Assembly: GCA_018902385.1 (NCBI GenBank)
Contig: JABSSW010000002.1
Span: 1,463,631-1,527,630, forward strand
Direction: 5' to 3'
Origin: Physcia stellaris
Taxonomy: Eukaryota; Ascomycota; Lecanoromycetes; Caliciales; Physciaceae
Length of the DNA: 64,000 bases
Shown: piece after piece, positions 1 to 64,000 of the stretch
Layout: each line of letters opens with the position of its first letter
Position numbering within the stretch: position 1 is the first letter of the stretch
The notes under the pieces: generated by a model
The model's input: the letters and a program-made list of their open reading frames with translations, nothing else
Told to the model about the DNA's origin: nothing
Databases searched by the model: none
Translations under genes and position numbers: made by a program

Positions 1-2036
1 TGTAAACGATTAAAAATTAAATGTAAATTGTTCATTGTTTTTCAATTTGAAATCGATAATCAAATCGAACGTGCGAATCAAAATATCGAAATTCGATTGC
101 GTTTGTATTGCAATTATCGTCAAAACGATTGAATTGATTGAATAAATATCATGAAATTCGTTGACAACAACGATGTTTCAACAATCATCGAATTCATTTC
201 ATTTTTCATTAATAAAAATTATCATTTTCGAATGATTTTTGAATCAAATTTGAATGATTACGAAATCATTAAAAAACGTTTATTGATCAATCAAAACGAA
301 TTCATTGTCGAAAAAATGAATCGTATTATCGAATACGTCAAAATCAATGTTGTCGATACAAAACAGAAAATGATTGTTCGAATCAACAAATTTCGTTTTT
401 CAATAAATTTTGAAATAGAAAATTACGTTTGATTGAATCGTCGTCATATAAAAACGATTCGTTTTTCAAACAAATTCGACGACAAAAAATTGAATTCATA
501 CAAAATGATGAAAAAAAAAAATTTCGTTTATAAGTTGAAATTGTTGACGATATGCATATTTATTCAATTTTTCATTTTTGATTGTTAAAAAAAATTTTAA
601 AAATTCGTTGAAAAAACAACATAACGATTTTTCAAAATCAATTATCGCAAACGAAATGTTTGAATGAAAATTCGATGATATATTGCAATTTCGATATTAT
701 TATTATCGTTTTCAATATCGTTGCAAATGATCGAATTGAAATTTTTATAATCGAATTTGATATTATGTCGACGATAACGAATTTCAAAATATTCAAAACA
801 TTGTAAATGTTTTTCACGAAATCAATTCAAAAACAACAAAATTTGTTTTGCGAAATGATTAAATTGTGAACATAAAATTGTTTATAATCGATTAGAAAAA
901 AATTTAACGTGAATTCGTTACAATTCATTGTTAAATTGATTCAAATAATTTTTTTTTTTTTCGTTTTTCATGTTTATTTCGCGTTATTTACAATCAAATT
1001 TACGTCGCATGAAAAATTGAATCGTGTCAAAAACATTTTCAAAAATTGTCGTCAAATTTTATTGAACAATAAATAATGCAAAAAACGTCAAAAAACAATG
1101 ATGAATAAACAACAAATTAAACGTTAAAAAAAATTTCGAACATTTACAAATTCGTCAACAAAATTTTCAATTGTTTATTAATGACACGCGAAATTATTTG
1201 TAAAATTCGTTCAAAATATTTGTTTTTCAAAAAATTTAATACATGCATATTTCGTTGAATGCAATATACGAATCAATTGTCGTATATGTCGAAATATCGA
1301 CGCGTTAATTTTAATGACAAAAATTTTATCGACACGATCAAATTGTTCGTTTCGTGATATCAATTTGATGTTGCAAAAATTTTCAAAATTGTTAACGCAT
1401 TAAGTCGAATTCACAATTATTTGTTTATTAATGTTCGTCGAAATTATTTTTGACAAAACATATGAATTGATTATTTTTCAAAATATTCATTACATTCACG
1501 TTTTGTCGCATGCGATATACACACAAATTTTCGCATACGCGAAAATGTCAATGCGTTAAACATTGTTACGATGATTTTATCAACATGATCAAATTGTTCA
1601 TTTCATCGTAAATTGATTTGATGTTTTCACGATTTTTGACGAATCGATTTCGCGAACGAAATCGATTTCATAACATTTCGAATTTATTTTTTCATTTTAT
1701 CAATCATTCAATTCAACATCATTCAACAGCGCATTTAGATCGCGCAAAACGTTCGTCGAAAAAAAAAACACAATTCAATTAATCGTTTCGAAACGAAATT
1801 GAAAAAAAACGAAAAATAATGTGACGAACGTACATCGAATTCAACATTTGACAAAATTAATATCGAATTAACATCGTTTTTTTATCACATCGAATATTAA
1901 AATCGAAATTCGACTTGACGCAATCAAAAAATCAAATATTCTACATATGTTTTTGCAAATTTCATGTATTTGTTTTTCATTTCGATATTTTCGTGTAATT
2001 ATGTAATAATATTATATTTTTGCATAATATTTCACA
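1..2036 (+). mobile_element. 3' end of a mutated Ty3/gypsy-like element (integrase region plus LTR)
   Basis: This segment is the inverted counterpart of 9445-11470: the same landmarks appear on the opposite strand, including the frame at 151-432 (93 residues), which matches the minus-strand frame at 11041-11241. In the minus-strand copy this stretch lies downstream of RT and RNase H and upstream of the LTR, so it should correspond to the integrase portion. I do not see integrase catalytic residues with certainty. The block is strongly mutated and AT-rich. The 5' part lies outside the window. Confidence 0.65.
1820..2036 (+). repeat. LTR (TGTGACG...TTTCACA family)
   Basis: A 217-bp sequence beginning TGTGACGAACG and ending TATTTCACA, so it has TG...CA termini. 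Relatives in opposite orientation lie at 9445-9662 and 16739-16954, with a more decayed one near 8398-8640. It is preceded by a purine-rich run (GAAAAAAAACGAAAAATAA), consistent with a polypurine tract and a 3' LTR. Immediately after it the sequence switches to a different, minus-strand element. Confidence 0.75.
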
Positions 2037-2079
2037 AATCGTTCAATTAATTCAAAAAATAACATTCGATTTTTATACG

Positions 2080-2650
2080 ATTTCATAAAAATAACGAACG
2101 TGATAAATTTTTCATTTTTTCATTTATTCGAAATTTATTGAAAATTGATATGATATTCAGTTTGAAAATTATTTGCAATTTTGAATTTTGATCAAAATTT
2201 TTCAATGAAAATGAAATATCGATTGCGTTTCGTAATTAATTGAATTTACGATAATTCACACACAAACGTAATTGATCGTTGAATTTGATCGCAAATAAAA
2301 CAAATAAAACATATGTCGTTTGATTAAATACGAAAATTTTTTTTGCAAATTTTTTTTTCAAATTTTTTTTCAATTTTTAAATTTCGAAAATTCGAATAAA
2401 AAATACATTCGATTGCGAAAAAAAAATTGTTATCGTTTAAAATTCGATTTTATAATCGTATAATTTATGAAAAAACAATTTGATTTTTTTGAAAATCAAA
2501 TATTTTTGATAAATGACGAAAATATTTTGACATTTTTTTTTTATTATGCGTTCGAATATCGATTTGATTTGTTCGTGTTTTAAAATTTTTTGATTATAAA
2601 ACGATTTTTAACGATTCAAAATTCGTTTGTAATGTTTTGAACGCGAAATC
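2080..2650 (-). pseudogene. Mutated Ty3/gypsy reverse transcriptase fragment
   Basis: Minus-strand translation around 2340-2240 gives a segment ending in RLCVNYRKFN, the hallmark of the gypsy RT fingers/palm junction (family form RLCVDYRKLN). The frame stays recognisable towards 2080 and is then cut where the LTR of the neighbouring plus-strand element ends (2036). The plus-strand element therefore appears to have inserted into, or been joined to, this RT. No functional protein is possible. Confidence 0.6.
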
Positions 2651-3420
2651 GATTTGATTGATCGTAATGAAAAACATTGAACGTTTTCGATTTTTTCGAT
2701 TTTTGATATCGATCAACAAACAAAAAAAAATTGAATCAATTATTCGATACGTCGAATCGTCAAAATTCAATTTTGAAAATAACGAAAATTTTGATTGTTA
2801 TTTTTCGTTTCAAAAAATCGTTTATTACGTTGAATTTTTCAGTTTTTTTGACGAATGTCGTTTTCGTAACAATTTAAAATCAATTTCTGAATTATTTGAT
2901 TCGATTGTTGACGATTCGTCGTCGATATCGATTTTTGAATGATTTGAACATTCGAAACATTTCGAATCGATTATATTTGATTCGTTTTCAACAATAAAAA
3001 ATAAAAGTTTGATTTTGAAACGAAACAAAATAATAAATCGAAATTAAATCGTCGTTATGTGTTTTTATTATTTTTTTTGCGATAATTTTGTTCGCGACGT
3101 TAAATTAAATATATTTCATCGACGATTTGATTTGAAAATTTCTAAACGACGAATTTGAATCGTTTGATTGAATATTATTGTAGTGATAATTGCATTTGAA
3201 CGATTTAAAAATCAATTTATCGTAAAATTTCAATATAATTTCGAATGTTTGTTTATTTACGATTTTTTTAAAATTATCGAATGATTATCGAAATCAATGA
3301 TTAACAAAAAAACGATTAATTCGAAATGTAATTTTATCGTCAATTTGAAATATATCGCGTGAATTATAAAAAAAACATAACGATCGTGATAAATTCATTT
3401 CGATTTTTTAAAAATGAATT

Positions 3421-3845
3421 TCATTTCAACATTTTTGCATACAAATTACGCAATTTTTTTATCAATAAAACATAATCAAATGCATCAATGTTTATTAAAA
3501 TTTTTAATTTATGTTTATTATCGTTGAATGATAACGTACAAATAATGATTAAAAATCGTTTTGAAAAAAAATCAAACATATTATCATCGTGAATAAAAAA
3601 AAAACATTTATCAATCGCGATTTTGACGTGAATCGTCAATTTTTCGAATCAAATTCGTTCGAATCAATATCGAAATTCAATTGATTTTTTTTGTAATTTA
3701 TGTCATTGACGTTTTTGAAATTTATTGACGTTGAAACAAAATTTTCAAATGTGAAAAATTTTTCACACGTGAAACATTTGTTCGTAACAATTAATTGATC
3801 GATAATTGAATCATGATTTTTATGATCGTTTGAAAAATTTGACAA
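3421..3845 (-). pseudogene. Mutated retrotransposon gag/protease fragment
   Basis: Two adjoining minus-strand frames (3845-3636, then 3639-3421). The first has a CFTC cluster that could be a remnant of a gag zinc knuckle. The second contains KILINIDAFDYVLLIKK, which fits a retropepsin active site (family form DTGA-x-x-Y-x-x-I) with Thr and Gly replaced. They precede the RT fragment at 2650-2080 in the same orientation and probably belong to the same element. Confidence 0.45.
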
Positions 3846-4199
3846 AAAACGTCAATGTGATTAATTTGACGAACGATATTAATTTCGAAACAACAAACGT
3901 CGATTTGAAAAAAAAATTGATTTTTGAATTCGAATTTCGAATTTTTTTTTCGAATGTTGATCAAATCGTTATACATTTGTTGAATGTTATTTTTTCACGC
4001 GAACAAAAAAAATGATAAACGAAACGAATTGTTCAAAAAGTTTGACGTTTCAACGATATGATAAATTTTTCAATCAAATTTTTTATCAAAATGAATTGAT
4101 CGAAATTGATTTAAATATTCAAACAATGAAAATTCGAATAAAAAAACTGAAAATTTGAATATCGAACAAAATTAAATTTCGATATTTTCGTACGTTGAC

Positions 4200-4345
4200 G
4201 AATTTCAATCGTAAAAAAATTCGAAAATTATTTAAAATGTTTTACAAATCATTTGAAAATTTTTTTATCAATGAAAACGTATTCAATAACATTTGTATTT
4301 ATTAATGTTTGCAAATTATGTTCGTATTTATCAAAATTAAAAAAT
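4200..4345 (-). pseudogene. Second mutated retropepsin-like fragment
   Basis: Minus-strand translation near 4330-4255 gives LINTNVIEYVFIDKK, similar to the protease at 14406-14648 (DIDIFEYVFINKK). It is a separate decayed copy of the same protease type, with nothing intact around it. Confidence 0.4.
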
Positions 4346-4349
4346 TTAA

Positions 4350-7300
4350 TCATGAAAAATTGTTTTGAAATTTATTAAACGTGTTAAATTTTTGAACATT
4401 GTTGAAATAAATAATAAATTTATTGCAATTTTGAAAAAATTTAAACGTTTTTCGATTTATAATTAAAAAAAATTTTATTTTTAATATTATTAAAATAATT
4501 ATCAAAAAAAATTTGATCGAATTCAAATTGAAAATTTATCAAAAATTTATTCATTTCGTTGATTGTTAAAATAATTTTTTTGTTTAATTTTCTTGAATAA
4601 TCAAATGTCAATGATTTAAAAAAAAACAATTTCGTGTTAAATGATTGAAATTATTACAACGATAACAATTTTTGTCGATGTTATTTTAATCGTAAAAATT
4701 TTTTGATAATTTGTAATCGAAAAATCGAAAATTTTAATTTTTGACGTTAAATACGTTGTTTCGATTTGAAAAAAAATTTTAACGATAAATTTTTGAAAAT
4801 AATTCGTGAAAAATTTTTAAAAATTTTCGTGACGAAAATTTTTAAAACGTGTAAAAATTTATTTTTCGATAAATTTTTTAAATTTTTGACTGTTTGAATT
4901 TTTCGTTATTTTAACGAAACGTTTTCGTTCGAAATTGAAAAATGAATTTTTATAAAAATTCGTTTATCAAATTTTGTTTCGAATCGTTAAAACAATTGAA
5001 TTTAAAAAATTGAAAAAAATTTTTCAAAAAATTGAAATTTTCAAAAAAAACAAAAAAATTTCGAAATTCAAAATTTTAAACGCGAAATTGATAATTTATT
5101 TATATATTTTTTTTTGTTCTTTTCGACGTAAATTAAAAATAAAATATCGAAAATTAATTTGAAAAAAATTTTGAAAAATGCGATATCGATTTTACGTTTA
5201 ACGAAAAAATTTTTTAATTTTGTTTTCAATTCAATTACAAAAATTTCGTTGTTTTAATATATTCGTCGACGAAATAAATCGATATTAACAATGAATTTAT
5301 TCTTTGCGAACTGTTTTCAAATTTTATAAAAAAAATTCGAAATATTTTTATTGAATTTAGAAAACGTTAAATTTCGACATTTTGACATTTTTAAAATTTT
5401 TTTGAAAATAAACATTTCAAAATTGAAAAACGACGATTTTTAATTTTTTTAAATCGAAATTTCGTTTTTGTAAATTAAAATTTTCGATTGATTAACAATT
5501 TGATTTTTCGATTTTTCAAAAAATTTTAAAATAATAATTTTTTTGACGTTAATTTCGATTTTTCGAAACGAAAAAAAATTTTTCGATAATTCGAAAAAAA
5601 AACGAAATTTTTTTTTCGAAAAATTTTTTTTTTTAAAATTTTGAAATTTCGAAATTTTGATTTAAAATTACACGAATAAATTTGATTTTTAATTTCGTTT
5701 TTCAAAACATTGTTTTTTTGAAAAACAAATCGAAAAAACAAAATTTTTTCGATAAATTTTTGAAATTCGAAAAATTTTCGATTCGTTCGAAATTTTTGAA
5801 CAACAAATTAATTTTTTTTTAAACGTTTCAATTTCAAACAATTTAAATTTTTGCGTTACGATTTAAAATGAAAATTTTTTTGTAATTTCGATTTTAAAAA
5901 AATTGTTTTTAATTGTTGAAATTTATTTTGTTCAAAAAAAAATTTTTCGATTTAAAAAACGTCGTTCGATTTTTTTGCGTTTTTTCAAAAAAACGTTTTT
6001 AAAAATTTTAAAATTTTTTTATCAAAATTATTTTAAATCGATATAATTTTTTAAAAAAAAAATTGTTAATTGTTAAATTTGATTAAAAATTTTTTCGTTT
6101 TTTTAAAAAAATCGTTTTTTTAATAAAAATAAAAATTTAAATTTTTTTTTTGAAAAATTGTCGAAAAAAAATTTTGATTTTAAAATTTTTTTTTTTCATT
6201 TTTTGTTTTTAAAAATTTTTTGACAAATTGATAACGATTTCGAAAATTTTCATTTTAATTTTGAAAATGAAATTTGTTTTGATTTTGATTAAATTTTTAA
6301 TTTTAAAAAATTGAATTTTTTTTTAACGAAAAATTTATTGATAAAAAATAATAAAATTTAAATTTGAATTTTGAATGAAAATTTGATGACGATTATTTTT
6401 CAATTTATTTTTATGTTTTTTGAAAAAATTAATTTTCAAAAACATTTCGATTTGAATTTTTTGCAAAACATTTTTATCGTTTTTGTAAAAAATTGATTCG
6501 TTGAATAATTTGAAATTTTTTTTTGTTCAATTTGATTTTGAAAATAACGTTTTTTAAATTTTAATAAATGATTTGAAATATTTGATTAAATAAATTTTCG
6601 TATTTCGAAAAAAAAATATTGAATTTTTTTAAAAAAATTAAAATATTATTTTGAAATATTAATAAAAATAAAAATTATGTTTTTTGACGAAAACAATTTT
6701 GAAAATTTCAAAAAATTATGTAAAAAATTTGATTTTTTTTCGTCAATTAAAATCGAATTTCGATTTCGACGAAATTAACGTTAAAATCAAAATTATTAAA
6801 TTTGATTTAATTTTTTCGATTTAACAATTTTTTTTTTTAACGTAATTTTTAAACAATTGTCAAAAATTACGTTAATTTCGACGTAAAAAATTAAAATATA
6901 AATTTGCGTTAAACGCAATTTTTTTGAAAAATATTAATGAAATTTATTTTCAATTTCAAATAAAAATTTACGAATTTTAACGAATTTTCGATTTCGATCG
7001 ATATTGTTCGAAACAAAAACGTACGTCGATTGTCGAACGCAAATCGAACAAATACACGAAATTTTTTTTAAAAATATTTTTTTTCGAAATTTAATAACAT
7101 TATGATTTTGAAAAACAATTGCAATAAAAAAAACAAATTTAATTTTGAAAATTTACAACATTCGAAAAAAATGCGATTGTAAAAATTTAACAATTAACAA
7201 AAAAATCGAAATTAATATCGTTTTTTTGAAAATTTTTTTTTGTGTTTGAAATTTCGAAAAAAAACGAAATTTTACGTTTTAATCGATTTTTTAAATCAAT

Positions 7301-8390
7301 TGAAAAATTTTCAAAATACGTTTTCGAATTTTTCGAATAAAAAAACGAAAATCAAATTTCGTTCGATGTTGAATTTTTCGACGAATAACGAATAAACGTA
7401 ATAATTTTTTTGAAATTATTTTTATCAAAATCGAACAAATAATTATCAATCGAAAAAATCGATATGATAAAAACGAAATAAATTAAAATTCAAAACGAAA
7501 AAATTGTAATTCAAAATTTTGATTTGTAATTTTTTTAACAAAAAACGACAACGAATTGAAAAATATCGCATGAAAAAATTAATTAATAATTTTAACATAT
7601 TTATTATTTAAAAATTTTACATATTTAATTCAAAACAATAATTATTGAAAAAAATAAATTTTATTAATGAATTATTTTGAAATAATTTATTTTGTAAAAA
7701 AATTCGTATTTTCGTTAATTCGTTAACAAATCGTCGTTTTTTATTTAATTTTCAATTTTGATCGTTCAAAATTTCGTTTAAACGATTATAATTTTTTGAC
7801 GAAAAAAATCAAATTTTTTTCGACGTATTTTACGTTTTCGATTTAAATGTCGTCAATTTAAATTATTCAAATTTTTTTTTGAATTTATTATCAATCGATG
7901 AATATTTTTTCAACGAATCAAATATCGAAAATTTTTTTCACGTCGAATTTTTTTAATTTTTCGTTTTGAAAATCAAATCGAAATTATTTTCGCAAACGAT
8001 TTTGTTTTGATAAAAATTTTTAACAAAAACAATTGAAAAATTGAATAAATCAAATTTAAATAACAATTTTAAACGATAATTTTACGTAAAATTTTTTTTC
8101 AATTTTAAAAATTCGATATATTTTTCGACAATTTTTTTTAATCGAAAATTTTTGTTTTAAATTTTTTTCGAAATCGACAAAATATTTTGATTTTTTATTG
8201 TTAAATTTTCGATTTTGAAATGTTTTAACATTATAATTTATTTTTAAAATTTCATAAAATTAAATCAATTTTGAAATTTAGAAATTGAAAAAAATTTTTT
8301 CGAATTTAAAAAAAAAAAAATTTTTGTTTCGTTGAAAAATGTTTTAATTGAAAAAATCGAATTTAAAATTGAAATTTGAAATATATTCGA
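4350..8390. other. Extremely AT-rich decayed block, no gene recognised
   Basis: Long A and T runs with scattered CG and CA dinucleotides. Frames of 60-70 residues occur but are dominated by Lys, Asn, Phe and Ile and match nothing I know. It is probably transposon sequence mutated beyond recognition. Confidence 0.7.
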
Positions 8391-8397
8391 ACAAAAT

Positions 8398-9380
8398 TTA
8401 AAATGTTATGCAAATATAATAATAATTACAAAATTACACGAAAATTTCGAAAAAAAAACAAATAAAAAATTTATATTTTTCAAAAAATAAAAATCAACGA
8501 AAAAAAATTATCGAAAAACGAAAATTTTAAACGATTGAATTTTTTAAAAATTTCGTAAAATTTTTAATTAATGTAAAAAACGAAAACGAAAAAACGAAAT
8601 TCGATTTAATTTTGTTAAATTTGAATTCGATTACGTTGATTTCAAAATTTATTTTTCGTTTTTTTTCAATTTCGTTTCGAAAATTCGATTTAAAAAATTG
8701 ATTTTTTTTTCGACGAACGTTTTGCGCGATTTAAATTTCGAAAATTTAAAAATAAAATGAACGAAAATTTTTTGATGAAATGAAAAAAATTCGAAAAAAA
8801 AATTTAATTCGAAATCGAAATTTTTCAAAATTTTTTGAAAACAAATTAAATTTTTCGCGAAAATTGTTTAAACAATTTTTAAATTAATTTAAAATCATTT
8901 TCGAAAAATTTTTATTTAAAATGTCGATTAAATTTTGACGAATTTTATCGAAAATTTAAATTTTTCGAAATTAAAAATTTTTTTCGAAAAAACGAAAATT
9001 TTTTTGAATTTTGAAAAATTTAAAATAAATTTTTATTTTTCGTTATTTGTTTTCGAACATCAAAAATAAACAATTGTAAAAAAATTAATTTTGTTAGAAA
9101 TTTTGAACAAAATTTTTTGAAAATCAAATTGATATCACGAAAAACAATTTGATTTCGATTTTTTTTAAAAAAAAAAATTAACGAATTCGATTTTCGCATA
9201 TACGAATAAAATTGATCAATTTTTAAAAAACGAAATGAATATGTATTAAACTTTTTTGAAAAAAAATTTTTAACGTTTTTTAAATAATTTCGATTTTGAT
9301 TTTTTAAAAAAATCGCGAAAATTTTTTGACGAATTTGTAAAATTGAAATTTTTGACAATTTTTGTTAAAATATCACGAAA
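8398..9380 (-). repeat. Heavily decayed duplicate of an LTR plus 3' internal segment
   Basis: Landmarks match the adjacent 9445-10150 in order and orientation: AAATGTTATGCAAA, then TTACACGAAAAT, then TTTTTTCAATTTCGTTTCGAAA, then GTTTTGCGCGAT, then CAAATTGATATCACGAAA. This copy has lost more C and G than its neighbour. Sequence to the left of the LTR (8360-8400 and 9410-9444) also looks alike, so this may be a tandem segmental duplication rather than a second insertion. Confidence 0.55.
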
Positions 9381-9444
9381 TTTTAAAAATTTTTTTTTTC
9401 AAATTTTTCGATTTTAAAAATTGAAATTTGAAATTTTTTCAAAA

Positions 9445-9662
9445 TGTGAAATGTTATGCAAAAATATGATATTATTACATAATTACACGAAAATATCGAA
9501 ATGAAAAACAAATACATGAAAATTTGCAAAAACATATGTAAAAAATTTGATTTTTTTGAATGCGTCAAAACGAATTTCGATTTTAACATTCGATGTGATA
9601 AAATAACGATGTTAATTCGATTTAATTTTGTCAAATGTTGAATTCGATGTACGTTCGTCACA
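9445..9662 (-). repeat. 3' LTR of G1
   Basis: A 218-bp sequence, TGTGACG...CATTTCACA on the minus strand. It is preceded on that strand by the purine-rich run GAAAAAAAACGAAAAATAA, as in the copy at 1820-2036. Confidence 0.7.
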
Positions 9663-9699
9663 TTATTTTTCGTTTTTTTTCAATTTCGTTTCGAAACGA

Positions 9700-11470
9700 T
9701 CAATTGATTTTTTTTTTTAACGAAACGTTTTGCGCGATTAAATGCGTTTAAATGACGTTGAATTGAATGATTCGATAAAATGAAAAAATAAATTCGAAAT
9801 GTGAAATCGATTTCGTTCGCGAAATCGATTCGTCAAAAATTTTGAAAACATTCAAATCGATTTACGATGAAATGAACAATTTTGATCATGTTAATAAAAT
9901 TATCGTAACAATGTTTAACGTTTTGATATTTTCGCGTATGCGAAAAATTTAACATTGCATGCGACAAAAAAAATGTAAAATTTTTGAAAAATAATCATTT
10001 TAATCAATTTATACGTTTCGTCAAAAATAATTTCGACGAACATTAATAAACAAACAATTTTGAATTTTTGATTTAACGCGTTAACTAAATTTTGAAAATT
10101 TTTGCAACATCAAATTGATATCACGAAACGAACAATTTGAACAAATCGATAAAATTTTTATCATCACGATTAACGCGTTGAAATTATCGCATATAAACGT
10201 TTGATTTTTAATTGCATTTCAACGAAATATGCATGTATTAAATTTTTTGAAAAAAAATATTTTGAACGAATTTTACAAATAATTTCGATCGTGTCATTAA
10301 TAAACAATTGAAAATTTTGTTGACGAAATTATGTAAATGTTCGAATTTTTTTGACAATTTGTTGTTTATTATTTCATTGCATGACACGTTTTTTACATTA
10401 TTTATTGTTCAATAAAATTTGACGACAATTTTGAAAATGTTTTTGACACGATTCAATTTTTCATGCGACGTAAATTTTGATTGTAAATAACGCGAAATAA
10501 CATAACGAAACGAAAAATCAAAAAAAAATTATTTGAATCAATTTGAAAATGAATTGTAACGAATTCATGTTGACAATTTTTGATCGATCATAAACGATAA
10601 AATTCACAATTTAATTATTTCGCAAAACAAATTTCGTTGTTTTTGAATTAATTTCGTGAAAAACATTCGACGATTTTGAACATTTTGAAATTCGTCATCG
10701 TCGACATAATATCAAATTCGATTATAAAAATTTCAATTCGAATCATTTTGCAACGATATTGAAAACGATAATAATGATATCGAAATTGTAATATATTATC
10801 GAATTTTCATTCAAACATTTCATTTGCAATAATTGATTTTGAAAAATCGTTATGTTGTTTTTTTAACGAATTTTTAAATTTTTTTTTCAACAATCAAAAA
10901 TGAAAAATTGAATGAATGTGCATGTCGTCGAACAATTTCAATTCATAAACGAAATTTTTTTTTGATTATTTTGTATGAATTCAATTTTTGTCGTTCAATT
11001 TGTTTGACGAACGAATTGTTTTTATATGACGACGATTTAATCAAAAATAATTTTTTATTTCAAAATTTATAAAAAAACGAAATTTGTTGATTCGAACAAT
11101 TATTTTTTGTTTTGTATCGACAATATTGATTTTGACGTATTCAATAATACGATTTATTTTTTCGACAATAAATTCGTTTTGTTTAATTAACAAACGTTTT
11201 TTAATGATTTCGTAATCATTTAAATTTGATTCAAAAATCATTCGAAAATAATAATTTTTATTAATGAAAAAAATGAAATAAATTCGATGATTGTTGAAAC
11301 ATCGTTGTTGTCAACGAATTTCATGATATTTATTCAATCAATTCAATCGTTTTGACGATAATTGCAATACAAACGTAATCGAATTTCGATATTTTGATTC
11401 GTTCGTTCGATTTGATATCGATTTCAAATTGAAAAACAATAAACAATTTACATTTGATTTTTAATCGTTT
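9700..11470 (-). pseudogene. Mutated integrase-sized region of G1
   Basis: It lies between RNase H and the 3' LTR, where integrase is expected in Ty3/gypsy elements. It includes the open frame 11241-11041 (66 residues), shared with the inverted copy at 151-432. The identity is inferred from position, not from a clear HHCC or D,D-35-E motif. Confidence 0.45.
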
Positions 11471-12042
11471 ACAAAAATTTTTCAAACGCGATTTACGAAT
11501 TGATCATTTCGATTTGAATAATGAAAAAAAAAATTCATAAATACGAAATACGTAATGTAACAATATTTTGACGCAAATTTGCATTGTTAAATCATCGTTA
11601 TCGATCACGCAAAAAACGTAATAACATTTTTTGATTAAACGATCGATAATAATACAAATGACATTGTTGTTTTTGAAATCAAATAATTCGATTATGAAAT
11701 TTATCGATATATCAATTTATCGTTGATTAAAAATCGACAATAAAATTAACAATTCGTGACGATTATCGTGTGAAAATTTCGATCGTTGACATTTGTGACA
11801 ATTACGAATATAACGTTTGATGAATAATTTCATATTAAATCAATAATAATAACGTTTAATGAATTTTTCAATACGATTCATGTTCGAATGTGCACAAAAA
11901 AATTGATCGTGAACGTCACGAATTATTTCAATCATAAAATTTAATTGATTTGATATTCATAAATTTTCGTTTTTAAAAAAAATTTCGTTTCGATCGAAAC
12001 AATTTTGCAAATTTATTTTTTCGTTGATGATTTGTTCATCGA

Positions 12043-12288
12043 TCAAAATTTGACGATAATTAATACAATCGTCATTTTTTCGATTGATTTGCATGACGCG
12101 TTCGTACAAATCGTTTTAAACGTCAATCGAACATAATTGCAATCGAAAAAATGAAACAAAATTTGTTTTTTATAAAATTTTTTTTCGTCGTTTTCGACGA
12201 AACGAAATTCAAACATTTTAATCAAAATATTCGTTTTAACGTTTTTGATTTCGAATTGATATTGAATTTTGATGTTGTAATCAATCAA
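12043..12288 (-). pseudogene. Mutated RNase H / connection region of G1
   Basis: The minus-strand frame starts MIDYNIKIQYQFEIKNVKTN and continues NILIKMFEFRFVEN. This fits the end of gypsy RNase H, where a conserved Y-x-x-G-x-x-N-x-x-A-D-x-L-S/T-R segment leads to the integrase linker. The expected Ala-Asp and Arg positions are altered. Confidence 0.55.
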
Positions 12289-12761
12289 AATTTCGATTCA
12301 ACGTATTTGACGAAAAATAAATTTTTTGTTTGTCATAAAAATTTTCAAATTTTTGTGATCGATGTAAATTTCGACGAATTCGTCGATATTTTCGAATTCG
12401 AATTTTCAATATTTTAAACATCGAATAATGATTAAAAAATTTTTGTTATATATTTCGTAATTGCATTCGACAAAAATCATTTTTTTGTTGAAAAAAATTA
12501 TCGAATGAAAAATTTCGTCGTCGTCGTATTGAAATAAAATTTCATTTAAACATCAATTCGAAAAATCGATTTTCAAAAATTGTTTTACGATTGCGATCGT
12601 AATGTCGAAAAATTGAAATTTCGATTATTTGTTTTTTCAAAATTTCGAATGTTTTGTTAACGAAATCGATTTATTCGAAATCAATTTTTTTTTTATTCGA
12701 ATTAAAAATTTGTCGAATTTCGAAAACATTTTAATGAAACGTCGATAAAAATTGCAAAAAT

Positions 12762-13717
12762 TTACAAACGTTTACATTTTTTTGATGCATATCGAACGAA
12801 TTCAATTGACGATATTTTGCATTTTTTTGAAATTATGCGTAAATTTTTTGTCGATAATATGATTTTTAAAAATGAAATTTTTGTTTGAAAAAATTCGCAT
12901 TTTTGATATCGATTTGAAAATCGATTTTTTTTAATTTTTGAAAAATTTGAATGAAAATGTCGTTCATGTTGTTTTCGAATTTTGTTGTAAATAAAAATAT
13001 CATTCAAATACATTTGACAAAAATGATTAATATATTCAAACAACAAATCGTTCATGTAATGTTGTCAATTGATCGAATCATTGATAAATTCGAAAAACAA
13101 TACATGATATTTGTAAATGTTTAACGAATATATAAAAATAATAAAATTTTCGTTTTGTAAATTCATTCGAAATTTATTGAAAATCAAATATAATATTCAA
13201 TTTGAACAAAAATTTACAATCGATAATTTTAACAAAAAATTTTTTCGATCAACGAAATAAAATAATTATTACGTTTGATTATGACGTTCAATTTTCGATA
13301 ATCGACACACAAACGAAATTGTTCGTTCGATTTAACGACGAATAAAATAAACGAAACATAAAACGTTTTGTTTGAATTGATAAATTTTTTTTGAAAATTA
13401 TCGTGTAAATATTTTTGAAAAATTTCGAATTTTTTAAACGATAAAAAATAAATTCGATTTCGAAATAATTGATTCGAATTTTTCGTCAATTCGATTTTGT
13501 GATCGTAAAATTTATGAAAAAATAATTTGTCGATTTTTTTCGAATTGAATACATTTTCGAATCGTTTAAAAAATTCAAAAATTTTACGTTTCAATTTTTC
13601 GACGATTGTTTTCATGATTTTAAAAATTTTTTTGAAATTCAAATCGAAATCAATTTTTATTTTGATTAAATTTTTTTTGACGTTGTCGATAATTTCGTTT
13701 AATTTTTTCATGATCAA
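12762..13717 (-). pseudogene. Mutated Ty3/gypsy reverse transcriptase of G1
   Basis: The frame at 13717-13229 (162 residues) contains FYDHKIELT, a segment ending in QKYLHDNFQKKFI, and QFRLCVDYRKLN, the classic RT entry of the gypsy family. The frame at 13055-12762 contains the palm motif as YLNDIFIY, where the family has Y-L-D-D, then KCEFFQTKISFLKIILS, the usual segment before RNase H. The first catalytic Asp has become Asn, so the enzyme would be dead. The order fingers, palm, thumb is intact. Confidence 0.85.
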
Positions 13718-14405
13718 AAAAAATGTTTTGATTTTTTTTTTTTTTTAAATTTTGTTAACGATTGAAAAAGCAATCGCGTCAATAAAAACGACATTTAATA
13801 ATGCGTCAAAATCGAAATTTTTTTTCGTCGTTTTCATTTCGAAAATCGTAATTTTAAATTTTCGATTAAACGTCGCGTAAATTTTTGAATAAATCGAATT
13901 TTTTATCGAAACGTTAATTAAATTCGATTTTTGAATTTCGCGTATTAATTTTCAATTTTTCGTTTTTTTTTTTGAAAAATTTATTCGAAAAATTTTTTTG
14001 TTTATTTTTTCGATGACATATTTGAAATTGAAATTCAAAATTTTTTAACGACGTTTTTTTTTCGATTTTTTCAACGATAAAACGAAAAAAAATCGATCGA
14101 AAAAATCGAAATTGATCGTTTTTGAAATATTTGATATTTTTAAACGTTCGTAAAAAAAAAAAACGACGTTAAAAATCGTTCAAAAACGACAAACAAAAAA
14201 TGTTTTATTCGATTATTTGTTTGAATTAAATAATTTTGAAATATCGACGATCGAAACGATAAAAAAAATTTTCGTCATGATTACAATGATTCGAAATGTG
14301 AAATAACATTCGTTATTAATTCATGTTGAAAAATATTTCATGTTTGTTTATTCATGATTTATTTAAAATCAACGAATGTTGTTTTATTTTGATAATAAAT
14401 TTTGT

Positions 14406-14648
14406 TTAAAAAAAAAAAAAAAATTTTGAATGATTTTGTATCGTTATCTTGAACAATATTTGATGAATAATAAATTTGATTTTTGTTTTTTCGAAATTAA
14501 AATTTTTTTTGAATTTCGATAAAAATATTGAAATTAATTTTAATTTATGACAAACTTTTTGCGCAATTTTTTTATTAATGAAAACATATTCAAAAATATC
14601 GATATCAATTAAATTATAAATTATGATTTTTCGATTGTCAAAAAACAA
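14406..14648 (-). pseudogene. Mutated retropepsin (aspartic protease) of G1
   Basis: The minus-strand frame of 80 residues contains YNLIDIDIFEYVFINKK followed by AQKVCHKLKL. The arrangement fits the retropepsin active site D-T-G-A-x-x-Y-x-F-I with Thr, Gly and Ala replaced. It lies upstream of the RT in the same orientation. Substitutions of Pro by Phe/Ser and Gly by Glu/Lys are typical of the whole AT-rich region. Confidence 0.6.
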
Positions 14649-16738
14649 ATTTATTTTTTAATTAAAAATTTACAAAGAAATTCGTTAAAAATGTTATGTT
14701 GAAAATTTCGTGAACAAATTTGATAATTTTTTCGCGTTTTCGAAAAAATAATTAATTTTTCGATTTATCGAAAAATAAAAAAAAAAATCGAAATTTATAT
14801 TTCGTTAATCGATAATCGAAAATCGTTGCAAAAAATATTTTGAAAATTAAAAATTTTTTTTTAATCAAATCGTCGATTCAATTCGAATAACGATTTGTTT
14901 GATTTTGCATTTTTTTCATTCAATGTTTTAAATTATCACAACGACGATTTTTTTTTTTTTTCAAAACAAAAAAACGAAATTATGACAATTTTATAAATTT
15001 TTTTTTTTGAATTGATGTAATGATGATTAATTTCGCAAAATATTTTTCGTTTCGACGAATTCGAAATGTTTAATTTATGATTCAAAAAAAAAATTTGAAA
15101 AAATTATCGTTGTCATTTTGAATACGTCGATGACGATTATCGATTGTTTGAATTTTTCGATGAAAAAAATAAACGAAATCAAAAATTATTCAAATTATTA
15201 AAATAATCAATTTGAATTTAACGATAAATTTTTTTTCAAATCATGAATTTTGTCGTTATCAAATTTTTGTTGAATAATTGATTAATCAATAAAAAAATTT
15301 TGAATAAAATTCGTTGTATAAATTCGAAAATTTCATTTTGAAATCGTCGTATTGACGTCGAATATTTCGATTATGATTTGCATCGAACGTAAATGATATC
15401 GAACAATTTGAAAATTTTTTCAATTATTCGAAAAAATTGACGTTTAATTTTACGTCGAATATAAACGTGTTCGACGATTTTTTTTTTTTAATTATTGAAC
15501 GATTGCAAAAATTTTTGAATTTAATAAAATATCAATTCGAAATTGATTTTCAATTTATTTACGTATTTATTTTTTCAAATATCATATCGAATGTATTCGA
15601 AAACGTTTGAATTTTTGTGTTTAATAAAAGAAAAAAATCGAAATTTAAAAATCAACTTTTTGTTTTTGAACGAATTTTGAAAAAATCAAATTTTTTTTCG
15701 TCATAATTGATTTTTGAAAAATATCGACATTTTGATCATTCGAAAATTTTTTTTTTTTTTTTTTTTTTTAATTTACGATTAACGATCGAATCGTTTGTTG
15801 ATTTTAATACGATATTTATAAATTTCAATTCGATTTGTTTCGAATAAAACGTTAATTTCATCGAATTTTAAAAAATGTTTTAAATTTTTCGTTTTTATGT
15901 ATTTTTCGCGATTGTTTCAAACACGAATGATATTGATGTTTTTGTTTTTATTTTTTCGAAAAAATTTCAAAATTTTTTAAAATCGTGCAAATTGTTCAAA
16001 AGTCGCTTTTTTTAATTTCGAAAAATTAAATATGTCAATTGACGTCAAAATTATAATGAAATTCGATTTTGTAAAATCGAACATTGTTGTGATCATATAA
16101 ATATCGAAAAAACGTTCAGAATTATCGATTTTCTGATTAAAATCGAAAATATTCAGTTTTTTTATTTCGTTGAATCGTTGACGTTTTTTCAGACGAATTG
16201 AAAAAAATTGCAAAAAATAATAAAAATTGAAATCGAAAAAAAAAAAAAAAAAATTCGAAATATAAAAAGTTTAAATAATCGATTGAATATAATGTCGTTT
16301 AAAATAAAAAATTGAATATTATTGAAAATGAAATTTTGATTAATTTTTGATGTTTTTTTGTAAAAACAAATGAATTTTTTCGAAATGATTTGATAAATGT
16401 TTGATGATGTAATCGAATCATTTTTGAAACAAAAAAATTTTGTCAATTAATAATGAAACGAACTTGAATCGACGTTCGAAAAATTATTTTGTATTGTGAC
16501 ATCGATTATCGTTGAAATTCGTTTGTCAAAATATTCAATTGAATCGACAAACGAATTTATTATGTTTCGTTTTTTCAATTTACAATCAATTTGTTACTTT
16601 TGTTGTTTTTTTGAATGATCAAACGATACGAATCTATTATGTTTTTTTATCAATTTTTGAGTTTTGAAACAAAAAGTTTTGTTTATTTGAATGTTCGCGT
16701 ATCATAAACGAACATGAAAAAAAATAATTTCGATATAA

Positions 16739-16954
16739 TGTGAAATGTTATGCAAAAAATATAATATTATTTATATAATTACACGAAAATATCGAAATGA
16801 AAAGCAAATACATGAAATTTGCAAAAACATATGTAAAAATTTGATTTTTGAATGCGTCAAGACGAATTTCGATTTTAACATTCGATATGATAAAATAACG
16901 ATATTAAATCGATATCAAATTTTTAAATGTTAAATTCGATGCACGTTCGTCACA
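16739..16954 (-). repeat. LTR, candidate 5' LTR of G1 or solo LTR
   Basis: A 216-bp relative of 9445-9662 with the same orientation and termini. Flanking pentamers are TATAA (left) and TATTA (right), four of five matching, so a solo LTR with a decayed target duplication is also possible. Confidence 0.65.
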
Positions 16955-18367
16955 TATTATTCATTTCGTCGTGTTGAAAAAAAAAAATTTCAAAAATCGT
17001 GACGAAAAATTTTGATTACTTTTCGACGTATATGAAATTTACGACGTAATGAAAATTTCAAAAACGCGTTGAATCGTGTCAAAAACATTTTTTGAAATTC
17101 AGAATTTCGTATTACAATTCATCGTCGTGATGATGAAAAGACATCGATGTAAAAAAAAAAAATAAAAATGATGAAAAAAAAAAAAAAAAAACGAAAATTT
17201 TTGAACGACGATGCGAAATTAAATTTAAATATTTTCAATTTTCAACATCACGATTTCACGATCGTGAAACATTTTTTTCTAGATGAAAACATTTGTTTGA
17301 ATCATTAAAATTTAAATCATTTGTTTAAAAAATTATTTGAATGAAATTTGCAAATAAAATTTGCGATATTCGTACGAATAAAAATCGTGAATGATCGATC
17401 AATTCGACAATGTTATATACGAAATTTTATATTCAACAACAATGAAACAACGATCGAAATGTTTTTTTGTTATATCATTCAAAATTTAATATGATTGCGA
17501 AAAAAATCGTTTTGATTTTATATATCATATTACGATTAACGAAATCAACAAAAAATGATTTAAAATTTAATGAACATGATTGTCATGTTTTCGATTAAAT
17601 CGTTTCATATTTAAACAATGAAATTGTTTGTATTTTTTTTAATTTTTCGAATTTCTGATATTTTGACGTATAATTCAAAAAACAATTTTTTTACAATTTC
17701 GTGTATAACGAAATATGCAAAAATCGTTTTTCATAACAAAATTTTTTATACATGATTTTGAAAAATCGTTTAAACGTCGAATTTCATTTTTATGCGTTTC
17801 GTTTATTTAATTTTCAAATGAATTTGTTTTTTCGTTTCATACGTATTCAAAATTTTTTTTTTCGAAAATAATATCAAAAAAACGATAAAATTTTTTACGA
17901 CACGAGATTGATTTGAAATTCGATCTTTATCATTTTTCGAAAATTGATTTTTGAAATTTTGTTTTTTTGAAATAATTGATAAAAACAACATTCGAAAATT
18001 CGAAATTAATCGTTCGATTTCGATATCAGAATCGAAATCGTAATTAATTGTTATGTTGTTCAAATTAAAATGATTTTTCGTTTTAAAACAAAAATAATAA
18101 AAAAAACGATTCGATTTTAACACGATTATTGATTGTTTCGTCGATTTCGTCGAAATTTAAAAAATTTTTTTTTTTCGTTTACGATTTCAAAAAACGTCAA
18201 TCGATTTTTTGTTGAATAATCGTTGCGAAAAATTTTTTAAAATTAAAAACGTTTTCACGTTTTTTGTAAATTTTCGTTTTTTTGATACAAAAAAAAACGA
18301 TGATGTTGACGAAAATCGAAAATATCATTTTTGCGATCGCGAATTTTATTCGTATCGAATTTACATC
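16955..18367. other. AT-rich stretch with unrecognised frames
   Basis: A poly-A rich patch lies at about 17149-17192. A minus-strand frame of 106 residues (18123-17803) is rich in Ser, Asn and Lys and includes DSDIEIERLISNFRMLF. A plus-strand frame of 65 residues (18209-18406) has no match I recognise. Either could belong to an older element disrupted by E1. Confidence 0.5.
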
Positions 18368-18372
18368 ATAAA

Positions 18373-18586
18373 TGTCATGTTATGTCAAGATCGTCAATCA
18401 CGTTAATTTGATCGAATTTAACGTTTTGATCGATAAAATATAACATTTCGAAAATTTTCACTTTTTTTCGTTTTCACGATTTAATTTTATCATTATTCAC
18501 AATGTTATCACGATGATTTATCATCGTCTCGTAAACATTGCGTTTGTTTGTAATCATTTGATCATTCAATCGTTTATTTTTTTACA
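18373..18586 (+). repeat. 5' LTR of E1 (TGTCATG...TTTTACA family)
   Basis: Starts TGTCATGTTATGTCAAG and ends ATTTTTTTACA. Relatives are at 29164-29377, 58934-59146 and 59676-59888. Confidence 0.8.
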
Positions 18587-18769
18587 ATTTTGAATCGTTT
18601 AAATTTTCGTGAACGATTGTTCGATCAAATGACATCATTTAAAATTTTGAAAACATTTGTTGTCATTGCGTTCGTGATTCGAAACAATATCGTTATTTCG
18701 TTTCAACAATTATCATTCGACAACACGATCGTAAAATCGTTTTAATTTGAAATCGATCAACGAAACGAA

Positions 18770-19950
18770 TTGATTTCAATTCATGAAAATTCATCAAACG
18801 ACGAATGCATTGTTGTTGTTTTTCGCGTGTCGTTTCGACGTATTATCGTCGTTTCAACGAACGTCGACGATTTCGAATTCGATAATCAAACGAATTACGC
18901 ACAATTGCGAACAATTCAAACGATAATTGAAAAAAAAACGAAAAACAAACGTGAATATAAATTGTTTTTGACGAAAATCAAACGTTTCGATACAACATCA
19001 TTTTTAAAAAACGAAATTAATTCAATTCGCGTTGTTGAAAAAAAGCGAAAACGATCACAAACGTTTTTCAATAACGAAAACGACGATGACAATAACGACA
19101 ACGAAAAATTTCGTAATAAATTTATTTTCAAACGTTCGCGTTTTCGACGAGTCATCGAATTCAAATTCAAAAATTTATTTATTTACAACGTCAAAAATAT
19201 TAAAAAATTTCAATCGTGAATTCGAAACGTCGTGTGAATTTTCGACGCAAATTTTAATTATTTTTTCAAACGTTGTATCAAAATCGTTTAAACGCAACAA
19301 TTTTTTGATGCGATTTCAATCGAATTATAAAAATCGCATCAGAAAATCAATCAATATCGAAAAAAATTGATGATAACGTGATCGTATTTTTCGAAATTTT
19401 TTCACAACGATGTCGAATTTTTTGAAACTCGTCGTTTTGATGTGAATCAAAAATACAATAATGTCAAACAAAAAAAACGATGAATGAATTCGCGACGTAT
19501 TTCGAATCGTTAAAAACAAAATTGAACGTCATCGAAAACATCAAACGAAACAAATTTTTTTATGATTTGAACGATATTTTACGAAAAATTATTATATTCG
19601 ATGCAATTTCGTTGACGATTCGTTAAAAAATTTTGTTCAAAATCGTCAATGCAAAACGATCGTCATTTTATCAAAAATTTTCAAAACGTTTTCGATTTTC
19701 GCAAATTTTTTCGTTCGAAAATCGTGAAAATCAAAAAAACAAAAATTTCGTCAAAAATGATTTTTTTGCGCAATTTGATAAAACGAAAAATCAATTTAAT
19801 AAAAACAAAAAAACGACGTCGATTCGTCGACGAAAAAAAATCGAAATTGTTACAATTGCGATGAATCGAAACATAAAAAAAAAAATTGTTTTTATTCAAA
19901 AAAAAAACAATCGTCGACGTCAATGCGATTCGCAAAAATAAAAACAAAAC
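18770..19950 (+). pseudogene. Mutated gag region of E1
   Basis: A frame of 149 residues (18770-19219) contains NYAQLRTIQTIIEKKTKN and acidic and basic runs. Further frames at 19495-19941 include DAISLTIRQKI and basic Arg/Lys-rich stretches. The position between the 5' LTR and RT fits gag. The same segment recurs at 60085-61500 in the truncated copy E2, which supports its being one element region. No clear zinc knuckle was seen. Confidence 0.55.
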
Positions 19951-20421
19951 ATTTTCAAAATTTATCGAAATCAAAAATGATTCGAAAAATTGAAAAAATT
20001 TGTTGCGATAATCGTCGTTGTCGTGACGAATTTACACAAAATTTAATCAAATAACATATTCATTCGCGTCAACGTTAATATTTTTAACAAATGATAATCG
20101 CAAATGAATTTCATGAATTCGATCGTTAACATAAATTACATTTCGAAATCGTTGACGAAAAAATAAAATTTGCAAAATATCGACGAAAAGTTCATGAAAA
20201 TGAATAATTTCGATGTCGAAAACAAATTTTTCATTAATACGTATCAAATGAAAATGAATGTTCGTGATAACAAAAATAATTTTTTCATTTCGATGCAAAA
20301 ATTTTATTCGTTTCAAAATTTGATGTATTTTCTGATAATGAATTTTTCATGAATAATAAAAAATAATTTACACGTACATTGATTCACGATGACGTAACGT
20401 TACACAATCAAAAAAAATCGA

Positions 20422-21850
20422 TTGAAATTAAACATTTTCGAAAATTTTACGACAATGTTGAACGATGACATTATTTCAATGTACGCGTTGATATGTATTA
20501 TACGAAAAAACGACAAAACGTCGATCGAAATTTCGAACGAATTGCAAATATTCGAAAATGTGTTTTTTTTCAAATCGACAATCACGTTTTTTTCGTACGA
20601 CGAACACGATCATGTCATTGATTTAATGTCGAACAAATTTTCGTTTTTCGAATTTTTGTACAATATGTTTCAAAAAAAATTAAAAATTTTTCAAAAATAC
20701 ATTCGCGAAAATTTTGCGTTGAATCGTATTAAACATTTGATTGTCGATGTTGATGCGTCGATATTATTCATTTTCAAAAAAAATGAAAATTTAAAATTTT
20801 GCGTGAATTACAAAAATTTGAATGCGATCACGATCAAAAACAAAATTTCATTATCGTTGATTGATAAAACATTGAATCGTTTGATAAACGTCGCGTATTT
20901 TATCAAATTAAATTTGAAAAACGCGTATTATCGTATAAAAATCAAAACGAATAACGAATGAAAAATCGCATTTCGAATACGATACGATTTTTTCGAATAC
21001 GTCGTGATATTTTTCGATTTTGTTAACGCGTCGACGATTTTTCAATCGTTCATGAACAAAATGTTCGTAAAATTGATAAACAAATTGTGTGTGTTGTTTT
21101 TAAACGACATTTTGATTTATTTTCGAACGAAAAAAAAATATTGACGTTACGTAAAGACGATGTTTAAACGTTTTCGAAAATTTAATTTTTTCGTCAATTT
21201 GATCAAATGTCGATTTATGCAAAAATTTATCGAATTTTTAAAATATATCATCAATAATAAAAAAATATTCATGAATATGAAAAAAATAAATTCGATCAAA
21301 TCATGATCGATTTATGATAATTTCAAAAAATTGCAAATTTTTCTGAAATTCGCAAATTTTTATCGAAAATTCATCGTAAAATATACGAAAATGTCGCGTT
21401 CATTTTTCGAATTATTGAAAAATAACAAAAACGAAAAACAAATCGACGAATTCATTTGAAACGACGAAACAATGAAAATTTTCAAAAAATTTATTCGCAT
21501 GTTTATCGAAACGTTCATGTTGATACATTTCGATTTCAATAATCGAACAATGATTGAAATCGATATTTCAAAATTCGTTATCGCAAAAATGATTTCGTAA
21601 TTGATGAAAAATCTCGATATCGAAAATCAAACGCAATGACATTTCGTCGTTTTTTATTCAAAAAAAATGATATTTATCGAAATCAAATATTCAACGCACA
21701 ATCAAAAATTGTTTGTTATCGTAAAAAATTTCAAACAATGACGTCATTATTTAAAAAGTAATCAATTCACGATTATCGTAATGTCGAATCATAACAATTT
21801 GAAATATTTTATGTTTATTACGTTTTTGAACAAACGACAAATCAAATAAA
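20422..21850 (+). pseudogene. Mutated RT and RNase H of E1
   Basis: The frame at 20422-20961 (179 residues) shows HDHVIDL, KLKIFQKYIRENF, LKFCVNYKNLNAITIKN and YFIKLNLKNAYYRIKIK, the ordered RT landmarks of Ty3/gypsy. After a TGA where the family has Trp, the palm motif reads LFLNDILIYF (family Y-L-D-D). RNase H follows, with DETMKIFKKFI, MIEIDISKFVIAKMIS and HFVVFYSKK; a TGA again replaces the Trp expected before HFVVFYS. The conserved order shows a once-functional pol, now inactivated. Confidence 0.85.
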
Positions 21851-22259
21851 TTTTATTGTTAAATGAATATGATTTCGAAATCAAATACAAAAATGAAAAT
21901 TTTAATTCGACAAACGAATCATTTCGATGTTCAAATTACGAAAACGAAAACGAAAACGATAATATTTGTTTGTTCACATTGCAAAACAAATTTCGAAATA
22001 TCGCAATTGCAAACATTGCGTTTTCAACGAAATCAAAACAATGTCAAAAAATTTTTGACGAGAAATTTTCAAAAAAAAATTTTCAAAACGAAATTGTCGC
22101 GATATCGTAAACAATGCGTCGAAAAAAAATTGTTGAAACGTGTGACAAAAAAAATTCGTACGAAAATTCATTTCAGAAATTTTTCAACAAAATTGAAAAA
22201 TTGCAAATATTCGACAATGAATGCGTAAAACGTCGCGCGTTCATACGAAACGATAAAAA

Positions 22260-23100
22260 ATTTAAAAATTGAACATTAAATTCGAACAATATTTTACGAT
22301 ATTGACATGTTGTATATGTATCAAATGAAACAAATTTAAAAATCAAAATTTTGCGACGTTGTCACGACGATTTTTTTGCAAAACATTTCGAAATTGAAAA
22401 AATCGTTAATTTTATTCAACGAAAATTTTATTGAATGTACATGCGAAAAAACATCGAAAAATATATCAAAAAATGTGCGATATATCAAAAAACAAAAATT
22501 CATTATTATCGTTTTTACGAAAAATTGTCGAAATTGTCGATATCGACAAAATCATGAAAAAAAATTATCATTGATATGATTACAAAATTTTCATTCAATA
22601 AATGACGCAAAAAAGTTTACGATTCGATCATAATAATAATAAATCGATATATCAAAATAACGATTGACGTTTCGATAAAATTCATCATGAAAACAAACGA
22701 AATGTGTGATTTGTTTTTCGACGACGTTTTTTTGAAATATGATTTATCGAAAAACATAATTTCAAATCGTGAATTTTTGTTTACAAGCAATTTTTGATCA
22801 ACATTGTGTTATTACGCGAAAATTAAACGCAAATTTAATATCGTTTTTCATTCACAAACAAATAATCAAACAAAAAAACAAAATCAGATTTTTAAATATT
22901 ATTTGCGATATTTTTGCAATTACAAACAGAACAATTGAATTTCGTTATTGTTAATGATCGTTTTCGTATACAATTGCGCGAAACACGCGTTTATTAAAAT
23001 AATTTCGTTTAAAATTTTGTTCGAATATATTTCAAATTTCAATTTCAAATTCGATTTTGTTTAACAAAACATTTCGACGACGAAACAAAAATTTCAAAAT
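22260..23100 (+). pseudogene. Mutated integrase of E1
   Basis: The N-terminal zinc-binding region reads RRCHDDFFAKHFEIEKIV, then IQRKFYWMYMRKNIEKYI, then KKCAIYQKTK. This is the Ty3/gypsy HHCC module with the last Cys changed to Tyr. The core continues with MIVFVYNCAKHAF-like sequence at about 22950 before the C-terminal region. Several in-frame stops are present. Confidence 0.75.
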
Positions 23101-23414
23101 TTGTTCGATAAACGAAAAAAATTACAAAAAAATTTGAAACACAATAATGAAACGCAAACAAAATGAATTAACAAAAAAACATTCGCGAAAACATACAATG
23201 TAAAAAACAAAATTATGTTGTCGATTAAAAATTTAAAACAAATACGATCGAAAAAAAAAAAAAAATTGTTCGACAAATACATCGAAATTTTTGAAATTGA
23301 AAACGTTGTCGACACGCAAATTTATCGTTTAAAATTGTCATTCAAATGACGCATTCATTCAAAATTTTACGTGTTTTTATTCGAAAAATATTATATCAAC
23401 GAATTCACAAAATC

Positions 23415-23550
23415 GTTTGCGAAAATAATCTTGATAAACGATCACGAAAAATGAAAAATAGAAAAAATTCTCGACGTGAAAAAAAAAATGTCTCGATATT
23501 TGATTCGATGAAAAAAATATTTATCATATGATAATAAATGAATTAAAAAA
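23415..23550 (+). pseudogene. Mutated chromodomain at the end of E1 pol
   Basis: The translation gives KIEKILDVKKKMSRYLIR, TGA, KKYLSYDNK, TGA. This fits the chromodomain pattern (Y)EVEKIL-x(n)-YLVRWKGY-x(n)-W, with both conserved Trp codons now TGA. A chromodomain after integrase defines chromoviruses, which in known members steers integration toward heterochromatin by reading histone H3 methylation. Confidence 0.7.
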
Positions 23551-24031
23551 AAAATTTGAATAACGTCGACGAAACGTTGACGACGTTCAAACGAAAACGT
23601 ATCGAAATTCAATTGTCATTTTTCGTCAAAAAAAAAAACGATCGTTCAAGCGAAATTTTGCGAAATCAAATTTCAAATTCAGAAAAAAAAACGACGATTT
23701 GTAACAAGAAAAACGCAAAATGCGAATTTTTTTACAATAAATTGTTTCATATGTAATAAAATCAATAAAGTTCATTTTTTTAATAATTGTGTCGTTGCAT
23801 TGAATATGTACAAATGATTAATAAACATATTAAAAATATCAATTAATTTTTTCATGCGATGTTTTTTCAATTCGTCGTCGTTTTTGTGTTAAAAAAATCA
23901 CAAATTAAAGTTTGTGAATTACAATGAACATCGTTTTGAATTTTATTTTCGTTTTTATCGTATCGATTTTTTCGATTGATTACGATTTGTTCGATTTTGA
24001 TAAAAATAATGTTCAAAAACGATTATCACGT

Positions 24032-24578
24032 TTATTCGACGTCATTGTCGTCGAAATTCATGATTTCAACATCAATCGAAATTTGATTTTCATTTTTTTT
24101 TTCATTCGAGAAATTCGCGAAACGCATAATTGAGAAATTTTCATTGACGCGAAACGAATCGATCATAAAACGTAAAATTTGATTGATGTCGACGAATCGA
24201 AATTTCAAACATAACAACAAATTTTCAATAAAACGATATTGATTTGATTTTTTTTGTTGTGTAAAATATTGTTGAATTTTCACAATCGTATTTTTCAAAC
24301 GCAATTGCAAATTGAACATCAAATTGTCGCGTTTGTGTTTTATTGCAATTGTTAAAATCGTCAAATATTGTTGAATTCGACGAACATATTTAAAAAAAAT
24401 TAACGTACAAAATTTGCGAATCGACACGCACGTAAAACATTTGTCGTCGTGAAACGATCGAAAACATTGCGCAAATCAACGCGATCAATTGAAAACGCAA
24501 AATACATATTTCATGTTCGACATCGTCAAGTTTGCGTTTGACGCATTTTATACAACATTTTACACGAAACGTGTTCAC
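24032..24578 (-). pseudogene. Antisense open frame with a Cys cluster, downstream of E1 pol
   Basis: Two overlapping minus-strand frames (24578-24390 and 24427-24032) join by a single-base frameshift into about 180 residues. The N-terminal part has KCCIKCVKRKLDDVEHEIC, a CxxC-type cluster that could bind zinc. The rest is a probable helical segment (QLRLKNTIVKIQQYFTQQKK) with an acidic C-terminus. The opposite strand here has many stops, so the minus strand is the likely coding sense. I do not recognise the family. It lies in the 3' part of E1 but could also be a separate, older insertion. Confidence 0.45.
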
Positions 24579-25174
24579 ATCACGTTTAGAAAATTACAAG
24601 AATTAACACACGAAATCACGAAGTCAAATCAAATTTACAATTTTGATTTTGACGTCACGCGAAATCATTACGTGTTTCAGTAACAACAATCAAAAAAGAA
24701 ACAATAAATTTATTGTTGACAATATTGATATTGTACAAATTGTCAACGTCAACAAAGCACAATCTAAACGCGAAAAGCATTTTTATTAAATTGTTTCAAA
24801 ATAATATTGAAAAAAAAAATGAAAAAATGATCGCAATGAATTTTTGTGTACGCGTCAAAACGTTAATCAAATGTTTAACACATTCATCAAAACAAACAAC
24901 GAACGCGATGAATCGCAAATGAAACGAAAAAAATTATACAACGAACGCGACAAAACGTTTGTTCAACGACGACAAATTAATGTCGATTCGAACAATTGAA
25001 TATTAATTTTTTTCATTTTACATTGAAAGCATAACAATGAATGAAATCGTCGTCACGTCATCGATTCATGAATTACAATGAACATTTCATCATTTGAATT
25101 ACAATAAACATTTGTCATTAATAATGAAAATAATCATGTAAAAGTAAAAATGAATGAAAATCAAAACAAATAGA

Positions 25175-25819
25175 ACACAATCTATAAAAAAATATCCATT
25201 AAAATCGCTTAACGCGGGTGATCGATCGGGAAAAATTCTGGTCAATTCTGCACTCGTATTTCTTAAACCCGATAAATTCAACCAATACTTAATTTTTGTT
25301 CTCAATCGGGGCATACGCCAAGACCACTTCAAAACGCTTCAGCGACGTGCAATTACTTCACATTTTGCACCCTAACCAACAATCACATATGATTCTGATC
25401 TATCCATCCAAAGTTATAGAGCAGAATCAGCGCATTCTAACGCTGTAACAATAACAGAAATCGGCTCATTATCGCAATAGTTCTGAGACTTCGAAGACTC
25501 CGTCGCTGCCAAATGCCTGCCCGCGGAGCTGCTTCGCCCTAATGTTTGCAAAGCAACGATGCAATTTTCATCATAACTCAATGCGCACTCGATGGATTTT
25601 CGATATTATTGATTATTTGAATAGAGCTCACTTCGAGCTTCAAAACGAGCCTTTGGTTGTAAGTTTTACTTTCTGGGTGCAAATGCTATTAAGGTGCGAA
25701 AGCCGCGAGGTCGCAGAGCAATGGCGGGATGTCGAGCTTCGCAATCTTATCAGATGCAGCCCTAACCCTGATCGAGATCCAGAGAATTTTTTTTAAAAAA
25801 ATTCCCCCGGGCCTACTTG
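25175..25819 (+). repeat. Dispersed repeat R, GC-retaining copy
   Basis: It starts near ACACAATCTATAAAAAAATA and ends near GGGCCTACTTGT. Mutated relatives on the minus strand lie at 60712-61144 and 58500-58848, with a partial one at 58285-58480. At 60712-61144 the repeat interrupts the gag of E2, compared with the uninterrupted site at about 19405 in E1, so it is mobile or was copied there. The flanks there suggest a TA-like junction, without a clear inverted repeat. One frame stays open in both the 25154-25375 copy and the 61249-60938 copy (DKFNQYLIF is shared). The element type is unknown. Confidence 0.65.
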
Positions 25820-25915
25820 TTTATTTATATTTGAAATGACGCAAAGAAATCGTCATCAAAACACAAATCGAAAAACAAAAAAACAAAAAAGCGATGTTCA
25901 AACGTCGATTCGAAC

Positions 25916-26076
25916 TGTTACGGTAAACCTGCACATAGGGCTGGAGTCAGGATATCTTGACAAGAACGGACTAGCGCCTTGGCGACCTGGCCCATATCTC
26001 GCACTCTGCCTTCTAGATAGTAACAATTCAACCACTTTATCCACCACATTATTATCCAATACGTTTTATCGTAACA
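25916..26076 (+). repeat. 5' LTR of the small LTR element
   Basis: 161 bp, TG...CA termini within the inverted ends TGTTACG/CGTAACA. It differs from the 3' LTR at nine positions, all transitions. Confidence 0.88.
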
Positions 26077-26078
26077 AA

Positions 26079-26085
26079 TGGTAGC
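26079..26085 (+). promoter_or_regulatory. Putative primer-binding site (tRNA-iMet type)
   Basis: TGGTAGC lies two bases after the 5' LTR, complementary to the ...GCUACCA 3' end of initiator tRNA-Met. Only seven bases match, so it is suggestive rather than proven. Confidence 0.55.
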
Positions 26086-26405
26086 ATCATCATGTCGATC
26101 TAGACAGCTTCCATCGCTGTCTTGAACAGAGCAGCTTCTAGTTACCGTGTAACGCCTAGCTGCCGTGCAGTTCTAACTCCCGTGGAGTACCTAATCCAGC
26201 AGACGATAATTGCTGCAACTCCCGTGGAGTATCTAGTCAGGCCTGACGATAACGACCCCAATTGCTCTGCAACGCCTAGCTTTCGAGCACCTATCGAGTC
26301 AGAAAACCTAGCTTTCAAGCATCTAGCCAATCGGCACCAGAATACCTTGTCACGAACCCAGAACCAAATACCCAACCAACATACCTACTCACTCAGCCAT
26401 ACATC

Positions 26406-28136
26406 ATGTTTACAACCCCGAAATACCTAAGAATCTCCTTGACCGATAATTGGCCACACGCCCGTCCGACCGTATCGCAAATGAAAGATGCCGAACTGTA
26501 CATGGGCGAAGATAAACGTACAAAGCTTCGAGCTATTGGCTGCAAGCATTGCCATTTTCTTGAGTCCGTCAATCAATGATTATATTCGGATCCTATCAAA
26601 GCACACGTCAATGCATGTCCGGATTGTCCATTTAGTAAAGGCGTCATAAATGCAGGCATCGAAAAGACACGAGCAAAAGAAGCCCGCATTGCAGAAGAAC
26701 GACGTTTCCTTGCAGAACAACAAGCCCAGAAAGCCCGCATTGCAAAGCAAAACGACGAAACCTGTCCAATCAAGAATCGTGCAAACCAACAAGCCGAGCA
26801 AGCACGCATCCAGAAGACACAAGCAAAGAAAAACTGAATTGCAAAGCAACACGAAGAGATCCTCCTCGCAGTAAGACGCCGTCTTGCAGAACGACAGGCC
26901 GAAAAAAAACGTGCAGAACGCTCGCTACAACAACAGGCCGAACAAGCTCGCATCGAGAAGGAACGTGCCGAAGCATTTGCATGCAGACGTTGCCCAGCGA
27001 AGTTTCCTAGCAACACCAAGCTCCACCAACACATCCAGGATCACCATCAGAAAAAAATCGAAAAGCCTGCAAGCGAGACCGCAAAACCTACACCAAGCGA
27101 GCCTGCAAAAACCACATCAAGCGAAATCGCCATGCCAACACCCCCCTCTACACCAAAAGCGAAGCCCGCCAAGATCACAACAAGTGAGCCCGCAGAAACT
27201 ACACCAACTGCAGTATCTGCACCAATACCAACACCAGAAACAGTGGCCGCAGAGCGTACACCCTCTGCAACACCTCCACCGACGAGTGAGCCAGCAGTGA
27301 TGCTCACGCCACCCATTACACACCAAGAATCGACCTCCGATACCTCACTTCCATTGACCCCACCTGCCACACCAATTGCAACACCAAGAAAGCAAATATC
27401 CTGGGCCGAAATAGCCTCACGCCCAGTCATTGCACCAAAACCTTCGCGTCTCCCAGTCCTCACATCAAAGATCATACCAAAAGCGCTGGAGACTGCAGCA
27501 ATTGTTTGCCCGCCTACTCCGCCACCTACCCCCCCTCAAGAACCAGTACCAAAACACCAACACCAGATATCCTACCTTACTATCGATGACCTGTTCGAGA
27601 TGTTTGCTGAGAAGCGCACGAAATCAGACCTATTACACACCAAGAAGACCAAATCCTCCCCGGTCTCCCACCAGTCGAAAATCACGTCCTACTTCAGGCC
27701 TGCAGCCAATCAGAGCAAGTCAATTAGTCAGGGCTCGAAAACTCCAAATCCGAGAAGTTTGAATCAGCATACGCCTGCGGAATCAAGCCGCACCAAATCC
27801 ACCCCCAGCAAGTGGTCTGAGAAATCGGCCATTTTACCATACAAACTTCCAACATTCTCCCACCTACCTAGCTCAAAGATATCGAGCATCCTGCCATACA
27901 AATTGCCCGTTATCTCTGGCCGCCTACGTCGCGCACTTACCCCCCGAGCTCCTTTCGGCATCTCCGCCTCATACCATGCCTGCCGCATTTGCAGTGGTAC
28001 TTTCGGATCGAACAATGGCCTGCATCGCCACCTACGAGCCATCCATTTCGTCCAAGCACCTCGCCGAAGCCATGGGAACACTCGCAAGCACGGTCAAGAG
28101 CACGGTCGCAATCTCAGCGGTCTCGGAGACGCTTGA
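26406..28136 (+). pseudogene. Zinc-finger protein gene inside the small LTR element, two in-frame TGA
   Basis: From the ATG at 26406 one frame runs 576 residues to the stop at 28134-28136, broken only by TGA at 26577-26579 (codon 58) and 26835-26837 (codon 144). Both could come from TGG or CGA by one transition. Visible parts: a Cys/His cluster (C46-x2-C49, H67, C71-x2-C74); a Gln/Arg/Ala-rich probable coiled coil (about 75-190, with repeated ARIA-type units); a canonical C2H2 finger (C193, C196, H209, H213); a Pro/Thr/Ser-rich linker (about 220-500); and a C-terminal C2H2 finger (C526, C529, H542, H547). An intact product could start at 27132 (334 residues). Function unknown. A gag-like or nucleic-acid-binding role is inferred from its sole presence between LTRs and its fingers, which resemble the one in the gag region of element F. 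Confidence 0.75.
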
Positions 28137-28269
28137 CCCTGCAGCTGAGAAACAGGCCGTTTCCTTACTTCTTTTCATGTATTACTAATAGATTTCTCGG
28201 AGGATGGATCGCATGTCCCCGCCACGCGGCACAACGAGGGCGTTGTGATCTTTTTCGTTCGATGACATC

Positions 28270-28430
28270 TGTTACGGTAAACCTGCACATAGGGCTGAAG
28301 TCAGGATATCTTGACAAGAACGGACTAGCGCCTTGGCGGCCTGATCCATATCTCGCACTCTGCCTTTTAGATAGTAACAATTCAATCACTTTATTCATCA
28401 CATTATTATCTAATACGTTTTATCGTAACA
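28270..28430 (+). repeat. 3' LTR of the small LTR element
   Basis: 161 bp, collinear with 25916-26076 without indels. It is followed directly by the target duplication CGAAC. Confidence 0.88.
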
Positions 28431-28684
28431 CGAACGACAATTTCAAAAATGAAAAAATTTTCATTTTTGCGTTTTATCATTAAATCATTTGAACGATGAC
28501 AAATAAAAATCAAAAATCATATGTTTTATTTTGATACGAATAAATTATCACGATAAAATCAGATGACACGAATAAGACGTAAAAGAATCGTCATGACGTC
28601 AAAAAGAAAACAAAGCAAAAAACAAAAAAATTGTGCTCAAAAATCGATTTAAACGATTATTTTTAAAGTCAAAAAATGTTGATT

Positions 28685-29119
28685 TTAACGTTTTATCGTT
28701 GAATCATTTGAATCATACAAAAATTGATTTAAATTGTTTATTTCAATGTCGAAAAACAGAACGTGACACGAAAATCGAAAATTACGTTCAAAAAAATTGA
28801 ATTCGCGAAAAACAAACGTCGCAAAAACGTTTGTTTTCGTTTGTTTAACAAAAACAACAATGTGTTGATGATTCGAACAAATATTGATTTGAACGTATTC
28901 GTGTCGTGTATCATAAATGTCGTGATATATCGCAAATGACAACATCACGATTAACAAAAAAATTATCGTATGATCGCGAATATCAACATTAAAATTACAA
29001 ATGAATTTTAGTTGAAAATCGCGCAAACAAAAATTGACGTCAAACAAAAAATTATTTTCACGAAATTTTTCTAAACCAAAAAATTGAAAAATCGAATGAA
29101 TTACACGCAAAAAAAACAT
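28685..29119 (-). pseudogene. Antisense open frame of 144 residues next to the E1 3' LTR
   Basis: The minus-strand frame begins MFFLRVIHSIFQFFGLEKF and includes FVKQTKTNVFATFVFREFNFF. The plus strand here has several stops. I do not recognise it. It lies in the same E1 3' region and orientation as the frame at 24578-24032 and might be part of the same disrupted antisense gene, but a link is not shown. It could equally be a chance frame in Phe-rich mutated DNA. Confidence 0.3.
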
Positions 29120-29163
29120 CGACGATTCGATTTTGAAAATCAGAATTTAAAAAAAAAAACAAT

Positions 29164-29377
29164 TGTCATGTCATGTCAAAATCGTCAAACACGTTAATCT
29201 GATCGAATTTAACGTTTTGATCGATAAAATATAATATTTCGAGAATTTTCACTTTTTTTCGTTTTCACGATTTAATTTTATCATTATTCACAGTGTTATC
29301 ACGATGATTCATTATCGTTTCGTAAACATTGCGTTTGTTTGTAATCATTTGATCATTCAATCGTATATTTTCTTACA
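29164..29377 (+). repeat. 3' LTR of E1
   Basis: 214 bp, TGTCATGTCATGTCAAAA...TTTTCTTACA, collinear with 18373-18586. It is followed by ATAAA, which matches the pentamer left of the 5' LTR. Confidence 0.8.
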
Positions 29378-29382
29378 ATAAA

Positions 29383-31170
29383 TCAATTATCGATTTATAT
29401 TGAATAAAAAAAAACATATTGAAAAAACATTTCGACGTTTTGTGTTAAAATTAACATTCGTCGCACGTTTCAAATTCGTTTTTGACACGACGACAAACGA
29501 AAAAAATAAATTTCGATTTATTTTTTTCAATTTGAAAACAACGAATGCAACGTTCGTTCGTTGATCGATCAACAATTTGATTTTTCATTAAATTTTGATT
29601 TACAAAATTAAAAAATAAATTTATTTGAATGATAAACGTTTTCAATTTTTGCGAATACGTTATATTTGCAATGATTCGATTGAAAATAATCAAAAACATT
29701 GCATGATCGTCGTATATATTGACGAATTACGAACGTTTTTTAATCGAAAAAACAATGCGAAATTGAATCATTTTTTTGTCAATTTCAATATTTTTTTTCA
29801 TTTCAAAATTCACGACGACAACGTTGATTGAAAAAATATAATTTTCGTTAATCATTACAATTCGTTAATATTCGTACGAATATCGCAATTTATTGCATGC
29901 ATTCACGAATGATCAAAAATCGAACGTTGCGCGACATCGTGATGCTTGAAACAAAAAAAAATATAAAAAAATGATTTCAAAAAAAAACGTTAATGAAATT
30001 CGATTTCGATTTCGATTTTATTAACAACAACAACAACAACACATTATTGAATTTCGATTTTTTAACAATATGAAATTTTAAAAAAAATCATTTTGAATTA
30101 CATGCGTGCATTTTGCATATTCAATATAATAAAATTTCTCGTTGATATTATTTTTCATTTATTCGTACGAATTAATCAGAAAAAAAAATAATAAAAATAA
30201 TAAAACTTTATCATGTTGTTCAATTATGATAATCGATTCGAAAAAAATTTTTTGATCAAGAATCTGTTCGATTTCTTTCGTGAAACTAAACAAGAAATGA
30301 ACAATTTAACGAAAATTTTTCATATCAAATTATTAATAACAACGATTAATTTCTTTAACGATAATTTTGTCAATATCGTACATTTTCGAATTAAATTCGT
30401 CATAACATATAATTGAACGATAAATAAATAATAATTTTATTAAACAAATGAAAATATCATGTTTCGTATAACAAAATGTTTGAAAAGAAAAATTCAAAAT
30501 TTTGATGCGACAAATATCGATATAATATTTCAATTATCAATCAATTTGATCATTTTATATTGCAAATTTCGATTCAAAAATCAAAAAAATAAACATTCGA
30601 TTTTCGAACGAATTAATTTCAAAAAAATTAAATGAACAGTAATCATATTGAAAAAATGAAAAAATGATATAAATCATTTTAAAATTAAAAATTTTGAAAC
30701 GATAAATTTCGATAACAATTTCATTATTTCATATTTTTTCATTTTCTGTATATTTTTTGAAATTTTGTTTTTTTCATTTGACAAGTTAACAATAATTGCA
30801 AATAATTTCATGAAATTCATATTAATCGTTGTACATTTTCGTACGAATGTTAATTCGAAATCAAATGATATAAATATAAAATTATCATGTTTAATTACGA
30901 TAAAAATGTGTCGCAATTTTGAAATTTGAATTTATTCAAACAAAAATCAATCATTCAAAAACATACACATTGCGTAAACGATAATCATTATATTGCAACA
31001 TTGCAACATTGCGTCAATTAAAACATTCAAAACAAATTTTTTTTATTAATTATCGAAATATTAACGTTAACGTTACAAAAAAACGAAATTTTAATCATAC
31101 AATTTTTTTTGTGAAACGATTATTTTTCGAACGTTTTGAACATTTTTTCAATTCGATTTATCAAAACATG
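29383..31170. other. AT-rich unrecognised stretch
   Basis: A minus-strand frame (29699-29451, 82 residues) ends with a cluster of pattern C-x2-C-x14-C-x9-C-x2-C (ERCIRCF ... ETCDEC), possibly a zinc-binding gag remnant. An (AAC)6 microsatellite lies at about 30023-30042. Frames at 30213-30416 (+) and 30916-30674 (-) are unrecognised. Confidence 0.45.
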
Positions 31171-31911
31171 TTATTGAAATTCAAATTTTTCAACGATATT
31201 GTCACATTTTTGATCGACGTCATGACAATAAATAAAATATCGTTTGTCATGTTTTTGACAAATGTAACGAAAAAAACAAAAAAAAAATTTGCATTTACAA
31301 AAAATTTGTTTTTGTTTCGATTTGAATTGATATTTCGTCATTTGTTTCATGATAATCTTTTTTGATTTGTTCGAAAAATTGTTTTTCAAAAATTTATTCA
31401 ACGTCGAATTGAAAATGTCAAATTTTTTGATCAAAAATCGTCGATTCAATACATCAAATTTCGTTTGAATTGTATGTTGACGTGTGATTTTGATAATGTG
31501 CGTTATTCGTTCAAAAAACACAAATCGATTTGTTTTGAAAACGCGATAACGATCAAAAATAATGATTTTGACAATATTTTCAATTTTAAATTCATGAATT
31601 TTGATGTTTTTGTTGAATTTTTTGATTTGTTTTTGTTTAACAACAACAAAATGATAACGCATTTGCGCGAATATTGAATGAATATCGATTTCGAAATTCG
31701 TCGAATGCACGAATTTTTGATTTGAATCGTGTACGAATTTTTGATTTGAATCGTGTTCAACATTATTATTATTGAATTTCGAATCATTAAAACGTTCGAC
31801 AATGTTTGTGCGCAATTCAAAATCAAAAAAACGAAATTTAACGATCGAAAAATCAAAAATCGTTGAAAAAATCGAAAAAAATTCAACAAAAAGTTTCATA
31901 AAATTTGTCAT
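31171..31911 (-). pseudogene. Mutated integrase-like protein, C-terminal part with Cys-rich tail
   Basis: A minus-strand frame of 246 residues. After a low-complexity N-part (containing a duplicated HDSNQKFV) comes IKIHEFKIENIVKIII, then TRQHTIQTKFDVLNRRF, then a Lys-rich segment. It ends with a Cys-rich module (CKCKFFFCFFRYICQKHDK, then YCHDVDQKCDNI). This order resembles the C-terminus of integrase-type transposases related to Ginger/KRBA2 proteins: a T-K-Y/F-G-V-L-N beta segment followed by a CxC...C...C...C tail. That comparison is from memory. The integrase core upstream was not identified; element F inserted about 0.7 kb upstream at 32637. Confidence 0.5.
31709..31756. repeat. 24-bp tandem duplication
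   Basis: ACGAATTTTTGATTTGAATC plus GTGT is repeated twice in perfect tandem (31709-31732 and 31733-31756). It is in frame with the minus-strand pseudogene and gives the repeated HDSNQKFV. Confidence 0.85.
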
Positions 31912-32055
31912 TCGTGCGTTGAATATGAATAAATCAATAAAAAATTCGACACGAAAAAAATTTGAAATTGATAAAATTGATTCATTGAATTCGTTACGAT
32001 CGAAAATATGATCAAATTGCGATATCGCAAAAATAATTTTTCAAAAATCAATAAC

Positions 32056-32130
32056 AAAAAAATCAACGATAAAAAAATCAACGATAAAAAAATCAACGAC
32101 AAAAAAATTAACGATAAAAAAATCAACAAT
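32056..32130. repeat. Five 15-bp tandem repeats
   Basis: The unit AAAAAAATCAACGAT occurs five times with single-base variants. A multiple of three keeps frames open on both strands, giving KINDK units on the plus strand. Confidence 0.9.
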
Positions 32131-32636
32131 ATTAAAATTTGCGACGTTTTTTTCGTTAACAAATTCGTTTTCAATAATCGCATTATGTTTGTCGAAAATA
32201 TCAATTTTCGTGAATCAATTTGTTGTGTACATTTTTCGATCGTGTGTAAAATTTTCGTAAAACGATATTTTTATCGTGTTATGTTTTGCGAAATTGATAT
32301 CGAAAATAATTTGTAAAATGATTAATCAATAAATTCAAACATTCAATTTTGATAAATTTATTTCGAACAAATTTTGCGATCAACTATCAATGTTATGAAT
32401 TTTTATTCATTTATTCAATCGAATTTTGACAATTTTGTTGACATTTTCAATGAAATTTTGAAATTGAAATTTTTGAATTTATCGTTGATAATACGTATAT
32501 CGTATATTTTCAAAAAAATATTCAAAGTTTTTTTGAATTTTTTTTTATTGTCGAATTGCATGATTTTCATAAATTCAATTATCATGATGAAAAAAATTAA
32601 CGTTATCGCAACGATTTCGATTTTTTTGTCGATAAA

Positions 32637-32830
32637 TGTTATGACACAAAATCAAATTAAATGATATGAATTTAAATCAAATATTTTGACATGATTTTTG
32701 ACAAGAATTCTGTCGTCATTTTATATTAAATGAATGATAATCAAGCAATTGATTCGCAATTACTGTACATAAATTGACATTTTGTCGTTCATAATTTCTA
32801 AATCAAAAAATTCACACATTACGCATATCA
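32637..32830 (+). repeat. 5' LTR of F
   Basis: 194 bp, starting TGTTATGACACAAAATC. It is equal in length to the 3' LTR, with scattered transitions. Confidence 0.82.
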
Positions 32831-32927
32831 ATTGATAACATCATTCAAGCGATAATTTGTACGTAAACAAATCGACATCATCAATTGTTTTTGACGTATC
32901 AGTTTTCGAAATAACACACGATTTTAA

Positions 32928-35527
32928 ATGTCAATTATTTATCATCGTTGTCGCTGTCATCGTCGAAAACTTTATTGTTTTTTCAATTTGACGTGTCGAT
33001 CGAAATCAATCATCAACAACAGACATTCAATTAAAAATGAAAATTTCAATCAAATTTTTCATTTTCTTTACAATTTTCAGCAGAGACGACTGATTTTTTC
33101 TTCAAATATTCAAAACATTTCGATTTTTCGTGAAAATTCGCATTGTCATCGCTCAATGACGACGCATTTGAATGTCAATTCACATTTGAATTTTTGTTTG
33201 ATTCGAACAATTCAATTTAACGATTTTATTTGTTTTTTCATCAACAAATAATTTGCTCAATAAGTCTTGAAAATTTCAATTCGTTTTTTTTTTCTTGTTT
33301 TGTTTATCATCATTTTATTTCAAATCTCAATACGACACATCATTTTTTTTAAATTATTTTGATTGTTTTAACATCACAAATTATTCGCATTGCGTTCGAA
33401 TTATTCGATTACATCGATACAATTGATTCGATTTATTTTGTCAATACATCGACAGAAATTATTGTGAACAATATCGTAATCAATTTTTTTAAATCAACAT
33501 CGTTGTCAATCATTAATCATTCGATTTCGACAAACATTGTTTATTCAACAAAATGAGTCGTCGACAGAATTCGTTTTCGCAAAAATTTTAAAATTTTTGT
33601 GATCGTCATCGAAATTTATCGAAATAATCAATCATTTTTCGACTGAATTAATGATCGTGTTACGTCATTCATTTTTGAATTAAAATCGACGATTGCAAAT
33701 ATTTTTTTTGATATTTTTTACATTCATTTTTCGAAAAATTTACGTCGTAAATTTCAAGTCATTTCGTCGACGTCGTTTTTTCAACGACGAGACAACATCA
33801 TAATTTCGTTGAATATTATTTTTCGAAACACAAAAAATATCGAATTTACTTTCGCATTTAATACAGACATGACGAATAAAAATAACAATTGACAAAACAT
33901 TGAATTCATTCAACAACAATGACAAACATTTCAGATTTTGTTCGAAAATATCAAAAACAACATTCAAACAAAATTTCAAGAACTCGTCGAATCATCAAAT
34001 TCAATCGAATTTTTTGACAATGATAATGACGTCAAATGAAATGTTCAAAAAACAAAATTTTTTGATTTATAATACGAAAAAAAAAACGTTATTATCGACA
34101 ATTCGATCGAACATTCGAACAAAAACACATATTTTCGAAATATTCATTTTTACATTGAAAAAATTAAAAATATGACATTGTTCAAAAATGTTGATGTGAT
34201 TCGAACAAATTTTTATAATTGCATGCGTGATCATGCATTACGTTAATACACAAAAATAATCAACGATAATCAAAAACGATTGATCAAATTCGAAAATAAC
34301 GTAAAAAAATGAAAACGTTTGTTGTTGAAACGATGAAAAAAATCGTCATCGACAACGTTGACGATCATCACGAAAAAAAAATACACGATAAAAAATGTTC
34401 GTCGATATCGCGAATCATTCGATTTTGTTAAAATTATAATCAAAAAAATTAAATCGACAATGATGTCAATTTATTCGCAATTGTATTTAATTTACAATGA
34501 ATTAAAATTGAAATTTCGACGAAACTTGATCAAATCGACAGAAAAATTTACAATGAATGAGTTTTTTCAACAGTTTGATGATAAAAAAAAAATATGATAA
34601 AATATCGAAAATCGATATCGATTTTATCATTCGTTCGAAAACGAATGTCGTTTTTAATTCATTTATCGTTTTCAATTATCAATTTTGTCAACATCATTCG
34701 ATTCGTATAATACTTTTTTTGTTATCAATGAGCGTGTAAATTACGAAAATTTCAATGAATTTTTCTCGCAATCTCGTCAGATTCAATATTCGACATCGTA
34801 TCAATTTGAAAAACAAAATAACGTTTACATTTTTCAATAACGTTTATATCAATTAAATTATTCAAATCGACAACAATCGACACAAAATATGCAAAAACGT
34901 TCATACGAAAATCAGCAATATCGATTTCAACAAACGCAACAAAACGAAATTCAAAAAAATCGAAACACGTTCGATTCGCGATTTCAATATTCGCAATCTT
35001 TACGTTTTAATCAATATTTTGTTGATTTTTTAAACTCATTTTCGTTTTCGTTTAAACAAAGTATTTATTTCAATCAAAATGAAACGTTTAATCAAAATGA
35101 AACATTATATCGACGAACGTATTTTGCGAAAAAAAAAACAAAAAACAGTTATTCAAACGATGAAAAAAATTATCAAAATGATTACAACATGAATATTGAA
35201 AACGCGTCGAAAATATTTGCGATAAATGATGAATATCATAACGAAAAACATTTCGAAATTCAAAAATCTAACGAGAATTTTGTGAATCATGAATTATTCG
35301 AATATTTTGTGAATATTTTTGCAAAACAAACGAAAATTTATTCGTGCAAACGTTGTCAATCGAAATTTTATTTCAATAACAAATTTTATCGACATTTGCG
35401 TTCGTGTCAAGTTGTTTCAATTAAATTTGACATATCGTTGACGAAAAACACTCATGATCATCAAACATTTATTATACAATCAAACGTCAAAGCAAATACG
35501 CGATTCAATTTTGATTTTCGTTCGTGA
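32928..35527 (+). pseudogene. Mutated gag region of F with a C2HC zinc finger
   Basis: A series of plus-strand frames (32928-33251, 33359-33556, 33900-34175, 34358-34597, 34889-35527) lies between the 5' LTR and the protease. The last (212 residues) is Gln/Asn-rich and contains a finger of pattern C-x2-C-x12-H-x3-C starting at 35345, preceded by KIYS. The spacing and the NN-K-x2-R-H-L-R core resemble both fingers of the gene at 26406-28136. The identity as gag is inferred from position. Confidence 0.6.
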
Positions 35528-35539
35528 CGTTACGTCACG

Positions 35540-35874
35540 ATGAAAATTAACATTGAACAATGTTTCACGAATATGTGCGTCGATATCGAATGCGATACGT
35601 CATTAATCGATCGTAAATTTCTGATGCAAAAAATATTTGATTATCAAACTCATGCGCGACAAATTATGAAATTTTTCAAAATTCGCGACATTGAAAACGC
35701 AATTGTAATCACGACGAATCATATTTTATTAATTTTTCGAATTTTCGAAATTTCGACTAATGACGAAAATGCGATCGTCACGTTCACTCGAAAAATTTAC
35801 ATAATGAAAAAACTGAAAACAAAATTTTTTTTTGACAATGATATATTGAATTCAAAACGAATGAATATAAATGT
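35540..35874 (+). pseudogene. Mutated retropepsin of F, interrupted
   Basis: Residues CVDIECDTSLIDRKFL fit a retropepsin active site of the form D-T/I-G-C-x-x-S-L-I-D-R, with Gly replaced by Glu. A later NAIVTFTRKIYI and FFDNDIL fit the flap-to-C-terminal segments. The reading frame runs straight into the LTR at 35875 and resumes after 41989. Confidence 0.6.
35870..35874 (+). repeat. Target-site duplication AATGT, left copy
   Basis: AATGT precedes the LTR at 35875 and recurs at 41985-41989 immediately after the other LTR. This is a perfect 5-bp duplication. Confidence 0.9.
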
Positions 35875-36172
35875 TGTAAGGGGCATTGCACCAGAGATGT
35901 ATAGCAGAGACAATAGTATGACTAGACTAATAACTGCAGAACTAATTGCCTTGCAGATCTCGCAATATATACTCGTTCTGTCTGTTCAATGGTACGAACC
36001 CCTGAGCCCCTGCGCATGAGTATCTAGCCGATATGCGATATGGGTGCCGGGTGGCTAGTATGGTGAAACTGGCCGTCTCGTGGGTTGGTGTTTCGAACCT
36101 GCTTGGCCTGGATCCTTGGCAGTCGGGATCCGGCCCGCACTGCCTGCAGGCCTGGACCCTGAGTTTCTTACA
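35875..36172 (-). repeat. LTR (left) of the non-coding LTR element
   Basis: 298 bp, no difference seen from 41687-41984. Near-identity implies a recent insertion. Confidence 0.9.
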
Positions 36173-36262
36173 CGCGCCCCCTCCTAAGCACCGAAGCCCC
36201 TTGAGGTGAACAATATTCTTCGTATGCTCTTCAGCAGAGGTCCATAGGCTTTGCATCCGTAT

Positions 36263-36301
36263 GCTGTATCCATGGGCTGTATCCATGGGCTGTATCCATG
36301 G
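36263..36301. repeat. Three perfect 13-bp tandem repeats
   Basis: GCTGTATCCATGG occurs three times end to end in the interior of the non-coding LTR element. Confidence 0.92.
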
Positions 36302-36302
36302 C

Positions 36303-36384
36303 TTGGAGGACCGCTGTGATCGCGACCTCCGCACCGAATCCTATGGTTTGGAGGACCACTTTGGCCGTGACCTCCGCACCGAAT
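36303..36384. repeat. Two copies of a 37-bp unit, 45 bp apart start to start
   Basis: Units at 36303-36339 and 36348-36384 start TTGGAGGACC and end GACCTCCGCACCGAAT, with an imperfect GGAGG/CCTCC inverted pair in each. Confidence 0.85.
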
Positions 36385-36935
36385 ATTCTATCATCCTACT
36401 CGACCCCTAGCCAGCCTGCGTTAAAAACCTGAAAACCACCTTCGTGGGTGACTCAGGAAAAGCATGGTCTGGTGGCTCGAATGCCTGCTGCTTCCAGGAT
36501 CGAGAGCCTGGCTTCGTACAACCCACAGCCCCGATCTGGTGACTGACAGCTAACTGTGTGACAGTGAGACCTGGATCTGAGTCAATCTTTACCCTTCTAT
36601 CTCTCTACCTCCTTGCTCCGTATATCGAAGTCGACGAGTTCATGGGGGAGGGGGGTGTTTAAACGCGAAAGGCGTCGTAGCCGCAATTGAATATCAGGCT
36701 TCGAAAACCTCCTCGATTTCCTACCCCTATCTCATCCACAATACTCAATCGCTCAGTTAGACCGGGCAGCAGCCTCTTGAGGTGATTCTGGCACGGTTCA
36801 GCCCTCCATGCGCCGTAAGCCCTAGGCAGTAAGCAGCACAGAGTTGGTGGCATGAGGCCGTGATGCTGGACTATTGAGTCAGTTGTTCTATCAATAGACT
36901 GTACCTACAGGACGCTTGAACGCGTCATGATACTT

Positions 36936-37230
36936 GACTGCTCTCGAGTCAACTGTATCACCGAAAGACTGTATTCGCCGTGCTATTGGCCTCCAGGTAT
37001 CTTCTCGCTATACGGCTTGTCCGAGACTTGGCCGCTTATTCGTGACTATAGGACACCTATCGCGTCGCGATACTGGCATGACTATTCGAGTCAATTGCTC
37101 GTCAAAGGAGAATACCTACAGGACGCTAAACGCGCCGCGGTACCCATGACTGCTCGAGTCAATTGTATCGTCAGAGGAGCTGCATCTGCCGTGCTATTGG
37201 CTTCCAGATACGTTTTTCCTGTACGGCTTG
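36936..37230. repeat. Imperfect direct repeats of about 85 bp
   Basis: Segments at 36936-37020 and 37148-37230 share GACTGCTC...GAGTCAA..TGTATC and CCGTGCTATTGGC.TCCAG. A related piece lies at about 37079-37140 (CTACAGGACGCTAAACGCG compare 36905-36924). Confidence 0.75.
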
Positions 37231-37900
37231 ACCTGAATCTGTTGCACGACTGTCCGTGACTTGACTATAACTGTGATTGTTCGTCAGTGCCTATGTGCTC
37301 TCAATGCGTATGTGCTCTAGCTGATGCAAGGGCTCCAGATGTCTGTTTCTAGCGGAGCTCTCTCCCCCTTTTAGCCATAACTTCCTCTTCCTCTGGAAGC
37401 AAGACCGGTGAGACGGCGTTTGAATATAACTATGGGGTGAGTTCATTTCTTGAGTATTGAATGAGTGAAAAATTTCTGTCCTCGATGCTCTGTCTGCACC
37501 CGTTTTACTGTCTTTAAGTTCTATACTATCAACAATATCGCGAGTCTTCGCGCATTACTTGCATGCTTGACTTATCTTTGAAATATTAAGGAATCCGGCA
37601 GAGCCCCGAGCTATGCTTTCGATGAGTTATGCATGCTCTACAGACAGCTCTGCCATGGCAGTCAATTGCCCTATTCATTGTGCCTTACATGATGAGGGAA
37701 AGCCATGAAACCGTGCTGCGTGCGAGATCCTCTGTGATCACCACCTTTTGAATGCACGGTTCATGTTCTGCTCTCTGGCAGTTTGCTATGAGACTCATAT
37801 AACGTTAGCCCACGCCAATGCTCGTTGGATTGGGACGATAGCTTATCATGTGGTCTGTAACGGGATGCTTGCTCGCAAGTCTCTGATTCATGCCCGCATA

Positions 37901-38221
37901 CTCAGGTCCTGCCGAGATGCCTGTCAAATGGCCTATATCTCGCAGTTTCTGACCTGCCTGCATGCTAGGATATGACTTCTATTCGTATGCTTCGGTCCGG
38001 ACGAGGTGCCTTGACAATCGGCCTATCCTCGCTTCCGGCTTCTTATTGCATTACATGTGAGAATATATATGAGTCCTGACAAGATGCCTGCGACGGCACT
38101 ATATCTTGCAGTCTATGACTCAGTAGCAACCCCCGATTTTCGTTTACATGCTCAGGTCCTGACGAGACGCCCGCAAGGTGGCCTATATATCTCGCAGTTT
38201 CCGACCGTGCTTGCATGCTAG
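37901..38221. repeat. Array of about four degenerate 50-70 bp repeats
   Basis: The best two units are 37901-37969 and 38151-38221, sharing CTCAGGTCCTG, GAGA.GCC, GGCCTATAT, CTCGCAGTTT and TGCATGCTAG. Weaker units lie at about 37990-38040 and 38071-38121. Confidence 0.7.
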
Positions 38222-38673
38222 AATCGCAGAATTGTGCTCGGTGTCCAGTAGACCACCTCGCTTGCTTGATTCGGCCACACATGCCCTGAGATGCTCTCAC
38301 CAAAGTGCTCGGCCAGGTGCGTTTCACACCGAAGGCCCGGCCAGGAATTGTCTGCATGACGACGTCCCTCCTGTAAGACTTGATGGCACGTAAAGCAGGT
38401 GCACTAAACTCCCAACTTCGTCCTGTTGCCAATGCGAGCGTGACCATACCAGGAGTAGCTAATTCCTGCCTCACAACTGCACACGGGACTTGCGGCAATG
38501 AACGGATCAAGTCATCTATGTATGAGCTTGGGAGCCGTCGTCAATGCCTTCTTTACTTCAGGTTCGTGGATATGCTCCTGCTCAGCCACCCATTGGTCAG
38601 ACTCGAGGATTCGCGCATTACCAGTACTACTATACTCATCGGCGACCACGTCTGGTGCACAACCGAGAGTAGG

Positions 38674-38819
38674 AACGAGATCACCCGCAGGACTAGTTTC
38701 TCGTTGTCAGGAGCCCCCCAAGGGGTCTATAACTCCCCTTTGAAGATCACCCGAAGGATACATAATCTTCCTTTGCTTTCTTCTGTTGATAGGAGTCTCC
38801 CGAAGGACTTATAACTCCT
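38674..38819. repeat. Four consecutive hairpin modules with covarying stems
   Basis: Stem pairs: AACGAGA (38674-38680)/TCTCGTT (38699-38705); GGAG (38710-38713)/CTCC (38733-38736); GAAGAT (38742-38747)/ATCTTC (38765-38770); AGGAGT (38791-38796)/ACTCCT (38814-38819). Loops share a C-C-C-x-x-A-G-G core with a possible short inner stem. Stem sequences differ while pairing is kept. See the findings. Confidence 0.6.
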
Positions 38820-39040
38820 CTATGGCTTGACTTTTGCATTACTGCTTGGGTCACACCGAAATGATCTGAAGGAGCACTATAGCCGTGATCTTCGCATCTG
38901 GTAGGCTCGAATTGATCGAGACGTCTGCAGGGACCGTCGCAAAACGCCCGATTGCCTCGAGGTTCCGATGATACTATGACCAGAATAGAATGCTATGATC
39001 TCCAATAGAGCCAAACCCATACGAGCTCATTGTTCAAAAT

Positions 39041-40720
39041 GCGCTTCATGTTGAGCCGTATTCTTGCTATCGGGTACTCGTACGAATACAACAAAGAGCA
39101 TATCCTGACTATAGGTGATAGAACCAACTGATTCTTCCGGCTCGATGTGCTTGAAACGGTTTATGGCGGAGAGATTTGCATTGAAGAACGCCAAAACCGG
39201 ATTTGGCCGATGTTTTCACCTCGACCTTGCTGCACTCATGCGGTCTCGCGAAATCAATTGATGATAACGCCAGCAGAGCCTGTCGTATCGGGCTCATTGC
39301 TGCTATTGCTCGTATAGCAATTCATTTCGCTGCATCTGCACACCCATTGAGAAGACGACGAAGCTATTTCTGCTCCCGTGTCTGCACACCCATTGGGGAG
39401 ACGAGCTCAAGAAGTCTATACTATAAACTATATGACCGTATTGTCTGGATACACTATGACGTATAGTTCTAGACGTTTCGTCAGGGATCTATATTGCAGT
39501 TGAATCAGCGAGACAAAGGGTAGATGTACTCAACAGCCTATGGCTTGTTCTAACGCCGTTTTGTTCTTATGTTTTGCTGTCTGTTGTAGCTTGCTTGCTC
39601 TGTGCGAAGCCTGTCGCATGCGGCATTCATATAACCTCGCATAGATGGTGAGCCTTCGCCGAGCAGTCGAATGATATCGTCGACGTCGCTTGTGCTCATC
39701 ATTTGCTCTACGCGGAGCCTGTTGTACGGATCATATGATCTATCCAGATTGCGATCTTCGCCGGGCTCTATGATCTTATGAATGCAAAGCCGTCGCCGGG
39801 CTATAATGGCCAAGTAATCCCTAGGGGCGAAGCGGTAGAATTGACGCCTTCGCCGGACGAGTGGCAGGACCGAAAGGTCTGACAAGAGTGTTCTCGATGC
39901 TTGTACAGCATACCTCCTTATCTTGCTTCAGGCCGGGTAGGGCTATTCCCTCTGTCATTCAGATAGACCCTCAATGCTGTTAGCCATCTTCCGATAAAGG
40001 AGTAGGTAGGGATATGGGGTGATTCCCTGCTCGGCTTCGAGCCTATTGCATATCGTGACTCATTGCGGGCCCGCCAGACATATCGCATGCCCTTTCAGGC
40101 CTATTGCATGCTCAGCGAGCAGATTGCATGTCCGTCAGGTCCATGATTCGTATGCTTTCTATTAACACTTCGGCATATGCCTTCGATCTCCGGTAAGGCT
40201 GGGCCAATGCGGGCTCATTGCTCAGGCTGCGCCTCATGTGGAGTCGTATTCTCGCTACCGAGTACTCGTACGAATACAACGAAGGATCTGTCCTGGTTAC
40301 AGCGAGTAGAATCAACTGATTCTTCGGGCTCGATGTACTCGAAACGGTTTATGATGGAGAGGCTTTGCATCGCAGAATGTCAAGACCGGATTTGACCGAT
40401 ATATTCACCCTGGCCTTGATGCATCTCGGCGGTCCTACGAAATCGATCGATTCCGGCCGCTTCTATAAGCATCTGCAGCTGTCCTTGTTCGAGGGTGTTA
40501 CTCGTACGAAGTAGACGTCATAGGTCTGAATTGACTGCTGTTTAAGACTGCAGCCTCGTTGCTAGGAACCTGGGGCGAAACTGCTCGAGTTCAGTAAGCC
40601 ATTACATTTCAGACTGACCTCTCTATTGCAATCAGCCATGCACGGCTTCTTGCGACAATGCCTGGTGATAATGCCAGCAGAACTCGTCGTGGGGGGCCCA
40701 TTGCTGCTATCGCTTGTTGT
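39041..40720. repeat. Diverged internal duplication
   Basis: 39041-39310 and 40229-40450 share GTACTCGTACGAATACAAC, AACTGATTCTTC, GAAACGGTTTATG and TCCTACGAAATC-like landmarks in the same order. The last part of the first copy (GATAA.GCCAGCAGA..C.GTCGT) reappears at about 40666. The element interior is built from repeated modules. Confidence 0.75.
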
Positions 40721-41686
40721 CTATTGGGGCCTCCTCTATGCGGTGTGGACTTGCCCGGAGGTGGCCAATTGGTCCAATTGTTGTTTCCTCCATGGCCAGC
40801 TTCTGCGGGACCAACATCTTCTTTGTGGAGCAATATGGGTCTCTTGGAGTGCTTCAAATGCATTCCTGCTGTGTGCATTGACAGCTCACGTTGCCGAAAC
40901 GTCGACGATACAGTGTATCTTGACTGACTCCTTATTAGTCTTATCGAGTGTGGGTTTCCTACCGTCTTTTTGATCTTGGACTGTATTGCATTCAGGCAGA
41001 CCCGACCCGTGCTCCTATTGGGGCCGCCATATGGTTTCCTGACCAGGACATCCTGCTATGCTTTGTTGAGGCCACCGTCCGACCAGCTATTGACCATGCT
41101 GTTCGTATCCTGGCTCTTGATGGTTCGCAGAGGGAATAGGACGGTCAAGGCCGTTGTTCCTCAATGCTGGGGTATAGAAGATCCATTCTGTATGGGTGCT
41201 CCGGCAAGGTGCGCAGGCTTTTCCAATTGCTTTGACGTTCTTGGCCTGCCATTACTGCTATGGGCAGCCGAGGGCTTGGAATGATTGGCGCTTGTCGCTA
41301 GAGGCGTCAATGAGGCCGAATGGTTGAAGCCAATTGCTGTATGTTGTAGGCTCCTTATCTCGTTGGAGTAGCTTGCTCTCGCAGTTCTGCCTGGAGGCTT
41401 CCTGCTTCTTCAAGCTCGGGCTTGCTCCCTATGCTGAACAATACGGGACAGTGTGATAGTACATTCAGCCTGGATTGCGATACTTAACTGTATGCTGTAG
41501 AGTCCTCATTCTCGGTCTGATGTTCGTCCCAGCTTCCGCAGAGCGTATTCCTCGCTCAGGCGGAGTTTCTCGTTCGGATCGAATCCTGAGGACGTAGTAG
41601 GCGTCCAATCATCGAGGACACTCAACAGCTTGACTGTTGACTATACACGAGTGGTGCTAACCTGATGGTTATTGTAGTTATTAGAA

Positions 41687-41984
41687 TGTAAGGGGCATTG
41701 CACCAGAGATGTATAGCAGAGACAATAGTATGACTAGACTAATAACTGCAGAACTAATTGCCTTGCAGATCTCGCAATATATACTCGTTCTGTCTGTTCA
41801 ATGGTACGAACCCCTGAGCCCCTGCGCATGAGTATCTAGCCGATATGCGATATGGGTGCCGGGTGGCTAGTATGGTGAAACTGGCCGTCTCGTGGGTTGG
41901 TGTTTCGAACCTGCTTGGCCTGGATCCTTGGCAGTCGGGATCCGGCCCGCACTGCCTGCAGGCCTGGACCCTGAGTTTCTTACA
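41687..41984 (-). repeat. LTR (right) of the non-coding LTR element
   Basis: 298 bp, no difference seen from 35875-36172. It is followed by AATGT (41985-41989). Confidence 0.9.
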
Positions 41985-41999
41985 AATGTAAATAAAGAA

Positions 42000-43500
42000 A
42001 TGATTATCATTGAAAATTGCAAAAACATGAAAATTCAATTAAATATTATTAATGTTGAATCGTCGATCAAACGCGTGATTCGTGTCAACGAAATTATTAA
42101 AATATCAATTAAATCAATTTTTACGATTTTTTTCAAATTACGTGAAAAGAATAATTTATTTATTGAACGCGATTTTATGTTCAGATTTTCGCGAATTGAA
42201 CGTTTAAATCAAAATGAAAACGTATTTTTTCATATTATTGATGCACATACAAAAATGATTCAAATTAACAACATCAATTTTGAGAATGTTTACATTTTCA
42301 AAAATACGCGTTTGAAACTCGTACAAAAATACGAAAAAAAAAAATGTTATTTAATTGATTCGAAATACGCTCATTTAATTGTTAATGTTCATAAATTTGT
42401 TTCACGAAATTGATTCAAACAAATTATGAAATTTGATGTTTCGATTTTGATCGTTGACGCGATTATCGCGACTAATTATGAAAATTTGCACGATGCGATC
42501 GCGATTAATTTCGTCGATGCAAATGTCGATTTTGCGTTCAATTTTGCACGCAATTTTAACGATTTTACTGCTGTAAATTCTAATATTAATGCAAAAAAAA
42601 TATTGTTTGTTGAAATTATCGTTTACGATGACGTTAACGCTCGAATTAAATTTGCAAACGTTGCGTTGAACTATTCAAAATTGTAAAACGACAACGAATT
42701 TACAATGAAAATTTCGAAAAATGAATGAATGTCAATTGAATTCAAACTCGACGCGAAAATCGAAACAGCAAAAATTTATTTTTTCGATTTCGCAAATCGA
42801 AAATTTGTTGATGAAATTTTCGATAAATTGCACGTTCAAAATCGCATGAAATACATTAATCAATTCATTTCGCATGATTATTTTGTTTTCGTAATATGAA
42901 AAACAATATTTGAATCAAATGATTCAAAACGCAAAAATCGAATCGTCGTGAATATACGAAAATTAAACAAAATCATTTTAAATCGATTTTTATTCAATGT
43001 TTTTCAATTTGACATTATTTTAATCGTAATCGATTGCAAATTTATATTCGTCTTTGATGTTGCGAATTTTTTTCATCAATAATTGATAAAATTTGCAAAC
43101 AGACATAAGTTTATCGTCGTTTCACATAAAAAACAAAAATAATTTAACGTTGTCGTGATGAATTTCAAAAATTCATCATCATACGTACAGCGACGAATCG
43201 ATTTTATTTTTCGAAATTTTCGCGAATTTGTTCGTGTTTACGTAAACGACATTGTCGTTTTTTTCAATATTTTTGAAAAACATATGATTCATTTACATTC
43301 GATATTCGAACGATTAAATATTTATGAAATTAATTTGTCGTCGAAAAAATCATTTTTCGATTATTTTACGATCGCATTTCTTGATCAAAAAATTGACGTT
43401 TTTGATTTCATTATCGCAATCGACAAGTTGAAAACAATAATCAAATTGAATTTTTTTTATATTTTCAAAAATTTGAAAATCTATTTAAATTTTACAAAAT
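42000..43500 (+). pseudogene. Mutated RT of F
   Basis: After the inserted element, frames at 41990-42413 and 42426-42686 carry the linker. RT landmarks follow: VVNIRKLNKI (about 42950), FIVVSHKKQK then a stop where Trp or Gln precedes FNVVVMNFKNSSSYVQRRID, and the palm motif as VYVNDIVVFF (43250; family Y-V-D-D), then NLSSKKSFF. The first catalytic Asp is Asn. The family is clear; the protein is inactive. Confidence 0.82.
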
Positions 43501-44330
43501 AATTACGAAATTTCGTCGCGTTTTATGTTCAAAAAACGAACGCGTTACAACGTCGCAAAATTTTATTTTTACGTCAATCATCGTTCAACAAAGAAATCAT
43601 TCGCAAAATCTATTCGCAAAAAATTGTAATGAACAATTTTTCAATTGAGAAATTAAAATCATATCGATTATTGCAAAAAACTTTTAACAAAATTTCATTT
43701 TTGATACATTTCAATTTCGATCGAAAATTGTACATCGACATCGACGCGTTTAAACGACGCGAATTCGACGCGATGATTTATCATTTCAAAACAAACAATA
43801 ATTCAGACAAATTCAAGCGTAACGAAATCGAATTCATTTTATTTTTAAATCGAATGTTGAACGAAATCGAAATCAAATATTGATTCATCGAATTCGAAAT
43901 GTGTGACTTAATATGAATTGTCAAAAAAATTCGACATATGATAAAAACAATCAAAAATATCATTGTTGTGTTCACAAATCATGTCGTCAATATTTTTATC
44001 GTTAAACAAATCACGATGAATTCGAACAACATCGATAAATTCAATTTTCGTCTTGTTCGTGTTTCAATTTAGTTGTCACAATTTAAATTGAAAATGAAAT
44101 ATAAATAAAAAAAAAATCATGTTGTTTCGAATGCGTTATCAAAATTAACGTTTGAAAATGAACAAATCGACAAAAATTCAAAAAATAAATTTGATTTGAA
44201 CACATATCATAACGAAATAATCGATTTTTCGAATAATTTCGACTATTACGTTTTTCAAAACATTTTTATTGTTATGTCGAAAAATTTAAAGAAAAAAATC
44301 AAAAACGAATATCAAAACGAAAAAATCTGA
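43500..44330 (+). pseudogene. Mutated RNase H / connection region of F
   Basis: The frame at 43629-43883 includes KISFLIHFNFDRKLYIDIDAF, fitting the RNase H start (family D-A-S). ending NRMLNEIEIKY. Sequence from 43890 to 44330 is poorly readable, with several stops. Confidence 0.55.
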
Positions 44331-44336
44331 CGAAAC

Positions 44337-45580
44337 ATGATCACGATGTTAAAATCGTTGACGATTCGAATGCACGAAAAAAAACAAAATTTGTCGATTC
44401 GAAATTTTCAAATCTCGTCGTCGTTCGAAGACAACGTAACGAAACGAAACGTCAATGAACAAAAAAATGACGATACGAAATTTATATCAAGAAAATTCAA
44501 AACAGAAATCAATTTCGCGTTGAATACGAATGACATTATATATCATGTTGACATTGACACGCGTCGATCGTGTATATTTGTTGTTGTGAAACGCGAAATA
44601 TTTCGTTTAATTCACGATACGAATCAACATTCAAAAGTTCATCGATGTTATGACAAAATTTTCAATACGTTATACATATTTCGATTTTTGCGAAAGATTA
44701 AAAAATACATCGAACATTGTTTTATTTGTCAGAATTCACAAATCAAACGTCATCAATCGTACGAAAAATTCATGTTTATTACATTCGTTTCGCGTTCGTT
44801 TCATATCATTGTCATTGATTTCATTTTAGTTATGTTCGACGAAATGAACATTGTTATGTTCGCAACATGTAAACATTTTCGTCGAATTTCATTGATTTTC
44901 GACAAAAACATTTATGAAACGAAAAAATGAATCAACGCATTATTGAACAAATTATTAATCGTCGATTGAAAAGTGTTTGAAATTATAATTTTCGATCGTG
45001 ATTCAAAATTCATGTCGAATTTTTGACAGATGTTTTTATCAAATTAAACACGAAATTGTTAATTTCAATAACATATTATTCGCAAACGAACGATTCGTCA
45101 AAACGAATCAATCAAATTGTTGAAATTGTTATCAAATATTTCGTCATCGAATTTTCGAACATCGATTACATTTTAATTTTTTGCAATTCAAACACAGTTA
45201 AACAACACGTTTAACATCGTTACAAATTTATCACTCAATGAAATTATATACGAATTCAAAGTCAAAAACGCGATATCAAATTTAATCGAATCTAACACAA
45301 CAAATGTACAGAATTTGTCAGTTCAACGCATGAAATATCAGCGAAAAATTATTGATATTGCGAACTTTGCAACTGTCAAAATCAAGATATATTATGATTC
45401 ACGTCATACTTTTATTCGATTAAAACAAAATGAAAAAATTTATTTACAATTCAACAAAAATTACAAGCTGTTTGACAAATCAAATTCGAAATTATTTCAA
45501 CAACGTTGCGAATTATTTCGAATTTTTGAACGCATCGAACGTTTTGCGTATAAATTGAAATTGTCATCAACGTGACGAAT
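44337..45580 (+). pseudogene. Mutated integrase of F
   Basis: The frame at 44337-44930 contains REIFRLIHDTNQHSKVHRCY and KKYIEHCFICQNSQIKRH, a well preserved HHCC zinc module (H...H, C-x2-C). The catalytic core follows with FHIIVIDFIL and later broken frames. The end (45315-45575) has KIYYDSRHTFIRLKQNEKIY and RCELFRIFERIERFAYKLKL, the usual C-terminal integrase (GPY/F-like) segment of fungal chromoviruses. Confidence 0.8.
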
Positions 45581-45699
45581 TCATCTCGTCGTGTTTATTG
45601 CACAATTCGAATCAACATTTGTTGACGTTGATTTTTACAATCGTTTTCGTTTTCATTATTTTGACTTCATTGAAATTGAAAACGATACGAATCAATACA

Positions 45700-45870
45700 A
45701 ATTTTATGAAATCGAAAAACTAATCGACAAACGTATCAAAAAATACAACAAAATTTTCGTAATTCAATATCTAGTCAGATGAATCGATTATGAATCGAAA
45801 TATAACGAATGACGATTTATTTTCGAATTACAAAATTTTCAGAATTTCATTGAACAATACGAATTTAATC
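45700..45870 (+). pseudogene. Mutated chromodomain of F
   Basis: YEIEKLIDKRIKKYNKI, then VIQYLVR, TGA, IDYESKYNE, TGA, RFIFELQNFQNF. This fits a chromodomain with both conserved Trp codons converted to TGA, exactly as in E1. Confidence 0.75.
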
Positions 45871-46003
45871 ATTCGCAAAATTTTGATGATCGCAACGACA
45901 AAAAAAAAACGAAAAAAAAATAAATTGATGCATGACATGATTACGCATAATGATAAAACATGAAACTTAATGAAAATATTGATTTTTTTTTTGATTGACA
46001 GAT

Positions 46004-46197
46004 TGTTATGACACAAAATCAAATTAAATGATATGAATTTAAATCAAATATTTTGATATGACTTTTGACAAAAATTCTGTCGTCATTTCATATTAAATGA
46101 GTGATGATCAGACAATTGATTCGTATTTATTGTACATAAATTGACATTTTGTCGTTCATAATTTCTAAATCAAAAAATTCACACATTACGCATAACA
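46004..46197 (+). repeat. 3' LTR of F
   Basis: 194 bp, TGTTATG...CATAACA, followed by ATAAA. Confidence 0.82.
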
Positions 46198-46202
46198 ATA
46201 AA

Positions 46203-47458
46203 TGTTGTTAAATAAATAAATTTGAAAAAATAATTTTGTTGATAAACGTTAACAAATGTTCGAACATCGTCGATTAAAACAATGAAAAAATAATTTATTT
46301 TGACGTGCAAAATTCATTTATACAATTCATTCGATTGATTACAATAATTTATCAAATTCATTTGATATCGTTTTATAACAAAATTGATTTTGATTTGTTT
46401 CAATGAATTTTTTGCAATGACAAAATTATTTTGCTGACAAATTTCGCAAATAAAAAAAATATAATTGATTTTCGTTTGCGAAATATCGTAATATTTGTCG
46501 CGTATGATCGATTAAACACGATTTCGATCATCGTGATCGTGATAATTGTGTTCATTCATAACGAATTAATAAATTCATTGAATTTCGACGATTCGTTTGA
46601 ATTCGATTTCTGTTATTCGTTGTCGATTGTGATATTGAAATTCGCGATAATGCAATATATTTTTTTTGAAAACGAATTTTTGTTTGATGCGATTTTTGAA
46701 ATTGCGTTTCATTTGATTAAAAATTGAAAATTGTGAATTTTTCAAATAATAACATATGATAAAAAAAAATTGAAAATTTAATTTGATTTTGTTGTCATGT
46801 TCGAATAAACGTAATCACGTCGTAATTTCAAATTCGATGCGATTGTGAACAATTTTATTCGAATCAAAAATGTAACAATTGTTTCGACGATCGAAAAACT
46901 AAATAATGTTTGAAATTTATTCGAAAAATTGAATGATGTTTGAAATTTGTTCGAAAAATTAAATGATATTTGAAATTTGTTCGAACATTTTAAATTAAAC
47001 AAAATAATAATAACGCGTAAACGTGAATTTGAAAATTATCAATCAAATAATCAAAAATAATCGAACATTCGAAAGTTTCGAAACAAAACGCACATATAAG
47101 AAAATTTGTTCATTTTTCAATTATTGTTGTTTGCGTCATTTTTGTTTTTGTTTGTTGTTGTTTCAAAATTTTGTTTGTTATTTGTAAAAAATCGCGAAAA
47201 CAACGAGATATTTGATTTGTCGAAAATTCGAAACGATTTCGAACGTCATGATTGCAAATGAAAATTCGAAACGATTTTAAACGTTATGATTGCAAAATTC
47301 GAAACGACATCAACGATTTCGATTGCAAATTGCAAAAATTTCAATGTTTTTTTTTGTTTTAATCGTATGCGAAATTTTTGCGAAATAAAAGCAACAATAG
47401 AAAACACGTTGATTTGACAATGAACGAAATAATTTGTCAATAATTTGAAAATTGATCA
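46203..47458. other. AT-rich stretch, no gene recognised
   Basis: Frames of 60-98 residues on both strands match nothing I know. A 30-bp tandem repeat lies at 46892-46981. Confidence 0.6.
46892..46981. repeat. Three 30-bp tandem repeats
   Basis: Units begin CGAAAAA.T.AAT.AT.TTTGAAATTT and lie at 46892-46921, 46922-46951 and 46952-46981. On the minus strand they give NFSNKFQT units. Confidence 0.85.
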
Positions 47459-47536
47459 ATGAACGCGTTTATTGATCAACAAACGTTGATTGGTAAACGA
47501 ACGACGTTGATTGACCAATACTCGTCATTGGTCAAT
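47459..47536. repeat. Short repeats and hairpin at the AT/GC boundary
   Basis: Variants of TTGATCAA and TTGATTGGT recur, ending in a perfect 10-bp inverted repeat ATTGACCAAT (47510-47519)/ATTGGTCAAT (47527-47536) with a 7-base loop. Confidence 0.6.
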
Positions 47537-47539
47537 GAA

Positions 47540-50099
47540 CGGGTACAAGCGAGCTTAATGCTACCTCTACACCACTATCATTGCATAAAACCCCTGAATT
47601 TCATTCCGTTAAGACCACGTCTTGTCATAACACCTCTAGGCAGGAGCAGTTGATTTACGCAACGTCGGTAAGAGCACTAGAGTTCCTCCCTACGACAGGT
47701 CCTCTCAGCGCCGATTACCAGTCGAGGTATTCACTAGCTTTCCATTAACGAGCGGTATCCCGTAAGCGCGCTGCGGAGTCTAGCATTAAAGTCTTCTGGT
47801 TGTTAGATTTCGTCTAGAGACCCTGTCGCAGAGGAGAAGACATGCCGACGATCACGCCCAGCGCTGTGAGCGGGGTGACAGGAAGAATCTTTGCACTCAA
47901 GACTTAGAAATACCAAAAATCACGTTTTATCTCCACAGAGCAATATCCCGTCTTCAGCCTATTCAGCGAGTATCATGACCAAATCCCGCGATTCTCGCCA
48001 AATCTGCTATCAGTATAGACTCATTGATGGATGAGTCGAAAATAAGTGTATTATTGAGCTAGTTTGGACTGCTAATGCGCCTGGGAGGAGGGGATGAAGT
48101 TATTTGTGCGGCCAGATTATGGTTCTTGTAGATGCGAGGCTCTTATCTTCTGCTTTGTTCAGCACCTGCGAGTTCGAGCTGTACGAGACGAAAGCAGAAG
48201 TGATCGAAGCTTGTCGAGATGCTAAAAGTTCCTGTTACCGGAATAGGTTTTGGGAGTGTGCTAATTGCCAGAGACTCTGGTCCTGATTATGTGTGACTCT
48301 ATCCAGCGCATCTGGCTATGTTTTGTCAAAAGATTATTCGTGGAGTGAGCTGTGGAGGATATTACACGCCGCGAACCTAATTGGTCAGCTACACGTTTTA
48401 CTATTAGTATTAGTACTACCCTGGTGTAGATCAGCGCGTTCGCCTTCCTAGTGTTAGTCTAAGATGTAGTTCTCAAATAGTCGGATTTCACATTAGAAGA
48501 CTTGCACGCATTATTTTCACTCTTCCTTTTCGTCTCACAATTGTGAGTCTCTTACGCGCGTTGTTCATTCGTGTTTCTTCGTCAATCGAGCATCCCCACA
48601 GTTGCGAATAGTGTGGAAAAGTCAGTAGGGACTTTGCGCGGCACGCTGGTGGCTAGCGAGGGTGAATCTCGAGAGACACCTCACGTTCCGGCTTCCGCTT
48701 TCATATAATGCTGATACCCAGTCACCGTGGGAGACCATCGGCGATTGCCAATGGTAGATGGAGAGGAAGTGCAAGCCTCATACCTTACGCTATTTCACAT
48801 TCAGATAGATGCCTCGGACGTGTCAATGGCACGTGGGGGAAGGAGAGCATGAATAGATGCCTTTGAGGGTACCGTGTATTGAGCGATTATGTACGGAGAA
48901 GCTGTTGCCGTTCGAGCTCGACCCTATAGTGAGTAGCTGACCCCTTCGACGAAGGACCTTTTTGGGACAAGTCGATGCGTTGAACTTCTAGTGCTCCGTG
49001 GATTCGGCGGTGTGTTAGGCATCAAAAGTAGATTCCAAACGAGGATACGATACATTTGCCAGATTGGGCGGAGGCCAATATTAGCGCCTGGGGGAAAGGC
49101 ATGGAGAATGAGATAAGGGGGGGCTTTCAGGGCATCGACTTAGTGTTTCAGGGCATCGACTTAGTGTTTTATGCTGCTCCTTGAGTGCTTGGAAACACGT
49201 GCTTTTGACGAGCCATATCGTCGGTATCTCATGGCCTGGCGTGGTGCTATATTGTCTCCCATGTATCGTCACCGATACATCCATTATGATAATACGCTTA
49301 TTCGTGTTTGACACAAAGCATATGGAAACGGCATGAAGACGATTGAAAATGACATGAAAAAATCAACCATCTTCTGCTTTCGTCCCAAGTCGGGTATTCG
49401 TAGATCTCCATGTTGGTGTACCTATCATAAACAGTAAGACAGCACCACTCATTACTTGACCATGGGATACTAGACGAAAGACTGGCGATTGCTTCGGCAG
49501 TAATAAGGGGTACTTGAGGCAGGAGCAACCATTGTGGAAGGGTCAAGTCCCTGGTCCTTGTTGTCTAGCTAAGTACATCACTCGGAGATCCCTTGTTCTT
49601 AAACGTCTCGGTGCTCAAGCTTGCCTTTGCCCAGGTGCTTGTGGCCGAGGAACCTTCGAATATCGTCAGAAAGAGATTCTAAGCCTGATTGGGAGACCTA
49701 AGCGAGGCTTGGCAGATTGTAGGCACATACGTAATTCAGCAGCCCTACCTCCATTAAATTGAATGAAAAGCAGACAATGAGACAAAGATGCAGCGACCGT
49801 ATGATGATCCGACAGATATGACTGACGTCCGTTCGCCACTTGGCATCAAACAGTCCGCCGCTGGTAGCGAATGGTAATCGGTGTGTAGGGGACACAGAGA
49901 CGCTCAGACGCACCGCTGCCACGTCAAACATCATGAGGGCGTGCTGCCTGCAGCTAAGTGCGGGGAGCATACCGACACTTCTCCCAAGTCAAAACCTTTA
50001 AGTCCTTGCTAAAATTTCCATCAATGCTGGCTTCGTCGAAACTTAGCTTCACTTGTTTAGCTTGACCATAGTGCGGAGTCATCTTAGTATTGTAAGAAG
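47540..50099. other. GC-balanced stretch without a supported gene
   Basis: A 21-bp tandem duplication (TTTCAGGGCATCGACTTAGTG) lies at 49125-49166. A minus-strand frame at 49546-49298 (82 residues, with YTNMEIYEYPTWDESRRW) reads like protein sequence but has no context or known match. Nothing else is convincing. The last part is the promoter region of the gene at 50100. Confidence 0.55.
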
Positions 50100-51675
50100 A
50101 TGGGTAGTCACCTGACGCATCGTGAGCGCTATGCGCAATTAAACGAGCTGGAGGATCATCGTAAGGAGCTTGTCGAGGTAGGAGCTCGAGGGCGTGATTC
50201 AAAATCTCTTCAGGCCATATTTCCTTTTCACTCCGAGCCTGACGAGCGCTGCAGGATCTTCTTGATGAGGTTGATGACATCCGAAAGGGTTTGAAAGCTC
50301 TAGAGGTGGAGCGGGATCGGGAGAGGGATGCCTCGATCTTTTTTCACCAGCAGCTTGTAGCATTGAAATCTGATCTGAAAGCTACACAGGGAATGATGGT
50401 AAGCAGTGCCCATACTCACGCGGCCACAGTATTACCGCACACAAATCTAGCCCATTGGACTAATAATAGGACATCGATAGAGTCGTAACGCGTTCATCAT
50501 AGTGTTGATTGATGGAGACTGCATGAATGTAAGGAATCTGCCATCCAATAGGTGATTAAATTCTCCGATTCCCCTACTGACGCTGAATCTTGCTTCTAGT
50601 TTCCGGATGACCTTGTTAAAAGATTAGAAGCTGGTGGCGAAGAGGCGGCTCAGATACTTCGACGCTCGATTGCCAGCTATGTTAAAGATAAAGTGACCGA
50701 TCTCAATCCTGACATCGAGGTCATCGTGAGGATCTATGCAAATCTGAGAGGCCTCGGCAAAGCTCTCATTGATAATACGATTTTAGAACGTCATGAAGAC
50801 CTTGGCCGTTTCGTTTGTGGGTTCAATAAGAAGTACCCCTTGTTTGATTTTGTCGATGCAGGGAACGGCAAAGAATGTTCTGACGCCAAGTTAAAGAGTG
50901 AGTCTTCCGCACCCTCTCAGGAATGTTTGCTGCTCCGCTGTACTAAAGCCTCGACTGTACAGAACTCTTCGAGCTCCATATGCGTAACAACCTTTGCAAG
51001 CACATCATTTTTGGTGGATCAGCCGACAATGGATATGCTCGAATGCTAAGCCCATACACTGGAGATTTGTCGGCTAGTAAACGTATCACGATGCTAGAAG
51101 GTCCACCCTTCGCCAGAGAATTAGCACAGATACTCGGGAATTTCCAACAATGCTCTTTCCCGGGAGTTTTCCGAGACACCAAAATCTCATCTCGAAGAGT
51201 GTCCTTCTCCACAACGCCTCCCCGGTCTATGAGTCCCAAACTGCCAAGTTACGCTACTACCGCTGCTTCGGCCAAGGCTGGCGTTCCAGATAACGCGGTT
51301 ATACCAAGAAAAACCCCTCAGGCCGAGGGGATTATTCCCATTAACAGCAAAGGCCAGCGTGTTGACCTGCCAATTAAGGTTTCGCCGATAACAGTAAACT
51401 CGCTCAGAAGTAAAAAATGGTGCAATAATCACTATCTGCTGGGCTACTGTGGCTATTCGAACTGCACATATGAACATAACGTGATGCTCAATGATGCCCA
51501 GAAGAATGGTTTGCGCACCATGGCGAGGCAGGCGCCTTGTGTGATGATGTTGGACTGTGATGATCCGGACTGTTTGTTTGGTCATCGGTGTCCGGGGAAC
51601 CCGTGTACGTGGGGTACAGGTTGCAAGTTCCCTGTGGAGATGCACAATGTGGATACCAAAGCGGTTAACTGTTGA
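50100..51675 (+). CDS. DUF7923-like protein with C-terminal CCCH zinc fingers
   Basis: Predicted exons 50100-50177, 50255-50398, 50481-50528, 50600-50897 and 50963-51675 join to 426 residues. The introns are 77, 82, 71 and 65 bases, all GT-AG, with branch points such as CTGAC and CTAAT, and phases agree. An in-frame TAG 15 bases upstream supports the first ATG. The N-terminus is a coiled coil (LVEDLLDEVDDIRKGLKALE). Then comes a DUF7923-like domain (about 75-275; IIVLIDGDCMN, LVKRLEAGG, FGGSADNGYARML). The C-terminus has three Cys/His clusters: C343-x8-C352-x4-C357-x3-H361; C382-x5-C388-x4-C393-x3-H397; C404-x5-C410-x6-H417. CCCH fingers usually bind RNA, but the cellular role of this fungal family is not known to me. 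Confidence 0.85.
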
Positions 51676-52253
51676 AGATTAGTACAGAGTCATTATGTTA
51701 GTACTCAAGCGATGAATGGAGAAAAGTCCTTCTGACTTGATTCATGTCCTTGACAGAATAAATAGACGGATGGTTGGACATCAAGATGATCTCTCTGTAC
51801 ATGTGCCACTGAGCCTGCTCTTTGTTCTCCCCACTAATTTGCAGGAGGACTGGTACAGATTAGGTTGAAGTGACATCTTCAATGAAGTCCTTGATGATGG
51901 ACTGAGAGCCCCGCGACACAAGAAAGACAATGGCGCTAGATTCTTCTGATTTGGCTGAATTCTAGAAAGAGTTGACATGATTCTAGAAAGTTTGATCCGA
52001 TGTATGCTGAAACCAGAAAGCCGGCCTACCTACTTTCAGCTGAAGCGTAAGAGAATCGAGGCCGAAGCCCAGGTGGTTGAAGTATGTGATGTGCACAACT
52101 TTTATGTGTCCGTGCATAAAAATGCCAAGAGCCAAGGTAGGGCTGAAAGTACGGCGAGCGACAAACCCCTTCCAACAATTCGTGCCAGCACATCCTTGCA
52201 TTACTCTCGATCTTTTTGCTCACAATTCATCGACTTAGCTATCACCACTCACC
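51676..52253. other. Intergenic region between two plus-strand genes
   Basis: It holds the 3' flank of the CCCH gene and the promoter/5' leader of the next gene. It is pyrimidine-rich near 52200-52250 (CTCTCGATCTTTTTGCTC), as is common upstream of fungal starts. No other gene was seen. Confidence 0.6.
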
Positions 52254-54770
52254 ATGCCTTCGTCCAAGACTCGAGATGCCGAGAGTGAAAGGGTGCCTCG
52301 AGAAAAGCGGCATAGATCCTCCCGATCCGCCCGCAAATCCTCGTCCAAAGACCGACTCAAATCCTCCGCTACCCTCACCTCACCCAACACTCCCACCAAA
52401 CGCAGAACATCCATGCCTGTACCAGAGGTAGAGCCAAGAGCTTCATCGGCTTCACCAAGTGCCAGCAAAACCAGCTTACCCTATCCATCCTTCTCCAAAG
52501 CGCATAGCAAGGAAGCGGTAGGCAGTAGGGAGAATGTGGGCACCCAAAGACTCAGCTACTACACCCCGGACCCTACAGACCTGGACCGGAGCAAGACCCA
52601 AACTGAAGCAAACGACCCCAATGCTGTCACTGGTGTAGCTCCACCTAGTCCGCCCTTGACCGCGACAGACCAGGCTGAGAAGATTGTGAAGGTGGAGCGA
52701 AAGAGGTCGGATCTACAAAAGAACGCTGATGAGCTGAAGCGCAAGCTGGGATTCGCTAGGAGCACGAGTGAAGTGAAGTCGACGCGTCAGCCGTTATCAA
52801 GATCAAGTACAAGCTTGCGCGAATCTAAACCAAAGGAGGGCGACAAGGCCACCCCCAGACGGTCCAAGACTAGCACACCCTCCAAAATGAAACCGAAGCC
52901 CGTCACAGTGGAGGATTCATCATCAAACACACCCGCAAAGCGATCTCCATCTCCAACGCGTGCCTCCTTCGTTGCAGACTCTACCACGGCTTCTACGATC
53001 GACTCAGATAGAACATCTGTAGCTCCAAATCAACCACCTCATACCCCTGGCTTCCAGAGACCCTCACCACCTACAGAACCAGACTCGTCTCCACGAGTAC
53101 CTGCACCCGCGGATCCTGGCTTCGCGCCTAGCAGAAAGCCAACTCCTGCTTATTCTATTCTCAGCAATAGCTATGACGGGCCCATGGGAAATTCTCCTAT
53201 GCCCCCTCCGCCTCCACCACCTCCAGACGTTCCTTTCCAGAATCCCAAGGTTGATTATCTCATGCAGAATGGGGGATTACAACAGAGCATACCAAAGAGC
53301 CTGCTTGGCCTACGATTCGGAGGGCCACATGACACGGTACAATCTACGTTACCACACTCTGCGCAGGTGGGAAAGTTCTTTGGCCCATTCAATAGCTTAC
53401 TCGACGACTACACCAAAGTGATGGCTCGGAATGGATCAATGGCAGTCGCTACAGGCTATCGATCTATAGCGCGAAGGTTACTGGATCGACTTGAAGCAGT
53501 CTTTGCTCGAGACATCGCCTCCGAGACATGCGTCTGCGTAGTCTGTGAGTCAAACCCTCAACTTCAGGACTGTGGAGAGCAGAATGGCGTGAGCTGGGGA
53601 GAGATACTAGAGTATGTATCTGGGCGAAGAGAGCTTCCACAATGGCCTGCCTTTGTTCTTGATCCCACTCAAGTCGGACTAGGTATCTCCACTGCAGAAA
53701 GTCCATGTCAAAAGCTGGATGTTGATGTGCCTGAGGAGCTTCGAGAGCATTACATCAGTCAATCGAAGAAGACCAAGCAATCCGTCGATCGATGGCTCGA
53801 AAGTCAACCTTCAGATCCCATCAGCCCACCACAGGATGTTGATGACGAGACATTAACATTTGCTATGCTAACCCGCCTCGAACCACATCAGCGACCACTC
53901 TTCTCCGCTCTAGCAGGTATCCCGCAAAGCCGACCTGGCTCTACCGCTCCCCGACCATCATCCACCTCCTCCGCTGCCTCCACAGTCAGCCTTGCACAAC
54001 ATAACACACCCGAAGCTGAACTCCTCACCAACACAGGCCTCGCAATCCAGCGTCTCTATCGCCTCGCCACCCGTCCCCGCGACCCCGAATCAGCAATTTA
54101 TCTCCTCACCAACCCGCACCTCCACAACGTCCTCGCCACCCTCGCCGCAATCAGCGATCACGAATGGGACATCCTTACCTCCGGTCGCTTTGACGGCTTC
54201 CTCCGCAGCGGTGCAGAAGACGTTCCTCTTCCGCCTCCATCACGCGGTCCCACCCCAGCCCGCACATCCACACCTCTGATTTCCAGCTCTCGCGCTCCGA
54301 CTCCTTCTCCAGCAACAGCCGGCGCCCCCGTCGCCTTGGACGAAGAAACCGAAATTTCGGTCCTTGCCGAAGTCGAGCGCGAAATCTTTCTCAGCATGGA
54401 AGCCCTGGAAGACGCCTTCGAAGCTCTGCACTTCAAAGCCGAGACCGTGCGACGAACGCTGCGGGAGCGGGGCGCGGGGCTTAGTATGGCGAACCAGACA
54501 CGGAGGGGTTTCAGTAATCTGGATGCTAGATTAGGTACGCCGGCGAGTGGGCTGGGAGCGGATGGGAGGTGGGGAGCGGAAAGCGAGGATGATGGCGGCT
54601 GGGATAATACGGATGCGATGAGCGAGATTGTGCCGGATGATAGCGCTAGTAATGTTAGTCGGAGTCGGAGACGGAGGCCTAAGAGGAGGGAGGAGAGGCG
54701 GACGCCGGCGCCTGTGGAGGAGGAGGATGAGGATGGGCTGAGTGGAGTGGGGGTTGGGAGACGGAGGTGA
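52254..54770 (+). CDS. Conserved fungal hypothetical protein, 838 residues, largely low-complexity
   Basis: A single uninterrupted frame with a good start context (CACCATGCC). The N-terminal third is Ser/Thr/Pro/Lys-rich and probably disordered, with Arg/Lys/Ser patches. A run of eight prolines lies near residue 320. A more ordered middle (about 335-600) includes LRFGGPHDTVQSTLPHSAQ, VGKFFGPFNSLLDDYTKVM, a Cys group (ETCVCVVCESNPQLQDC) and LPQWPAFVLDP. A probable coiled coil (about 695-745, EISVLAEVEREIFLSMEALE) and an Arg-rich plus acidic C-terminus follow. I recall similar Pezizomycotina proteins being labelled 5-methylcytosine G/T mismatch DNA glycosylase. I see no helix-hairpin-helix or glycosylase motif here, so that label is unsupported. 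Confidence 0.85.
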   Translation: MPSSKTRDAESERVPREKRHRSSRSARKSSSKDRLKSSATLTSPNTPTKRRTSMPVPEVEPRASSASPSASKTSLPYPSFSKAHSKEAVGSRENVGTQRLSYYTPDPTDLDRSKTQTEANDPNAVTGVAPPSPPLTATDQAEKIVKVERKRSDLQKNADELKRKLGFARSTSEVKSTRQPLSRSSTSLRESKPKEGDKATPRRSKTSTPSKMKPKPVTVEDSSSNTPAKRSPSPTRASFVADSTTASTIDSDRTSVAPNQPPHTPGFQRPSPPTEPDSSPRVPAPADPGFAPSRKPTPAYSILSNSYDGPMGNSPMPPPPPPPPDVPFQNPKVDYLMQNGGLQQSIPKSLLGLRFGGPHDTVQSTLPHSAQVGKFFGPFNSLLDDYTKVMARNGSMAVATGYRSIARRLLDRLEAVFARDIASETCVCVVCESNPQLQDCGEQNGVSWGEILEYVSGRRELPQWPAFVLDPTQVGLGISTAESPCQKLDVDVPEELREHYISQSKKTKQSVDRWLESQPSDPISPPQDVDDETLTFAMLTRLEPHQRPLFSALAGIPQSRPGSTAPRPSSTSSAASTVSLAQHNTPEAELLTNTGLAIQRLYRLATRPRDPESAIYLLTNPHLHNVLATLAAISDHEWDILTSGRFDGFLRSGAEDVPLPPPSRGPTPARTSTPLISSSRAPTPSPATAGAPVALDEETEISVLAEVEREIFLSMEALEDAFEALHFKAETVRRTLRERGAGLSMANQTRRGFSNLDARLGTPASGLGADGRWGAESEDDGGWDNTDAMSEIVPDDSASNVSRSRRRRPKRREERRTPAPVEEEDEDGLSGVGVGRRR

Positions 54771-55980
54771 GGGATGGGATGTGTTAGGAATATCTGAAGA
54801 TTGACGATGTTATGGATTTCGGCCTTTGAGGGAGCAGAGCGGTGTGAGCGTGTCCAATTCTGTCGGCTGTGTACACGCTGATGACATATATCCAATTGCC
54901 TTGCGCGAGGTGACTACTGCTTTAGCTGCTCATCTCGACTCAAAACCACTCAGCTCTCAATGTCAAGAAAGATGAGTATATCTCATGCTCAAATGTAAGT
55001 ACGGGAAGATGTCTCCAAGTCGATTTTCCAATTCTTGCTACATTGTCCGCAAAACCAGGGTCCTACTTCTGGTGATTGCACACTGAGAGGACCCTTCGCT
55101 TATTCAATAATAATACGACCTTGCATTAGTCTCGGCACCATAATAGTTGCGGGTCTTGTACGGTGGCTGGCTGACCGTTGGCGAGCAGGAAGACAACTCA
55201 AAACGTGCTTAGAACTATGTAAACAGCCCACACAACCTTGTTACAACAGGAATCCAGCGTACTCCAACTGGGCCAATTACATCTTGACATAACTCTGCTG
55301 ACAATGCACTAATTATCCTGTTTCTCTCTGACGGGTATAGACTTGCTTTTTCAAGTTAGATGTTTATGCACGCTACTACAAAAACACGAAGAGACCGGTC
55401 GAGAATCCCCCAATGCGGTCTGTGGCTTTCACCCCACAGCTTTACTTTTGTCTGTCATCGTAGCGCAAATGTGGTTTTGTTTGGGGTAAGGCATCGCTAG
55501 ACGGCTAGACTATACAAAATAGGTTCGTAAGTCTATTATTTCTCGCTTCTTGGCCACTGGCTTCAACTTGGAATTTTTTAGACTTGTTGGTCCACAGTCA
55601 TACGATGTCCCTGTAGCGTTCACACTATGTATTAGCCAATCATACACAAGAGCTTGGATTTATTCCACCAGCACAAGATTCTAGAAGATCACGGCATTGA
55701 CAGTAGTAAACTCTCTAGATCATGTCCGCTCTTGTTCGTCCAAACTAGAGTCATAGGCGATCCTCAACAGGTAAGTACATCCATTTTGCTGCTAAAGTCA
55801 ACCAACCTAGCCACGAACGAACCTATTCTTTATCTCGGCATCGTGTGATGAGGTTTGTAGGGGACTGTTCAGCTGAGACTTGGATTTATGTGTGGAAAAC
55901 CTCGTATTTAGACCTAACAAGAGCGCCAACGAGCTTGTCTAGACTCACGATGACCATGGCGAGTTGACGTCGAGAATAAT
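54771..55980. other. Intergenic region
   Basis: No supported gene. Frames at 55035-55292 and 55654-55848 lack a credible ATG or family resemblance. The right end contains the promoter of the secreted-protein gene. Confidence 0.55.
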
Positions 55981-55981
55981 G

Positions 55982-55988
55982 TATAAAG
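55982..55988 (+). promoter_or_regulatory. TATA box of the secreted-protein gene
   Basis: TATAAAG within AATGTATAAAGGACC, 115 bases upstream of the predicted ATG at 56103. A CT- and CA-rich stretch follows, as is usual near fungal transcription starts. Confidence 0.6.
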
Positions 55989-56102
55989 GACCAGCTCCAC
56001 CATCATCTTTTCTCACGGACAGCCTACTCTCATTCTCCCAATACCACAGATATCTTCTCCAACTTAGTTCCAATCACATTCTGATTGAAAGTTCTAGGCA
56101 AG

Positions 56103-57407
56103 ATGACTAGAAGTCTTCTACACTTTTCTTTGCTAGCTCTTGTTTCCCTCACACAAGCTGCACCCCCCAAAGTGTGCCCTCAAGTCTCTGCCATCGCAAC
56201 TGCTCTATCAAAGGCCTCGATTTCAGTCACGCCATTCTGCTCGAGTTTCCTAGGAATAGCCACGAAAACTTCTACGGTGACTCTCACGTCGACGCCAGTA
56301 CCTACCACAACCGATGATACCAGCACCGTTCAAAGCGTAATAACCGATGTACGAGATTTCTTCCAAGATACATACAGTACACGTAGCTAATATTGATTTC
56401 CTGATCAGACTACATTAATCACGTCAACCGTCACCACTGCTACCGTAGCGACTGTCACTGCTACGTCATACAGCATTGACGGCTCCAACAGAAAACGGGG
56501 ATTGGCTGGCGCAAACCATATCCCAAACCCAGTAGACCCCAATGAACTCGACAAACGAACCCTTCCGAAATCGACACCAAAGATACCACCTTGCCTCACA
56601 GCTTTCGCATCGGGCATCATCTCAAGCGCTTGCGCGTGTCTGAGCATCCCGACCCCAACTCAGGTACGTATATCTCGAAACCATTCCAACCATAAACAGC
56701 ATATCCAATTCCACGATACTGATTCTCAATCCTCACAGACAGTCACCGTATCCACAGCCCTACCAAAATCCACAGTCACTCGCACCGTCACAACAACCGT
56801 CCTAGTGTCCACCACCCAAACCCAACAAGTCGACGCAACAGCCACCGCAACAGCAACCAGCACCGCCGTAATCGATGGTAAGCCCCCCCCTCCATCCACC
56901 CCCTTCTCTCTCTCAAACTAACATCACCCCCCTCCCCACCCTTCAGTCTGCAACGCCTCCAATAACTACGGCCTGATCTACTCAGGCGGGTACGCCACAG
57001 ACAGCGCCTCCCAGTCCGGCGTCGGCGCCACTACCATCGTCGTCCCCGACGCCGCCAACAGCCAAGCGTGCTGCGCCGCCTGCTACACCACGACGGGCTG
57101 CTACCTCTTCTACCTCGACGCCGGTGCCGCGGGCGCCTGTACCATCCGGATCACGCAGGGTGGCAGCTCCACTGACTCGACGGCGCTGTGTCCGTTGGGA
57201 CGCTTGGTGGATTTCCCGGCGAGTAATGATCCTGCGCAGGGGTATTATGGGGAGGGGCCGTGTGTGACTTTTGGGGGTTCGCTTCTTGACTTTTTGATGG
57301 TTTGGGGGATGGATTGCTGGTGTTGGGGGCGGGGGGAAGAGGGAGGGTTCTATTTCGGGCGCTGGAGTAATGTTGATTATTTGATAGATGGATCTACAGC
57401 ATATTGA
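56103..57407 (+). CDS. Secreted Thr/Ser-rich protein with a Cys-rich C-terminal domain
   Basis: Predicted exons 56103-56348, 56409-56663, 56739-56877 and 56947-57407 join to 366 residues. The three short introns (60, 75 and 69 bases) are GT-AG with consistent phases. Residues 1-18 (MTRSLLHFSLLALVSLTQ) form a signal peptide, probably cleaved before AAPPK. Thr/Val/Ser-rich linkers (STVTLTSTPVPTTT; TVTRTVTTTVLVSTT) suggest O-glycosylation. Two Lys-Arg sites (NRKRG, LDKRT) could be Kex2-type processing points. The C-terminal domain (about 214 on) starts VCNASNNYGLIYSGGY and has closely spaced cysteines (ACCAACYTTTGCY, GACTI, ALCPLG, EGPC), like PAN/apple-type fungal extracellular modules. The end after GPCVTFGG is hydrophobic and Trp-rich; an unrecognised last intron is possible. 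It is the island gene nearest the right-hand AT-rich block. Its role is unknown. Confidence 0.72.
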
Positions 57408-58284
57408 AAAGTTGGGAGAAAAGTGATTCGTGCAAGGTCACTTCGGACTTGCTGAATTCTAAAGAGTAGGAGCAAGACATAACGATTTACACTTTTCTTC
57501 CAAACTGGCGCCCTCTACGCGATGAAGAGCAGAGCAAGGACATCACATCTGGAGAAAATCAATATCATCTCGATCTGCTGAAAAGGATTTCGTATACGGA
57601 GACTGACACCATTAGTCCTGCCCGCGCCCTAACCCTATGGGGGCAACAAATGGGAGCAAATATCGCAAGTTTCGCAGTACGAGTGCATCGCATTTTCACA
57701 TACCACGAATCAAATCAACTCGTTGAATTTCGATGTAATACGTGTAACATAAAATGATTATTATTGTCTGATTTGATAAAGATGTATGAATAATTATCAT
57801 TTTATTGTTTTGAATTTCGTTATTTTAATAAATTACATGCAAATAAAAGCACAAAAAATGTGCGAATATCAAAACGCTAAATTTCATTAATCGATTTATA
57901 TCAATGAGTTTTGATTGCAACATTTGTCGAACATATTTACGAAAATTGTATTTCAACATGATTGAACAAGTAAATTCGAAAGTTTTTTTAAAAAAAACTT
58001 TGTCGAAAATTTTTAAAATTAAAATCAAATCTGATAAAATTACGAAATCTTTTCATCGAAATCAGAATTTCTTGCGATTTTATCGATTTCACATTTTAAT
58101 AGTTTTTTAATTCAATAAATAAATCATACATTGAAAAATTTGTTTTGAAACACGAAATGAACACTATTCAAAAAATCAACAATATCGAAAATCGAACGAA
58201 TCCGCATTGAATTATGATGAATATAATATTGTTGTTTCGCAAATGTTGTTGCGAAATTGTTTTACAAACACATTTTTAACATTG
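57408..58284. other. 3' flank and transition into AT-rich DNA
   Basis: The composition changes sharply at about 57700. Beyond it only short Lys/Phe-rich frames occur (57904-58110 on plus, 58028-57825 on minus). Nothing was recognised. Confidence 0.6.
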
Positions 58285-58848
58285 TTTTTCAAATTTCAAA
58301 ATTATTGCGATAATGAATCGATTTTTGTTATTTTTGCAACGTTAAAATGCGTTCATTTTGCTTTACAATTTTGATTAATTGAATGAAAATCATATGTGAT
58401 TGACGATTGATGTGCAAATTGCGAAACAACTGTACAAACGACGAAAAATTGAACGAAATCGTTTCGCAAATTTTTCAGTTGACGATTTGACACAAATTTG
58501 ACAATCATGAAATTTTCGAAATTTCATAATTATTGCGATAATGAATCGATTTTTATTATTTTTGCAACGTTAAAATGCGTTGATTTTGTTTTACAATTTT
58601 GATTAAATAAATGAAAATCATGAATGATTGTTGATTAAAATGCAAAATGTAAAATAATTGCACGTTGTTGAAACGTTTTGATGTAATTTTGACGTATATT
58701 TCGATTAAAAACGTGAATTAAATATTGATTGAATTTATCGACTTTAAAAAATACGAACGCAAAATTGATTAAAATTTTTTTCGATCGATCATTCGCGTTA
58801 AACGATTTTAATAAATATTTTTTTATAAATTGTGTTTTATTTAATGCA
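58285..58848 (-). repeat. Two mutated copies of dispersed repeat R
   Basis: Both copies contain the landmark TTATTGCGATAATGAATCGA (58309 and 58543 regions), followed by GTTAAAATGCGTT. The second copy continues to TATAAATTGTGTTTTATTT, matching the R start in reverse complement. The first copy ends earlier. Confidence 0.65.
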
Positions 58849-58933
58849 ATTTGATGTTAAATTTCGTCGTTATTTTTATGAAATTGCGTTATATCGCAAT
58901 ATTTTCGTTGAAATTTTTGACATTGTAAATTTA

Positions 58934-59146
58934 TGTCATGTTATATCAAAATCGTCAAACACGTTAATTTGATTGAATTTAACGTCTTGATCGATAAAAT
59001 ATAACATTTCGAAAATTTTTATTTTTTTCGTTTTCACGATTCAATTTTATCGTTGTTTACAATGTTATTACGATGATTTATTATCGTTTCGTAAATATTG
59101 CGTTTGTTTGTAATCATTTGATCATTCAATCGTATATGTTTTTACA
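58934..59146 (+). repeat. Solo LTR of the E1 family
   Basis: 213 bp, flanked by a perfect 5-bp duplication ATTTA (58929-58933 and 59147-59151). There is no internal sequence, as left by recombination between two LTRs. Confidence 0.8.
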
Positions 59147-59151
59147 ATTTA

Positions 59152-59675
59152 TTATTCGTTTTTGTCGTTCAATTTGAATTGAAAATGAAATCATTTTTAT
59201 TCACATTGAAAACATTTTATATACAAAAAAAAATAAATTATTTGAAATTTTTCAAAACGTGCACGTTTCGTTCGAAAAATTACACAATATCAATTTTAAT
59301 TATTTGACATCGAATTTTAATTGTGAAAACGTATTTTTTTCGCATTCAATTAGTAACATTCAACGTGTTTATTTCGTGATTTTTTTCATTTACAATTATC
59401 ATTATTTCATTAATAATATGTTTATTTTGATTATTGCGACGTCGTTTGAATCGTTTGAATCGAATTTATTACATCAAATAAACAATATGTCATTTGTTCA
59501 ATTTACATTTGAATTAATTATCGTGCAAAAAAAATCAAAAACACGCGTCGATGTAAACGTTTTTATTTCGAAATCGAAATAACGACGTTTAATTGTATTG
59601 AAACAAAAAAAAATCGTTCAAACGTTTGAATTTGTTATATATTTTTTATTACATTTATTTATCGATTATTTTAAT
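59152..59675. other. AT-rich spacer with one unrecognised frame
   Basis: A plus-strand frame of 107 residues (59259-59582) begins near MHVSFEKLHNINFNYLTSNF and is Phe/Ile-rich. No match is known to me. Confidence 0.45.
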
Positions 59676-59888
59676 TGTCATGTCATGTCAAAATCGTCAA
59701 ACACGTTAATTTGATTGAGTTTAACGTCTTGATCGATAAAATATAATATTTCGAAAATTTTCATTTTTTTCGTTTTCACGATTCAATTTTATTATTGTTC
59801 ACAATGTTATTACGATAATTGATTATCGTTTCGTAAATATTGCGTTTGTTTGTAATTATTTGATCATTCAATCGTATATTTTTTTACA
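59676..59888 (+). repeat. 5' LTR of E2
   Basis: 213 bp, same family as 18373-18586. It is preceded by TTAAT. Confidence 0.78.
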
Positions 59889-60711
59889 ATTTTGAATCGT
59901 TTCAATTTTCGTGAACGATTGTTCGATCAAATGATATCATTTAAAATTTCGAAAATATTTGTTGTCGTTGCGTTCGTGATTCGAAACAATATCGTTATTT
60001 CGTTTTAACAATCATTATTCGACAACACGATCGTGAAATCGTTTTAATTTGAAATCGATCAATCAAATAAATTGATTTCAATTTATGAAAATTCATTAAA
60101 TGACGAACGCATTGTTATTGTTTTTCGCGTGTCGTTTCGACGTATTATCGTCGTTTTAACGAACGTCGACGATTTCGAATTCGATAATTAAATCGATTAC
60201 GTACAATTGCGAACAATTCAAACGATAATTGAAAAAAAAACGAAAAACAAACATGAATATAAATTGTTTTTGAAATAAATCAAACGTTTCGATATAACGT
60301 CATTTCGAAAAAAAGAAATTAATTCAATTCGCGTTGTTGAAAAAAACGAAAACGTTCATAAACGTTTTTCAATAACGAAAACGACGATAACAATAACGAC
60401 AACGAAAAATTTCACAATAAATTTCTTTTCAAACGTTCGCGTTTTCAACGAATCGTCGAATTCAAATTCAAAAATTTATCGATTTATTTCGTCAAAAACA
60501 TTAAAAAATATCAATCGTGAATTCGAAACGTCGTGTAAATTTTCGAAACAAATTTTAATTATTTTTTCAAATTTTGCATCAAAATCGTTTGAACGCAACA
60601 ATTTTTTGATTTAATGTCAATCGAATTGTGAAAATCGCATCAAAAAATCAATTAACATCGAAAAAAACTGATAATAATTTGAACGTATTTTTCGAAATTT
60701 TTTCATAACGA

Positions 60712-61144
60712 TACAAGAAAAATTCGAAATTTTTTAAAAATTTTTTTTTTTCAACGATTTCAAAATTAAAATTGCATTGCGAAATTTCGCGAACAGACAT
60801 TTGACAACGACGAAATCTTCGAAATTTCAAAATTATTGCGATAATGAATCGATTTTTGTTATTATTGCAACGTTAAATTGCGTTTATTTTGTTTTACAAT
60901 TTGAATTAAATAGATGAAATTCATATATAATTGTTGATTAAAATGCAAAATGTGAAATAATTGCATGTTGTTGAAACGTTATGAAATAATTTTGACGTAT
61001 GTTTCGATTGAAAACAAAAATTAAATATTGATTGAATTTATCGATTTTAAAAAATACGAATGCAAAATTGATCAAAATTATTTTCGATCGATCATTCGCG
61101 TTAAACGATTTTAATGAATATTTTTTTATAAATTGTGTTTTATC
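60712..61144 (-). repeat. Mutated copy of repeat R inside E2 gag
   Basis: It runs collinear with 25175-25520 and with the end of that copy at about 25780-25819, so about 200 bp are missing or unalignable. Many C-to-T changes distinguish it. The E1 sequence at about 19405 shows the uninterrupted site. Confidence 0.7.
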
Positions 61145-61509
61145 GAATTTGTTGAAATTCGTCGTTTTAACGTGAATTAAAAATACAATAATATCAAACA
61201 AAAAAAACGATAAATGAATTCGTAACGCATTTCGAATCGTTAAAAACAAAATTAAATATTATCGAAAATATCAAACGAAACAAATTTCTTTACGATTTGA
61301 ACGATATTTTACGAAAAATCATCATATTCGACGCAATTTCGTCGACGATTCGTCAAAAAATTTTGATCAAAATCGTCAATGCGAAACGATCGTCATTTTA
61401 TCAAAAATTTTTAAAACGTTTTCGATTTTCGCAAATTTCGTCGTTCGATAATCGTGAACGTCAAAAAAATAAAAAATCGTTCAAAAAATTTTTTTGTGCA
61501 ATTTGTAAA

Positions 61510-61735
61510 TTGATCGTCGAATCAAATTTCAAATTCGAATGCGTCGATTTGATTCGATTTGCAAATCGAAAATTTCGATTTAAATTTGAATTTGAATCAA
61601 ATTCAAATTTTTGACACGTTAAAAAATTTGAATTTGAATCAAATTTCAAATCAAAATGTCAAAATTTGATTTGAATTTGAATCAAATTTCAAATTTCGAT
61701 GTCGAATTTGATTTGATTCGTCAAAAATTTTAATT
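61510..61735. repeat. Palindromic AAATTTGAA-type simple repeat
   Basis: Repeated and inverted copies of ATTTGAATTTGAATCAAAT fill this tract, giving many overlapping self-complementary runs just where E2 loses similarity to E1. Confidence 0.7.
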
Positions 61736-63510
61736 TCATGACGTATTACATTATTTCGCGATATTTTGATATTAATTATAAATGTTTTTTTTCAAAATTT
61801 TCGAATTTTTTTTTTTGCATTATTTCATATAAATCAAACGTGATAATCATAATATTATTTTGTATTCGAAATTATTATCAATTTTTTTCGACAATTTATT
61901 ATTTTTTGAATTATATTATTTTTTGATTCAAAATTTTCATCGAACAATTGCAATTATCATATTTGCATTATTTTTGTACATTATTTTGAAATTTGATTTC
62001 GTGTTATATACAATTAATGTTTCAAATTGCATTATCATTTTGCATTATTTTTATTATTTATTCAAATGTCAAATAAAATGTCGAATTTCGAATTGTTTTC
62101 GAATTTTTTTTCGTTTTCAATTCAAAATTTAAAAAATTCGTTCATTTTAAACGACGATGACGATATATCAATTGACAATTTTTAACAATCAATCATTTCA
62201 ATTTTTGATAATTATTACAAATTTTAATTATCGATAATTTGAATTTTTGATAATCGTCAAAATCAAATAATCAAATTGACGAAAAAATTTCGAACAAAAC
62301 ATTTTGATTTTAGTTTTCATAACAATAAAAAAATATGTATTTTGAAAAAAAAATTCGAATGTTTTTAAAATGATGAAAACAAATCAATTTTGATGAAAAT
62401 ATTTTGAACAAAATTTAAACAAAATACAATAATTCACATTAATCGAACAAAAAAAATAAAATTGTTTCATGTTGACAAAAATTTGTTCAAATAACGAAAA
62501 TGTTTAACGAAATATCAATAATTGTTTATAAAACATGTTATAAAATTTAATAACATTCGTTAAACGCAAATAACGACATCAACGTCATGAACAAACATTT
62601 GAAAAACGCAAAATATCGTTTTAAAATTGAAAAAAAAATCGAACAATATCGTTTGATTTTCAAAAAATAATCGAATTTTTCGAAAATATCAATATAAATT
62701 TGTTGAATAATGCATGTTGATAATGCATTTATTTATTTTTATTAAAAAAAAAACAAATTCGATTTTCGCAACATTCGACGAAATTTTTTTGAAAAACATT
62801 TAATCAAATTTTTTATTGTTTGTAATTTTTTTTATCGAACGATCGAAAACGAACATTTTCGAATATATTTGAAAATAAATCGATTCATTTTGAAATTATC
62901 ATATCGTATCAAATTAAATCAATTTATAACGAAAAATTATGAAAAATTCGTGATTAATTGAAAAACGAATTGAAAAATATTGATGAATTTTTATTTCGTT
63001 AAATGTTTAATTCAATCAACAAAAATCGTTTATTTAAATGTGATAATATATTGAATGAATATTAATTTTCAATATCAAAAAAAAATTTATCGATTTTGTT
63101 TCGTTAAATATTTGTCATGACGAAAAAAAAATGTTAAATTTTTGTTGTCAATATTAAAATTTTATGAAATAACAAAAAATTAATAACGATCACGATTGAT
63201 AATGCGATATTTCAATAATTGCATTTTCGAACAATTATTGCAATTTAACGATGATTAAAATGAGCATTAATGAAATGTGAATCAAAATTTCATGAATTGT
63301 TTAATTCATGTGCAAATTTAATAAATTTTGTCAATTCGATTGAAATCGAAATTATTAACGATGATATTATTCAAAATTTGAAAAATTCAAATCGATGACA
63401 TCGAACAAAATACAAAAATATCAAAATTGTCAAAAAAATAAATCAATTTGATAATGCAAAAAAATAATGCATTTGTTAACAAAATAATTAAATTCGTGTT
63501 TTGACGATTG
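61736..63510. other. AT-rich stretch, nothing recognised
   Basis: Plus-strand Tyr/Ile/Phe-rich frames (61738-61926, 61860-62132) are compositional. Part of the right side may be upstream sequence of the hAT fragment. Confidence 0.55.
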
Positions 63511-63984
63511 TTATAATTTTTTCGCAACGAAAAATTCGTTTTGTGAAATTACAAAAAAAAAACAAAAATTAAACGTTTTCGAAAATTGAAACAAAATGTC
63601 AAAATTCGTTAAAATTTTTGTTATTTTATGAAACGACGTGTTTATCAATTTCGACGATTCGTTGATAAATGAATTCAAAAAAATCGCAACGATATCAAAA
63701 TTGTCAAAATTCGAATATTTGATGATAATTGAAATCAAATTTTATTTTTCGAAAACATGTTAAAAACATTTTACGAAATTACGTTGATTGTTTCACGAAT
63801 CACGAACATTAATGTGCAAATTGAATTTAAAATTTTCAATTTTTTATACGATCATTTGAATTATTTCAATGAAACGATACGACAAAATCAATGTTTCGAC
63901 AAATTATTAATTTTGATTGTTTGTGCGAAAATTATTCAAAAATTTTTCAAATATTATGCGACAAAAAAAAAAATGATAAATTAA
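63511..63984 (+). pseudogene. Mutated hAT-family transposase fragment
   Basis: The plus-strand translation from about 63610 gives RRFVDK, then a stop, DDN, TGA, NQILFFENMLKTFYEITLIV, then NVQIEFKIFNFLYDHLNYF and YYATKKK. This fits the core of fungal hAT transposases, in which a W-x(n)-L-L-x-P-F-x-E-x-T segment is followed by a helix leading to the catalytic Glu. TGA stands where Trp is expected. An overlapping minus-strand frame (63738-63511) is taken as its shadow. The element continues past the window edge. Confidence 0.6.
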
Positions 63985-64000
63985 TATACGATTTTGTTAA

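Follow-up and report, generated by a model that had tools for sequence, protein, structure and literature searches.

CpA is generally regarded as the preferred target of RIP. Passages on Neurospora crassa in PMC5496416 give the order CpA > CpT > CpG > CpC, those of PMC4352252 describe CpT-biased RIP in Magnaporthe oryzae, Botrytis cinerea and Sclerotinia, and a survey of 1,239 fungi presents, in the parts relevant here, the CpA preference as common to RIP-like defences (PMC12543289). For Rhizoctonia solani AG8, the relevant sections concern heterokaryon SNPs that are commoner in genes than in repeats; the authors term this hypermutation CpG-biased, and in their Table 2 CpC SNPs lead the four CpN classes in frequency, as judged from mean distance (214 bp over the genome and 301 bp within repeats; PMC4352252, PMC4014442). 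In Physcia stellaris the order is inverted, and the +1 base governs it in a near-binary way. We consider it probable, at roughly 0.77, that RIP or a close equivalent with the preference CpC > CpT >> CpA, CpG acts on the repeats of this species.

Loss of CpC and CpT in the window and across the genome

Within the window (the whole 64-kb stretch of DNA analysed here), the saturated CpY-mutated block at 1..25195 has a GC content of ~22% and no CC or GG in 25,195 bp. The sequence-only reading had counted 16 CA, 14 CG and no CC, CT, AG or GG in bases 1-240, and a recount was identical. Over bases 1-25100 (GC 0.222), CC and GG are both 0, CT 34 and AG 62, against ~617 CC+GG and ~2166 CT+AG expected under independent bases; CA (1197), TG (1312) and CG (1479, observed/expected 4.8) persist, in keeping with the earlier claim for CpA/TpG. 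The same loss had been proposed for the other AT-rich blocks with rare exceptions, and it recurs there with 0-2 CC+GG per block: 28365..35879 holds a single CC at 29076-29077 (28.4-35.8 kb: CC 1, GG 0, CT 44, AG 47), 41971..47491 holds neither CC nor GG (42-47.4 kb: CT 36, AG 41), and 57705..64000, which reaches the end of contig C2 (1,527,630), has CC or GG at a single place, 58202-58203 (57.7-64 kb: CC 2, GG 0, CT 17, AG 16). Dinucleotide ratios are ordinary in the GC-normal blocks at 25.1-28.4, 35.8-42 and 47.5-57.7 kb, the last of which (47492..57704) is a normal block with long frames, e.g. 843 aa at 52239-54770, and served as internal control. Set side by side, the tables of AT-rich and GC-normal blocks confirm the loss of CpC/CpT, with no comparable depletion of CpA/TpG.

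The pattern has genome-wide reach, and three of four sampled 5-kb stretches were GC-normal. Between bins of GC 0.50-0.55 and those of GC 0.20-0.25, CC/GG drops in frequency from 0.065 to 0.0002 and CT/AG from 0.066 to 0.004, while CA/TG changes little, from 0.071 to 0.057 (0.055-0.057 across GC 0.15-0.25), as does CG, from 0.058 to 0.053; at GC 0.15-0.20 (six bins) CG is down to 0.033. Within the window, CA/TG and CG stand at 0.036 and 0.026 in the pair of bins richest in AT. AT-flanked CC, CT, CA and CG number 12, 301, 4497 and 4208 in 44 Mb on both strands. The slight fall of CA/TG in the bins richest in AT would agree with ordinary CpA RIP accompanied by a second CpY process, an alternative that the sequence-only reading had offered as a process layered on RIP. 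It finds no support in the bin and genome counts, which bring it close to refutation and leave it a negligible probability: the CpA-RIP indices TA/AT and (CA+TG)/(AC+GT) were satisfied by 0/128 and 0/427 examined 500-bp bins, and among AT-flanked C dinucleotides CA is the most abundant across the genome (4497 vs 12 for CC). The common RIP indices thus read no RIP in all examined bins despite a saturated block of >25 kb, and surveys relying on them would overlook the CpY type.

The block also contains a mutated reverse-transcriptase fragment (20398..20961, + strand), open over 187 aa and devoid of Pro, Gly and Trp, with PF00078 carried by many of its listed relatives. Enumeration of the genetic code gives TGG to TGA as the only sense codon turned into a stop by CpY mutation, whereas CpA mutation also acts via CAA and CAG; the genetics are altered in that stops arise from Trp codons only. 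This enumeration upholds the TGG-to-TGA part of a protein-level corollary drawn earlier, and the other amino-acid changes named there would follow from the rule. Relatives of the mutated frame were scored for Pro/Gly/Trp versus Gln/His (120 listed of 135); among the first 20 listed, 20 are without Pro and 19 without Gly, while Arg is retained in every one, along with some His or Gln. We set this comparison aside as evidence on other species, since a query without Pro and Gly selects such relatives and other matches look CpA- or CpG-mutated by eye. A scan of IMG/VR for DNA of relatives yielded no match.

Cytosine changes in aligned copies

Alignments covered two families having both intact and mutated copies. 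The reference copy for the first is the unmutated LTR element at 35875..41984 (+), with 100% identical 298-bp LTRs, the ends TGTAAG...CTTACA and AATGT flanking both sides; its longest wholly internal stop-to-stop frame has 165 aa, and we take it to be LARD-like. It sits between mutated blocks. The reference of the second family is the GC-normal multicopy sequence at 25168..28430 (+), which carries a 432-aa frame (26838-28136) with C2H2-like motifs by eye. For the substitution counts relied on here, overlapping loci were merged and each counted once.

The change runs from C to T, follows the base at +1, takes CpC ahead of CpT and is graded among copies. In 17 heavily mutated alignments of the LTR family it affected 1537/2135 CpC (0.72), 1089/2429 CpT (0.45), 298/2519 CpA (0.12) and 264/1911 CpG (0.14), where the CpC figure is inflated by the picking of the heavy class on CpC conversion and the other three are unaffected; CpA and CpG are near background, the T-to-C background ranging from 0.03 to 0.09. 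Two mutated alignments of the second family gave CpC 144/214, CpT 114/226, CpA 23/281 and CpG 29/216. The cleanest case is a pair of LTR copies on contig C43 (CpC 66/86, CpT 35/80, CpA 3/88, CpG 0/52), in which heavy conversion (CpY 101/166 vs CpR 3/140, p ~8e-32) coincides with an A/T-site divergence of ~3%, i.e. copies otherwise little diverged. Among 84 CpY sites of this LTR, 38 changed in both copies and 25 in one only, with 21 left intact in either, and some of the changes must therefore have been independent. Because mutated copies of elements with GC-normal counterparts show the change site by site, the loss is confirmed as mutational C-to-T and not founder composition. The RIP-like cytosine mutation with CpY preference called earlier is thus supported by both families and the C43 LTRs, and a tabulation of the base 3' of each C-to-T change, proposed for E1 and F and run on these two other families, placed most changes at CpC/CpT and not at CpA. 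A refinement of that claim is the ordering of the losses, with CpC going faster than CpT.

The CpA preference canonical in Pezizomycotina is absent from these alignments (CpA at 298/2519 against CpC at 1537/2135), which marks a variant and does not alone exclude RIP, since RIP preference varies among fungi. RIP-like mutation of the basidiomycete type, which is directed at CpG or TpCpG, does not match the CpG values (264/1911 in the heavy alignments, 0/52 in the C43 LTRs, observed/expected 4.8), nor does MIP as in Ascobolus, i.e. methylation without mutation, match copies that carry mutations. C:G to T:A transitions occur on both strands of repeated copies, as in RIP, although a few alignments are locally biased to one strand (a strand-balance count with loci unmerged). 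Such an outcome on both strands would also be expected from a dedicated AID/APOBEC-type cytidine deaminase, instead of a methyltransferase-family protein, editing the repeats. AID/APOBEC enzymes read mainly 5' neighbours, however, and here the +1 base decides, positions -1 and -2 matter little, and the neighbours at -2, -1, +2 and +3 generally had little effect (nine mutually non-overlapping loci, in which LTR positions may align twice); we therefore regard a deaminase as very improbable.

The grading among copies, together with the presence of a DIM-2 homologue, might suggest that no RIP is involved and that repeats are kept CpY-methylated, e.g. by DIM-2, with slow deamination of the methylcytosines. 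This explanation is unlikely, though less so than a deaminase. The heavy alignments hardly differ from the others in background divergence (T-to-C at TA 0.091 vs 0.087, at TG 0.081 vs 0.078), CpG remains near background, and the C43 LTRs, with ~60% of CpY changed at ~3% A/T-site divergence, imply a rate roughly 30-fold over background. C-to-T rates at CpA and CpG were 0.118 and 0.138 in heavy alignments vs 0.079 and 0.093 in others; because of this excess and the fall of CA and CG in the bins richest in AT, there may be weak activity at both. The published assembly is Nanopore-based according to passages of PMC7513301, and methylcytosine read as T could in principle mimic the loss. We give such an artefact hardly any credence, as the same passages report two rounds of Illumina polishing, a miscall would presumably affect methylated-strand reads only, making a 25-kb consensus without CC/GG unexpected, and graded copies in two families would be left unexplained. 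Some repeats escape, as indicated by the lack of mutation in a 98% identical 6.1-kb pair (the window copy and one on C30) and by the second family, in which 24 of 26 merged segments were not heavily mutated.

Methyltransferase homologues and proposed mechanism

Inspection of RID/DIM-2 homologues, as suggested earlier, recovered RID, DIM-2 and a second RID-like enzyme. The RID homologue (P0001, contig C5) has 932 aa with the motifs SPPCQ and EQT and provides the RID/Masc1-class protein that RIP calls for; the other class-I, RID-like gene lies on contig C6, and the DIM-2 homologue matches the solved chain 9bap, named Apo-DIM2, at 2e-181. A tree, for which 27 rows were chosen and 24 kept (P0291, P0332 and P0348 were without the domain-cutting motif), places the two Physcia class-I enzymes in separate groups and is read no further, 12 of its 21 inner branches lying below 80. 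The fast-diverged C6 enzyme has a relative in Heterodermia with 100/100 support. The structure model of RID, built on an alignment of 36 of 120 listed relatives, has a mean pLDDT of 62 and is confident at ~195-395 and in the methyltransferase region; its best 50 Foldseek matches consist almost entirely of DNMT1, MET1, ZMET2 and DIM2, and the model gives no explanation of base choice.

In the RIP-like process that we favour, repeated DNA would be targeted wherever a pyrimidine lies 3' of C, CpC first and CpT next, on both strands, and mutation would run until its substrate is exhausted, with CpA and CpG spared or nearly so. As purine-followed cytosines remain, GC at exhaustion would settle at ~26%, close to the observed value. 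Strict RIP, i.e. duplication-triggered and pre-meiotic, seems a plausible form of this process. The change would probably be made by a RID/Masc1-family class-I DNA methyltransferase, RID being the first choice and the second, divergent member the other candidate; the enzyme would choose its target by the 3' base, taking a pyrimidine in place of A. More tentatively, and on present evidence doubtful, the fast-diverged C6 enzyme might perform, or have re-tuned, RIP in Physciaceae as an independently evolved, 3'-pyrimidine-reading form, the specificity having switched within lichen fungi. The evidence comes from one species. A natural variant of inverted specificity would make RID chemistry and the dinucleotide-choosing residues testable by domain swaps.

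Relation to described systems

Physcia shares with the RID-dependent RIP of Neurospora crassa the C-to-T change on both strands in repeats and has RID and DIM-2 homologues, but takes CpC before CpT and leaves CpA and CpG near background, unlike the order in the Neurospora passages. With Magnaporthe, Botrytis and Sclerotinia it has in common CpT as a main target and a class-I (RID/Masc1) enzyme, as far as the passages describe these; there, CpA is the first or second target in all and CpC goes unlisted, the reverse of Physcia (PMC4352252). Among lichen fungi, Cladonia rangiformis likewise has sharp-edged AT-rich transposon blocks with RID and DIM-2 homologues, whereas its GC peak of ~16% is lower than the CpY rule would allow, the passages leaving the context unstated (PMC12542154). 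Repeats of Endocarpon pusillum show CpA indices (1.47 and 0.70) in the relevant part of PMC3897900, unlike Physcia. The passages on repeat-directed mutation considered here name no CpC as preferred target. Basidiomycetes and Tuber show, in the relevant sections, RIP-like mutation of a CpG type that shares with Physcia the C-to-T bias of transposons (PMC4352252, PMC4014442), and the CpC SNPs of Rhizoctonia solani AG8 are the nearest CpC signal found in this literature. In Rhizoctonia, going by the same sections, CpA, CpT and CpG are affected as well, whereas in Physcia no C dinucleotide is better preserved than CpG.

Dinucleotide loss and the expected GC floor

Cytosines within bases 1-240 had been counted by hand in the sequence-only reading as preceding only A or G, and this count proved exact (CA 16, CG 14; CC, CT, AG and GG all 0). 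Over 1-25100, CC and GG are absent where independent bases would yield about 617 of them together, and there are 34 CT and 62 AG next to 1197 CA, 1312 TG and 1479 CG; the stretch free of CC and GG extends to position 25195. The three further AT-rich blocks (28365-35879, 41971-47491 and 57705-64000) are depleted in the same way, as had been claimed, and the three GC-normal blocks of the window have ordinary dinucleotides.

When 500-bp bins were grouped by GC, those at GC 0.20-0.25 had CC/GG at 0.0002 and CT/AG at 0.004, with CA/TG at 0.057 and CG at 0.053 versus 0.071 and 0.058 at GC 0.50-0.55. CpA-directed RIP indices (TA/AT > 1.15 with a substrate index < 0.75) were found in 0/128 window bins and 0/427 bins elsewhere, the latter being mainly the two repeat families, their flanks and four sampled stretches rather than a random sample. 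Across the whole genome, dinucleotides with ten A/T on either side, counted on both strands, comprised 12 CC, 301 CT, 4497 CA and 4208 CG (2104 palindromic sites, each scored on both strands), and the reversed controls 3309 TC, 1468 AC and 872 GC.

If only CpY (C before a pyrimidine) is mutable, every remaining C precedes A or G, giving 0.071 + 0.058 = 0.13 per strand and a GC of about 26%. The mutated window blocks lie at 22-26%, some 1-kb bins at 4-9 kb reach 13-19%, and CA and CG are also scarcer in the most AT-rich window bins. Values below the floor could reflect weak activity at CpR (C before a purine), a general drift towards AT, or descent from a sequence that was already AT-rich.

The mutated blocks also contain an inverted pair (1-2036 / 9445-11473) with 90% identity despite mutation saturation of both copies, and frames open over 187-289 aa (31171-32040, 20398-20961 and 34841-35527), which is expected if stops arise from Trp codons only. 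The genome comprises 43.97 Mb in 147 contigs, with the window at the end of contig C2; the published assembly has 46.57 Mb in 184 scaffolds, and the accessible text of its paper contains no RIP analysis of Physcia stellaris (PMC7513301).

Substitutions between repeat copies

The LTR family was aligned to an unmutated element at 35875-41984, with identical LTRs and AATGT at either side, whose matches elsewhere in the genome range from 98% down to 64% identity among those listed. Merging overlapping loci, mostly of this and a second family, reduced 62 (L006-L038, L040-L068) to 46 segments of 222,306 bases, 16 of them from the LTR family. Alignments with CpC conversion >= 0.4 were classed as heavy, a cut-off that favours CpC by construction and leaves CpT, CpA and CpG unaffected. 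In the 17 heavy LTR-family alignments, C-to-T changes affected 1537/2135 CpC, 1089/2429 CpT, 298/2519 CpA and 264/1911 CpG sites, in the non-heavy ones 765/4604, 540/5366, 429/5457 and 388/4176, respectively, so that CpA and CpG conversion was slightly higher in the heavy class. The second family showed the same bias in its two heavy alignments, with 144/214, 114/226, 23/281 and 29/216.

The sharpest case is a pair of LTR copies on contig C43, ~5.7 kb apart and likely to be the paired termini of a single element, with C-to-T changes at 31/43 and 35/43 CpC, 19/40 and 16/40 CpT, 2/44 and 1/44 CpA, and 0/26 and 0/26 CpG (CpY vs CpR p ~8e-32; CpC vs CpT p ~2e-5). Other substitutions numbered 9 and 10, and A/T-site divergence was ~3%. 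Of their 84 CpY sites, 38 had changed in both copies, 25 in one and 21 in neither. Across nine heavy loci, bases at -2, -1, +2 and +3 had little effect, and CpC conversion was 0.56-0.61 for any -1 base. The loss of CpC and CpT is thus mutation, with a pyrimidine at +1 as the target rule; an assembly or base-calling artefact is very improbable in this genome, read by Nanopore and polished with Illumina (PMC7513301). Window counts and copy alignments together bear out the loss of CpC and CpT with CpA and CpG kept, and the C-to-T counts uphold the proposed RIP-like process with CpY preference.

Weighing against this reading, some repeats were not heavily mutated. Two 6.1-kb LTR elements, presumably LARD-like (window 35875-41984, between saturated blocks, and C30:312210-318320), are 98% identical and both unmutated, pointing to recent transposition of copies that mutation has not yet reached. 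The sequenced culture was axenic and derived from ascospores (PMC7513301), so the insertions would be very recent, or the process skipped in some cycles. In the second family, 24/26 merged segments are not heavily mutated; 20/29 other loci (L040-L068) are listed at < 80% identity to the reference, which might place them below a homology threshold. This family (25168-28430 and L040-L068) is multicopy with C2H2-like motifs, and the mutated frame 34841-35527 has a similar-looking motif.

Candidate enzymes

Background divergence is about equal in heavy and other alignments, so the C-to-T changes resemble bursts, unlike clock-like decay; together with the partly shared hits in the C43 copies, this fits RIP, which in its strict form would be set off by duplication and act before meiosis. 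We assign a probability of roughly 0.77 to a process with inverted context that is either a new RIP variant or almost indistinguishable from RIP.

The RID and DIM-2 homologues that the sequence-only reading had thought worth inspecting are both present (RID as P0001), as is a second class-I, RID/Masc1-like methyltransferase (C6:791557-792528) with SPPCQSFSPAQ and EET motifs. It shares ~40% identity with RID in the catalytic part and, in the tree, groups with its close relatives in Heterodermia (100/100 support), separate from the RID group. The simplest cause would be altered target recognition in a RID-class enzyme, as C5-methyltransferases read the bases surrounding their target. Given RIP, and by judgement rather than computation, RID is the slightly favoured agent, the second class-I enzyme a tentative candidate and DIM-2 an improbable one.

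Comparison with known systems

In the accessible parts of the literature, the RIP order is CpA > CpT > CpG > CpC in Neurospora, and CpA ~ CpG, with CpT > CpC, in Trichoderma reesei (PMC5496416). Across a set of ten genomes, signatures occur at CpA, CpT and CpG and none at CpC (PMC4352252), and CpA is the target in Zymoseptoria (Mycosphaerella graminicola) (PMC4522978) and in rRNA pseudogenes (PMC5555474). Monilinia is of the CpA type with additional CpC-to-TpT double mutations (PMC8959702), and Stagonospora repeats are CpA-dominant with CpC and GpG depleted too (PMC2621366). CpC is the commonest CpN SNP class in Table 2 for Rhizoctonia solani, more in genes than in repeats, but the authors describe the bias as one towards CpG (PMC4014442). 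The accessible main text of open-licence papers held no case of CpC as the preferred target of a repeat-directed process.

A kingdom-wide k-mer survey concluded a shared CpA preference, with lecanoromycetes among the classes with enriched non-coding k-mers (PMC12543289). Cladonia metacorallifera and Gyalolechia flavorubescens (PMC7882544) and Endocarpon (PMC3897900) are RIP-positive on CpA indices, and these published indices of other lichen fungi suggest that the CpY rule is a derived state. Neurospora mutates CpA first and CpC last, whereas the context in Physcia stellaris is inverted, with CpC above CpT and with CpA and CpG lowest.
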